Source of the DNA: Mycteria americana
Taxonomy: Eukaryota > Chordata > Aves > Ciconiiformes > Ciconiidae
Direction of reading: 5' to 3'
DNA: 64,000 nucleotides
NCBI RefSeq assembly: GCF_035582795.1
Contig: NC_134367.1
Coordinates: 90,069,062-90,133,061 of the forward strand
The translations under genes were made by a program, and so were the position numbers. Position 1 is the first letter of the stretch. Each line of letters opens with the position of its first letter. The notes below the pieces were generated by a model, which worked only from the letters and a program-made list of their open reading frames with translations, did no database searches and was not told the origin of the DNA. Below, piece after piece: positions 1-64,000 of the stretch.

Positions 1-3000
1 TGCTGATGAAGGGAAAAGGAGGGGAAGCGGTGATGAAACTGTCAGGTGGAGCTGGCAACAGTAATTGCTTACCACAGCCCACTTCCTTGGAAGCAAAGGA
101 TCGTGTCTAGCGCAGCAAGCCGACGTTGGCAAGAGCTCGCGTCCGAGTGAGACACCCCCATCGTCAACTACTGCACTGAACCTAATGCTCTGAGAACCTG
201 ACGGCGATGGAGGTTGTTCTGAGGGAAAGATGCTTTCTGTTGCGCGTGACCAGCACTGGCTGCACGCTTCCTTGCGCGTGTCCGTGGCACAGAATTAATA
301 GATGGGTCTCTAAAGACAGATCTATTAGGGCTGTTCCCAGTCACACTCAGTACTTTGGATCTAAGAATACTATTACTTCTGCTAACTAACGGCAACACCT
401 GCATTTCAACGCCACTTGCAACTAATATGAAAATCAGATTATCGTGCCTTGTAGCCTCTCCAGCCCTGTCAGACAAGATGGATGTACTTGATTCCTTCGA
501 TTCCCTGATAGGCACTCACCTGACTCAAAGTGGATGGCTGGACATCAGCTAGCCTTGGAGACAGCAAGCCGGCTACAAGACACCTATTGTAGCTGTCATG
601 AATGGCTTCGCTTATTGAAGGACCAGATTTCTTTAAAAAATTCAAGGTCTGAAACATCAATCACAAACTACAGATTAAGACAGCATTATAATTCAATCAC
701 TAAGGTTCTGGATTACCACTAAGAGAAATAGCATAAGTGTTCACTTAAACTGTCAGAAGGCTTGCATCAGCAATATGCTTTAGGTTAGCAGCCTGACTAA
801 GCATTACTATGCAGAGTCTTAAAGACGGCAGCCAAACTAACAGTTACGGTTCATAACAAAAATCCTGTAAAACAAAACATCAGCTCTTGCAAGGCTTAAT
901 TAAGTGTTTTCGAGTCAATACACAGGCCTTTCTTTTTCCCTGAACACTGACACAAAAGACATTCTATATGAGCTAAAACTAACACGCAACTTTAAATCAC
1001 ACTTTGGAAGACCCTTGCTATGCTGCTTTGTGCAGAAGCTGATTTATGCTGCAAATACTTAGTGAGCTGAAACTTAGTTCAGAATTATTTGTTACAATCT
1101 GTGCAGTGGCTCCGAAGCTGTGATTTGGCCAAGTTTGGGAGAAAAAAAATCTCATTTCTTCTTAAACGGTTCAATAAGTTTTCATTTTCTCCATTCTGTC
1201 CTCCTTTTTCAAGCTAATCAGGACAGAATTTCATTCCGTCCTCCTTTTTCAAGCTAATCAGGGTTCCAAACCCTAACTCAGGACCTATGCAGGCAGTTCT
1301 ATGCAGATGGGTAATAAAGTAGCAGCAGCTTTCCCCGACCTCCACAACAGTTTTGTTCTTGCTCCTAGAGCAACCTTGTATTCCTTTCCAGACATGCAAT
1401 CCCCGATCGTGCTTCAACAGGAGACAATGGTAGGTTTACAGTCCCAAGAGCGGAGCTAAAACACTACCATTTGCACAAAACTGGCAGGATACAATTGCAA
1501 TTATGCGTGTGGATGGGCAGGATGAGCATAAAATGGTCTCTGGCACTGAAAGCAGTGCAGTAGAAAAGGTAGAAAAGGTACACCTCTTGACATTCTCAAT
1601 CAAGATACAGTAAAAGATCACCTCCTTCTGGAAGCCGGTGCAAGTCATATGAACAACTCCGGAGGTCAGCAAGCACGTACCATCTGCAGAAACAATGAAC
1701 GTTTGGCAACATTCCACGCTCTCACAGTTATGTTATGACCTGTTTACATCTTTTAAATAGCAGTATCTGGAAAGATATAACTAAGCGATCATCACATCAC
1801 TTACTTACTTACAAACTTTTTTAAAACAAATTACTGTGTGTAGAAATTTCACCTCTAGTGCTGTTGAGGTGCTGTGCTTTGAGCTTCAGTTCAAAGGCAT
1901 TTCATTTTATAACCATCCCCACTTCACAGGCTACGTTACAAAAGCACCAAACCCCAAAACTCAGCAGACCGCCACATATGTTTCACAAGATTAAATACTC
2001 TGTTAGTACTCAGTTAGTAATCAGAGTTGGGTTGGGGGGGGGGGGTTGGTTTGAACAAGTGAACTAATAAATGGCATTTAACCTCCATTTAAGCTTATCT
2101 CTATTAAAAGCGGTGAAACACCTACCAAAATTATAGGTGCTTGGATGAAAAAACTGCTCAGGTGGTGGATAAGAAGGAGGAACTCCCCGACTTAGGCTCC
2201 GCTCATGTACCAGAATATCCAAAATGAGGTTTGGAGAAGTCACGCTTATTACAGCATCCAGTGACCACAACGCAAAATAGGGGCAGTCATGAAGGAATTC
2301 TTCTGGCCTTAAAGAAAACAAGTGCATAAGCTAAACGCTGACTTTCAAATGAATCCTTTGTAGGGATATTGAAAACAACTTAATAAAAATCTACCTTAGT
2401 GAATCTGGCATTTCAGCAGAATACCAGCGATTAATGTCAAATACACCCAAGTAAGTAGATGGTGCTCCCTGACCGTATGTATTCACTTGCCAACTGAAGA
2501 TTGATACGCTGGTGTCAGGAGATATTACTGTAAAAGACAAGACATTGCTTCTTATTTGTAGAAAATACGATACATCTGATATTTTTTAAAACACCACTTT
2601 CTGGTTTGGCTGAACTCTGTTCTATCATTCATGAAACACAGCCCTTACTAAGACTAATTTAAAACAATTACGGAATAGCAAACATCTCTGCGACAGGTTT
2701 CAGTCCTACTGCCCCTTTTTCTTGGTCAAATTGTATCCGTTCTAAGCCAAATCAAATACACAATGATTAGCTAATTCAATTTTCCATACATGAAGAGTTG
2801 ATCAAGACTTTTAGTTAAATGAATAGTGTATCAAAAAAGTTATGCTAGGAACACATACACTGCTACTTTTAGAAAGCATACAAATAATTATCACATACAC
2901 TTGGATCACTCAGATGGAATTATTGATTTCCAGATTTGACTCAATTACAAGTTTTCAGAGTAGCTCCTTTCCAGCATATTCAGAATGAAAGAACACAATT

Positions 3001-6000
3001 ATCACACTAAATAAACAAACAAACCCCCAACAAACCGGAAATTGGAATAAAGATTTTGACATAAAACATTCACAAAGTTATACTCAGTAAGTTCTCTCTC
3101 TAAGTGGAACGGTCTGTCTTCTCTGGGGAGAGCGCATTCTCTAGATGTAAAGCAAAGTATGTGGTCGAATAGAGCAAGGAACAAGGCGGCGGTTGGTTTG
3201 GCAAAATGTTCCTCTGCTCTCTGTTGCATTCATCATTACCATTTGGGGATCCTCACACACTTTACTATGTTTCATTGGCAACTTCTGAGCCATTTCAGTT
3301 TTGTTAGCCGCTCAAACTGCCTTTGAAGATATCCATTCTTTTCATAACTCAGAAGACAGCTTCACTGCTAGCCTCAACCCACACCCAACAGAAGCTCATG
3401 TGTGCCTACAACTTAACTTGAACAGATTCTGAATAAAAGCTAATTAGAAACCATCAGAAGAATTACAGGTAGTTCTCCATGCCTCATACTTCATAAAAAG
3501 GAGACAGAAAGGGGTTGTTTTGAGTTTTGGTTTTGGGGGTTTTTTGGGGGGGAGGGTGGGTGGTTTTTTTGTTTTTAACAAGTTTTTAGAAGGCACTCTC
3601 CTCAGAAACATGACACAAGTGGACAAAATCCAAAGGTGTTTATAATAGATTTTGACACACCGTTGACAGAGGATGGCATCACAAAAAGAGATGGAAGTTG
3701 CCACTTCAGGACTAAATCAAAGCTAATAAACAGAAATAGCCTAGAAAGATCATGCAAGTGTCTTCTTTGTAACATCAGACATAAGTTAAGGCCCGTAAGA
3801 AGAGAGGGAAGGCAAATAACACAGTCAAAACAAAAGGCTAGGAAAGTTATCACTGCAGCAGGCTCAAAGATCTGGTCAGAGCATAACTGAATTTCTAAAC
3901 CCAGAGATGTATATTTAATTATTGCAAGATAATGAAAGACATCTTAAGAGTTTGAACTGTCTGTACGGACAAGGAAAGCTATTGCTTTAAGAACTCGTAG
4001 GTGTAGGAACCCAATAGCTTTAGAGAGGAAAAAATGGACAGGCAGGTCATAGAATCATAGAATCATTTAGGTTGGAAAAGACCCTTAAGATCATTGAGCC
4101 CAAGCATAAGCTGAACACTGCCAAGTCCACCACTGAACCATGTCCCTAAGCACCACATCTACACGTCTTTTAAATACCTCCAGGGACGGTGACTCAACCA
4201 CTGCCCTGGGCAGCTTCTTCCAATGCTTCATAACCCTTTCAGTGAAGAAATTTTGCCTAATATGCAATCTAAACCTCCCCTGGCGCAACGTGAGGCCATT
4301 TCCTCTCGTCCTATCACTTGCTACCTGGGAGAAGAGACCAACACCCGCCTCGCCACAATCTCCTTTCAGGTAGTTGTAGAGAGCCATAAAGTCTCCCCTC
4401 AGCCTCCTTTTCTCCAGGCTAAACAACCCCAGTTCCCTCAGCCACTCCTCATCAGACTTCTGCTCCAGACCCTTCACCAGCTTCGTTGCCCTTCTCTGGA
4501 CACGCTCCAGCCCCTCAATGTCTCTCTTGTAGTGGGGGGCCCAAAACTGAACACAGGATTCGAGGTGCGGCTGAGTACAGGGGCACGATCACTTCCCTAG
4601 TCCTACTGGACACACTATTTCTCATACAAGCCAGGATGCCATTGGCTTTCTTGGCCACCTGGGCGCACTGCCGGCTCATATTCAGCCGGCTCTCGACCAA
4701 CACCCCCAGGTCCTTTCCTGCCAGGCAGCTTGCCAGCCACTCTTCCCCAGGCCTGTAGCATTGCACGGGCTTGTTGTGACCCAAGTGCAGGACCCGGCAC
4801 TTAGCCTTGTTGAACCCCATACAATTGACCTCGGCCCACTGATCCAGCCTGTCCAGGTCCCTCTGTAGAGCCTTTCTACCCTTGAGCAGATCAACGCTCC
4901 TGCCCAACTTGGCGTCATCTGCAAACTTACTGAGGGTGCACTCGATCCCCTCGTCCAGATCATTGATAAAGATATTAAACAGAACTGGGGCCAGTGCTGA
5001 GCCCTGGGGAACACCACTTGTGGCCGGCCGCCAGCTGCATGCAGATGCAGACATAGGTTTGAACAGGGAAAAAAAATTCCGGTAACATTCCTAAGCAATG
5101 GAGAGAATGATCTTATTGTTCAAAGAGGACAGCCGGAGGAATAAAATGACTGACAAGCATTATACAGATGACCCCACCATGCATTGCTATAGCACGTCAG
5201 CAAGCGTAAAACCAAACCTATGTTTTTCTTTAAAGAAGTCCCACCTAACTTAAGCACCCAATTTTTCTTTTTGAATAAGCCCAACAAGCTAGTCTATACG
5301 GACATTTAAGACTTTCAGACTGTGAGTACGGAACAGCATTCATTGCTTAGATTCCAAAACCATTCATTTTAGAATAGCCAAACACGGACATCAGAACAAA
5401 CCTTCATTAACGCTATCCTCTCTGTCAACATGGCTGCGAAATTTTTCTATAGTCTGACAGCTGAGTAATTTGGTACTGCTGATCTGCTCTCTCAAGGGAA
5501 AGACTTCATCCGTCAGATCTAAACTGTACCTTTCGTCACAGTGTTCCAAACCCTGGGGAAGAAATAAAAGAAGAGAGAAAAGGTCATTTGGAGATAAAAA
5601 CATACATTCTACCTAAATATGAAAGAATATCTCTAACATAATATGCATATTATACTGTATATTTCCCATGAGCTTACTTCTGATGGCAAATAGAAACTAC
5701 ATCTGACATGCAAGAGAATTGTCAAATCGTAACGGGCAAGTTTGGAGTTTGGCTGTAAAGGCTTTTTCAAGATTTAGCATTTCCCTAACATTGCTCAGTT
5801 CTAAACATGTTTTGCAGAATTCCTTGCAACATCGAGGAATGATCACTACAAACAAATTTAATAAAAGATGTCCTGAACAAGTCCACCATTTCAAAAGACT
5901 ATTTCATCAGACACAGTACTAAAACTCCATAAACCTGTCAGAGATTAATTTTAACAGCTAGAAATTTCAATTTTTATTCCCAAATGAAGAGCCAGTCCCT

Positions 6001-9000
6001 CCCAAAGTTGGGGCAGAGGGGAAGGGGAAAATAATATCAAACAATTCCTGCCTAAGACAACTCCTGAAGCAAAACAGTCGAGATTAAATTTTCCACACTG
6101 GGGCAAGCAAATCTAAGTTAAGGAACTCCACTGTATGGAAGATGTTAAGTAATGACTTTACTGAGCAGTAAAATATGAAGGCAGTTTTCAAATGAGAGGC
6201 ACTGGTCAGACTCTGATGTGAAAGCAGAGACTGTACACTCTGTCCATCCGCAAGCATTGTGCAGGACAACGGTAAAGACGTGCTCCGTGACCATGATTGC
6301 ATACACTGGATTTAGCAACTGCTGAGATGGTATAAAAAAGATCTTTGAAAGCATAACTTAAACGTACCTTTATGTTTAATTACTCGAGCACAGACTTCAA
6401 CCAGCCTTGAAGGCAATGCAGACACAAGTTTCACGCTCATTTATAAAAAAACAGTGCCACGTGTTCCAAAAGGCCTGTCTGTGACTTTTGACCACCATAC
6501 AAAGTCAAAGATGCGCTGTTTCATCTTTGAAAGCCTCAAGTCTGGTTCCTGGAAAGTTAAGCACTGCTGCCGTAGACAAGTCTTTCAAGCTCCTATGAAC
6601 TCTCTTCAGTGAACAAGGGTCAACAGGAGATTCCTCCTTGTTTACTCAAACTTGGCCTGGCAAATGGGAACAACTCTTAAATCTTCCGCCACTGAAGATG
6701 GACAAGAAACTTGACTCAGACAGCCATGTGGGCAGACAGCCAGGTAGTACTGGCCAATTTGTGACTACAAGGAAGTATTCTGAGACTAAAAAAGTCCTCT
6801 CTAGAGCACAGATCCTGTCCTAAGGCATCTCTTGGGGGTTCTTTTGGGGGTTTGGGAGTTGGTTTGGGGTTTTTTTTGGCAGTAGGTGATAGCAGGTCTT
6901 GGTATGAAGCTACACGGGGAAGTGGCTCATCTGGAAGCTAGCTGAAGCAGCTGCCTTTTCTCCCCAGAGGGTCCAGCTGTGTCGTTCCCTCTTCAGCTAC
7001 CTTGTAAGATTGGTTCCTGTTCCAATCCTCCACAACACTCCTCACAGGGAAGCAGAAAGAGCAAGGGAGTGAAAGATCTCAAATCCAGAGGCCGGTGCCT
7101 GACACCTCTTACAACCCTGTGAATGCATCACTGGTTGCACAGTCTGCAGAGGGTTAAAAGTCTTGCATTAACTACACCACAGCTTTCTCAGGTGGCAAAC
7201 ACAACATTATTTAATCACTTTGTGTGCTTTTTTCTAAGAGCATCACCTGGAATTTCTAGTAGACCCATATTTAAAAGCTGCTGAAACATTTCAGGTCTCT
7301 GAGGTGAAAAATGACACTCGGCACATCTTATTCAGGAAAATAAGATGACCAAGACAAAGAATTGCTGAATAGTAAAAGCTCCCACATGTTAACATTAAAG
7401 AGACAGAACAAAGTAGCCAAAGAGAGAAATGGATAGAGACAACTGGTTTTGTTCCAAAGCAGCACACAGTACAAGGTATTGTCTTTGCCACTGCGAAAAC
7501 TGTGGCTACAAATACCTTTTCAAAGAGGATGAAGCAACACAGAAGTTCAAAGACGAGAAAACTGGAGAAAGATTCAAGAATCTTCCTCCTATCCACCTGC
7601 CAAAGTACTTAGAGCGCTGCAAGAGATGAAGAAATGAACTGCAATGAAAGCCCTTTTAGAATTAAAACACCCAATCAGGGTGCTCTGCTCCTCTAGAGCA
7701 CTGTATATTTATGTCATAAAAAAATTGCACATAAAGAGATGACATCCATATTTAGAACGTGCCCATTCACTTGAAGATATTGATACCTTGTCATCATGAT
7801 AGATAATGCATTTTAAAGAAACACCACCTTTTCCAAACACCTAACCTTGCTCTATTCAAAAGCAACATTTACAAATGCGGAATGTACATTTCCCTATGTA
7901 CAAGGGAAAAGGTCAAAATCTAAACTCATTCCAAAAAATCAAAACGCACAGTCCCTATAAAAACAGAGCACCACGACACAAGAATCACCCCGGTTTCATT
8001 CCACACCTATTGTGGAGAATAGGCAAGAGAAAGTCTCAAAATAGGAGGAAAGAATTGCTCTGAAATAAGATGACTTTCCCCTCAGAAAGATTTTGGAAGA
8101 GTTTCAAGCATACTACTGAATAGAATTATACATTATACGAATGCGTCTTATGTCTGTTACGTAGCTGAGAGATAATGATACCTCATGTGTATTTTAAAGA
8201 CAACATCTTTGGAGCCAGTTCTAAAAATGTATGCATCCTCTTCGGACCAAATCATACCACTGTTTACTGTATTCACATATTTTGCTGGCTTTCAGAGTAC
8301 ACTTCATAGGTAAGCCAGCCAAAAAGTAGAAAGGGTTACCTTTATAGCTACTAGGTTGCAGGATCAACACTTAAGAGACCTTGTAGCTACATTTCATTTG
8401 AAGTCCTGCTGACAGAGCTCAAAAGAAAAACAAGACTATAAAACCAAAGATCAGAAAAGAATCAAGCTATATGACCGTATTTTAAGAAAGGGAGACAGAC
8501 AGAAGCTTGTTCAAGTCTGCAGTGTGGCTAAAGTCTTCTCCTCCTCCATGCCATTAATTTGGTGTTTAAATGAAGAATAATTTTATTTGTAAAAGCTGCT
8601 TCCTCTTCAGGAATTGATAGGGGCTCTTTGCAGATGACTCTAGTTGGAACACACGACGCTGCAGTAGTATAAAACTGTATGACTCCTTTTCAAAAAGCAT
8701 GGAGAAAGGCTGTGCCCAAGAAGACTCGGCAAAAGAGTATTTCTTTTTAGTCATCTCTGAATTTTGGTGGTCAATATTACCCCTGCCAACTTCACTGGTA
8801 CTCACTCAGAGAAAATTACTATTTTCAGCCTTTTGCATACATGCACACCTTACCTCATACATGACTTGTCCTGATGCCAAGCGTTTTCTGTCACCAAATG
8901 TTAACTGCAACAGATGTAAACTCGCATCATCACCTTCACTGAAAAAGGTATAAATTATGAAGTTTGATTACAAAGCTGCTTTATAGTCCTCGTTATCCTT

Positions 9001-12000
9001 TTAGTAGATCTAGACTGAAGTTCTCTTAATAGCATGCTCCTGCTGAAAAGAAAAACAGCACTTCCCAAAACACGATCATTGGTCACATCTAGCCCCTAGA
9101 GCATACAGGAGGAAATTTGGACACTAACAGCTTCAGGGGCAAATGCGAACCATACAATTTGAAAGCTTTCATATGTTGTATGGACTAGAAATTGTTGGAA
9201 ATAGTTCTTCACAGTGAAGAGTCATTGATCAGAACTGCTTTAAAGTCAAACTCAAAAAGATTGCCGCTCTGCGAATGGCTGAGTTCATGAAATACCATGC
9301 TGATGCTGAACGAGAGAGATCTTTCTCCCTTTCCCTTACCACCACAGCTCCAGTCCCTCTCTTGCATACACTGCACCCTTCCACATACTGATTGGATTCA
9401 TTAGCCCAGCAGGAAACCATTGACTTTTCTGCTGAACAGTGATCGTTCTCTGCCAGGTGAGCTGAACCGGCTCGTGAAGGCTCCAAAGGCTGCTGAAGTT
9501 GGCACAAGGTAATGGCAATACTGTCACCTCCCCCCTTGAGGGGCAGCAGGCTGTTATATCGGCACGTTTAGTGTTCTAGGTCTGCAGCCTCAACTCCTTT
9601 TAAGGGTATTTTAATACCACGGTGCGGATATCAAACAAATCATGAAGCACTCGTCAAGAAGCAAAGGAAATCATTTCAGAACGCAAGCACAAAGATATAG
9701 CCACTCTTGCTTTGCCTTCTTTCAGAAGGTAGGAACTAGTAGGTCCCTCTTCACGTCTCTTAAATCCTGAAAAAATTGCATTGCGAGCTTAACACCTTCC
9801 GTACCTGAGGCAAGCTCCTGCACAGCTAAATAAACAAAACAAATGTACATGTATTAACTGTATGTGAACAAATACAAAAAAAAATATCCATTCGGTGGCT
9901 TCTAGTAAATGTCGATTCACCTTTCTTGCGTAGACTGAACAGCCCACAAGTAGCAACAATTGCGAGGATCATTCTCAGGCTCTTGAAAAGTAACAGCATA
10001 GACAGGAATCCTTCCTCCTTCCAGCTGAGAGTGGTGCCTACAGGTTTAAAAAAAAAAAAAAAAAACACAAGTAAAAAGAAAAAGAAAAGAGGTGAGCCTG
10101 CTGGCCCTAACTGTTTGTAGAAGGGTAGAAGCATCTTCTGAGAAAAGAGCACCTTACGTGCTTATCCTCAAAGTACAGGAGGTCATACTTCCGTCTCAAA
10201 CAAGCGAGTCAAGGAAGCGACTACTTTTTACGCAACAGTCAAGAGGTGAGGAAATTACTCTCCATCAAATGCAATAACCTGGGTTTATCTCCTCCTCTGC
10301 CTGAGGAGGAGGAACAACAACATACATGATTACTTCAGCTGCCAGGCAAAAGGTTGTTCCTACTGTTGTAGCCTACTTCAATATGGAACTGAAAATGCAG
10401 CATCTCTTCTGAACAAATTTAAAACAGCGCCAAACAGGAGTCGTTTCTCGTTTCTTTGCTTGCACCGTGTAAAGCATTTTTCTCCCAGACTTCTGAACCT
10501 TATTTGCACCTTCACAATCCATTCTTGCCACCTAATTATTCCTCCACTCTCTGTTTATGCACCCAATAGGTTCTGGTGAGTCACTGCAGATTTGCTTAGG
10601 TGAATCCCTGTCTGAATTTGGTCAAATATTCCACGTGAGATTGCTCTTTGGCAAATTTAAAATCATCTCTTAGTTTTTCCATGGCTTATAAATTTATATG
10701 TCCCTTATTCTCATCTCCAAGTGCTCCAAGCAAACTTTCAATCACACGCATCGTTGCCTTGCAATGGGTCAATCCCCTATTTCGGTCAAGGCTGAAATGT
10801 AGGAAAGAATATCTGCTCAGGCACAGATCAGCTATGCATTTTGCATGTCTCACTAGTTTCATCCAGGACACTTTAAAGAATCTTATTGCCAAAATCACAT
10901 TATTAACAACCTTAAGCCTTTCAATGTATGCCCTAATTGCAGGAACTGGTTCTGAAAAATAATTTTTAAAATCTGTTTCATGGAAATACACACACTTCCT
11001 GCTTTCACTGACCACTACTGATGGAACAAAGTGTCTTACAGAACTCAGCTCCATCACATCCTAACTGCTTGACATAACCCAAAGCAGCATGCTTTCCACA
11101 ACTCCTCCATCCACAGGCACTGTAAGGAAAACAATCCTAGTCCACTGGGGAGAAGGCGGTCCACTTAATCCATCTATGACTTCGGAGTTATTTCAGAAGA
11201 GGATTTCTACACATTCCAAGCTTATACTCAACATTTCCATCCCTGAAAAAGTTCTCTTTAAATTCACATTCGTCCTTAAGCAAAAAATGGAGAGCCCTGC
11301 ACCTCCAGGCATGGCCAAGTGCAAAGGCCTACTTACTCCCTCTTCAAAGTTTTCATATTCCATAGAGACAGGTAGCCATCTGAAAAACCCACAACGAGCT
11401 GATTGCTTCTGCTTATGTAGTAGAGGGTTGATACTGCTGTTCCTGAAGGACTTTGTAATTGAAAACAGAGATGTCTCCCTTCTCTGGTCACAGTTTCTCT
11501 TCTTTGTGGAACTTCAGCAGGAATTGTAGTGGCAACTTCCAGATCTACACACACAAAACCACACGGTAAATGAATGCGTTATGCCATTTAGGTTGCATTT
11601 TAAACACTGACGTGACAACAGGTATAATCTAATTCTACCGTCCCAGGCAAAATACCCATTTATGCAACACTTTTTTTGCTATTTCCACTTTGCACGTATT
11701 CAAAGAACATCAGAACTCTCTGACTGGACAGGTTTTCTCACTCGTAGTTCCAAACCAGGTACAAGTGTGACCTTCATAGACAAATTCTCCTTGCACTCCC
11801 TCAATCAGGAGGTTGGGCCTCATGATGAAGCTATTTGAAGTGGCATCAACTCCTCAAGCCACTGTTGTAATAGCCAAAACAGTGTATGCCATCTGAATAC
11901 ACAAATTAGAGATTTCATTCATCCAAATGCATGGCACCCCACTGGCAAGAATCACAGCGACATGGGGATCTTTGTGGGAGGGAGGCATTTATAACATTAG

Positions 12001-15000
12001 AAGGACTATTAAGCCTCTCCCAGTTTTAATCAGTTCAGGACTATACGATGTCAAACCGCCACCTGTCATCCGTAGTCATAAATGTCTGCGCACTAGTATC
12101 TTCAAAGCGGGATGCGGATTGTTTCTTTAAAAGACACAAGTTTTCTTACTTTTAAATTAAAGTATCAAAACTGCAAGCTTACACAATGGTTCTGTTTCAT
12201 TCTGACTGCAGGACAAATCATCCAAACAAAGGTCAACCAGAAGGAGATGACCAACATCTGTAGCCACTGCTGCCACTCCAAAGAGCCATCGCAGACTCTG
12301 ATGTAGGTGCCGAGTGCTCACACTGGCTCCGCCGTGATTAGTTATGGCTTCTATAGCCGTTACCTGCAGGAAAGCTACAAGTTAATATTTAAGCTGTTTG
12401 ACAAGCTAGATAGAAATCACTCAAAAGGGAAGCCAGAATTAGCCCATCAGAAACAAGAAAGTTAATACAGGGTCATAAGGCTTAAAAACAAAGCATTGCT
12501 TCCAATTCTGTCAAGAAAAAAGAAAAAAAAAAAAAGCCCTGTACAAAAATCTGTTACTGCCTCCCATTTCCTAGATTTCCTACAGTTATTTAAGTGAACT
12601 AACGTCAACTTCAAGTTCTCCCACCGCTCACAGCCCATCAGCACTGTGATACAGTCTATGCCTTCTTTGCCAAACAGCTATTGGCATAAATCAGGGCTCT
12701 AAGTCAGACGAGGCAGCGGCCAAGGTGCACGGTAGACACACCAGTTCCATGGGAATGAAACAGTTCTAGGAAGTGTTGAAGGGAGATAGGAGCTTAGTAA
12801 AAATTACGCTAGTCCTCATTTCAAATAAAACTAACAACCAGACGAAGTAAAAAAAGTTTTAAGCGCACACCAGCACTTTTATGAATGTTAACAAAGATTT
12901 AAAAAGCCAGCCGAAAACAATGGCAGCTCGGTAGATAAAAAGCTGACTCCAGCTAAGGAAGAAGCGCACACTGCTCTTGAACATGCAAAGCAGTCTGCAT
13001 GCAACTTGATTACAAGGTCTTTATTAAGACAGACCTTTCAGCACCTGCAACACATCCCAGGCCAATACGGACTGCTGTAGCAGAGATACAAGCACATGAA
13101 GACTCCTGCACTAAAGCTATACAGCAAAAGAACACAGGCCACCCTTTAGCCTTCTTGCAACATGCAACACAATGAAAACAGGAAGCTTTACATCAACAAC
13201 AAAGTTTTACAGGAAAATAAAACCAAGAAGTGAGCATCACAAGGTCGTCCACTTTGTTTATGTATTTTTTAAGCCTCAAAGTTTTCTCCTCTCCCAGACC
13301 AAGCACTTGCTATGACTACACTGCCTGGCAGTCTGCTACAGAATTTACCTTTCGTCTTGGTCTCAAGAATTCTAATCTTAGAAGTACCTACAGCAATTCA
13401 GACAACTTTATTTTGTTTCAGATTTCCTAGAAATCAAATTAAATTTCCAATCTCCTCTGCTACTCAAAGGACTGTCAAAAGCGTTTTGACTACGCAAATT
13501 TTTGCTGCTCCAAGTCTTGATGACTGTTAGGAGGAAAGCAGAAATGCTGTACATATCTCACTGCAGAATTAGCCAAAGTTCAAGCGTTGCTTCTAACTTC
13601 TTTTTCTTTGAAGATTTTTTTCGTTGTACGACTGGCTCCAAATGAATCTTTTCCATTTTTGCATGCAGTCTTCCAACAATGTTTCCCAGTTTTAACACTT
13701 CAATTTTCCATGTAGAAGCTCCTGGCGCTGCCTATTTTTCCACTGCGCTATGAAAAGCCAGTGCATATTCTCCTAGACTACTGCCAACTCATTCTGGGAA
13801 TGAACAAAGAAAACTTTTCTCAGCTCACTGAATCTGAATGCTACCCTTCTGCCTCATACAAACCAGGAAAAATTGGGAAAAGACCGTTCCATAGTTCCGA
13901 AACATACAACCAGTATAAACCAATTTAATATAATTAATGTTTTACATTCAGATTGGCTTTCACAAGAATCCCATTCAAATAATACTCCATTAACATTTTC
14001 AGTTTTCTGATGCAGTTCACATGCACATCCAGAGGGCAAGTAGAGATGCTCCCACGAAAAAAAGTTATGCCAAAATGCTTTCTAAGCTTGTCAGTTTGGG
14101 TTTTTTAACTCATTCCTTTACCCTCTGAATGACTACACATCTACCCTTATGCTAAAAGGCAGTCATACAGTCACTATAAATACCCTGTATTAATACACTA
14201 ATGGCTTGACACCTTGGACCAGAGTCACTCTTAAGTTAGCGTTAACCTGTACAACTTCATTGTCCACAGAAGATACACCCACACGGAAAATAGTCTGGAA
14301 AGGCAGGTGCTCATTAAAGCCTTAAAACAGTAATGACAAAAACGGCAGAAAGTGATGTCAAGAACGCATCTGCATTTTACTTTTAAAAAGAATCCGTGTG
14401 AAACACAGAGGAACATTCAGGCAGATTAAAACCCCAAATGATACACTACATAATATGCAAGTATGAGGTACAGAATAAACCCAAAACACATGGACAGTGG
14501 CCAAGTGGCTTGGTTTTGCTTACCCTTACTCCCGCTCACAACTTAGAAGTTAACAGTCCAACTCGCAATACCTGGGTCCTGTCTACGCTGATCTAACTAA
14601 TCTAACAGCAAGAAGACAGGAAGCACAACAAAAGCAACAGACCAAACATGCTTGTAATCAAGAGCATTCAGGGCACAAGAGCAAAACTTCAGATAAGCTT
14701 TGCCCTTATTCCAAAATTCATAACCTTTATCACACAACAGCCAACTTTTCCCCCCAAGGCTTCTTCATATGTTCTCCTCAACCCCTTTTTTTGCGCTGCG
14801 GAAAAACTCCCTAATACAACCGAGAGTTAAAACGACATTCTATTTCAAATCACTTCTGTAGACGCAGAGGCAATATGTGACACGATCCTTCTTGACCTTT
14901 CCTTTTCCTAGTCCCAGCTTACTTAGATTTAAGAAATAAAACTTAACAAAGCTACGTCATTTTTCACAAACATGATTTACTTACTGATTACGCGCTTATG

Positions 15001-17604
15001 ACAGCACACAGCTTGCCTTTCCATCTAAAACTCTAAGATTTATCAGCATGATAGGCAAGCTAACACAGTGGAGCACCAGCCCAACGCACATCTTTAGAAA
15101 TTACCACAATACAAATGCTTACTACTACTAATCACACTGTAGCATTCCAAACAAACAAAACTCCACCTGTATTCTAGCAAGTCAAACCATATCACCTTAT
15201 GGAAAGCTGAGTAATAAGTAAGTATTTATTTGTTGCAGACTCCAACATGATAAAAATGTAGGGAGTCTTGATGGTCTATTAACTTACGCCCATTCTTGTT
15301 CACATTAAGATCACGTGACTAGGGCACATGACATCATTGGAGTTTACGGGTTATAGAAGACAGAAAAACTTAGTAACATTACCCCAGCGTATCCCACCAA
15401 CACAAACACAATTTTCAATAAGCAGAGATTCCAGGACTTCAGACGGAAAGTCCATCTTTCAACAGTCTGTCAGGTAACTCACTAAAGGCTCTTTTCTCCT
15501 ATCCTAAGTCAACACAAAAATGTCTTCTGCTCTCAAGTCACACCTGCTTGCTACTCTGACATTCATGGGAATGTGCCCAAGTCATCTACACTACAGCTGG
15601 GGAAGCCTGAGATATTTTAAGGACAGTCTTTCTGACAGAAATGAACCGTTTAGGAAATGTACGTTACAGACCCTTGAAGGAGTGGGGTTTTTTTTCTTTT
15701 TCACTCTGGCCATAAGAAGATAGCTTTCCATGCCTTTTTGTGGAAGTGGAGAATTAGGTAACGATGCGCTCTACAATGAAACCCAAAAACTTGGTTTACT
15801 GTCAGTAAACTCAAGCGCGAACGGTACCGTTCAGCCCAAGATTTTACATCAAGCCGCTCTTGACTGGATACTCTGAAGTGACAGTATGTTCAAGCAATAT
15901 AGAAAACATACCTCCTACAAAGAGGCGCTCCAACGCTTTTCCTGAAACAGGAGTATGCAGCACCAAACAACATTAAAGCTTCATTTCGCCCATTAACAGG
16001 TACGTACCCTTCCTGGAAGAACAACTGCTTTAACCACTCTTGATATTCCAAGGTCGTACAGACAGAGAACACTTCCCTCTGCTTCTTCCAACCCAACCAG
16101 TAGTCCCGTTCTCTTCTGCCAGGAAAACTCCTTTACCACACGAACAGTGGGAGGCTGCTCATTTACTCCACTGAAACGGTACGCAGAGAGCCGCTCTCCT
16201 GTCACAGAGTTCACTACCTCAAGTTGAGGACCACACGCCAACCATGCTAGGCCATTTCTCCCTGCAAGAGAAAAGAAAGCTGACTAAAGCAAAGTTCCAA
16301 CAGAGGCTTGAAAACAACTGAAAAATCACAGTCACTGCCCCTTTCCTGCAATAAAAGTGCCTAACAGAGGAAGACCGGCTTACCTAATTCGGGTCAATTA
16401 TTTAAAGCCACCCATTGAAATCCTCAAGCAACACATCTTAAAATTAACCACCTTAGTATTCTGCATTTAACTTGTCATTCCTGCACCGAAGAATTTGGAT
16501 TGTTTGGGGTAAAGATTACAATGCATTGATCTACAGTCTTGATACCATCTTCCGCTGGGTTTTGCTCTAAACCATCTAAACACATAGGGGAATACAAGTC
16601 TTAAAGCATACTTGAAATGTAACAAATCTAAGCAATTCTTTTCTAGTTTAGTAATTTTACTTGACACATGCCTACTTGGGGCAGGGATTTGGACTTCAAC
16701 AAGAAATTATCTTAAAGCGGGCACTGCGTTAGTAAGCTGAAACTTTGGCACGTGCTGAGCACAGGAAGAATTTAACACATTTTCTTTCGCTGAACGACTT
16801 CAGACTCGAGGCAAGTATTAGCTCAGTTACCACACTTACAGTCAGGCAGATAGATTCTAGCTGGTCTTAACAGAAGCCTAGACATCCAGATAGGCACCCA
16901 GCTCTACTTGCAGAGCACCTAGAAAGTCAACTACCTCATCTGCTTAGCCACTTTCAGCAGCTCTCACTGGCTACTCAGCTGCATCCTATTAAATACTTTG
17001 GAATGCAGCGCTTAACAGTGCTATCCTCTTCCTTCTGTTTTTATTCAGACGAGAAAAGAAAAAGCAGGGCATTTTGCCTCTGTAACACTGTAGAAGAACT
17101 ATTTCTGCATGTGATGTGATGATGGGCATAGAGCTTGAGCTGCTGCAAATCAATCCGGCCCCAAACAACACCATTACTTTTTTGAAAACTGCCTTTTATT
17201 TAATTAGAAATTGAGGAGGGCTCACTGACTCCGCATGTTTCAGGAAACTATTTGAATAGCACAAGATCGGTGCGGGTTCTTGTAATGTCAAAGTTTTACT
17301 ATACCAATGTTTTAATATTAGTGGGTTTAATAGTTACAACATCCTTTTTGTTCTCTCAAAACCCGATGCCTCTTGACAGCACCAACCCGACACAGTTGAT
17401 ACTACGACCCTATGCTTCAGGTAACCTCCAGGCATAACAACTTTATACCAAGACCAGATTTAAGGGAAAATGCTCACCTCCAGAAAACTTCCCGCACAGC
17501 AGAGAATCTAGGGTTATCCCATCTTCCCCAAGGGCCTGAAGAGTCACCTCTGGAAACTGCAGCAGGCTGCTCGTCACCTGAGCCGCTAGGTCTCCCATTC
17601 TTCC
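1..17604 (-). CDS. AHCTF1: AHCTF1 (ELYS nucleoporin), left copy, exons 1-11, 3' part outside window
   Basis: Exons, in transcript order: 17478-17604 (ATG at 17598-17596), 16008-16261, 12183-12363, 11337-11544, 9921-10037, 8854-8938, 5402-5552, 2395-2527, 2126-2307, 1622-1683 and 520-648. All have AG acceptors and GT donors, and the phases agree at every junction, giving 541 codons without a stop. The protein follows vertebrate ELYS closely (for example [42 protein letters not shown]). ELYS has an N-terminal seven-bladed beta-propeller of about 490 residues that helps bind chromatin and the nuclear pore; exons 1-10 cover it. The next exon (12) would lie left of base 1. The introns hold one CR1 (4048-5037) and no other gene I can see. 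The only doubt is whether this copy is real or an assembly duplicate. Confidence 0.95.
520..648 (-). CDS. AHCTF1: AHCTF1 exon 11, left copy (last exon of this copy in the window)
   Basis: The acceptor is TTTCAG and the donor GTGAGT. The 43 codons encode [17 protein letters not shown], then [20 protein letters not shown], the start of the helical domain. The same exon lies at 56959-57087, unchanged. The intron after it runs off the left edge. Confidence 0.95.
1191..1262. repeat. 40-bp tandem duplication in AHCTF1 intron 10
   Basis: CTCCTTTTTCAAGCTAATCA and its flank occur at 1191-1222 and 1231-1262 with two mismatches. The same pair is at 57630-57661 and 57670-57701, so it predates the large duplication. 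Confidence 0.92.
1622..1683 (-). CDS. AHCTF1: AHCTF1 exon 10, left copy
   Basis: A 62-nt exon with acceptor TCTGCAG and donor GTGATC. It encodes [19 protein letters not shown] plus KE and closes the propeller. Identical at 58061-58122. Confidence 0.93.
2126..2307 (-). CDS. AHCTF1: AHCTF1 exon 9, left copy
   Basis: The acceptor is TTTAAG and the donor GTAGGT. It encodes [19 protein letters not shown], then [19 protein letters not shown] and [14 protein letters not shown], an ELYS hallmark. Identical in the right copy (58561-58742). Confidence 0.95.
2395..2527 (-). CDS. AHCTF1: AHCTF1 exon 8, left copy
   Basis: The acceptor is TTTACAG and the donor GTAGAT. It encodes [18 protein letters not shown], then [20 protein letters not shown], a conserved propeller segment. 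I see no difference from 58830-58962. Confidence 0.94.
4048..5037 (-). mobile_element. CR1 LINE fragment, 5' truncated, in AHCTF1 intron 7 (left copy)
   Basis: The 3' end at 4048 shows the CR1 tail (CATAGAATCATAGAATCAT on the plus strand). The rest reads, on the minus strand, as the end of the CR1 reverse transcriptase: [28 protein letters not shown] (catalytic FADD) and [10 protein letters not shown]. Compared with the CR1 at 27302-29192 it lacks 11 bases near 4571, which breaks the frame before the C-terminus. The same deletion is in the right copy. Confidence 0.93.
5402..5552 (-). CDS. AHCTF1: AHCTF1 exon 7, left copy
   Basis: The acceptor is CCCCAG. The donor GTTTGT is weak but is used in both copies and keeps phase. 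It encodes [18 protein letters not shown], then [15 protein letters not shown]. It is identical to the exon at 61837-61987. Confidence 0.94.
8854..8938 (-). CDS. AHCTF1: AHCTF1 exon 6, left copy
   Basis: The acceptor is TTTTTCAG and the donor GTAAGG. The 85 nt encode [18 protein letters not shown], then [10 protein letters not shown], as in ELYS. This is the last exon not seen in the right copy, whose visible part starts in the following intron. Confidence 0.93.
9921..10037 (-). CDS. AHCTF1: AHCTF1 exon 5, left copy
   Basis: The acceptor CCTGTAG follows an A/T-rich tract and the donor is GTGAAT. The 117 nt encode [20 protein letters not shown], then [17 protein letters not shown], the most conserved ELYS propeller stretch. 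Phase matches both neighbours. Confidence 0.93.
11337..11544 (-). CDS. AHCTF1: AHCTF1 exon 4, left copy
   Basis: The acceptor is GTGTAG and the donor GTAAGT. It encodes [34 protein letters not shown] and [18 protein letters not shown], propeller blade sequence with WD-like strands. The 208 nt end two bases into the Glu codon that exon 5 completes. Confidence 0.95.
12183..12363 (-). CDS. AHCTF1: AHCTF1 exon 3, left copy
   Basis: The acceptor is CCTGCAG and the donor GTAAGC. It encodes [16 protein letters not shown], then [11 protein letters not shown] and [13 protein letters not shown], a propeller segment typical of ELYS. The length of 181 nt leaves one base for exon 4. Confidence 0.93.
16008..16261 (-). 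CDS. AHCTF1: AHCTF1 exon 2, left copy
   Basis: The acceptor is CTTGCAG and the donor GTACGT. The 254 nt encode propeller blade sequence including [30 protein letters not shown] and LCLYDLGIS, ending at a codon boundary after VVLPGR. Near-identical to vertebrate ELYS. Confidence 0.95.
17478..17604 (-). CDS. AHCTF1: AHCTF1 exon 1 (first coding exon), left copy
   Basis: ATG at 17598-17596 opens [18 protein letters not shown], the ELYS N-terminus. A strong acceptor (long T-rich tract, then ACAG) lies only six bases upstream of the ATG, so at least one 5' exon lies further right. The donor is GTGAGC at 17477-17472. The exon ends one base into a codon. Confidence 0.95.
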
Positions 17605-18888
17605 CTGTGAATAAAGAAAAAAATGCAAAAATAGACTCATGTCGGCCATAAATATTTTTGAGATTGGCAGAAGTTTCATCAGTGTGCACTGGATAATCTC
17701 CTATACATCTCCTGTGGCTCTTTCCCTTACAAAAATGGCACTCAGGACAGGTTTTGATCTCGCAGCAGAGCAAAAGGACAATCCTGTGCTTTTCTGATGC
17801 CTACGAGATCACCAACAAAAAGCGACACAGGGGTATTGACAAGAGAAAGAGCAGGAACAAAACCAGTACACGGAGTTCGAGTCTACTCACACAGGTTAGT
17901 AAGATGCGATCTGAGAAAAATCATCTATTAGAAAGCTTCTCAGTAACAGGTGGAAGTTTCCATTTCTTCCTTCCCTTGATTCTATACTTTATTACTCCTT
18001 GTCAGTGAATGGGACCACATGAGCAAAGCACTGCTTTCTTCACGAGGTCTCAAAAGGAAGATATTCTACGTAGTTCACTCTTCCTGGGTGTTACACATGC
18101 TGACCAACTCAGGCACCAAACACAACCCTTGCCCTATGCTACAAACCAGTACAGCCAGCCACTTAAACGTGTGCACAAAGCGTCTTGCATTATCTCGACC
18201 ATACGTGTTCTCCTGCAAATAAACTTTTAGGATTGTTTCTTCCCGCGTGCACTAAGAACCCATTTTCCTTACAGCACAGCAGGTCACCGCTAGTTTTGAA
18301 GACTAGACTCTGGGAGCAATACAAAGTTATGAAAGGGCAATGTTTATAAACAAACACAATTTATATCCATTGTACTCCCATGGAGAAAGATTATGCTCCA
18401 AAGCCTGGGCATTGGAATCCACTACATTTCAAGTCACAAGCACTCTATTTGAGAATATGTTCCGCAGTCTTCTGCCAGCATGGAAACAACGAGCGTGTGA
18501 AACACAGGAAGCGTAAGTCAGCACTAAGCACAAGTCAACATGTTGAAATACCATTGCCCATGGCAAAGCCAGTATGGCAGGACGCTGCTGCAGCCAGCCA
18601 GCCTGACTGCTCTGCCAGCACCCACAACTAGCACAGATCAAGGGGTCCAAGTGGGACAACTTACTTGCAGTAGTTTTGTTGGGTTTGCTTTTCGGTACTT
18701 GTCATCATTTCAAAGTGACAGCGGGATGAACTTTTGCACTGCATCCAGGGGCTCCCGAGAGTCAAAAGCCCCACAACTTGACCAGCATCCTGGCTTAGTT
18801 TCATTCTAATGACCTAACGAATATGTTTTAGCAGTAACCCATAATACCAAATACTAACACAGCTATACTGGGTTGGTGAATAGCATCT

Positions 18889-19468
18889 TTTAAATGTTTC
18901 CGTTTGTGCCCGTTGCCTCTGGTCCTGTCCCTGGGCACCACCAGAAAGTAGCCAGCTCCATCTTCTTTACCCCCTCCCTTCAGGTGTTTAGATGCCTTGA
19001 TGAGATCCCCCCTGAGCCTTCTCTTCTCCAGGCTGAACAGTCCCAGCTCTCTCCACCTTTCGTCGCAGGAGAGATGCTCCAGTCCCCTCTAGCCATCCTT
19101 GTGGCCCTTCGCTGCACTCTCTCCAGTAGTTCCATCTCTCTCTTGTGACCCTGGGGAGCCCACACCTGGACACAGCACTTCAGGCGTGGCCTCACCAGTG
19201 CTGAGCAGAGGAAGGATCACCTCCCTCCACCGGCTGGCAACGCTCCTCCTCATGCAGCCCAGGATGCCGTCAGCCGCCTTTGCCGCAAGGGCCCGTTGCT
19301 GGCTCACGGTCACCTTGGTGGCCACCAGGACACCCAGGGTCTTTTCTGCAAGCCGCTTTCCAGCTGGGCAGCCCCCAACATATACTGGTGCAGGAGGCTG
19401 TTCTTCCCCAGGTGCAGGACTTTGCCCTTCCCCTTGTTGAACTGCACGAGGTTCCTGTCAGCCCAAAA
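18889..19468 (-). mobile_element. CR1 LINE fragment, different subfamily
   Basis: The minus strand encodes pieces of the CR1 reverse transcriptase C-terminus ([34 protein letters not shown]) in more than one frame, so it is decayed. Its sequence differs clearly from the CR1 at 4048 and at 27302, and it lacks the terminal ATTCTATG repeats. No intact ORF. Confidence 0.88.
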
Positions 19469-21373
19469 ACCACTCAGCACCCAAAACTCCCCAGCAAATC
19501 ACAAAGAATTCTTCTCTGGTGGAAAGCTCACACCTTGACACAGTGGAGAGTCCTGCCTACAGCACACATCAGATGTGCTTTTCAGTCCAGTACCACCGGG
19601 AAGAACCATCAAATAAGTAACACTCCAACACCTGGACCACTCGTGTAACTTAAAATTTAATCATGCTGCAGTTATTAACTGCGTATAAGAGCATGTGAAA
19701 ATGCTAGAGCATCATGCATGCCCAGGTTTCTCCTAGTAAGCCAATGGGCATTTAAACATTTTTTTCTAGACCTCTGGCTTGGCAAGATGGAACTAGGAAG
19801 ATAAAATCCATAATAAACTATGAACAACATATATAGGGATCTGGTTATTGGGATGGTCCGCTTGCATCATTCTGCTAAGTTAAACCAAGGATTACTGGGC
19901 AATCCAAACAGTGGCAAAATAGTTCGAGAGAGAGAGGTTAAAGGCATGAAGCCTCTCCGTCAAGAGCTATATCCAACACTAACCGCATTTCTGCTCTCTT
20001 TGGAAACAATGACTACAATCACATTCCTGTTTCTGTCTCTTAGAAATCAGATTCGTGTAAAACGCCACAGGCTTACTCCATGTTCACGACTAAACCACAA
20101 TCCAACCTCCCAGCTGTATCCTATACCAAAGTGCTCTGTGTATCTGTTGCCAAAATCACCCTTCTTCTTCACCCTAGGTACTTATGACTTCCAAACATCA
20201 TGAGCTATTTCCAGAGAAAGGAACATGCCACAAGTCATAGGCTGATGATAGAGTTTTGGATTAAAAAGCTCCAGGGAAAAAGGAAGAAAAAAAAAAAAAA
20301 AGACAGAAACGACACATTCAAGCAGAATCACATACAGCCAAGTCAGAGTTCTGGGATGTCAGTTTTGACTGTGGTCATACCTGAAAATCAGTTTCAAAGG
20401 CCAACAACGTTATGGGCTTACTGAAGAAAAAGCTACAAATATGGTCAGTCGCAGCTGAAGATAGGATTTCACAAAACGCATTGACTTCACTGCCACCTCC
20501 CATCTCTCCATCCGCTCCTTTGTTCCGCTACTGTATTCCCGTGGCTTACCTTGCACTGTCTTGAACACTTTTCAGAGCGCTTCATGAGCCAAGTTAACTC
20601 CCTAAGCAGACGGGAAACTAACCCTCAAAAGCAGGTGGTTTTCCACCAGGTTAGAGAGTTCACCTAGCTAGCAGAGAGAACGAGCAAGCATAAAAGGTGG
20701 CACAAGGAAAGAGGCAGGACAATGCATTGGGAAGAAGGAGAGGGAATTTGTCCGCCTCCGTTTTGTGGCAGTAAGCCATTATGCTAGCTCATACACGTGT
20801 GAAACGACACACTCAGTTTGCAAGGAGAGCTAAAAACCCCTTTACTTTTAGAAAGGACAGCACCCAAGACACAGTCAGTCGTCCTTGAAGTCCCTCTTGC
20901 ACGTAGAGACTCACTATCTCACTGAGAAAGGCTGCAGCTCCCAGCTGTCATTCTTGCATTCAGCCAGATGTGGAAGCTCAAGTCATTTCAGGGAAGTGTT
21001 ATTTGGTGATCAGAGCAGGGACAACCTTGTGTGACACTATTCAGATCACCTTGTCTAAGGAAACAGGACAAAGAGAGGGAAGCAGCCAAAGAGGAAGAAA
21101 CGGAAGAAACACTAAGTTCTTCCGAGAAAAACAGCATCCACTTTGTTGAATAACAGGCAAAGATGACAATTAGAGAATTTCTTGAATTGTTATTAACGAC
21201 TGGTTCAATGACTTTTCCCCCAGAAAAACAGGAAGCAACTCACAAGCATTGGAGGAGCAGGAGATGGAAAAGACACTTTCTGCACCTTAGTAGTCAGGTT
21301 CAGTGAATTTGCACTTCGCCATATTTGACTCCTGCAGAAAGAGGATTTAGTGAGCGAGCGAGCAGGTGAGTAA

Positions 21374-21841
21374 GGGCGTACCACCGGCTCATTTCTTTCC
21401 CGCTTAGGCAGAAAACCTCCCCCCGATCTTTTAGGCAAAACCCCTACATTTAATCCAAAACCTAAGGTTTAGTCTCAAAAGCCACTAGCAGAACAGAGAC
21501 GGTCTGTACCAGAATTCTACAATCAGGCTGATTTCACTCAAGTGCAGCCTATGGATTCTCTTGCAGAGCTTGTGCGGATGCTCCACAAGCTCTCCGAGAA
21601 GCACGAATCTACAGCAGAAAGTGAGAAGAAGAAAGAACTTCAGCTCTCTATCCCAACAGCCCCCAGCAGCTAAGACCCTGTATCTGATGCAGACCAGAGA
21701 TTTGGTTTCCCTTTAAATGAAAAAACAAACAAAACCAACACAGATCAGAAGTTGACACCGGAGCCAGTTTACCCAGCTACCCGCTATGGTTATTCTCTAA
21801 CACGACTCTCCTGTCATTCAAGAGCTGCAGTCCCTGTCTAG
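21374..21841 (+). pseudogene. Coding-like stretch with two in-frame stops, unassigned
   Basis: One plus-strand frame stays open from 21374 to 21841 except for TAG at 21470 and TAA at 21671. Its middle part looks protein-like (VPEFYNQADFTQVQPMDSLA, then ELVRMLHKLSEKHE and AESEKKKELQL, an amphipathic charged helix). I do not recognise the family. It could be a relic of a retrocopy, a last exon (several CAG acceptors lie nearby), or chance. Confidence 0.25.
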
Positions 21842-22041
21842 CGTGGCTAAGCTAGCAAAAGTTCCTAAAGTCAGTTCTGAAACTGTGCTCTTTTTTGCGC
21901 CGCCTGGCGTACCTGGACAGACAGACGTAGATGCCAAGTGTCTCAGTACAGAACACGCACGCAGCCTTCCTAGTAGAGGGAGACAGTAGTTAACAAGACA
22001 TTTCCAGCATCCCACACCCGTTTGCCCCTCCCAGCACAAAT

Positions 22042-22190
22042 TCCAGAATCACAGAATCACAACGAAGAGAAAAGCCTTCCGGAATCACTGGAGGTCATCT
22101 GGCCCAACCCCTCGCCTCAAGCAGGGTCACCTAGAGCAGGCTGCCCAGGACCACGGCCAGACGGACGGCTTTTGAGTATCTAATTCTGAA
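22042..22190 (-). mobile_element. Short CR1 3'-end fragment
   Basis: CAGAATCACAGAATCACAA followed by GGAGGTCATCTGGCCCAACCCC and AGCAGGGTCACCTAGAGCAGG is the usual 3' untranslated end of a CR1 element in minus orientation. About 150 bases, non-coding. Confidence 0.82.
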
Positions 22191-23398
22191 ACATACTTTT
22201 ACAAACAGCAACCTGACAAGCTGAACTGCAAACACATGGGCAACACGGGCAACAGGCCCAGGTTTTTGGTGACTCTCTCCTACCAATTTCAGTAGTCTCT
22301 CCACCACCCAAGTAAACAACAGCACACCAGCAAAGGCTTGTCACCACTATTTCACTAAAACTATAGCCGACAGCTTGCTAGGTAGAAGACACGGAATTAA
22401 GAGAAGCCCGATCGAGTTCATTTCACTGTCTTAAAAAAGCAGTGCGCAGGCAATTCCACGCAGGAAAACGAGCGGATGCAGCAAGCGAATGAGGAGCTGT
22501 CCTCGGCAGAACAGGGTGCAGTACTGTGTGCCCAAACGCACGGGACAGCCGCCAGCCAAGACTCACACGATCATCCAGACGGATGGGCCTAAGGCGGCAC
22601 TTGAACTACCACGTTTAGCCATACACCCCAAACGGGGTTCAGCATTCCCGACACAATTAAGTCCCTAAATTTCCCATCCTTTGACCAAACGTGATCAGGA
22701 AGCAATTGTTAGACCTGAAACACCGACACCACGCTTCTTTCTATTGCCAGAAGCTCCAGACCTGGAGTCACGCTTTATTAGGGAAGAAAGCAAGCACTGC
22801 TGTTTAGGTCAGCAACTTTGCTGCGGGATGCATGCCTCATGCAAAAAACAAGAGACCCCCACAAAACTTCTCTCTGGCTGAATAAGTCATGTTGACATTG
22901 GTTGCTTTCAGGAACGTGCCCAAAATTAAAAGCAGTACTGTGTATCTTTTTTTTCAAGAACAAAGAACACAGCTGCCCCAAGTTCTAGGGTGTTTATCCT
23001 GTGACTGGTTTTCACGTGAAAAACTTTGGTTCTCCCTGTCAAGGACTTTGAAATGACACAAGGCTGAGCTGCTTCGACACGGCTCGGTGCATTCACTGGC
23101 ACCTCTTATTTCAGTAATAATTTCTTAGAACTACAAAGTGAAAACCCGAAACTATAACATAGTTAGAAGTAGACAGAATCTTGTCTCATCTGAACTCATG
23201 AGAGATTTGATACTATCTCGTGGACCCTTAACCAAGGGCTACGTTATTGCCAGTTTACCCAAGCTTAAAAGCCCCTGGAGGGTCTCGTCGGGGCATTGCT
23301 GGCAGAGAGGTGCGTGAGTAACAAAACTCAAAGATGACCAGAAGATGACCAGATGCAGAAGACCAGAGGTTAAGGTATCTGGCCGCGACGTCCGTTAC

Positions 23399-23528
23399 CG
23401 GGAAACCCGCCTGAGCCACAGCGGCATACTGGTACTCCCACTCCTTCTGGGCTTCCTCCAGCCGGGACCCCCACATCACCTGCGTGCTCCGGATCCGCCG
23501 CTCGTTCTCAGCCAGCAAAAACCGCTGG
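23399..23528 (-). CDS. Putative exon of unknown gene or upstream AHCTF1 exon
   Basis: The minus strand has the acceptor GGTTTTCAG, then 130 nt ending at the donor GTAACG. It encodes 43 residues: QRFLLAENERRIRSTQVMWG, then SRLEEAQKEWEYQYAAVAQA and GFP, a charged helical segment likely to form a coiled coil. The DNA is GC- and CpG-rich, unlike its AT-rich surroundings. It ends on a codon boundary, and the AHCTF1 ATG exon begins GGA AGA ATG after its acceptor, so splicing to it would stay in frame. I do not recognise the family. Confidence 0.4.
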
Positions 23529-23931
23529 CTGAAAACCGAAGGTGAAATATTTGTTGCTCCTGCCTGCAACATCCTTACTTACCCTTGTTTTGGGCTTTTT
23601 CCTGGAGCAAACCATCCACACTTGATAAGGGAACTGCCTGTGAGCAACTGGATGTGCCCTTTTAAACATGACAATGCACAAAAGACAAAAAAGAAGCTGT
23701 TACCCAGACAATCCCAGCAAACAGCAAGATTTCCTGTCAAATATTATTTTTTAGTTTCTTCTTCTGTTGTTGTTTTCCTTGTTTTTTAAACTAGTTTCAA
23801 ACACTGTCAAAAAACAGATAAGGATTTACACAGGAAAATGGACCATTAAGTCCTTAACCATAAAAGGAGAACCCTAGTGTCTTAGCTATAATCTGGCTGT
23901 AAATTAACTCTTCTTAACATTTTTGCAAGAA

Positions 23932-24150
23932 ATGGGAAAGACAGAAAGAAATGGGAAAGAAAGAAGGAAAGTAAGAGAGAAGGAAAGAAAGTAAGAGAGA
24001 AAGAAAGAAAGAAGGAAAGAAAGGAGGAAGGAAAGAAAGGAGGAAGGAAAGAAAGGAGGAAGGAAAGAAAGGAGGAAGGAAAGAAAGGAGGAAGGAAAGA
24101 GAAAGACAGAAAGAAACAAAGAAAAAGAAAGAGAACAAGAAAGAAAGATG
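23932..24150. repeat. Purine tract of GAAA/GGAA repeats
   Basis: About 220 bases almost free of C and T on the plus strand, built from GAAAGAAAGGAGGAAG-like units, the best of them repeated five times from about 24016. ORFs across it are low-complexity artefacts. Confidence 0.95.
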
Positions 24151-25227
24151 AGAAGATACAGGTAGTTTTTACAAAAATTAACACTGAAGGCACTTGAATC
24201 CTGGTAACTCTGTCTTACGCTAGCATCAACGCAAAAAAACTCACAACAATCCGCTTTGATGGTATTTGCACAACTAACAACTGAAGAATCTGTCCTTAAA
24301 TATAAAACAGGTGCTTGTGAGTTTTATAGCTACATTTATCTATATTTAGAGAAATTTTTACAAATATGCAGAAAACTCTTTCAGAAGAAATGGGGTTTGT
24401 ATCTCTAACGTAGAGAGAGAGACAGATTTTGTGCCAGCCACACCGCTGTTCTGAAAAGAGAAGTGCTCTCCATGTGAGCAATGTCTTTAATAGAGGCAAG
24501 AAACTTTTGACCAGCAGAAAGGCTCTCACCTTTATGTTGCCTAGAAAGCAAACTTGACTTTTAAACTACGCTCACTTTCACCAGCGTTAGAGCCACGCAA
24601 TTCTACTTCAAGGGGTAAAGTGGGTTATAAATTCAAGACTCAATTTACCATGATGGTCCTGCTGTTTCTGCCCAGAGCAGGCTGCAGGAGTTTTGTCAGG
24701 ACCAAGTCCCTGTATGGGACATGCAGCCCTCTCTTTCCTGTAGCAGCCTCAGCCAGAGCACTAAGGGAAAATGAAGTGAAAACATGTGAATGGTATAAGC
24801 AAAACTATCAAAAGCAAACTTAGAGGGCGGGGGAAGCTACCAGATTAGAAACTTCCGTGGATTCATGCTTATGTACATGCTTCAGTATATTTGTGCTTAC
24901 GTACATCTCAGGCTTTATTCATTGAAGTAACTTTATTAGCCACATACCAAGGAGTCCTGAATGGCGGGAAAGATTTTTTCATATATAGAAATTGATTTTT
25001 TACTTCACAGGAAAGGATTTAAAAAAAAAAAACCAACAACAACAACAAACAGCATACCTGATGACATTTCCTAATGTGGTTCGACTTAGATTTACAGGTA
25101 TTCCTTCCTTCAATCTGTCTCTTTCAGATCCGGAGGATTTCTGCCTTTCGCTTCCTGCCAAGGCCATTGCATTTATAACTGACTGTTTGGTGATTGCTTC
25201 GTCGAGAAAAATCTGTTAAAGTATGGT

Positions 25228-25781
25228 AACTAAGCACCACGCAGCCACTCGCAGCTCACTCCGTCCCAGCGGGAGGGGGATGAGAATCGGAAGGGTAAAA
25301 GTGAGAAAACTCGTGCGTTGCGTTAAGAATGGTTTAATTATTGAAATAAAATTAACTACTACTACTAATAATAATAAATTGCAATGAAAAGGAAAACAAT
25401 GAGAGAGAGAGAGAGAGAGAGGAAGAAAACTCGGGAAAAACAAGTGATGCAAGCACTCACCTCCCACCGACTGACCCCCAGCCAGTCCCCGAGCAGCGAT
25501 CACTGCCCCCCGGCCACCTCCCCCCAGCTTATATACTGCGCATGACGTCCTATGCTATGGAATAGCCCTTTGGCCAGTTGGGGTCAGCTGTCCTGGCTGT
25601 GCTCCCTCCCAGCTTCTTGTGCGCCTGGCAGAGCTTGGGGAGCTGACAAGTCCCTGACTTAGTGTAAGCACTGCTTAGCGACAACTCGGTCATCAGTGTG
25701 TTACCACATTATTCTCATGCTAAATCCAAAACACAGCACTACTCCAGCTACTAGGAAGAAAATTAACTCGAAACCAGGACA
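25228..25781 (-). repeat. 3' LTR of the provirus
   Basis: It starts TGTCCTGGTTTCGAG at 25781 after GGGGTGGATAC (possible polypurine tract). It has TATATAAG at 25535-25528 and contains a (GA)n run and an ACT/AAT-rich run. Compared with the other LTRs it lacks about ten bases near its start and the last 25-30 bases at its end. Confidence 0.9.
25401..25422. repeat. (GA)n microsatellite in the 3' LTR
   Basis: Eleven uninterrupted GA units in the variable middle of the LTR. Confidence 0.9.
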
Positions 25782-26170
25782 GTATCCACCCCTTATTCTA
25801 TACCATCTATGTCATGCCCGGGTCCCATACTTTCCAATACATTCCAATTAATCCCCACTGCTTTTCCTGTCTTTTGATATATACACACAGATATCATTCC
25901 CATATCACAGTATCTATGGGCCACCCCTCTACCATGTCCGTTGGGTTCATTTAATCCGTGACTTTGGGTTCCATCTGTCATAATAGTCTTTCAGGGCAGG
26001 GGAGATGGTGTGTGGTGTTGGATTGTTGCACGCTGAAGCCAGCTTTGGTTCTAAGTTCATTCTTCATTAATCTGGGTGATTCTCACTGTAATACCATTGA
26101 TATGGCATATAACAACTATAGTAGTAATGACATAGAGTATGACGTAGCACTTAACATCATACAGTTCAAA

Positions 26171-27201
26171 TCATTGGCTATTCTCACCCAAAATCAAGCC
26201 CCCTTGAGGTAGACAACAGACTTCCCCATCCTTCCGCATCACCCACCAAGCACACCCAGGTCCTTGAGCAAAAGCAACCCCATGAATGGGCTTGCCTTTG
26301 CCCAAGGCAGGAGTAACCCAGACTGTCTTCCCCAGCATATTTTTTACGTGCACTACAGGGACTTTATGCCCCTCTACAGTACATAAAAGTTTTGATTGGG
26401 CAGGGCCAGCTCAATTGGCAGATCCCCTACTGTTGACTAACCAGGTGGCCTTTGCTAAACGTGCATCCCAATGCCTGAACGTCGCACGACCCATTGCTCT
26501 CAGCGTAGTCTTTAACTGTCTTAATCAAATTGGTATCATTTGATTTTCCCGAAGGCTGGTGCATGATAGGGGGTGTGATATACCCACTCAATGAATGCCA
26601 TGCTCTTTGGCCCAGGTGTCTATGAGGTTGTTTTGGAAACGAGTCCTGTTGTCCGACTCAGTTCCCTCTGGGGTGCCGTGTCACCACAGGACTTGCTCTT
26701 CAAGGCCCAGGAGAGTGTTCCAGGGGGTAGCATGGGGCACAGGATAAGTTTCCAGCCATCCGGTGGTTGCTTCCACCATGGTAAGCACATAGCGCTTGCC
26801 TTGGGGTTTTGTGGGAGTGTGATATAATCAATCTGCCAGGCCTCCCCATATTTATATTTCAGCTATCGTCCTCCATACCACATAGGCTTTAACCGCTTGG
26901 CTTGTTTGATTGCAGCGCGTGTTTCACATTCATGGATAACCTGTGCGATAGTGTCCATGGTTAAGTCCACCCCTCATTCACAAGCCCATCTATGTGTTGC
27001 ATCTCTTCCTTGATGGCCTCAGGTGTCACGGGCCCACCAAACTATGAATAATTCACCCTTATCTTGCCAGTCCAGATCCACCTGAGCCACTTCAATCTTA
27101 GCAGCCCAATCCACCTGCTGGTGGTTTCTATGTTCTTCAGTGGCCCCACTCCTGGGTACATGAGCATCCATGTGATGTACTTTTACAACCAGGTTCTCCA
27201 C
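26171..27201 (-). pseudogene. Proviral integrase remnant
   Basis: On the minus strand I read an HECETRAAIKQAKRLKP zinc-region end, then EAWQIDYITLPQ (first catalytic Asp, near 26830) and TESDN (second Asp, near 26660). The C-terminus near 26350 carries NMLGKTVWVTPALGKGKP. Several stops and frameshifts interrupt it. It lies on the 3' side of the inserted CR1. Confidence 0.8.
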
Positions 27202-27301
27202 CCGGGCAGCAATATCTTGCTACAATGAGGCAGCCCAGATGGGTTTGCCTCTGCGCTGCCAGTTACTCTGCTTCCATTGCTGCAACCACCCCCACAGGGC
27301 A

Positions 27302-28251
27302 TTTCACAGGATCACAGAATCGTATAGGTTGGAAAAGACCTTTAAGATCATTGAGTCCAACCATAAACCTAACACTACCAAGACCACCACTACACCATGT
27401 CCCTAAGCACCTCATTCAAACGTCTTTTAAATACCTCCAGGGATGGCGACTCAACCACTGCCCTGGGCAGCTTGTTCCAATGCTTGATAACCCTTTCAGG
27501 GAAGTAAAATTTCCTAATATCCAGTCTAAACCTCCCCTGGTGCAACGTGAGGCCATTTCCTCTCATCCTATCATTTGTTACTTGGGAGAAGAGACCGACC
27601 CCCACCTCACTACAACCTCCTTTCAGGTAGTTGTAGAGAGCGATAAGGTCTCCTCTCAGCCTCCTTTTCTCCAGGCTACACAACCCCAGTTCCCTCAGCC
27701 GCTCCTCATCAGACTTCTGCTCCAGACCCTTCACCAGCTTCGTTGCCCTTCTCTGGACACGCTCCAGCACCTCAATGTCCCTCTTGTAGTGGGGGGCCCA
27801 AAACTGAACACAGGATTTGAGGTGCGGCCTCACCAGTGCTGAGTACAGGGGCACGATCACTTCCCCAGTCCTGCTGGCCACGCTATTTTTGATACAAGCC
27901 AGGATGCCATTGGCTTTCTTGGCCACCTGGGCACACTGCTGGCTCATATTCAGGCAGCTGTCAGTCAACACCCCCAGGTCCTTTTCTGCCAGGCAGCTTG
28001 CCAGCCACTCTTCCCCAAGCCTGTAGCGTTGCATGGGCTTGTTGTGGCCCAAGTGCAGGACCTTGCACTTGGCCTTGTTGAACCTCATACGATTGACCTC
28101 GGCCCATCGATCCAGCCTGTCCAGGTCCCTCTGTAGAGCCTTCCTCCCTCAAGCAGATCAACACTCCCAAACAACTTGGTGTCATCTGCAAACTTACTGA
28201 GGGTGCACTCGATCCCTTCGTCCAGATCACTGATAAAGCTATGAAACAGGA
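27302..28251 (-). mobile_element. CR1 LINE inside proviral pol, 3' part
   Basis: The 3' tail on the plus strand starts CACAGAATCGTATAGGTTGG. This is the best-preserved CR1 in the window and continues at 28905-29192 beyond a solo LTR. Proviral pol resumes on both sides (integrase left, RNase H right), so the CR1 landed in the provirus. Confidence 0.92.
27390..28213 (-). pseudogene. CR1 ORF2 C-terminal fragment
   Basis: An open frame of 232 codons (28088-27390) holds the C-terminal third of CR1 reverse transcriptase ([18 protein letters not shown] ... [20 protein letters not shown]) with a natural stop. The FADD catalytic box lies just upstream (about 28190) in another frame. The 5' part is cut by truncation and by the solo LTR, so it cannot function. 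Confidence 0.85.
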
Positions 28252-28904
28252 TGTCGTGGTTTAGCCCCAGCCGGCAGCTAAGCACCATGCAGCCGCTCGC
28301 TCACTCCCCCCTGGTGGGATGGGGGAGAGAATCAGAAGAGCAAAAGTAAGAAAACTCGTGGGTTGAGATAAGAACAGCTTAATAATTGGAACAAAATAAT
28401 AGTAATAATAATGAATTGTAATGAGAAGGAAAACAACAAGAGAGAGAGAGGAACAAAACCCAAGGGAGGGAAAAATAAAATAAAATAAAATAAAATAAAA
28501 TAAAATAAAATAAAATAAAATAAAATAAAATAAAATAAAATAAAATAAAATAAAAATAATACAACCGCTCACCACCCGCCGACCGACGCCCAGCCAGTCC
28601 CCGAGCAGCGATCGCTACCCCCCGGCCAAGTCCCCCAGTTTATATACTGAGTATGACGCCATATGGTATGGACTAGCCCTTTGGCCAGTTTGGGTCAGCT
28701 GTCCTGGCTGTGCCCCCTCCCAGCTTCTTGTGCACCTGGCAGAGCATGGGAAGCTGAAAAAGTCCTTCACCAGTGTAGACACCACTAAGCAACAGCCAAA
28801 ACATCAGCGTGTTATAAATATTACTCTCATACTAAAATCCAAAACACAGCACTATACCAGCTAGTAGGAAGAAAATTAACTCTATCCCAGCTGAAACCAG
28901 GACA
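28252..28904 (-). mobile_element. Solo LTR (ERVL-like) inserted in the CR1
   Basis: A complete LTR, minus orientation, from TGTCCTGGTTTCAGCTGGGA (28904) to CCACGACA (28252). It is flanked by the 5-bp direct repeat CAGGA (28247-28251 and 28905-28909), the target-site duplication. TATATAAA lies at 28646-28639. No internal sequence, so it formed by LTR-LTR recombination. It carries a (TAAAA)n array. Confidence 0.93.
28471..28557. repeat. (TAAAA)n microsatellite in the solo LTR
   Basis: About 17 perfect copies of the 5-base unit. It occupies the place where the related LTRs here have (GA)n or AAT-rich runs. Confidence 0.97.
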
Positions 28905-29192
28905 CAGGAGGGGCCCCAACACAGAGCCCTGGGGAACACCGCTTGTGACCGGCCGCCAACTGGAGTAAACTCCATTCACCACCACCCTTTGGGCCCGGCC
29001 ATCCAGCCAGTTCTTTACCCAGCAAAGAGTACATCCACAGCCTTCCCTTCATCCACTAGGCGGGTCACCTTGTCGTAGAAGGAGATCAGGTTGGTCAAGC
29101 AGGACCTGCCTTTCCTGAACCCATGCTGGCTGGGCTTGATCCCTTGGTTATCCTCTACATGCCGTGTGATGGCACTCAGGATGATCTGCTCG
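28905..29192 (-). mobile_element. CR1 LINE inside proviral pol, 5' part (5' truncated)
   Basis: Continuation of 27302-28251 after the solo LTR. It encodes the upstream reverse transcriptase, including QHGFRKGRSCLTNLISFYD. CR1 homology stops near 29192, after GATGATCTGCTC on the plus strand, where proviral sequence starts. Confidence 0.9.
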
Positions 29193-29307
29193 TGCACCTG
29201 TTCGTGCGCTCCTGGTCACTCGTGCTGCCTGGGGGCTGCTCTCGTACGGGAGGGGAATTTGCCACCATCCCTGAGACAGCATAGAGAGAGAGCACTGGCC
29301 ACTTTCC

Positions 29308-29766
29308 TCAGACAGCAATGTCTAAAGCTAGCTGCATGGCCTTCGCTTCTGCAGACTGGCTCGATTCACCATCTCCTTCAGCAGTTTCTACCACTTGTCG
29401 TATAGGACTCCATACAGCAGCTTTCCATCTCCGATGCTTCCCTACCACACGACAGGACCCATCGGTGAACAGGGCATATTGCTTCTCGTTTTCTGGTAGT
29501 TTGTTGTACAGTGGGGTCTCCTCAGCACGCGTCACCTCCTGCTCTGGCGATATTCCAAAATCTTTGCCTTCTGGACAGTCCATGATCGCTTCCAAGATTC
29601 CTGGGCGACGGGGGTTTCCTATTCGAGCCCATTGTGTGATCAGTGGGACCCACTTACTCCACGTAGCATCCGTTGCACGATGTGTAGAGGGGACCCTCCC
29701 TTTGAACATCCAGCCCAGCACCGGCAGCCGGGGCGCCAGGAGGAGCTGTGCTTCAGTACCAACCAC
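29308..29766 (-). pseudogene. Proviral RNase H remnant
   Basis: A 152-codon open segment with ALFTDGSCRV, then SSQSAEAKAMQLAL: the DGS and E-x-x-A residues of the RNase H fold. It follows the reverse transcriptase on the same strand. The CR1 insertion begins about 115 bases downstream. Confidence 0.8.
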
Positions 29767-30029
29767 TTCCGAAGCAGCTCAAACCCCTTCATATGCTGCC
29801 AATATCTCTTTCTCAGTTGGAGTATAGCGGGCCTCGGATCCTCTCTATCCCTGACTCCAAAACCCTAAGGGTCCATCTCGAGTCTCTGCTGGTGCTTTCT
29901 GCCAAAGGCTCCAGGTAGGGCCATTCTCCCCAGCGCGGTGTAGAGCATATTTTTCATATCTTGTCCTGCCCAGACTGGCCCAAGGGCTACTGCATGAACT
30001 ATCTCCCCTTTAATTTGTTCAAAGGCTTG

Positions 30030-30640
30030 TCATTGCTCAGGGCCCCATTTGAAATTGTTCTTCTTCCGGGTCACTTGATAGACAGGGCTTACGATCAGAC
30101 TGTAATTTGGAATATTTGGCCTTCTCCAAAAACCCACAACGCCTAAGAAAGCTGCTGTATTGCCCCAAATATTGTTGATGACGATGTCATCAACATAGTG
30201 CAGATATTCCAGAGCTTCACCCTGTTCGACTACCCCTGGGGCAGTCGATTCCAAGTGTACTGAACGCCCCTCCAAGTGAAAGCAAACTGTGGCCCGCACT
30301 CTGCTGCCAAAGGGATTGAGAAAAACGCATTAGCGATATCAGTTGTAGCATGCCATTTGGCTGCCTTTGACCCCAGTTCATATTGAAGTTCCAGCATGTC
30401 CAGCACAGCAGCAAGCGGCGGCAACATGACTTCGTCCAGGCCACGATAGTCTACTGTTAGTGTCTACTCTCCATTAGACTTTTGCACTGGCCATGTAGGA
30501 CTGTTAAAAGGTGAGCGAGTGTTCCTGATCACTCCTTGGCTCTCCAGTCAACGATTCAGCTTATGGATGGGAATCAGGGAGTCTCAGTTGGTGCGATATT
30601 GCCGCAGGTGCACCGTTGTGGTAGTGATTGGCACCTGTTG
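30030..30640 (-). pseudogene. Proviral reverse transcriptase remnant
   Basis: TTDIANAFFSIPL and LHYVDDIVI (with the catalytic YVDD box near 30200-30180) identify the reverse transcriptase palm. The pieces lie in different frames (30444-30217, 30427-30230 and 30299-30030), so it is interrupted. The start resembles the pol N-terminal motif VKEQQVPITTTTVHLRQY at about 30640-30590. Confidence 0.85.
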
Positions 30641-31034
30641 TTCTTTGACCTTCAGCAACCCCACAACAGAAGGGTCCTCTGAGAGAGCAGGCAAGGTGGA
30701 CAGCTGTTTACTTCCACTCCTGTGGGTCTGATGAGCCAGGCCATCGAATCCACACAGTCCAGTAAGCCCAGTTGTCCCTTTCCTCCACCTGGCTGGAGGC
30801 AGGGCCCCTCTAGTCCTGGTCATAGTATTCATTACCCACTTCTTGTAAATACGAGTCAGGAGTTCCTTCATTAAAGTCAGGAGTAAGATCAGCCCTTCTA
30901 CTCTGTCTGGGGAACTGCCCACTGGAAACTGGAGCAGCAATTTTCCTGGAAGAACCCCCTTGTGTGATTGTTTTTCCTTGCAACTCACGTACCCGCGCCT
31001 CTAGGGTCGAGGGAGATTTTTCCATTCCACTTCC

Positions 31035-32112
31035 TCATGTCCCCTCTGTGGTCACGCAGGTAAAACCACAGGGTGCCCGTGGTGTGTACCCTCTATATCC
31101 TCTCCCTTGAGCAGAAGAACGCTGGCTCCTAATAGCTGAGATACTGGTCCGTACAGGTGGGGAGTAGGACCTATCCTCTTTGAGTTGCTGGACCTCCCGG
31201 GACAGTTTCTCCACAGCCGAGATGAGGGAGGAAGAGATACTTCCTTTGTATTCCCGGAGCTGGCCAGCCAATTCATCCACCGTTGGTCCCTCTCCATCTT
31301 TCCAGGCCATTACTGCTAATGAGCTGGCATATGACACTGGTGCGCTCCGTACCAACTTCTACCACATGGGTCGTGTGCACTGGACTTCATCTGGATCTTT
31401 GGATAACTGCTCGATGTCCAGGTCACCATAATGACCTGGTGGCTAATGGCTAATTCCCTCAGGTACTGGATACCTCTCTCCACGGTGGTCCATTTGCCTG
31501 GGCGATATGTAACATCTTCCTTGAATGGTTATCTTTCCTTCATACCTGACAGAAGTCACCTCCAGAGGCTGAGGGCCTGTGCCCCTTTCCAATCGCTTTG
31601 TCAGTGCCCCCTTCCCTAGAAAGAGATCCCAGCTCTTTGGCTTCCCTACTCTCTAATTCCAGGCTACTGGCCCCATTATCCCAGCATCCGAGCAGCCAGG
31701 TGACAATGTGGTCGCCTGGACAATGGCTGAAATCTTTTTGCATGTCTCGCAGCTCACTCAGGGATAGGGATCGGGTGGTTTCCGTCTCGTTTACGAGTTC
31801 TTCCTCCTCCTCTCCTCGTGATGGCCCTGCTTTTTGATCCTCCCTTACTAAACGAGCTGACTTTTGCTTCCAACATTTCTCCTTGTCTACGGGGGTGACT
31901 GATACTGGCACGGGTTGGTTCTCTGGTTCAGCCGCAGTGCCAGGCGCCGGGGCTGGAGTAGCCGCAGTGCCTGTCGGTTTGTTTTCCCTCTCTTCTCCCT
32001 GAGGGTGCTGCATAATACCGAGGAGTGTTTGGTAGATAGTAGCCAAGGCCCAGCACAGTGCGATCAGTTGCGTCTCTTTGGAATAACTACGGCATTTTTT
32101 TTTTTCAAGCAT
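31035..32112 (-). pseudogene. Proviral gag-like remnant
   Basis: The first open segment (32112-31540) is a charged, Pro/Glu-rich protein with the region RDMQKDFSHCPGDHIVTWLL, seen in avian ERVL gag. A second (31355-31035), in another frame, has a helical stretch VEKLSREVQQLKED. Frameshifts between them make this a broken gene. Confidence 0.75.
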
Positions 32113-32835
32113 TCTATCACTTCATCAGGATCCTGGAGTTGTTGGGGAGTGAAGTTCCAGACCACTGGAGGTGAGAAGTTCTCTAAGTACCTGCCCGTAT
32201 TCTCCCACATGCCGTGCCACCCATGACCCTCCAGCCTCGGGGCAGATCTCTGGGTGATTTTTTAAAATAGTTGTTTAACCCTGAACAAGGCCTGAAACAC
32301 ATTCAGAAGACAGAGCAATAGCAGCATGCTGGCTTGAACATCCCAGGGGTATGCAACATTCTCGAGAGCTGGTGGCACTAGCCTGGAGGAGAAAGGGAAG
32401 GTGAAAGAACGGGGGAAACCATCCTCCCCGTCTTCCCCCTAGACTGGGTCTCCGAGGAGAAAAGCTGTGAGGAGAAAGAAAGGAGTGGAAGGAGAAAGCG
32501 TGTCATTATTAATAGTTTCGAGAGATGGCGCCCGAGGTGCGGAGATGACGGCAGTACCAACTACAACTTCCCAATCGGTTTTTTGACCAGTGACGTTATC
32601 GTCTCGTAAGCCGATGTTACACGGTACAGTAAAATGATAGTCCTGACCCATCTCCCAGAAGTGACAAACCGCACCGCCGGGAACACATACTGCAAGTGTG
32701 TATCTTACATCATACAACCATGCGCGCAAATGACAAACCATTGTGACCAGCGACTATTAAACTAAAAAAATGAATGCTTATAACGCATTTATTTTAACAT
32801 GCTCTGGTCAGATCTGTCGTTATCTCAACCCTTCA

Positions 32836-32855
32836 TACCCCACGTTGGGTGCCAA
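32836..32855 (-). other. Primer-binding-site-like motif of the provirus
   Basis: Seven to eight bases after the 5' LTR the minus strand reads TGGCACCCAACGTGGGG. A TGG start at this position is typical of a retroviral tRNA primer site. I could not match it to a particular tRNA with confidence. Confidence 0.6.
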
Positions 32856-32862
32856 AGAGGAC

Positions 32863-33442
32863 TGTTGTGGTTTAACCCCAGCTGGCAACTAAGCCCCACA
32901 CAGCCGCTCGCTCACTGCCCCGCGGTGGGAGAGGGGAGAGAATCAGAAGGGTAAAAGTGAGAAAACTCATGGGTTGAAATAAGAACAGTTTAATAATTGA
33001 AATAAAACATAATAATAATAATAAATAATAATAACAATACATTGTAATGAGAAGGAAAACAACAGAAGAGTGAGAGAGGAAGAAAACTCAGGAAAAACAA
33101 GTGATGCAAGCACTCACCTCCCACCGACTGACCCCCAGCCAGTCCCCGAGCAGCGATCACTGCCCCCCGGCCACCTCCCCCCAGCTTATATACTGCGCAT
33201 GACGTCCTATGCTATGGAATAGCCCTTTGGCCGGTTGGGGTCAGCTGTCCTGGCTGTGCTCCCTCCCAGCTTCTTGTGCGCCTGGCAGAGCTTGGGGAGC
33301 TGACAAGTCCCTGACTTAGTGTAAGCACTGCTTAGCGACAAATCAGTCATCGGTGTGTTACCACATTATTCTCACGCTAAATCCAAAACACAGCACTACT
33401 CCAGCTACTAGGAAGAAAATGAATTCTATCCCAGTCGAAACC
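32863..33442 (-). repeat. 5' LTR of the provirus
   Basis: On the minus strand it starts near TGGTTTCGACTGGGATAG and ends ACCACAACA at 32863. It has a TATA-like TATATAAG (33192-33185). Two to three percent of bases differ from the 3' LTR over the aligned 330-base core. The first few bases of the usual TGTCC start are missing. Confidence 0.9.
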
Positions 33443-33498
33443 AAAAAGGAGCAAAATACAGAAAGGAGAAAGAAGAAAAGTACTACAAGGGATGAAAG

Positions 33499-33560
33499 AG
33501 GTAAAGGAAGTTAAAGAGGTAGGTAAAGAAAGTTAAAGAGGTAGGTAAAGAAAGTAAAGG
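33499..33560. repeat. Short tandem repeat
   Basis: GTTAAAGAGGTAGGTAAAGA occurs twice in tandem, with partial units on both sides, directly next to the 5' LTR end. Confidence 0.85.
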
Positions 33561-34713
33561 TTTTTTTAAAAAAAAGTTTACTAAAATGTAACATTTTTGG
33601 TTCTCGTGTTAGGGATCAATTAATTATGCCTGTGACTAATTATCACTTTAGGGTTTGTCTGTAAATCGAGCTGTACTACATCAGCTTTTTATTCAACACT
33701 ATTTTATAGGATCCAGTATGGCTTGTACTGTGAGTTGCTCCATATACTCACAGTTTCTATTTTTGCTAATTTGAAATTGACTGAGTCTTTTTAAAAGTAC
33801 AACCTGGAAAGATCTTGGAAATAAATGACACTCCTTGACCAAGATCACAAAAGACCTCTCTGTAAAAAAACGATCGAGTGCCTCCTCTTCATAGCTGAGC
33901 AAGCAAATGCATACACAAGCACTGCTGTCCGGTAGGAGTGCCCCCACTAATAGCTTAAGTTAGGAATCAAGTTTTGCAAACACACTTGAAAGTAATACTG
34001 AGTTCCAGGGTGACAGAAATGTAGATAAAAGCTAGCTAGTGCTTCAGACCAGTAAACTGATAAATGCCAGTCATTTGCATTACACTTACATGGATGTTAA
34101 TAACAGGAGATAAGCAAGCTGACCACTCTACAACTGTGTATTAGCCAAAACTGCTTTTAGTTGGTTCTTTGAATAGTCTTACCTGGCCTGCAAAACTGTT
34201 GGATCCTGCTGAGATGAGCATACCATTCTCGTCCTTCAGGAAGCTACTATGAGGCCAACAGGCCAGATCAAAAGTAAAGGATTTCCTGTGCCCTGGATTC
34301 CCAGGGTCATATGTGCTTGCGCTGTTGGTGTTTGTAGCAATCACACCCCTACTTCCTGCATCCTTCTCTCTCTGTGTATTAAAATGACAATTGTAGTATC
34401 AAAATACCAGCAATCAGTCATCCACTCATCGTTCCTGGTTTAGTCTCATCAGTACGTGTAACTTGCATTTTTCCCTCTACCTCCCATGCTGGGCATCCGC
34501 ATAGGACGGTGCACTGCAAAATGCATTTCATTTTAGGAACAGCTTTAGTTCAGAAGGAACCACGGTACGTTGATCTCCAAGCATACCAGAGACACTCATC
34601 TTCCTGACTACTTTGGCGACAAAAGCATTCCTGGAACGGAAACCCGGAAGTTTTGCACAGAAGACAAAAGTACAAGCAAAATAAGAAACACATGCTATCT
34701 TATTACTTGAAAT

Positions 34714-34719
34714 TTTATT
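34714..34719 (-). promoter_or_regulatory. Possible polyadenylation signal AATAAA for AHCTF1
   Basis: TTTATT on the plus strand reads AATAAA on the gene strand about 260 bases after the stop codon. The distance is plausible for a short 3' UTR. A single hexamer in AT-rich DNA is weak evidence. Confidence 0.35.
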
Positions 34720-34977
34720 ATTTCATCGTATTTTCAGATTGGCCTAGACTAATTACCTTACAAGCATTGCCTAACAACTCATGACAAACTATGGATTGGC
34801 TTCTGCCTGGAGCTTGTGTTTTCTCCACCAGAAATCAACAACTAAGCTATTTATGAGTAGTTACATGGGAACTGATGCAATTGCAGCAAATCAATTTATT
34901 GTGCTGACAACCCTGAGAGTAGTCTTCCACGAGAGGAGGTTCCAATGGGGGATTAAACGACTTAGTTATCTGTGGCC

Positions 34978-36735
34978 TTAATTGCACACTGGGCATGCTC
35001 TTGTAATACGGTCTGCTAAAATTCGTAGTATTTCACCACGTCGTGATGGGTTTCTGCCTTCACGCAGCAACGGCCTGCCACCAGGTCCTTGGGGGAAGGC
35101 CTCCTCCCCTGTGCTCTCCTCCGATACTGACCGTCTCTTTCTGCCCCGACGCCCTGTCCTTACTGTAGTCCTGGGTGTGGCTGATTCCTCATTTGGCTGT
35201 GCAGGCGTTTGCTCAGGAGTATCCATTTTTTCTGGTTCAGCATGTGGAACTCTTCTTCTTCTTCTCCTAGGAGTATCAAGGACTTCCACCTTCCCACCTG
35301 AATGTATGTCTTCCTGAGCAGAGAGAGATGCTGTGTCTGCCAAGAGATTTTGTGCCCCCTTCCTAGCACTTCTTCTAGGAGTGACAGGCAGTTTAAATTC
35401 TGTTTGAGGAAGCGATGATTTAGACACATCAAGGTCAGAATTTTCTGAAACTTCTGATGAACTCTTCTTTCTTCTTCTGCCTCTTTTAGCTGGCACAGGT
35501 AAAAGGAGTTGGTCACTAGGCTGCACCTCTTGATCCTTGACAATATTTCCAGTAACTTGTAAATTAATGCTTTTCGGTTTTCTTGCACTTCTACCGGGAC
35601 TGACTGCCGGCTTTATCTTCTGATCAGTGTCAACCTGGCCAGTTGCTTGATCTCCTGCTGAACTTTTTCCTCCTCTAGGCCTTTTGGGAGTAGCAGAAGC
35701 AATAAGGCTACCTTCAGCAACAGAAGTTTCCTCATTAGCCTCTTCCAAGAGCTCAGAGGCAGCTTCCTTTGCCCTCCTGAATCCTCTTCTTGGAGTAACG
35801 GCTGTGGACTGCGTACTGACGGACAACGCTCGTCCATCAGAATGGCTGCTTTCTCCTTTTTCGGAATTAGTCGGTTTAGGCTTCCTACCTCTCCTAGGAG
35901 TCACAGGTATCACAGGTATTTGCTCATCTTGAGCATCTTGTTCTGTTTGAAGACGAGAAGTCTCAGATGCTTCTTTCGTTCGCCTGGTACTCCTCCTAGG
36001 AGACAGTCCTAACAAAAGTGGCTTGTCTCTCTTCAGTAGGTGCTGAGCGCCTGCCGATGCAATACTTAGACCTCTACTCGGTTGTCCCCGTGTGCGGGTT
36101 CTCGGAGTGATGACGTACTCTACTTGCTGTATGCTGGTTTCATCCTCCACTCCTTCTGGCACAGTTGTTAAGGGAGCTTTTGCCTTCTGGAATCTAGCTA
36201 CCTTTTTACCTATGTTTTCATGAATAGGTTGTTCTACCACTTCAGAGGTAAAGTCTTTACTTCTTGTGTCTTTGATTACATCCAGCAAGTTCTCAGCAAT
36301 AGCTACCTTAATGGGTTCAGGCACGTATGGCAGCGACTCTGCAATATTTTGAGATTCCTGATCACTAGTTACAGTGGACACTGAGTTTGTAACATGTTCT
36401 TGCTTTTCAGTATTTCCAAAACTGTTCACAGGTTTTTCCTCTGTTGCTGTGCCAGCCGCTTTAGAAGCATCTACTAACGTAGGGTCTCCCGTCTCCGCTT
36501 CACCTTCTTCTGCTTCCAAGAATAAAGTGAAATTACTCTGAGATAGAAAATGCTCTCCATCTCCCTCAGCTGCATCGCATTCGCCATCTTTGTTACCAGG
36601 CGAATCACATGCAGCCTGTTGCTCTGTACTGTCATAGCTGTACTGAAGATTGCCTGATGGGTGGTGTTCACTATATGGTGATGTTTCAGGTGCTTCTTCG
36701 GAGGTTTGTGCCTTAACCGCACTCTCTTCAATAAC
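34978..36735 (-). CDS. AHCTF1: AHCTF1 exon 32, long basic C-terminal exon ending at a stop
   Basis: The acceptor is CTTCAG at 36736-36741. The 586 codons begin [20 protein letters not shown] and include [16 protein letters not shown] and the highly conserved [20 protein letters not shown]. Then come about ten spaced basic modules of the type [32 protein letters not shown] and TPRRRRRR, which in ELYS form the DNA-binding AT-hook region. After RRSVSEES the sequence stops resembling vertebrate ELYS and ends with a 40-odd residue tail, ...[10 protein letters not shown], at the stop 34980-34978. I saw no downstream exon with the usual ELYS C-terminus, so the shortened end could be real, or an undetected donor inside the exon may be used. 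Confidence 0.92.
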   Translation of the reverse strand, partial: VIEESAVKAQTSEEAPETSPYSEHHPSGNLQYSYDSTEQQAACDSPGNKDGECDAAEGDGEHFLSQSNFTLFLEAEEGEAETGDPTLVDASKAAGTATEEKPVNSFGNTEKQEHVTNSVSTVTSDQESQNIAESLPYVPEPIKVAIAENLLDVIKDTRSKDFTSEVVEQPIHENIGKKVARFQKAKAPLTTVPEGVEDETSIQQVEYVITPRTRTRGQPSRGLSIASAGAQHLLKRDKPLLLGLSPRRSTRRTKEASETSRLQTEQDAQDEQIPVIPVTPRRGRKPKPTNSEKGESSHSDGRALSVSTQSTAVTPRRGFRRAKEAASELLEEANEETSVAEGSLIASATPKRPRGGKSSAGDQATGQVDTDQKIKPAVSPGRSARKPKSINLQVTGNIVKDQEVQPSDQLLLPVPAKRGRRRKKSSSEVSENSDLDVSKSSLPQTEFKLPVTPRRSARKGAQNLLADTASLSAQEDIHSGGKVEVLDTPRRRRRRVPHAEPEKMDTPEQTPAQPNEESATPRTTVRTGRRGRKRRSVSEESTGEEAFPQGPGGRPLLREGRNPSRRGEILRILADRITRACPVCN

Positions 36736-39700
36736 CTGAAGTTAAGAAATGTCTGTTAATGCGTTACTAATTACCAGACAGACTAACTTCAAAGTGAGCT
36801 AGATGAAACTGAGGAGAGTGAAATGCTGCTTTTCCTTTCAGATCACCACTGAATGTAAAGTTAGAAACGTACAATGTACTCTCTACTACAGCTAAAAGCT
36901 TATGCGTTTAAGGGACAGAGAACAGAGTATTCGGTGTATGCAGTCACATGCTCCATTTCTGATAGTTCTGTTCACGACTAACGAGTTGCCGCCACCTGTG
37001 AACAAAGTGAGCAGTTTTACAATCCAAGCGGTAGACACAACTGGCAGTAATCATCACATTGCAGTACTCCCTGGCCTGACCACAAATCCACACAGAGTGA
37101 CCGACTCTGCATCTAACAGGGTAAAATACAGTTATGGCCCCAAAGTTTAAAGTTGCAGTCACAACAGCTGTCACCGCAACACGCCGTCAAACTGGCCAGG
37201 TGTCACAGCCGACAACTCAGGACTGCACTTTAAGGAATCACTTGGATTGCATGAGACAACACGTATATTCTAAATACCTCCGTCTCGTGTTTTGTAGTTC
37301 CCTGTACTGAGCAATTAGTCTTTCCTTCTAGACCCACATGAGATACTCAAGCTTTTATGTTGAGAACAAAAGTACTATCTGTTACGTATTTCCAGTGACT
37401 CAAATGGCCCAGATAATTTAATCAACGTGGAGGGACCTTTGCCCAGCCCTCTAAGTGACAGCGATAGCCAACGATGGCAGAAGGAAGAAGCCGCTCAGCA
37501 GGAGTCTCCATAGAATCTGCTTATTCTCTTGCCTCCTGCCTTGTCAAAAGTTGCGAAAGCATCACGTTATAGCAACATGCCTTGCTTCAAAACTGAATTC
37601 AAGACGTGCGAGTCCGCATAAACTTTCCTTTTATGCTTACAAATCTGCAAACAGGAAAGCAGTAAGTAGGTTGTCCTAAATTCGGGGGAGGTAGACAAGC
37701 CCAAACCAGATGTTTACATCTAAATCAGTAAGAACCAGTTACAACGAAAGCAGAAAAACCTCCACTGTACTGCTACATGAATGACTGCAGGAGCTTTGTG
37801 ACCGTCTCAGGTACCTGCTCCCTTCTTCTCATCACAAATTTTCCATCTACTCCCATGAGTGATTTATGTATTCCCAAGTCTATAATCATCTTCTCTACAG
37901 CGTCGTCCTAAATCCCAAAGCTGAGACCAGCTAAATAAGTAAGTGACTGCCTATTTAACTTCATCTGAAATCTGGGACACTGAAAAGCACTGTCCCTTAC
38001 TTAAGACCAATGTCTGTGTGGTACGCCTGCCTTTCAGTTTGTATTTCACTCTGGCTAGTGTTAATTCCTGTGACTATAATCCTACAGGAATTTGACGCTC
38101 TACTCCGTATGGTACTTAGAGGACATCCACAAGGACTCCAAATACCTCATCAGCCCCAGCAGAAGCAAGGAAGAACCTGGGGAAAAACCTGGGACAACTG
38201 GAGAAGCTCTAGTTCTCGTTTTCAGTCCATGCGAACAACCTTTTAAGATTCATATTGTACAAGTTTAGATGTTAAAAAAACATGGGTTTACAGAAAAAAA
38301 AAAAACAACCCCCAAAAGCCCGAGAGTTTTAAGTAGCTGGAAATATCTTGACACTGAAATTAACTCATTCCTGGGAATTCTGTTTATGTTAATAAGGAAC
38401 AAATAGTAAAGGACTGAAGCACCTAAACCATTCTGAAAATGAGTTTGGTTCCCACGTCATATTGTCATTCGCTAAATGGCCCCCAGTATCGAAAAGCTGC
38501 ACTCCCCAGCTTTTCTTATTGCCTTTAACATTAAAACTATTTCTTTTTTAAGTCAAATAAGAACCGTTTAAGTTCTAGAAAACCAAGCGAACGCATGGGT
38601 ATTTTAAAAAATAGGTTAGGCACTTTTTGGTACTAGTACAGCTCTCAAAGGCCCAAGTCTTGACAGGTTCCATTCTCTGCTGTAGGGACAGGAAACGCAT
38701 AGGAGAAAAATGTACCTGCCCTTACGTAATGAGGTTTTAACTTGTGCTAGCCAGCTAAAGAAACGGAGACACTTTGGGGTGCCTTCTAATTGTCAGTAAG
38801 ACAGGACTGCCCTCAAGTTGCAAAATGGGAAAATAGTTTACTTACATGAATTTCCTCTGTTTTAGGAAGACTGTTAGAAACAGTTCTTTCTTCCTGCGGA
38901 AAAGGAACATTTTCTTCAACTTCAGCTGCTTCTCGGTTACCTTCCTTAGGTAAATCCACACGCTTCCCCTCCAGGCGATTTTCTGAAGGAGTACTGACCA
39001 TAGCCTCACTGTCAAGGATACTTATCACAGCTGGAAGAGATTTATATCATTGTAACTTATCTGCTATGTAAAAGACTCGGGTTTAAGCAACAGCAAGTAA
39101 CAGGGGGAACAGGAGCCAACAGTACAGTTCTCCATCCTGCCACATCTATTGGGCTTTCTCCAAAACCTAGAAGCCAGAACTGTCTGTCTGTAAAGGAGGC
39201 AGCCCCACAATATGGAGGAGGAAAAAAAAAACAAAAACAAAAAGAAAAAAGAAAAAGGGGAAGGGGAAAATCAGCTGGCAAGTCCATGGACAAAAAGAAC
39301 AGCAGAGGAAAGGGTGGCTGGAAAGGCACACTGATAGCTGCTGCTTCTTCACAGCCGGAATACCGAGGATGCATCATCTTTTAAAATAGTGACTCAAGCA
39401 GCAGATCCCCACAGCACACAAATGAGTAGTGGGGTACAACATTCAAATAAATACTGATCGCTCCTTCTCATAGTCTACATTCTACCCGTTTTCTCAAAAT
39501 CTTTGTCAAGAAGAGGAACATTCAGTGTGCGTTTTCGACAAGGACTTTCTCTGAGGAGGGTATTCTCTCTACAGTTGAATGAAAGTTAGCAGTAACATGC
39601 CAGTAGTACTTCAGTCCGAGACACCTCTCGTGGTATGGCAAACTCCACATTTTACTTCAGGAGTTCAGCTACCTTAACTCACACAACATCTCCAACATAC

Positions 39701-42700
39701 TGTACATACATGCACTGTCTGCCTCCGGGGATTCAGAAAGCTGTGCGTTTGTTGCAACTGCTATGGCTTTTTCTTCTGACGCGGAGGGCGCTGGGGACTC
39801 CTCCTGGTTGGTTTCACTTCATGAACAGAAAGAGAGAAATTCATCATACAGCTTCAAAACAAACCTTGAAGAGCTTTACACGTTACTTTCTCACTGTGAA
39901 ATCTTCATGTTTCCAAACAGAAAAAATTAAGAAAAATTAGAAATGCCTTTACCAACACAGCTACAGTCAATTTGTGGCTCATTTTATGCCATGACCCAAG
40001 AACTTACTTAACATTCTGCCCAGCTACCTAACACTACATAATAACATAACAACAGAGTTGTATTAAAGAATAATATATTATTTGTCTTCTGTGGAAAGAG
40101 TGCAACTGCTATATGCGAGGTTCAGAAGAAACCGAACAAACGTTTGCACCCGTGTGCGTTACCACTTGAAATTAAGGGTTATTTCATGGCTGACATTCTG
40201 TCTTTATCACTAAGCAGTTGCAGCTTTTAAAGTACCTGGCGAGAAAACTGCTTCCCTTGCCATAAACCAATAGATGCTAACTGAGCACACACAGAAAACA
40301 AGTGCATAAAATACTGCCAGAAAGTATTCAAACCCCCAAAGAAACCCACTAAGGTTACAGGAATGCCAGGTGCAATTTGTAGCTACAGGAGTTTCAGACA
40401 AAAGCAGGGCTTACGTTCACAGTATCTGCTTAGTAACCCTCACACTGTAAAAAGGTGTATACAGCCTGGTGAATGGAGTCTTTATCGCCATACTTTGGGG
40501 TCTGCCATGATTTGAGAAAAAAGGCTCAAATTGACAGCGACTCAGTTGGACTTCTAGTCGTGCCAAACCAGTTGTTCTGGTCACAGACAGAAAGGAATAG
40601 AAAAGCCCTTATATAGGAGAACACAGGAAAGAACCAATACCAGGTCAGAATCATGGCTTTCAAACACAGGAAAGCCAGCAGTTACATGTTGTGTGAACCC
40701 AAAGACGTATCTATTTCATAAACTTACCCCTCACTGGCACTCCCAAAAGTAGCAGCCTCCGCAGCTTTAAACACCAATTTACCATCCTCAGGAAGGGTAA
40801 GACATTCAGCATTTGACTCTTCCACAAACCCTACAAGAAGAGACAGGTGGATGACTTCCCTGTTGCACTTAACATCACTTCTTTTAAAAGGCTCATAGGA
40901 TTTTGAAGTGAGCCTTTATGCATGTCATCTAGGATAGTGATCTAACAAAATAATGCTACCGAGACTTCAAATGCACAGAAGGTCTGAATTTGTCTTTCCA
41001 GGAAAACAAGAAGTCTGATGTACAATTTCAGGCAAGAAAACAACGTCACCAAAGATATCAAAATAGCAAAGAAACATTGATATTCTGCTTGCAAACTAAA
41101 CTCGGTATGTTACTGACCTAATACATAAAAACTGCAGAAAACATCCCTCCTTCTTACAATTGGGGAGTAAGTGTTCTTATTTCTCTTTGGATATTTCTCT
41201 CATTCCAGCAATGCTGCTTTCCTTTCTTGACTCCATTTCCCCTCTTCTACAAGAAGGCGTCTAAGGACTTTTCTTGTTCTTTTCTCTAGAGGTTGACTGG
41301 TGGTGTTGAAACCCAACTGCTTGCTAACCTGGTTTGCTCTCAACAGGTTCCATTTTAGACACATCCTCCTTTGCTTCTTTGTTCCTACTGTCTGCTTCCT
41401 CCACATCCAGCAATTACCTTTGCAGGCAGTGTGCAGGACTGGGGTAACTTTGCTAGCTCAGGCCAAACAAGAGCTGTACTGACTGCCCTCTAGTGCTTCC
41501 AGGGTACTGAAATTGTACAGAACTGTTTGTACCATAGTCCAGCAACGACCAAGTTTCTTCATAAGGTTATTCTTTAGTGATTAGCGCCTCACCATTCTTT
41601 TTAACGAAAAGCACCTTTGATTTCTTGTCCCAATATGAGACATCTACAGGAGGACAGGCAAAAGTTTTGAGCTCTCTTCCTAGAAACACTCAGCTCTGGA
41701 GATGAGTGTACATGGAGTCCGTATCTGGGCAAGCCTGTTATTTCAAAAGAAAAGGAGCTGAGGAACTTCAATAGCAACAATCACTCTCCAGGACCCTCCA
41801 GAATCAGCTCAGACTTCGGACTGAATCCGGCTGCATATGATGCACTGATCCTGGAGTACACGCTCACTGCTAGGAACCGTTTCAAGACCTCAGCCACAGA
41901 ACTCTGACACTTGCATACCTGTCCCAGGAAGAGCAAACTTCTTTTATAAAAAAAGGAGTTGAGCGGACCGAGCTCTGTTTGTCAAATACTGACTGTAGCT
42001 GTGTTTGCACATCTTCTCCCTGTTCCTGCACTACTTTCATTCCCAGCTCTTCATCACTGCTCACCAGCTAGTGAGCTACATCTCATCTGCCAGCAGACCT
42101 GCTCGTATGAACATTCAAGCCAGCTGGACTGGCTTGAACGAGTTGAATTGAGCTGAATTACCAAAGACCAACTGAAATAGGTTTGCCAAAGGCTGCATAA
42201 GCTGTTAAGACAGCAAAAAGAGCAAGCATAGCTGTAGTGAGAAGCAGACACACAAGCAGACTCACTTCCAGAAGAAAACTATTTAACAGAGCGCTAAGGA
42301 GGTGGTTAAAAAAAAAAAGAAAAAGGGGGAGGGAACAAAAAACTCTATGTAGTCAAAGCACGCCGTACACTAAACTGGCTGTCAAAAACCTGCAGCCTAC
42401 AGAAGTAGCCCTAAAACATCACCAGAAGCTTCAGTTTTCAACTTGTATCCCTCTCAAAACTCCCACAAATCACTGCTGCCTCTCAGCTGCAATTACACAC
42501 AAGAAACACCAGCCAGAAGCAGTATACATTCATAATGTCCAGGATACCTAAAAAAGGACTCAAACCAGAGTGGCAATTCTAAAAGCCTAGGACAAGGAAG
42601 TGCCTAGGACACTTGTGAACGCTCATCGTTAACCACTGCGCTCATCAGCAATTTAACCTTGTGAAGACAGTTGAAAAATTCAGAAACTTAGGTTATCATA

Positions 42701-45700
42701 GGATGAAACACACCAGCTTCTTTTCCTGGTTCTGACGAATCTGGTTGTTCCGTCCAGAAAGGTTTATCTTCAAGCATTTCACTGTCTTCTTCCTTCTTCG
42801 ATTCTTGGAAATTGGCAGCTTCTTCAGTGGAAGAATTAGCTGGTTTAGCAGCTATGAAGATGACATCATCTTCAAAATCGCCAGGTGATTTGGCATCATG
42901 ATACTCCCAAGTAGTTTGGTCTGACCTGGCAGAGAAGCTACTGTTTTCTTTGCTGACATCTATTTTCTCCAAACCATCTCCAGGTAGGCCTTCGGAAGGC
43001 TCTTCCATTTCAGCACGATCATCCTCAGGATTGCTCAGAGTAAACACACTTGGTTTATCTCTACTTTCAGACCAAGCATCCTCCACCACACCATGATGAT
43101 GCTCAGATGAAGCTCCACATAGTGCTCTATCATCTTCTGTTACCTTTTTAAAAAAACAAAAAAACAAAAAGGTTCACAATCAGTAACATGCATATGCTTT
43201 AGGTCAAAGCAAGGAAAAAAAACCCAAACAAAAAAACCATATACTGATATTTGTAAGTTTTACAAGTGTCACCTTAAGCAAGGTGCTACAAAGTTCGTTC
43301 TCATTCTAGCACTATCTTAGCTTCTAAAGCTGAGTGTAAAAATTAATCACACTTTTGACTGCTTCTTGAGTTTCCATGACCTTGCAGAATTAAGATGAAG
43401 TGCTTGCTTACACTGTCATCTCAAGGCTGTTCATTGGGTTCACTACTGTGCTTTCAAGAAGAGGGAGCTTTGCACACCTAAAATCATAACTCAAGATTTC
43501 TCTTTCTGTTATGCTTGCCTTTTCAACTTGTATGCACTACTAAACTATTTTAGTGTTCACTATGCCTGTAGCATGGAACAAGTCAATTCATCTGGCCACG
43601 CTGTGTTATCAGCAAGAACGTCATCTAGGAGACAGAGCCTCTTGTTACAACTGAGTAGCTCTTCACAACAGGCAATAAATGGTATAATAAAAAGAGAGTA
43701 CGGCAATTTGCTGGTACATGTACGGAAAGCTCATACATGGAGATACCAGCACACGCCCCTGTTCTGCCCCTGGTTTGGGTACGTTACTTCGGCATCTGCA
43801 CGATGAGCTGACTCAGGGAATCCCAGTGACAGAACAAAAGGAGGAGGAGAAGGGGGCAACTTTCGGGTGGACCAACTTCATTTGACAGCCAGATGAATGC
43901 TATCCCTGGTGCAAGGCAAGAAGCAAAACCGAGAACTTTAAGGCTAGAGAACACACAACAGTACAGCTCTCTTCCTCAGGAGTCTGTTTTTACCATCATT
44001 TAAGTAAAGCCAGCCTTGCAAAAAGAGAGACTGAAAGGAAATGCAGGTCATGACTTTTGTTGCTTCCAAAGATCTTTGATTCACAAAGCTTAACAAACTC
44101 AAACAACTGGCTCGCTCTGTATTCCTTACCTTCCTGCCATACCACCGTTTGAAAAGGTAGAGCGGGAAGCTGAACTAGCAATTGGGAACAATCACAGCTC
44201 CTAACAACACTTGAGTACAAACCGCCAAGGTCACTGGCATTTACTATGACTACGTTCCTGCAGGCACGTGATGTTACAGAAGGTCTGACATAACCTTTTT
44301 TCACCAAATTCAAGTCTGCCATTCTGATCTGCAATTCCAGTTGGCAATATTAGGAGTTCTGGCAAACTTTCAAAAAATCTAAATCAAATCACAGTCTATT
44401 AAGCCTTTAGCTGTAAACTTCCCTAAGTACAGCCCAGCTTACCCCAACAGTCCATTCTGCACTCGAGTTCTCTTCCCTGAAAGATACTCTAGGTTTCTTT
44501 GCTCGTACAGGAGGACTAACTGATCGTCCTGGAGACGCAGAGCGAGTTGCTGGGGCTGTGGTGCGAAGGCTGGATTTGAGAATAGACCGAGGAGTAAACC
44601 CAGGAGAAGCAGAAGCGGATGTGGCCAAAACTTTAGCCCTCTATGAAAAGAAATAAAAACATTTAAATTCAAAACAGCTAAATCTTCAAAACAGAAGACT
44701 TCCCTCGTCAAAAGTATTACTTTCAATTACAAACTGCGTTTGTACCAGCAGAGAGGACAAAGTTTAGCCTCTGCACTGCTCTTTTTCCAAAGGTACAATA
44801 ATCTTAGTGATAGAAACCCATGCTTTTTATGTTTCTTTGGCTTTGTTTTTTTTAAATGCCAACATAAACTGGTATTTTTCAAATGAATTTCCTGAAGAAA
44901 CAAGGGTATGGCATCTTGTTGCCTGCAATGTTATCTGCCATGCCGGTAAGTTCTGCCATTCCTACGCTGCTCTTCTAACAGGCATACAACTTCAGATGTC
45001 ACCCTGGACACAGTGACTGAAAACGCTGCCATGCAAAATGGCAATCTGCAAAGCAACAGCGAGAGCTTATTTTTTCACTAATTAATCAATCCGTGCACTA
45101 GGCTAAACTAAGTGACGCTGCTGTAAAAATCCCTGCACATCTTCATCGAGAAGCGTTCAGGTCTTCTTACCTCAGCTCAAAAAACATTTTACAGTATTGA
45201 AAGGGTTTACAAGGAGGATAATGAAACTAGCCTAACGGTACGGGCAATATTTAAGATGAAGAAAAAGGTTACAATTCAGAGAGATCACAACTATTTTGTT
45301 CAGGTAGGCAAAGGCAGAAAGATCAGCACCAAGCAGATAGCTGAAATGTTATTTCCTTGCATGGTACAGTTTGCTGGCAGTGAATGGGAATACGGTTTAA
45401 CACAAACAATTAATAACTAAAATTACTGCAAAAAGCCATCACTGAATTGGACAGAGACTGACATCACTTAACTGACATCACTTAGTTGTCATTCACTGAG
45501 CTGCATGGAGAACCTGAAGCATATACCTTCTTGCTTGTGGGGATGCAAGTCAAACTCCTCAGAGCTATTGAGCACTTAAATAATGAGATGGTTAAGCTAC
45601 AGATTGCATCTTCAGGTGTCTAAGCTATCAAGTATCGAAGTACCGTGCAATAAAAACAAGTGCATTTCACAAAGCTATGGGACAACGTGCATACTGCAAT

Positions 45701-48700
45701 TAACTTCAAACTAAACCTTCCCTCTTCAAGACTGTTCCCAACGTACTGCTTCCAAAAGGGCTCTATATACAGTAACCACATGTGGAATATGGAAAATATT
45801 CCACAGTTTGAATCCAACAGTGTTTGTGTTAAATACTTTTTGGTGGTTTCATTTTAAACAAAGTTTGCAGGCTTTTGGTTTGGTTGGTTGTTACTGTTTT
45901 TTTAAAATACAAACCTTAACCACAAGGGGAGTCTCCAGTAACTTCAGCTCTGATGCTCCGGACAAATTCTTTGCTGAGACGGGACCATGCATATTTGATT
46001 TCAGTGGGCTGGACGCCATGAATGAAGCAGAAGCTCTGCATGGTGACTGCCAGCTACCACCCTGTGCTGCAGAACACGAAGGAACAGGACGAACCACCAA
46101 ATCCAGCAATCTGTTAAGATGCACAATTTAGAATATGAAAAAAAAGAGAAATAAATGACAAAAATCATGCTGCGTGCAAGAAATCTGAGATGATGATACC
46201 TAATAAAAACATTTGATGAAGAAGAAAAACAGGTGAACCCTCACTGTTGGGGTCATGTATCAGGCCCATGAACAGGTTACAGGCACTTTCTTTTTTTTTT
46301 TTTTAATTATTTCTTTACATTTCATACTTAATTTCCTAAATCACTGCCTCTGAGGCAAGAGGAATCCAGTTGTCAGTTGCACAAGTGATGTAATTCTCCT
46401 GTCAGAAGAAAGTTCATCTACGTTTCAGTGCTGGCACCACTTCAAATTCTCCACTTAGTTCTGTCCCTAAGTCGACCTTTTCTTTAACAGATACAAAACT
46501 AAATGCAAACAGGACACTTTGCAAACACGGAGAGTACATACACGTGCACGCACACACACACACACACACATATATGTGAAGCAACACCTTTTGGAAACCG
46601 TCATTCTGTAGATCCACTATACCTGGAACATTGCTGTGAACGTTTTGTAACTGGTGTCCCCAGAAATGCATCATGCAACTCTGCATCAGGGAGAGGCTGT
46701 GGTATGACTGGTGGTTCTGTAACTCGAGGACTAGAATGAAAAGGAAAATGTAACTGACTTTCATTCCCTGAGGTCCAAACATACCAGAATTCAAGTTTGC
46801 TTGACCACACCACCTGTAGGAAAATCATCTGACAACTACTAGCCTCTTTTCTGCTCTTTGTAATTCTGCCTAGTTTCAAGTGACAAAGGCAGACACGAAG
46901 CAGACACTGGGCAGGAAGGGGTAAAAGATTACTATTTGAGCACCAATCAAGTCTACCGAAATCTGTACACCAAGAGCTTGATGGTAATCATTGCTTTCGT
47001 TTCAGTGACCTTAAATTCTCTAAACACGTTTACCATAATGTAAATATCTGTATTTGCATAAATAAGATTGTCATAGCCGAAAAACTCTCTCTCCAAATAT
47101 ACTTATGATGTATTGAGTCTTCAATGTTGCCTATGATATGTGCAAGAAGCCAAACAAAGCTTTATTCAGGTGCACCTTCCCTCCAAAACACAAACATAAT
47201 TCAAATGGATTTTTCCCTCTCTCTCCAAGCACGTAGCTCAAGACTAAACTTTGTTAAAAGGCTGCTTACCTATCATATTGTGAGAAACTGGCTTTCTGCT
47301 CATTTCCTACCCCGACTTCTCTAATTTTGGACAATACATTACTGATGAAAGTTTCTCCTGCATGCACATTTCCTGCATTAGCTTGGTTTGTTACTGTTGA
47401 TAGTGGCTTTGGTCTTGCGACTGTAAAGCAAGAGGGACAAAACATCAGCCCTGTGTAATCAAAGTGATGGTGAGCTCTCCATTATATTTCCCCCCTACAA
47501 ATTACCTTCTCTTAAGACCGATGAAGGCAAATGGTAAGGCTTGGCTCTCTCTACAGCCAGCTTCCTTTGAACTCTAGGAAGGATCTTGCCATATCGGTCT
47601 AATACAGAATTTCTGGCAACTGCTCTCTCTCTCAAGCAAGGGTCACGATCATTCTGACGAATGAAAAGCGTAAAGCGAAAAGTTAACCCATCACAAGAAG
47701 TTCATTGCACAGAACTGTCTGTGCTATTTCTAATTAGTGAATAAATTTCCTCTACAGATACACTCAAATACAGCCACTGCACGGAACAGCAGCAAGTTCT
47801 ACCCATCAGCACACACCCTTTTCACCTGGTATTTTCAGTGCAGTGGAAGGAAGACGAGAATAAAAACAGAACCTACAACTTTAAGTTCAAACAATTCTGG
47901 CACTCTGCAGAACCTTACTCTGATATGCTTCTTATCACCTCCCATTTTCAAATGGCTTACAAAATAGCAGGCTTTCCCCTGTTTTTCCTGAAACGCCAAT
48001 GTCTGGGATGACTGAATATACAGGGCAACTGCAAATCACGTTGGACAAAGTGATGTCTTTGTCCAGAGTCTTAAAACGAGTAAGAAAAAGCTACCTACAC
48101 GCACCTTCCGGCTGGACGAAAGTTTTCAAATGCGGCACCTAAAACTTCCAAAACCACCTTATAAGTTTGATTCACTAGAAAACTGTGCTTCTGCAAAACA
48201 GCAAATGCATCACAGATCCATAACAGAAGTTCACGTAACACAAAATTTAATCTGGCTATTTTGAGAAACAGAAGTTAGGTAAGAATTTCTCTCATAAAAG
48301 TGGCAAAATGCAAGTTGTGGACTTGCAGAGCTCACGCTATAACTTGAAGCAGAAACAGTAATACTAACAAAAAACAACACCACGCAAATTTTACCTGTGC
48401 ATTCACATCCAGGCGGCTCTCAGCTAGAAAAATAAAGCGGCGCGCAAGATACAAGAGATGACATTGGAGTCACCAGTGGTCTCTAACATTTAATTTATAA
48501 CTTCACAGAGTAGCTTTGGAGTAGTGAACTATTTTGTTCAACTTCTAGGTTCAGCTGTAACTGCAGGTGTTGAAATACTAGGTGTTGAAATACTAGGTGT
48601 AGGTAACTTAAGGTGTTGAAATACTACATGCTAAGAATAGTGTAAAAAACAGAGCAGGATTTTTATTGAGTACTATCAAAAACGGTTAGTAACAGCCAAC

Positions 48701-51700
48701 AGAAACTTGCACACTTGACAGAACTTTTATGCTTACCATAAGGGTAACCTTCATTGACTGATTGGACTGTAGTGCTGGGATATGGTTGGCACGCTGCAGA
48801 TGGTGGACTAAAAGAAAGTCATCATGCTGAACACCAGCATTGGTCTGTAAAAACTTCTCCAAACACTCCTGTGAGAAATAACACGTTTCAAAACTCTATT
48901 ATGATTCCGCCTCTTCTCTTTTCAAAGAGACGATTACGATTTTCTTTCTTGTCCACACTTACCTGTTCAGTGTCTGTGAAAGGTAGCTTCAGTAAGTCTT
49001 CCACTAGTCCCATCTCCTGACAGATTTCATACATGTGTTTTAGCAGCTCTTCTATGTTTAACTTCGTGCTATGTTGCTGCAACAGACCCCAAGCCTCCAC
49101 CATGCACCTGCAATTGATTGTTTTGAGATGTAAAGGCATATTAATAGTATGACCAAAAAGATGCCCCAAAACTATTGGGTTCAAGGTTGAAAGGAAATTT
49201 AGGGGAACATGCTTTGTGTCATTTGTTCTCCGCCTTTCACAATAGCTGAAGGCCAAAACGGTGGGATACATGTCTTTACCTATTGGACAACAACACAGTG
49301 AGGAAAAGCCGCACTTCACTACTGCTTGACATGGATGGCTTCATCATCTGTATGTATCTGAGGGCTGGCCTATGCTCCCCTTGGCACATGAGGGATTGAA
49401 GAATTCTCCTATGCTGCCATGACACGGTTTTGATTGTAGTTGGATGAAAGAGCAGGGCCAGCGAATTCTGTAGAAGTTAAGAGATCAGGCTCATTAAGAT
49501 ATATGCATACCCTCAGGCAACAAAAATATTCAGAAGTCTCTCAAGTAAGGGCGAATGTGGGTTAAACAAACTCATATGGCTAACTAATGAAATACTTCAT
49601 ACAGGACACGTAAATAAAAATTGTGAAGTATTTGCAGAAGAAATATTCAGTTAGCCATAGAGAACCAAGTGAGTGTTTTAAAAGGAGTAAGTCACTCTCT
49701 TCTAGGTTAACCAAATCTCTGTATACAAACATCCCTTTTTATAAACCCATTACTAAACAAGAAGTTATTCTCCCAGGCAAACAGATTATATTAACCTTGT
49801 GACAGGCAAAAATCAACCTTCAGCATCAGAAAGAACACGAGTTAGGTTGAAAAGTCACTTTTGCAGTCTTCTGGCTCAAATCTTGCTGCTATGATCATAG
49901 TTTTAACATCTGAAGTGCCCAAACCCCTGTTTTTGAGAAAGCGCTCAACTGGCCTGCTGAAAACCGCCTACACAGATGGCTTTGAAAATTCAGTTCATTA
50001 CAGCATCATTCAAGCATCATTACAGTTGATTTCTTCTTTGTTTTAATCAATTTCCTGACCAAGTAATGAAAACAACATTTCAAATCATCATGCATTGCTG
50101 AAGATGCCATAGCAGTATTACAAAAAAGCTTCTCATGTTTTATCACCTGTTATTAGCCAAGCACCAGTTTTTAAAAATCATTTTATGGATCATAGCTTTG
50201 TACTGCAACGTACGTCTCACTAAACTGTAACATACTTACTTCATAATCACTGTGATCTAGAAGCCAAAAACCTTGAATAAGCTTAACAAGTCCCCAAGGG
50301 ATAGCAAAGGCACCTGAGAAGGAGTTGACCAAAGTTTCTGTTTTATTCGGAAAGGAATGCGTGATATCTAGAAGCAAGTAAATTGTCTGATATCAAGTAT
50401 CTAATTAAGGCTAATAAATTTCTAAGGTCAAAAATTCATCACATTACATTTAGAAAAACACAGTGAAATAAGAATATAAAAGTGGTAGGAAGCAGAAACT
50501 ACTAAGGTAGTAGTCTTGCCATTTGAAGCTCTTATAAGCTGAAGACAGGCAGGTCCTACCCACAAAATTGCATTCTGAATAAATAACCAGAAAGAAATAC
50601 ACTTTGATTGCTGCAAGGCATTCAAAAAGGTTAACTTTAGATATTTAAATGCTTCAGTTATAAACTCGGGCTCCCTCTTGAGTCAGTGGAGCTACCAGTT
50701 GGCCATCCAAAACATTGGAACATCCAGTGCTTAATTATTACAAGAAACAAATTCTACACTTCTTTTTTCCCCTCACTCCCAGAGCCTACAAAACAATGCA
50801 TGTTATGCTGTCCTTACGGTACAACTTAGCTCTGCAGGATTAAAACTGGATTTAAAACAGTACGTGGATCACTCGGTGGTAGTGTCATCTTCTCTTTCTG
50901 ACATCCGTTTTTAGGGACATATTCTAATTGTTGTAGCTCTGGGCTACAACAGCCTTTAAACCCCTTGCTCTCTCGGCTCCCCTCTCGGGTTAGGCAACAA
51001 ACAACAAAAGCAATTTGGTATATGTCAGCAGCTTAAAAATCAAGTTTCTGCCCAAGGACTTTTCTCTTCTCTCTCTTTAGTATTCTGTGTGCCTGCACTT
51101 TCAGCAGAACAAAAGCAAGCACTCTTAGCTGTGCTGGAAAACGGATGATTTTGGCAAAAATCAGGCACTGGTACACCACTGTAAGAAAGCCCTTTGCTCC
51201 GAAGCAGCACGTTTTAGTGCATCGTTCTAGTAAGCAGCCATTTGCTACAGACACGGGTGCTTTGAAAAGTTAAAAACGGCGTTAAATTTGGGGAAAAACT
51301 AAGGGAGGGTTTTCTCTTTAACATTTCTTAGTAAACCTGTTTTCTCATATCCCAAAAGACGTGGCACCAAAACATTAACAAAAATAATCATAACATATCC
51401 ACAGTGCAAAGACATAAAACACTGCTTCTGTCTACGACTTAATGGAAAACTAAATGTTTTCACTTGCATTGTGGTTGAAGCATAAATTTTAAAATGTTAT
51501 TAAACACGTAGGTGACAAATATTTAAGAACATTTATGTGCGCATACTGAAGGTGTAATAAAAATAACTAGAAAGGATACGATTGCATGTTTGTCGCTCTC
51601 TTCAATGCTTTCTAGCAAATAGAGATCCAGCAGTGCCTGAAATGAAAAAGTAAAAGTTCTTTAAAAACTCCCGTCTTTCATAAATCATTGGCTTTTTGGG

Positions 51701-54700
51701 GGGGCGGGGGGGGGGGGGATGTCACTGTTGTTGTTTTCAGTGAACATAACACTCACATGTAAACTAGCAGGTGGGTATTTCCCAGTTCCTCCTTCATCTC
51801 TCCGCCACAACTTCTCAACTTGGTCTCCTAACTGGGAAACCATTCCATCAATCATCAAGCAGTCAGAATCCCATTTTCCTCTGCAACAAAAGGTAGCAAG
51901 GGTTTGGACAGAGGAAAATACTAATTTCAGCCTCTCAGTCTAACAGATTTCCTCCAGCCAAAACAAACAAACAAAAAGAAAGTAACAAATGTACCAAGGC
52001 ATGATTATGGCTTGAAATGCACATGAAAGAAATTTCTCAGTCACATGGAAGATGTTCGATACATCATATTGAATTCTTAAAGGAGTCCAAAGTAGAAATC
52101 CTCAAAGCTCTCTTACCAAGGGAAAAGTTGCAATGACCTTTTAGTTTTCAGGTGTTCTTTTTTGTTGTATTACTTGTAATACAAAGGAAGTGCAAACAAA
52201 GTTTTGTACGTGCCCAAAAGAACTGCTCTCATGCTGTCTAACAGAGGAAACGTAACAGTATCAAAATACCAGGACTATTCTTTAGCACACAAATCCAACG
52301 CCTCAAATTGGACTGTTCCAACACACAGCTGTGAGACGACATAATGGAAATTTCAGATTTTGTTCTCAGCATCTCACTTTTGTTACTGAAAAGAAGTTAT
52401 TCTCAGACAGCTGAGCATACAGGCAAATTTTAGCACCATCTTCAGCAGCATGCATGTTTCTACACACAGATCATTACAATTACAGATGGCTGAACTTTTA
52501 AAAAGTACATTCTGCAGAAGTCCATCCTGGTCTTCTGCTGACTGCGACGCTACCCTTTAATTTCCCGATAGTAAAAAGCAGAAAAAGCACCCTAGAGGTT
52601 GTACGCTTCCAAGGAACACACGAGCCTGTACGTAAGTTACTTGAGAAGTAAGCTAAGTAAGATGAACTTTCAAGTCAATACCTACTACGCTGCAGCTTCC
52701 ACCTTAACACGTCTTGCAGCATCTTGTTCACAGGGCCATAGCCCAAGCTCCTGGAGGTCTTTATTTCGTTTCCAGAACCATTTCCAAAGAAAAATCTGTT
52801 CTCATCTAATCCAAGGCATATCGCCTATATGCTACTAAGCTAGTCCAGGAAAGAGAGTTGACACTCGCAAGGGACTTTTACCCAACAGCCAGTAGAGTGC
52901 TAGGTGTGCCAACCGCACGTAACTCTGCCTATCTTGTTAAATTACACAAATGTACTTGTGAGTAGGAGATTCAGGCCAACACAATTATTGCCATCTATTA
53001 CTAGCCCATGAGAGAGATGGGGTTTTTTTTAAAAACGTGCTTTCTTCTGTGTCCAACACAACTGTTCTGTGATCGCCGTGCTTTGCTGAACTGGAGATGA
53101 CTGATCCTATCCTAAACATGTGATCTTTTTCAGTAGTAACAAATTATACAGATTAGCCAATGAATTAGGCACGCTACAAAAAAATGATGATACCAACAAA
53201 TGGTACTAAGCAGAGGTATATGTAAACATTTTAACACAGGAAAGTAACCTCTGTGTTCAACAGAACACATGCATCCCTGAAGTCAACAGCATTGCTGGCA
53301 AATGCATTAAGCATAGCACATACACCTGTTGATATAAAAGCCATTCCCTTCCACTTCTGAATTTGCAGGGGAAGTGTTCCAGAGTTTTCCAGTAAGTCTT
53401 ACCTTGATAAATGCTCAAGCTTCTGTCGATGAGCAGTGTAGTAGCTCTGAATCAGAGGATAATTGTAGAAAGGTCTAGACAAATGCATGTCGTCATCTAC
53501 AGGCAATAAAGTAAAACCAAGTTAAGGACGTAACGTCACATTTTTAAACTAAAATTGTTGACTAAAAAGACAGACGATCATACAAGCTAAGCATCACGAA
53601 GCCTCCCACTCTGAAAGAAGCCAATCCTGTTTCTGCCTTTGCTAAAAGAGATGTAAGACACAAGACTCAATTCCTTCTTGTCTCAAGTGCCATTTCACGT
53701 TTACAGTTGATGTAGCATTCAGAACAGGTAGCGGAAGCTGAAGTTCACTATGAAAAAAAACAATTCTCAAAGGGAATGGTTTTTTAAACAGGTCACGTGA
53801 GCATTTGTAAGACAATTAAGGCTGACAATAGGGTTTATAATCCATCCCAAGAAAGAAGTATTCCCAAGGTGTATTTTTTCCTCAAGCAATAAAGAAAAAG
53901 TTCCAAACATGCGGGTAATGCTTTTACTGTAAAAGCAAGCGTTCCAATCTTTGTTGTTTCATAGTAATTTGTTTAAAAGCCCAAGCATTTCAAGCTGGGG
54001 ACACAAGCAACTCCTCGAAGTCAGAGCCTGATTGCTATTTCTAAGAAACATCCAGGAAAGAAACTGCTCGCATTATTCTACACTACGCGTTTGAAAAACC
54101 TGTAAAATCTCAGTTTCGCCAACGGAACTTCAGCATACGCTCTCACTGAACTAACACGACTTGTTATGGACGAAACATTTACAAAAGCATGGCTAAGCAT
54201 GTGTTCGTAGGAACCGCTTACTGGATAGTCCCTTTGTTACAAATGCATTACAGTTTATGCTTACCTAAACCCTCTGGAAGGAGGCTGGATCGACAGAACC
54301 AGATGACCGCTCGTGCGTACAAAGAAACGAGGCGAGTTACCACCTGCTTATTTGTCAAGTCTGCAAAACCTGAAAAAAGGCACAAGGTGATTTTTCTTAT
54401 GCGATTCCTTTCATTTTTACAAAACTCCCTCCATCATACCAAATACAAAGTATAAAAATAACATGGTAGAAACCTTTCTCTTTGCATTTTTCACTCTGGA
54501 TCACTTCCTTGTTTGAAGGAAAAACCCACACTCAGCACCAAAACAAAAAGCAACCCCTACAAAGAAGCAGATTCACTAAAGATTCAAACAAACAAAAAAA
54601 ACCGAACAACGCCTCAACTATCAAATGCACTCATGAATAAGACATCTGTTTTTCACCAGCAGAGATTGTTACTGTAGCAAAGGGGTATTCTTTCTTCCTC

Positions 54701-57700
54701 AATATGCCAAGAGCAATTTATCATCTAAAAAGTGGTAGAAACTCAGGTAACTTATTTCACAGCTTACTCATTTATGCTTCCTTTCTATTTTTTAGTCATT
54801 TGCAATGCAATAGTTGCATGCAATTATAAATTGCTAGCTAAGAATGAAAAAGAATACTTTTCAGCATTACCACATTCAGTCGGTGTAATTTCAACCCAGT
54901 TGCTTCCATAGCTTCTTGCTGAATGTAGCCTCCCCTACCCCCTTGCAGGAACTCCACAGCAAACTGTTTCCCTGAACTCCATGCACATTAAGCGGTAGTC
55001 CCAGCTTCTCAGATGCCAGCCCCTTCTCCCAGCTAAATGTCACTGTCTTCCAATCATCACAAGCAACAATAGCTCATGTTTCCACAATTACCACCCAAGC
55101 CTAATTCCAAATCTTAAGAAAACATTCCAAACATTTAGCAACACTATTACAAACCTTTTTCAGTAAGCTCTTGTGCTTCTGTTAGAAAACAGTTTAAGAC
55201 TGTGCTAAGGTTGCTCAAAAGCAACTGGCAGTGCTGAAGAGACTGCAATGTCTGCGGGTCCATGAAGTTGCAAGAGCCATCGAACAGCGGAACACCTTTT
55301 CAAGAATAAATATTAAATCGTTAGCCTACAGAGCAATTCCAGAGTTTCAAAGTGCACTTAAAGAACTGCGTGCAGTGACATGTGCCAGCAGATCACTGAA
55401 TAAGCTCAGTTAGAAAGAATGATTTTACGTTTGCAGAATGACTACACTGGTACTCACATATTTGGTCAAATTCATCTTTTGTATAGATCACTTTGTTCCA
55501 CGTCCACTCAAGAACAAACCGTAAATTAGCAGCAGAACTTGGCTGCTCTTTAAAAAAAGAGAGCAAAAAAGAAGTGAATCAACAATTTCAAACTAAAAAG
55601 TTTACAACAGAAAAACAACATAACAAGTACTACCTTCAGATGTCCAATGTTTAATGCATCCAGTCAGAAGTTCTAAAGACCCTGTCTGGACAGCAGCTGA
55701 CAATACCGCTTCTAACTGCTCCTCCTAAACATAACAGACAAAAGAAAATGAGAATCTTACCTACTTTCAGTACCCAAACCATCAACAGTAAAGGTTTGTT
55801 TCTAACGCTATACTCATTCCGACACCACAAAGTCAATTAGCACACACGCAACTAATTCCACATTCTTCTTCTTAATTCTAGCCGCAGGCCGGACTGCTTG
55901 GCGGTCTGAGGAACACATTACACTTTTCCCCTGACTTTTCAACTTACTGACGGCCAATTCTAACCTGAGTTGACATCAGAACATCTCATTTGAATGTAAG
56001 AGTCTACATCAGGCTTGCAAAATCAACAGTCTAGGGGCTAGGCCAACTTGCCAAGAAACTGAGTTTACCTACCACGCTGTGCAAAAGCGTTACTTGCCCT
56101 AACACACCGCCACAAATCTGGTGAAGAAGCCAGCAGACGGGAAGATGAGGGCAGTGGGAAGACTGCTCTCCCCCTCCTGCTCATTGCTCCACTGTATGAT
56201 GGCTAGCTAGCTGACCATTTAGCTTAGGTCCTGCCTGGCTGAAGACGGGCTGTTCACCACAAAGGCTCCATCTCTCTTGAAACTCTTCAGGTGGGAGGGA
56301 AAGGTTGGTGCACTGCAAATGGAAAATCTATGAAAGAGCAGGGTGTAAATTGGGCTAGTAAAAAAGCACATTGGGCTACTGTAGCACACGGCAAAGGCTA
56401 CAGCAGTGAAGATCTGCTTTGAGAGGCTGCAGAAGAGCCTGCTGATGAAGGGAAAAGGAGGGGAAGCGGTGATGAAACTGTCAGGTGGAGCTGGCAACAG
56501 TAATTGCTTACCACAGCCCACTTCCTTGGAAGCAAAGGATCGTGTCTAGCGCAGCAAGCCGACGTTGGCAAGAGCTCGCGTCCGAGTGAGACACCCCCAT
56601 CGTCAACTACTGCACTGAACCTAATGCTCTGAGAACCTGACGGCGATGGAGGTTGTTCTGAGGGAAAGATGCTTTCTGTTGCGCGTGACCAGCACTGGCT
56701 GCACGCTTCCTTGCGCGTGTCCGTGGCACAGAATTAATAGATGGGTCTCTAAAGACAGATCTATTAGGGCTGTTCCCAGTCACACTCAGTAGTTTGGATC
56801 TAAGAATACTATTACTTCTGCTAACTAACGGCAACACCTGCATTTCAACGCCACTTGCAACTAATATGAAAATCAGATTATCGTGCCTTGTAGCCTCTCC
56901 AGCCCTGTCAGACAAGATGGATGTACTTGATTCCTTCGATTCCCTGATAGGCACTCACCTGACTCAAAGTGGATGGCTGGACATCAGCTAGCCTTGGAGA
57001 CAGCAAGCCGGCTACAAGACACCTATTGTAGCTGTCATGAATGGCTTCGCTTATTGAAGGACCAGATTTCTTTAAAAAATTCAAGGTCTGAAACATCAAT
57101 CACAAACTACAGATTAAGACAGCATTATAATTCAATCACTAAGGTTCTGGATTACCACTAAGAGAAATAGCATAAGTGTTCACTTAAACTGTCAGAAGGC
57201 TTGCATCAGCAATATGCTTTAGGTTAGCAGCCTGACTGAGCATTACTATGCAGAGTCTTAAAGACGGCAGCCAAACTAACAGTTACGGTTCATAACAAAA
57301 ATCCTGTAAAACAAAACATCAGCTCTTGCAAGGCTTAATTAAGTGTTTTCGAGTCAATACACAGGCCTTTCTTTTTCCCTGAACACTGACACAAAAGACA
57401 TTCTATATGAGCTAAAACTAACACGCAACTTTAAATCACACTTTGGAAGACCCTTGCTATGCTGCTTTGTGCAGAAGCTGATTTATGCTGCAAATACTTA
57501 GTGAGCTGAAACTTAGTTCAGAATTATTTGTTACAATCTGTGCAGTGGCTCCGAAGCTGTGATTTGGCCAAGTTTGGGAGAAAAAAAATCTCATTTCTTC
57601 TTAAACGGTTCAATAAGTTTTCATTTTCTCCATTCTGTCCTCCTTTTTCAAGCTAATCAGGACAGAATTTCATTCCGTCCTCCTTTTTCAAGCTAATCAG

Positions 57701-60700
57701 GGTTCCAAACCCTAACTCAGGACCTATGCAGGCAGTTCTATGCAGATGGGTAATAAAGTAGCAGCAGCTTTCCCCGACCTCCACAACAGTTTTGTTCTTG
57801 CTCCTAGAGCAACCTTGTATTCCTTTCCAGACATGCAATCCCCGACCGTGCTTCAACAGGAGACAATGGTAGGTTTACAGTCCCAAGAGCGGAGCTAAAA
57901 CACTACCATTTGCACAAAACTGGCAGGATACAATTGCAATTATGCGTGTGGATGGGCAGGATGAGCATAAAATGGTCTCTGGCACTGAAAGCAGTGCAGT
58001 AGAAAAGGTAGAAAAGGTACACCTCTTGACATTCTCAATCAAGATACAGTAAAAGATCACCTCCTTCTGGAAGCCGGTGCAAGTCATATGAACAACTCCG
58101 GAGGTCAGCAAGCACGTACCATCTGCAGAAACAATGAACGTTTGGCAACATTCCACACTCTCACAGTTATGTTATGACCTGTTTACATCTTTTAAATAGC
58201 AGTATCTGGAAAGATATAACTAAGTGATCATCACATCACTTACTTACTTACAAACTTTTTTAAAACAAATTACTGTGTGTAGAAATTTCACCTCTAGCGC
58301 TGTTGAGGTGCTGTGCTTTGAGCTTCAGTTCAAAGGCATTTCATTTTATAACCATCCCCACTTCACAGGCTACGTTACAAAAGCACCAAACCCCAAAACT
58401 CAGCAGACCGCCACATATGTTTCACAAGATTAAATACTCTGCTAGTACTCAGTTAGTAATCAGAGTTGGGTTGGGGGGGGTTGGTTTGAACAAGTGAACT
58501 AATAAATGGCATTTGACCTCCATTTAAGCTTATCTCTATTAAAAGCGGTGAAACACCTACCAAAATTATAGGTGCTTGGATGAAAAAACTGCTCAGGTGG
58601 TGGATAAGAAGGAGGAACTCCCCGACTTAGGCTCCGCTCATGTACCAGAATATCCAAAATGAGGTTTGGAGAAGTCACGCTTATTACAGCATCCAGTGAC
58701 CACAACGCAAAATAGGGGCAGTCATGAAGGAATTCTTCTGGCCTTAAAGAAAACAAGTGCATAAGCTAAACGCTGACTTTCAAATGAATTCTTTGTAGGG
58801 ATATTGAAAACAACTTAATAAAAATCTACCTTAGTGAATCTGGCATTTCAGCAGAATACCAGCGATTAATGTCAAATACACCCAAGTAAGTAGATGGTGC
58901 TCCCTGACCGTATGTATTCACTTGCCAACTGAAGATTGATACGCTGGTGTCAGGAGATATTACTGTAAAAGACAAGACATTGCTTCTTATTTGTAGAAAA
59001 TACGATACATCTGATATTTTTTAAAACACCACTTTCTGGTTTGGCTGAACTCTGTTCTATCATTCATGAAACACAGCCCTTACTAAGACTAATTTAAAAC
59101 AATTACGGAATAGCAAACATCTCTGCGACAGGTTTCAGTCCTACTGCCCCTTTTTCTTGGTCAAATTGTATCCGTTCTAAGCCAAATCAAATACACAATG
59201 ATTAGCTAATTCAATTTTCCATACATGAAGAGTTGATCAAGACTTTTAGTTAAATGAATAGTGTATCAAAAAAGTTATGCTAGGAACACATACACTGCTA
59301 CTTTTAGAAAGCATACAAATAATTATCACATACACTTGGATCACTCAGATGGCATTATTGATTTCCAGATTTGACTCAATTACAAGTTTTCAGAGTAGCT
59401 CCTTTCCAGCATATTCAGAATGAAAGAACACAATTATCACACTAAATAAACAAACAAACCCCCAACAAACCGGAAATTGGAATAAAGATTTTGACATAAA
59501 ACATTCACAAAGTTATACTCAGTAAGTTCTCTCTCTAAGTGGAACGGTCTGTCTTCTCTGGGGAGAGCGCATTCTCTAGATGTAAAGCAAAGTATGTGGT
59601 CGAATAGAGTAAGGAACAAGGCGGCGGTTGGTTTGGCAAAATGTTCCTCTGCTCTCTGTTGCATTCATCATTACCATTTGGGGATCCTCACACACTTTAC
59701 TATGTTTCATTGGCAACTTCTGAGCCATTTCAGTTTTGTTAGCCGCTCAAACTGCCTTTGAAGATATCCATTCTTTTCATAACTCAGAAGACAGCTTCAC
59801 TGCTAGCCTCAACCCACACCCAACAGAAGCTCATGTGTGCCTACAACTTAACTTGAACAGATTCTGAATAAAAGCTAATTAGAAACCATCAGAAGAATTA
59901 CAGGTAGTTCTCCATGCCTCATACTTCATAAAAAGGAGACAGAAAGGGGTTGTTTTGAGTTTTGGTTTTGGGGGTTTTTTGGGGGGGAGGGTGGGTGGTT
60001 TTTTTGTTTTTAACAAGTTTTTAGAAGGCACTCTCCTCAGAAACATGACACAAGTGGAGAAAATCCAAAGGTGTTTATAATAGATTTTGACACACCGTTG
60101 ACAGAGGATGGCATCACAAAAAGAGATGGAAGTTGCCACTTCAGGACTAAATCAAAGCTAATAAACAGAAATAGCCTAGAAAGATCATGCAAGTGTCTTC
60201 TTTGTAACATCAGACATAAGTTAAGGCCCGTAAGAAGAGAGGGAAGGCAAATAACACAGTCAAAACAAAAGGCTAGGAAAGTTATCACTGCAGCAGGCTC
60301 AAAGATCTGGTCAGAGCATAACTGAATTTGTAAACCCAGAGATGTATATTTAATTATTGCAAGATAATGAAAGACATCTTAAGAGTTTGAACTGTCTGTA
60401 CGGACAAGGAAAGCTATTGCTTTAAGAACTCGTAGGTGTAGGAACCCAATAGCTTTAGAGAGGAAAAAATGGACAGGCAGGTCATAGAATCATAGAATCA
60501 TTTAGGTTGGAAAAGACCCTTAAGATCATTGAGCCCAAGCATAAGCTGAACACTGCCAAGTCCACCACTGAACCATGTCCCTAAGCACCACATCTACATG
60601 TCTTTTAAATACCTCCAGGGACGGTGACTCAACCACTGCCCTGGGCAGCTTCTTCCAATGCTTCATAACCCTTTCAGTGAAGAAATTTTGCCTAATATGC

Positions 60701-63700
60701 AATCTAAACCTCCCCTGGCGCAACGTGAGGCCATTTCCTCTCGTCCTATCACTTGCTACCTGGGAGAAGAGACCAACACCCGCCTCGCCACAATCTCCCT
60801 TCAGGTAGTTGTAGAGAGCCATAAAGTCTCCCCTCAGCCTCCTTTTCTCCAGGCTAAACAACCCCAGTTCCCTCAGCCACTCCTCATCAGACTTCTGCTC
60901 CAGACCCTTCACCAGCTTCGTTGCCCTTCTCTGGACACGCTCCAGCCCCTCAATGTCTCTCTTGTAGTGGGGGGCCCAAAACTGAACACAGAATTCGAGG
61001 TGCGGCTGAGTACAGGGGCACGATCACTTCCCTAGTCCTGCTGGCCACACTATTTCTCATACAAGCCAGGATGCCATTGGCTTTCTTGGCCACCTGGGCA
61101 CACTGCCGGCTCATATTCAGCCGGCTCTCGACCAACACTCCCAGGTCCTTTCCTGCCAGGCAGCTTGCCAGCCACTCTTCCCCAGGCCTGTAGCATTGCA
61201 CGGGCTTGTTGTGACCCAAGTGCAGGACCCGGCACTTAGCCTTGTTGAACCCCATACAATTGACCTCGGCCCACTGATCCAGCCTGTCCAGGTCCCTCTG
61301 TAGAGCCTTTCTACCCTTGAGCAGATCAACGCTCCTGCCCAACTTGGCGTCATCTGCAAACTTACTGAGGGTGCACTCGATCCCCTCGTCCAGATCATTG
61401 ATAAAGATATTAAACAGAACTGGGGCCAGTGCTGAGCCCTGGGGAACACCACTTGTGGCCGGCCGCCAGCTGCATGCAGATGCAGACATAGGTTTGAACA
61501 GGGAAAAAAAATTCCGGTAACATTCCTAAGCAATGGAGAGAATGATCTTATTGTTCAAAGAGGACAGCCGGAGGAATAAAATGACTGACAAGCATTATAC
61601 AGATGACCCCACCATGCATTGCTATAGCACGTCAGCAAGCGTAAAACCAAACCTATGTTTTTCTTTAAAGAAGTCCCACCTAACTTAAGCACCCAATTTT
61701 TCTTTTTGAATAAGCCCAACAAGCTAGTCTATACGGACATTTAAGACTTTCAGACTGTGAGTACGGAACAGCATTCATTGCTTAGATTCCAAAACCATTC
61801 ATTTTAGAATAGCCAAACACGGACATCAGAACAAACCTTCATTAACGCTATCCTCTCTGTCAACATGGCTGCGAAATTTTTCTATAGTCTGACAGCTGAG
61901 TAATTTGGTACTGCTGATCTGCTCTCTCAAGGGAAAGACTTCATCCGTCAGATCTAAACTGTACCTTTCGTCACAGTGTTCCAAACCCTGGGGAAGAAAT
62001 AAAAGAAGAGAGAAAAGGTCATTTGGAGATAAAAACATACATTCTACCTAAATATGAAAGAATATCTCTAACATAATATGCATATTATACTGTATATTTC
62101 CCATGAGCTTACTTCTGATGGCAAATAGAAACTACATCTGACATGCAAGAGAATTGTCAAATCGTAACGGGCAAGTTTGGAGTTTGGCTGTAAAGGCTTT
62201 TTCAAGATTTAGCATTTCCCTAACATTGCTCAGTTCTAAACATGTTCTGCAGAATTCCTTGCAACATCGAGGAATGATCACTACAAACAAATTTAATAAA
62301 AGATGTCCTGAACAAGTCCACCATTTCAAAAGACTATTTCATCAGACACAGTACTAAAACTCCATAAACCTGTCAGAGATTAATTTTAACAGCTAGAAAT
62401 TTCAATTTTTATTCCCAAATGAAGAGCCAGTCCCTCCCAAAGTTGGGGCAGAGGGGAAGGGGAAAATAATATCAAACAATTCCTGCCTAAGACAACTCCT
62501 GAAGCAAAACAGTCGAGATTAAATTTTCCACACTGGGGCAAGCAAATCTAAGTTAAGGAACTCCACTGTACGGAAGATGTTAAGTAATGCCTTTACTGAG
62601 CAGTAAAATATGAAGGCAGTTTTCAAATGAGAGGCACTGGTCAGACTCTGATGTGAAAGCAGAGACTGTACACTCTGTCCATCCGCAAGCATTGTGCAGG
62701 ACAACGGTAAAGACGTGCTCCGTGACCATGATTGCATACACTGGATTTAGCAACTGCTGAGATGGTATAAAAAAGATCTTTGAAAGCATAACTTAAACGT
62801 ACCTTTATGTTTAATTACTCGAGCACAGACTTCAACCAGCCTTGAAGGCAATGCAGACACAAGTTTCACGCTCATTTATAAAAAAACAGTGCCACGTGTT
62901 CCAAAAGGCCTGTCTGTGACTTTTGACCACCATACAAAGTCAAAGATGCGCTGTTTCATCTTTGAAAGCCTCAAGTCTGGTTCCTGGAAAGTTAAGCACT
63001 GCTGCCGTAGACAAGTCTTTCAAGCTCCTATGAACTCTCTTCAGTGAACAAGGGTCAACAGGAGATTCCTCCTTGTTTACTCAAACTTGGCCTGGCAAAT
63101 GGGAACAACTCTTAAATCTTCCGCCACTGAAGATGGACAAGAAACTTGACTCAGACAGCCATGTGGGCAGACAGCCAGGTAGTACTGGCCAATTTGTGAC
63201 TACAAGGAAGTATTCTGAGACTAAAAAAGTCCTCTCTAGAGCACAGATCCTGTCCTAAGGCATCTCTTGGGGGTTCTTTTGGGGGTTTGGGAGTTGGTTT
63301 GGGGTTTTTTTTGGCAGTAGGTGATAGCAGGTCTTGGTATGAAGCTACACGGGGAAGTGGCTCATCTGGAAGCTAGCTGAAGCAGCTGCCTTTTCTCCCC
63401 AGAGGGTCCAGCTGTGTCGTTCCCTCTTCAGCTACCTTGTAAGATTGGTTCCTGTTCCAATCCTCCACAACACTCCTCACAGGGAAGCAGAAAGAGCAAG
63501 GGAGTGAAAGATCTCAAATCCAGAGGCCGGTGCCTGACACCTCTTACAACCCTGTGAATGCATTACTGGTTGCACAGTCTGCAGAGGGTTAAAAGTCTTG
63601 CATTAACTACACCACAGCTTTCTCAGGCGGCAAACACAACATTATTTAATCACTTTGTGTGCTTTTTTCTAAGAGCGTCACCTGGAATTTCTAGTAGACC

Positions 63701-64000
63701 CATATTTAAAAGCTGCTGAAACATTTCAGGTCTCTGAGGTGAAAAATGACACTCGGCACATCTTATTCAGGAAAATAAGATGACCAAGACAAAGAATTGC
63801 TGAATAGTAAAAGCTCCCACATGTTAACATTAAGGTCTTGAGACAGAACAAAGTAGCCAAAGAGAGAAATGGATAGAGACAACTGGTTTTGTTCCAAAGC
63901 AGCACACAGTACAAGGTATTGTCTTTGCCACTGCGAAAACCGTGGCTACAAATACCTTTTCAAAGAGGATGAAGCAACACAGAAGTTCAAAGACGAGAAA
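34978..64000 (-). CDS. AHCTF1: AHCTF1 (ELYS nucleoporin), right copy, exons 7-32, 5' part outside window
   Basis: Exons, in transcript order: 61837-61987, 58830-58962, 58561-58742, 58061-58122, 56959-57087, 55634-55724, 55458-55547, 55155-55295, 54265-54369, 53403-53496, 51757-51880, 51580-51636, 50240-50386, 49280-49467, 48963-49107, 48737-48868, 47506-47653, 47270-47420, 46623-46730, 45915-46110, 44443-44640, 42714-43143, 40728-40830, 39710-39816, 38846-39030 and 34978-36735. All junctions keep phase and no exon holds a stop before the last. The order matches ELYS: last propeller blades, helical domain (exons 11-22), then a long disordered acidic/basic tail. In ELYS the helical part binds pore partners and the tail binds DNA and nucleosomes. 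Exons 1-6 lie right of base 64000. Oddity: the ORF ends at a stop within exon 32, without the usual vertebrate C-terminus. Confidence 0.95.
36736..38845. other. AHCTF1 intron 31, no other feature
   Basis: About 2.1 kb between exons 32 and 31. I see no ORF with family resemblance, no repeat element and no RNA gene. Confidence 0.6.
38846..39030 (-). CDS. AHCTF1: AHCTF1 exon 31
   Basis: The acceptor is CTTCCAG and the donor GTAAGT. It encodes [20 protein letters not shown], then VDLPKEGN and [13 protein letters not shown], matching the ELYS run VDLPEEK...PDTQEIH. Ends on a codon boundary. Confidence 0.88.
39710..39816 (-). CDS. AHCTF1: AHCTF1 exon 30
   Basis: The acceptor CATGAAG lies behind a TTTCTCTCTTTCTG tract and the donor is GTATGT. 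It encodes [20 protein letters not shown], then [15 protein letters not shown]. Homology is weak, but it is the only choice I found that restores phase between exons 29 and 31 on both sides. Confidence 0.75.
40728..40830 (-). CDS. AHCTF1: AHCTF1 exon 29
   Basis: The acceptor is CTTGTAG and the donor GTAAGT. It encodes [20 protein letters not shown], then [15 protein letters not shown], resembling the VAAEAFSE segment of ELYS. Phase 1 in, phase 2 out, matching both sides. Confidence 0.83.
40831..42713. other. AHCTF1 intron 28, no other feature
   Basis: About 1.9 kb between exons 29 and 28. Nothing recognised. The other long introns (12364-16007, 16262-17477, 51881-53402, 5553-8853) are likewise without a feature I can support. 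Confidence 0.6.
42714..43143 (-). CDS. AHCTF1: AHCTF1 exon 28
   Basis: A T-rich tract and AAAAAG precede GTA ACA GAA GAT; the donor is GTGTGT. The 430 nt encode an acidic, serine-rich region including [16 protein letters not shown] and [18 protein letters not shown], aligning with the LEKLDVSKGNSSVS region of ELYS. The next exon completes the split Gly codon, which supports the donor choice. Confidence 0.88.
44443..44640 (-). CDS. AHCTF1: AHCTF1 exon 27
   Basis: The acceptor is TTCATAG and the donor GTAAGC. The 66 codons encode [20 protein letters not shown], then [19 protein letters not shown]. Serine- and proline-rich basic linker with several SP sites, as in ELYS. Confidence 0.92.
45915..46110 (-). 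CDS. AHCTF1: AHCTF1 exon 26
   Basis: The acceptor is TAACAG and the donor GTTTGT. It starts [20 protein letters not shown] and ends [14 protein letters not shown], both ELYS signatures. The 65 codons plus one base fit both neighbours. Confidence 0.92.
46550..46572. repeat. (CA)n microsatellite in AHCTF1 intron 25
   Basis: Ten or so CA units followed by TATATA, just downstream of exon 25. Confidence 0.95.
46623..46730 (-). CDS. AHCTF1: AHCTF1 exon 25
   Basis: The acceptor is TTCTAG and the donor GTATAG. It encodes [20 protein letters not shown], then [17 protein letters not shown]. It keeps the ELYS motif P-E-L-x-(E/D)AF-(F/L)-GTP. Confidence 0.9.
47270..47420 (-). CDS. AHCTF1: AHCTF1 exon 24
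   Basis: The acceptor is TTTACAG and the donor GTAAGC. It encodes [20 protein letters not shown], then [20 protein letters not shown]. It is more divergent than the helical exons, as expected at the start of the disordered tail. Confidence 0.9.
47506..47653 (-). CDS. AHCTF1: AHCTF1 exon 23
   Basis: The acceptor is TCGTCAG and the donor GTAATT. It encodes [20 protein letters not shown], then [20 protein letters not shown] and HLPSSVLRE, conserved ELYS sequence. Confidence 0.93.
48565..48626. repeat. Short tandem repeat in AHCTF1 intron 22
   Basis: AGGTGTTGAAATACTA occurs three times (48565, 48580, 48611), the third after a 15-base spacer. Confidence 0.9.
48737..48868 (-). CDS. AHCTF1: AHCTF1 exon 22
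   Basis: The acceptor is TCACAG and the donor GTAAGC. It encodes [20 protein letters not shown], then [18 protein letters not shown], the end of the helical domain. The 44 codons begin and end on codon boundaries. Confidence 0.93.
48963..49107 (-). CDS. AHCTF1: AHCTF1 exon 21
   Basis: The acceptor is ATTGCAG and the donor GTAAGT. It encodes [20 protein letters not shown], then [20 protein letters not shown] and LPFTDTEQ, nearly identical to vertebrate ELYS. Confidence 0.95.
49280..49467 (-). CDS. AHCTF1: AHCTF1 exon 20
   Basis: The acceptor is TCTACAG and the donor GTAAAG. It encodes [20 protein letters not shown], then [18 protein letters not shown] sequence (visible: [17 protein letters not shown]) and LFLTVVLSNR. 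Confidence 0.92.
50240..50386 (-). CDS. AHCTF1: AHCTF1 exon 19
   Basis: The acceptor is TATCAG and the donor GTAAGT. It encodes [20 protein letters not shown], then [19 protein letters not shown], a highly conserved ELYS segment. Confidence 0.94.
51580..51636 (-). CDS. AHCTF1: AHCTF1 exon 18
   Basis: A 57-nt exon with acceptor ATTTCAG and donor GTATCC. It encodes [19 protein letters not shown], equivalent to the ELYS stretch AVLDMYLLDGV. Too short to show up in an ORF scan. Confidence 0.88.
51698..51718. repeat. G-run in AHCTF1 intron 17
   Basis: Twenty G residues with a single C, between exons 17 and 18. Could form a G-quadruplex; also a likely sequencing-error site. Confidence 0.85.
51757..51880 (-). 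CDS. AHCTF1: AHCTF1 exon 17
   Basis: The acceptor is GTTGCAG and the donor GTGAGT. It encodes [20 protein letters not shown], then [21 protein letters not shown], strongly conserved in ELYS. Confidence 0.93.
53403..53496 (-). CDS. AHCTF1: AHCTF1 exon 16
   Basis: The acceptor is CTGTAG and the donor GTAAGA. It encodes [20 protein letters not shown], then [12 protein letters not shown]. It keeps the ELYS motif NYPxIQxYYT. Confidence 0.92.
54265..54369 (-). CDS. AHCTF1: AHCTF1 exon 15
   Basis: The acceptor is TTTTTCAG and the donor GTAAGC. It encodes [20 protein letters not shown], then [15 protein letters not shown], matching the helical domain of ELYS (human equivalent ends LLPEGID). Confidence 0.91.
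55155..55295 (-). CDS. AHCTF1: AHCTF1 exon 14
   Basis: The acceptor is TGAAAAG and the donor GTTTGT (weak, phase-consistent). It encodes [20 protein letters not shown], then [21 protein letters not shown] short plus-strand ORF over it is a shadow. Confidence 0.92.
55458..55547 (-). CDS. AHCTF1: AHCTF1 exon 13
   Basis: The acceptor is TTTAAAG and the donor GTGAGT. It encodes [20 protein letters not shown], then [10 protein letters not shown]. It matches the ELYS segment around [12 protein letters not shown]. Confidence 0.93.
55634..55724 (-). CDS. AHCTF1: AHCTF1 exon 12
   Basis: The acceptor is GTTTAG and the donor GTAGTA. It encodes [18 protein letters not shown], then [12 protein letters not shown], helical repeats as in ELYS. 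The 91 nt leave one base. Confidence 0.92.
56959..57087 (-). CDS. AHCTF1: AHCTF1 exon 11, right copy
   Basis: Second copy of 520-648, unchanged. Here its downstream partner, exon 12, is visible at 55634-55724, so the exon 11-12 order is directly seen only in this copy. Confidence 0.95.
58061..58122 (-). CDS. AHCTF1: AHCTF1 exon 10, right copy
   Basis: Second copy of 1622-1683, shifted by 56439 bases. Identical coding sequence. Confidence 0.93.
58561..58742 (-). CDS. AHCTF1: AHCTF1 exon 9, right copy
   Basis: Second copy of 2126-2307. The coding part is unchanged; a nearby substitution (2081 A versus G) falls in the intron. Confidence 0.94.
58830..58962 (-). CDS. AHCTF1: AHCTF1 exon 8, right copy
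   Basis: Second copy of 2395-2527, shifted by 56435 bases, with identical coding sequence by eye and the same splice sites. Confidence 0.94.
60483..61472 (-). mobile_element. CR1 LINE fragment in AHCTF1 intron 7 (right copy)
   Basis: Same insertion as 4048-5037, with the same boundaries, 5' truncation and frameshifting deletion, so it was present before the duplication. Around seven substitutions separate the two copies, a somewhat higher density than in the flanks. Confidence 0.93.
61837..61987 (-). CDS. AHCTF1: AHCTF1 exon 7, right copy
   Basis: Second copy of the exon at 5402-5552, with the same splice sites and the same protein ([18 protein letters not shown]...VNE). It is the first exon of the right-hand gene copy inside the window; exons 1-6 are expected right of 64000. 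Confidence 0.94.

Follow-up and report, generated by a model that had tools for sequence, protein, structure and literature searches.

The 64-kb window analysed here (C3:90069062-90133061, on a 133-Mb contig of the Mycteria americana assembly of 1,348,465,905 bases in 279 contigs) carries parts of two copies of AHCTF1 on the minus strand. The product of AHCTF1, ELYS, initiates the post-mitotic rebuilding of nuclear pores on chromatin, and the gene is generally regarded as single and essential. Spliced alignment placed exons 11 to 1 of the first copy (copy 1) at 1..17598, with exons from 520 and the remainder of the gene left of the window to C3:90047613. The second (copy 2) has its exon 32, a large exon of the disordered region, at 34978..36735 and exons 31 to 7 at 38846..61987, exons 6 to 1 being right of the window; exons 32 to 12 of this copy thus occupy 34978-55724, and exons 11 to 7 occupy 56959-61987. 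The ORF at 34978-36519 (minus strand) within exon 32 corresponds to residues 1596-2072 of human ELYS (E 7.5e-53), and its nearest proteins among the matches listed were those of Ciconia maguari (95%) and C. boyciana (94%) over 480 residues. In a tree of exons 28-32 (FastTree), the window copies joined both Ciconia with support 1.0. A sequence-only reading of this window had proposed the exon order 11-1, 32-12 and 11-7, which the spliced protein-to-DNA alignment reproduced on the minus strand, and a 7.56-kb end repeat with about 0.4% difference, which was borne out by BLAST: positions 1-7560 and 56440-64000 are 99.5% identical, with 28 substitutions (21 transitions and 7 transversions) and 2 indels. 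Scanning the window for Rfam families and tRNAs gave no matches.

We found that these two copies belong to a larger array. A 2-kb probe (window 7000-9000) had seven matches in the genome, all on C3 and on one strand (7/7 candidates scored). Searching with a stork ELYS protein, we found exon 32 seven times on C3, at spacings of 56.4-60.8 kb, and no ELYS copy outside C3 among the 21 of 511 candidates scored, a scope that leaves room for a weak copy elsewhere. The tandem array claimed by the earlier reading is therefore real, and its size had been understated, since there are seven head-to-tail copies rather than two, spanning at least 395 kb of C3. Copy 7 stands at the upstream end, and copies 1-6, which we call the ALT copies, lie downstream of it, with pairwise differences of 0.28-0.88% over 5-kb pieces. 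The left array edge (C3:90044996) is equivalent to window position 32365, which marks the unit boundary and has no strand; the right edge lies beyond the stretch read, the array sequence running at least to C3:90440475. A 786-bp deletion is common to copies 2, 3, 5 and 6 and absent in copies 1, 4 and 7, and a retroelement piece (window 30200-32300) is present in 5 array spacers and absent between copies 6 and 7; the array units have their own individual history. Adjoining the left edge is a 214-bp scrap of ELYS exon 32 (C3:90044748-90045000), which resembles the filler of a rearrangement break and has a short imperfect inverted repeat (TTGGGTGAGACC..GGTCTCACCAA) beside it.

The spacer contains kinesin-like exon fragments, which are probably from KIF28, judging by human synteny. 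One lies just 3' of ALT exon 32 (34162..34371, minus strand), and the genome search gave two more at 23405-23542 and 25057-25215, both on the minus strand. The first piece occurs once per ALT copy (n = 6) with 3 weak matches beyond the array, and none was found downstream of copy 7 (42/42 candidates scored). Kinesin-like exons remain only as pieces within the array, from C3:90046797 to 90384195, and the intact neighbouring kinesin gene seems to have been lost here. The spacer also holds old retroelement pieces with reverse transcriptase and RNase H (Pfam) at 30197-32300 and 29281-29484; many related sequences occur across the genome, especially on contigs C33, C36, C35 and C228. Two retrotransposon pieces at 4038-4982 and 27294-28249, presumably CR1-like, are 89% alike, and a perfect (AAAAT) run occupies 28472-28555.

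Spliced protein-to-DNA alignment separated the copies into two structural classes, which supports the diverging paralogue raised as a possibility by the earlier reading. Copy 7 is a complete gene of 35 exons and 2278 codons without stops or frameshifts, and its protein ends in VVRRKML. ALT copies 1-3 have exons 1-32 in the lengths of copy 7, with splice sites kept and a frame open for about 2106 codons; their coding DNA has no gap column in 6300 bases and no stop before the ALT end. Copy 4 is open in exons 15-32 and copies 5 and 6 in exons 22-27, these being the portions read together with a few individual exons. No disabling stop, frameshift or splice loss was thus found before the ALT stop in copies 1-3 or in the read parts of copies 4-6; the ALT truncation itself could be called disabling. 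In copies 1-3 the exons for residues 1-2100 are present and open. By the domain limits of the condor protein P0004 they span the beta-propeller (1-489) and the helical region (722-944), and they also include most of the disordered tail. What ALT lacks is exons 33-35, which encode the RRK nucleosome anchor at the C terminus: copies 1-4 end at the ALT stop, and in copies 5 and 6 the match ends at residue 2100 within exon 32. The gene in the window had been taken for a complete one, and in fact it is copy 7 that represents the normal gene. ALT exon 32 diverges and its homology ends after ..ATTACAAGA, followed by a new ending of about 6 codons and a stop. We rejected the possibility that this tail is an alternatively spliced canonical exon, given that the exon 32 DNA itself has diverged and its homology ends at that break, and a retroviral origin of its CPVC motif was dropped because the DNA before the break aligns with canonical exon 32. 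These alignments indicate that the ALT copies are ELYS by descent, and not full ELYS.

We compared copy 7 with the ALT copies exon by exon. Copies 1-3 differ from copy 7 by 1.0-1.1% in noncoding and 1.8-1.9% in coding DNA; distances of 7.2-7.6% from copy 7 in 5-kb pieces were taken as misalignment by structural differences and discounted because intron 6 differs by only 1.2-1.4%. Eight exons (7, 15, 19, 22-24, 26 and 27), here called hot exons, are 2-9% different between copy 7 and ALT, synonymous sites included, and the introns flanking them are 0-2.4% different. The largest count was in exon 27, where 18 of 198 bases differ and copies 1-6 carry the same exon (copy 2, 44443..44640; flanking introns 0.4-0.9%). 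For copies 1-3, the differences from copy 7 were 9/151 in exon 7 of the beta-propeller (copy 1, 5402..5552; copy 2, 61837..61987), 5-6/105 in exon 15 (copy 2, 5 at 54265..54369, flanking introns 0.7-0.9%), 9-11/147 in exon 19 (copy 2, 9 at 50240..50386), 5/132, 4-5/148 and 7-8/151 in exons 22, 23 and 24 (copy 2, 5, 4 and 7 within 47270..48868), and 4-6/196 in exon 26; all of these window features are on the minus strand. Together, the eight exons have a pS of 4.9-5.6% and a pN of 5.0-5.3%, giving a pN/pS of about 1. The hot set was picked after the divergence had been seen, and the rotation tests below are independent of that choice; exon 26 was counted in the set for pS, pN and site counts and omitted from the hot-exon trees.

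Class-diagnostic sites were found at 82 of 6222 exonic positions (tail omitted) versus 203 of 31797 noncoding positions (P 1.3e-7). For exons 8-32 without the tail, the counts were 62/5098 exonic versus 63/18655 intronic, a ratio of 3.6 (rotation P 0.0002). The differences form 16 islands, of which 11 touch exons versus 4.25 expected (rotation test, P 0.004); from exon 8 on, all eight islands are in exons, one of them by 175 of its 181 bp, and five of the 16 lie wholly in introns 3, 4, 5 and 7. Outside the islands, exons and noncoding DNA have similar rates (0.31% and 0.36%). Because selection on amino acids alone does not raise pS, the hot exons appear to be older than their own introns, that is, to have an older common ancestor than the neighbouring introns. 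For the same reason simple positive selection by point mutation was set aside, as it does not by itself lift synonymous divergence there to 5%. The ALT pattern looks like that of an older paralogue homogenised by gene conversion, some exons excepted.

Next to the stork array we placed the ELYS-like proteins of other birds, which are automatic gene models among the matches listed. Relative to a canonical relative, the gull protein differs in exons 7, 15, 19, 22-24 and 26, not 27, and the hawk proteins in 7, 22-24 and 27 but scarcely in 15 and 19. The per-exon change profile was correlated between stork and gull (rho 0.43, P 0.02), and no correlation was found for stork-raptor or gull-raptor. 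In a site-coincidence test that takes account of how conserved each site is among 109 canonical proteins (several of which come from the same species), 14 changed sites coincided between stork ALT and gull versus 6.8 expected (P 0.003), 10 versus 5.4 between stork ALT and hawk (P 0.03), and 21 versus 8.6 between gull and hawk (P 0.0004), these being raw P values from three tests. Some ALT changes recur in the ELYS-like proteins of hawks, gull, curlew, ibis and penguin. For example, S185L, N362S, H409S and I1232V are recurrent, with at most one canonical bird protein differing at each site; S185L is common to stork ALT, gull, ibis and curlew, and I1232V to stork ALT, penguin, hawk and curlew. 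A138P is present in gull, ibis, penguin, hawk and rail and absent in the stork, and at most one canonical protein scored differs there. Ibis-penguin matches from about residue 600 to 970 look misaligned, these models being without the helical domain, and were left uncounted. The ELYS-like models without this domain (PF13934) are P0013 (ibis), P0014 and P0015 (penguin) and P0122 (curlew), reflecting either real exon loss or a gene-model artefact. Cluster member counts were set aside, since isoforms are mixed with paralogues in them.

The ALT ending, ..(I/V)TRTC(P/L)VC(K/Q), was found in 4 of the 130 proteins searched, namely Accipiter, Haliaeetus and two penguin models, and was absent in the Buteo models. 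The Haliaeetus model has both a canonical-like and the ALT end and may be chimaeric. C. boyciana P0003 has an ALT-like ending up to ..RACP followed by kinesin residues with the kinesin Pfam domain PF00225, and it is the one automatic gene model in which an ELYS-kinesin exon fusion appears; it combines the ALT tail with canonical residues at nearly all ALT-specific sites and is perhaps a chimaeric gene model. Numenius arquata has three distinct ELYS proteins (P0122, P0123 and P0054), presumably encoded on one chromosome, with contigs each measuring 133,184,443, and two of the three end in ..DRIGKICSVCKYV, which resembles the ALT ending but joins on further along the protein. A different alternative tail, ..EKK(A/V)LG(H/P)LHQWK, is common to P0022 (gull) and P0096 (mousebird). 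Protein trees of the hot exons (FastTree; stork, gull and hawk included) do not unite the ALT proteins of different orders: each ALT group nests in its own order on a branch 0.118-0.139 long, which, taken alone, favours independent origins. The recurrent changes and the ALT ending shared with hawk and penguin models suggest, on the other hand, an old avian paralogue.

We propose that ALT goes back to an old tandem duplication of ELYS in birds, and that this paralogue would have been amplified anew in the present array, in units of 56-60 kb. Conversion between ALT and the canonical gene would continually even out the introns and many of the exons. Selection would remove conversion events that replace ALT-specific exons, most of which belong to the half that binds the nuclear pore, so that those exons stay 2-9% different. 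We regard the account that combines the seven-gene array, an old ALT paralogue, conversion with protected exons and a predicted chromatin-uncoupled product as reasonably probable.

The ALT copies might instead be young, dying duplicates, that is, unexpressed or unconstrained pseudogenes that are kept open because they are recent and because copy 7 converts them. This would fit the low divergence among ALT copies and their truncated 3' end, and relaxed constraint would also produce the pN/pS of about 1 in the hot exons. As 3.6% of random changes give a stop, only about 2 stops are expected in the roughly 60 hot-exon changes. Against this reading, the 6300 coding bases of copies 1-3 have no gap column, and 32 kb of noncoding DNA has 33-42 indel events for each comparison of copy 7 with an ALT copy; the one coding indel event in each comparison lies outside the gap-free bases, where exon 32 reaches its ALT end. 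In addition, the variants within ALT (27 nonsynonymous and 16 synonymous) are below the neutral ratio (P 0.026), neutral decay does not predict that islands prefer exons, and the same changes recur in other orders. We consider decay unlikely.

A second possibility is that the hot exons were converted from a third, diverged ELYS source, such as a retrocopy or a lost paralogue, or by exon-biased gene conversion, in either case without selection. Seven of the 16 islands lie wholly inside exons, as such events would leave them, and the hot-exon changes lean towards G/C (33 W>S versus 16 S>W). Both classes of change are raised in the hot exons, however, the exon 7 island extends over 621 bp of which 470 are intronic, and the search of C3 and the other contigs described above gave no further ELYS copy outside C3 (21/511 candidates scored), so that we give this explanation little credence. 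Least probable is an assembly artefact (haplotypes joined end to end or an over-expanded repeat); the sequence-only reading had named joined haplotypes or a contig closed on itself as its main alternative. The low ALT-ALT difference of 0.28-0.88% would suit an artefact, being within the range of allelic differences, but a false duplication gives at most two near-identical allelic copies and here are seven in two classes, one with a different 3' end, with the 786-bp deletion in four copies only, an exon 27 identical in six copies and 18 bases off in the seventh, and no N in either of the long array stretches fetched. A circular contig or two joined haplotypes we rejected on copy number and class structure; even if two haplotypes had been merged, the real array would still hold about four copies.

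Returning to an old, conversion-protected paralogue, we asked what its product would do. ELYS binds nucleosomes through an AT-hook and the C-terminal RRK, and a C-terminal ELYS peptide without the last ten residues no longer bound nucleosomes (PMC6499780). N-terminal ELYS fragments that contain the propeller and helical regions are reported to localise to the nuclear envelope all the same (PMC4920428). AT-hook-like stretches persist in ALT exon 32. The predicted ALT product could join the Nup107-160 (Y) complex without the RRK anchor on nucleosomes; with Y-complex binding kept and the anchor gone, it is predicted to work as a chromatin-uncoupled ELYS. It might modify or compete with pore assembly after mitosis, or give rise to pores off chromatin. 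In its fullest form, the proposal is of a second long-lived ELYS class that would predate the split of storks, penguins, hawks, gulls and ibises, would have lost its anchor, been amplified in tandem and kept its pore-binding exons protected from conversion, and would serve as a chromatin-uncoupled pore-assembly factor, perhaps specific to the germline or embryo. This full version we put forward tentatively, as possible but somewhat doubtful in all its parts.

In the open-access literature, a scope that mostly leaves subscription papers aside, we saw no description of amplified ELYS genes in birds, and a term search of the main text of the C. boyciana genome paper found neither ELYS nor AHCTF1 (PMC11494145). 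The automatic NCBI names 'protein ELYS-like' hint at paralogues, so the copies are annotated and, as far as seen, apparently undescribed. If the proposal is true, naturally anchor-less ELYS genes would separate pore binding from chromatin tethering in a living vertebrate. Divergence centred on exons in a homogenised array also provides a setting in which selection against gene conversion could be measured, and it bears on the question why Y-complex nucleoporins evolve fast.

Compared with canonical AHCTF1/ELYS (MEL-28), the ALT genes share exons 1-32 with the propeller and helical regions and differ in being without exons 33-35 and the RRK anchor. For ELYS, Nup96 and Nup160 of Drosophila, no array or truncated paralogue is described in the material consulted. 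Closer in pattern is the primate L/M opsin array, in which exon divergence likewise lies above intron divergence, and in our comparison of the paralogues the exons exceed the introns with synonymous sites included. In gibbons, this has been attributed to intron conversion together with selection that guards functional exons (PMC3213168). The stork array differs from it in that eight exons of a 32-exon gene are concerned and one canonical copy stands against six truncated ones, and in that the gibbon exon tree recovers the old duplication whereas the ELYS hot-exon tree does not. RGPD (RANBP2-like, GRIP-domain) proteins have an altered C-terminal end. In great apes, the RGPD family arose when a nucleoporin gene was amplified along a single chromosome, and some of its exons are reported to be under positive selection (PMC6920530). 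Like RGPD, ALT is a multi-copy truncated nucleoporin with a changed tail, here six copies with a new ending of about 6 codons. The RGPD copies are, in contrast, dispersed and ape-specific, and ALT forms a homogenised head-to-tail array of a bird ELYS gene, possibly in several orders.
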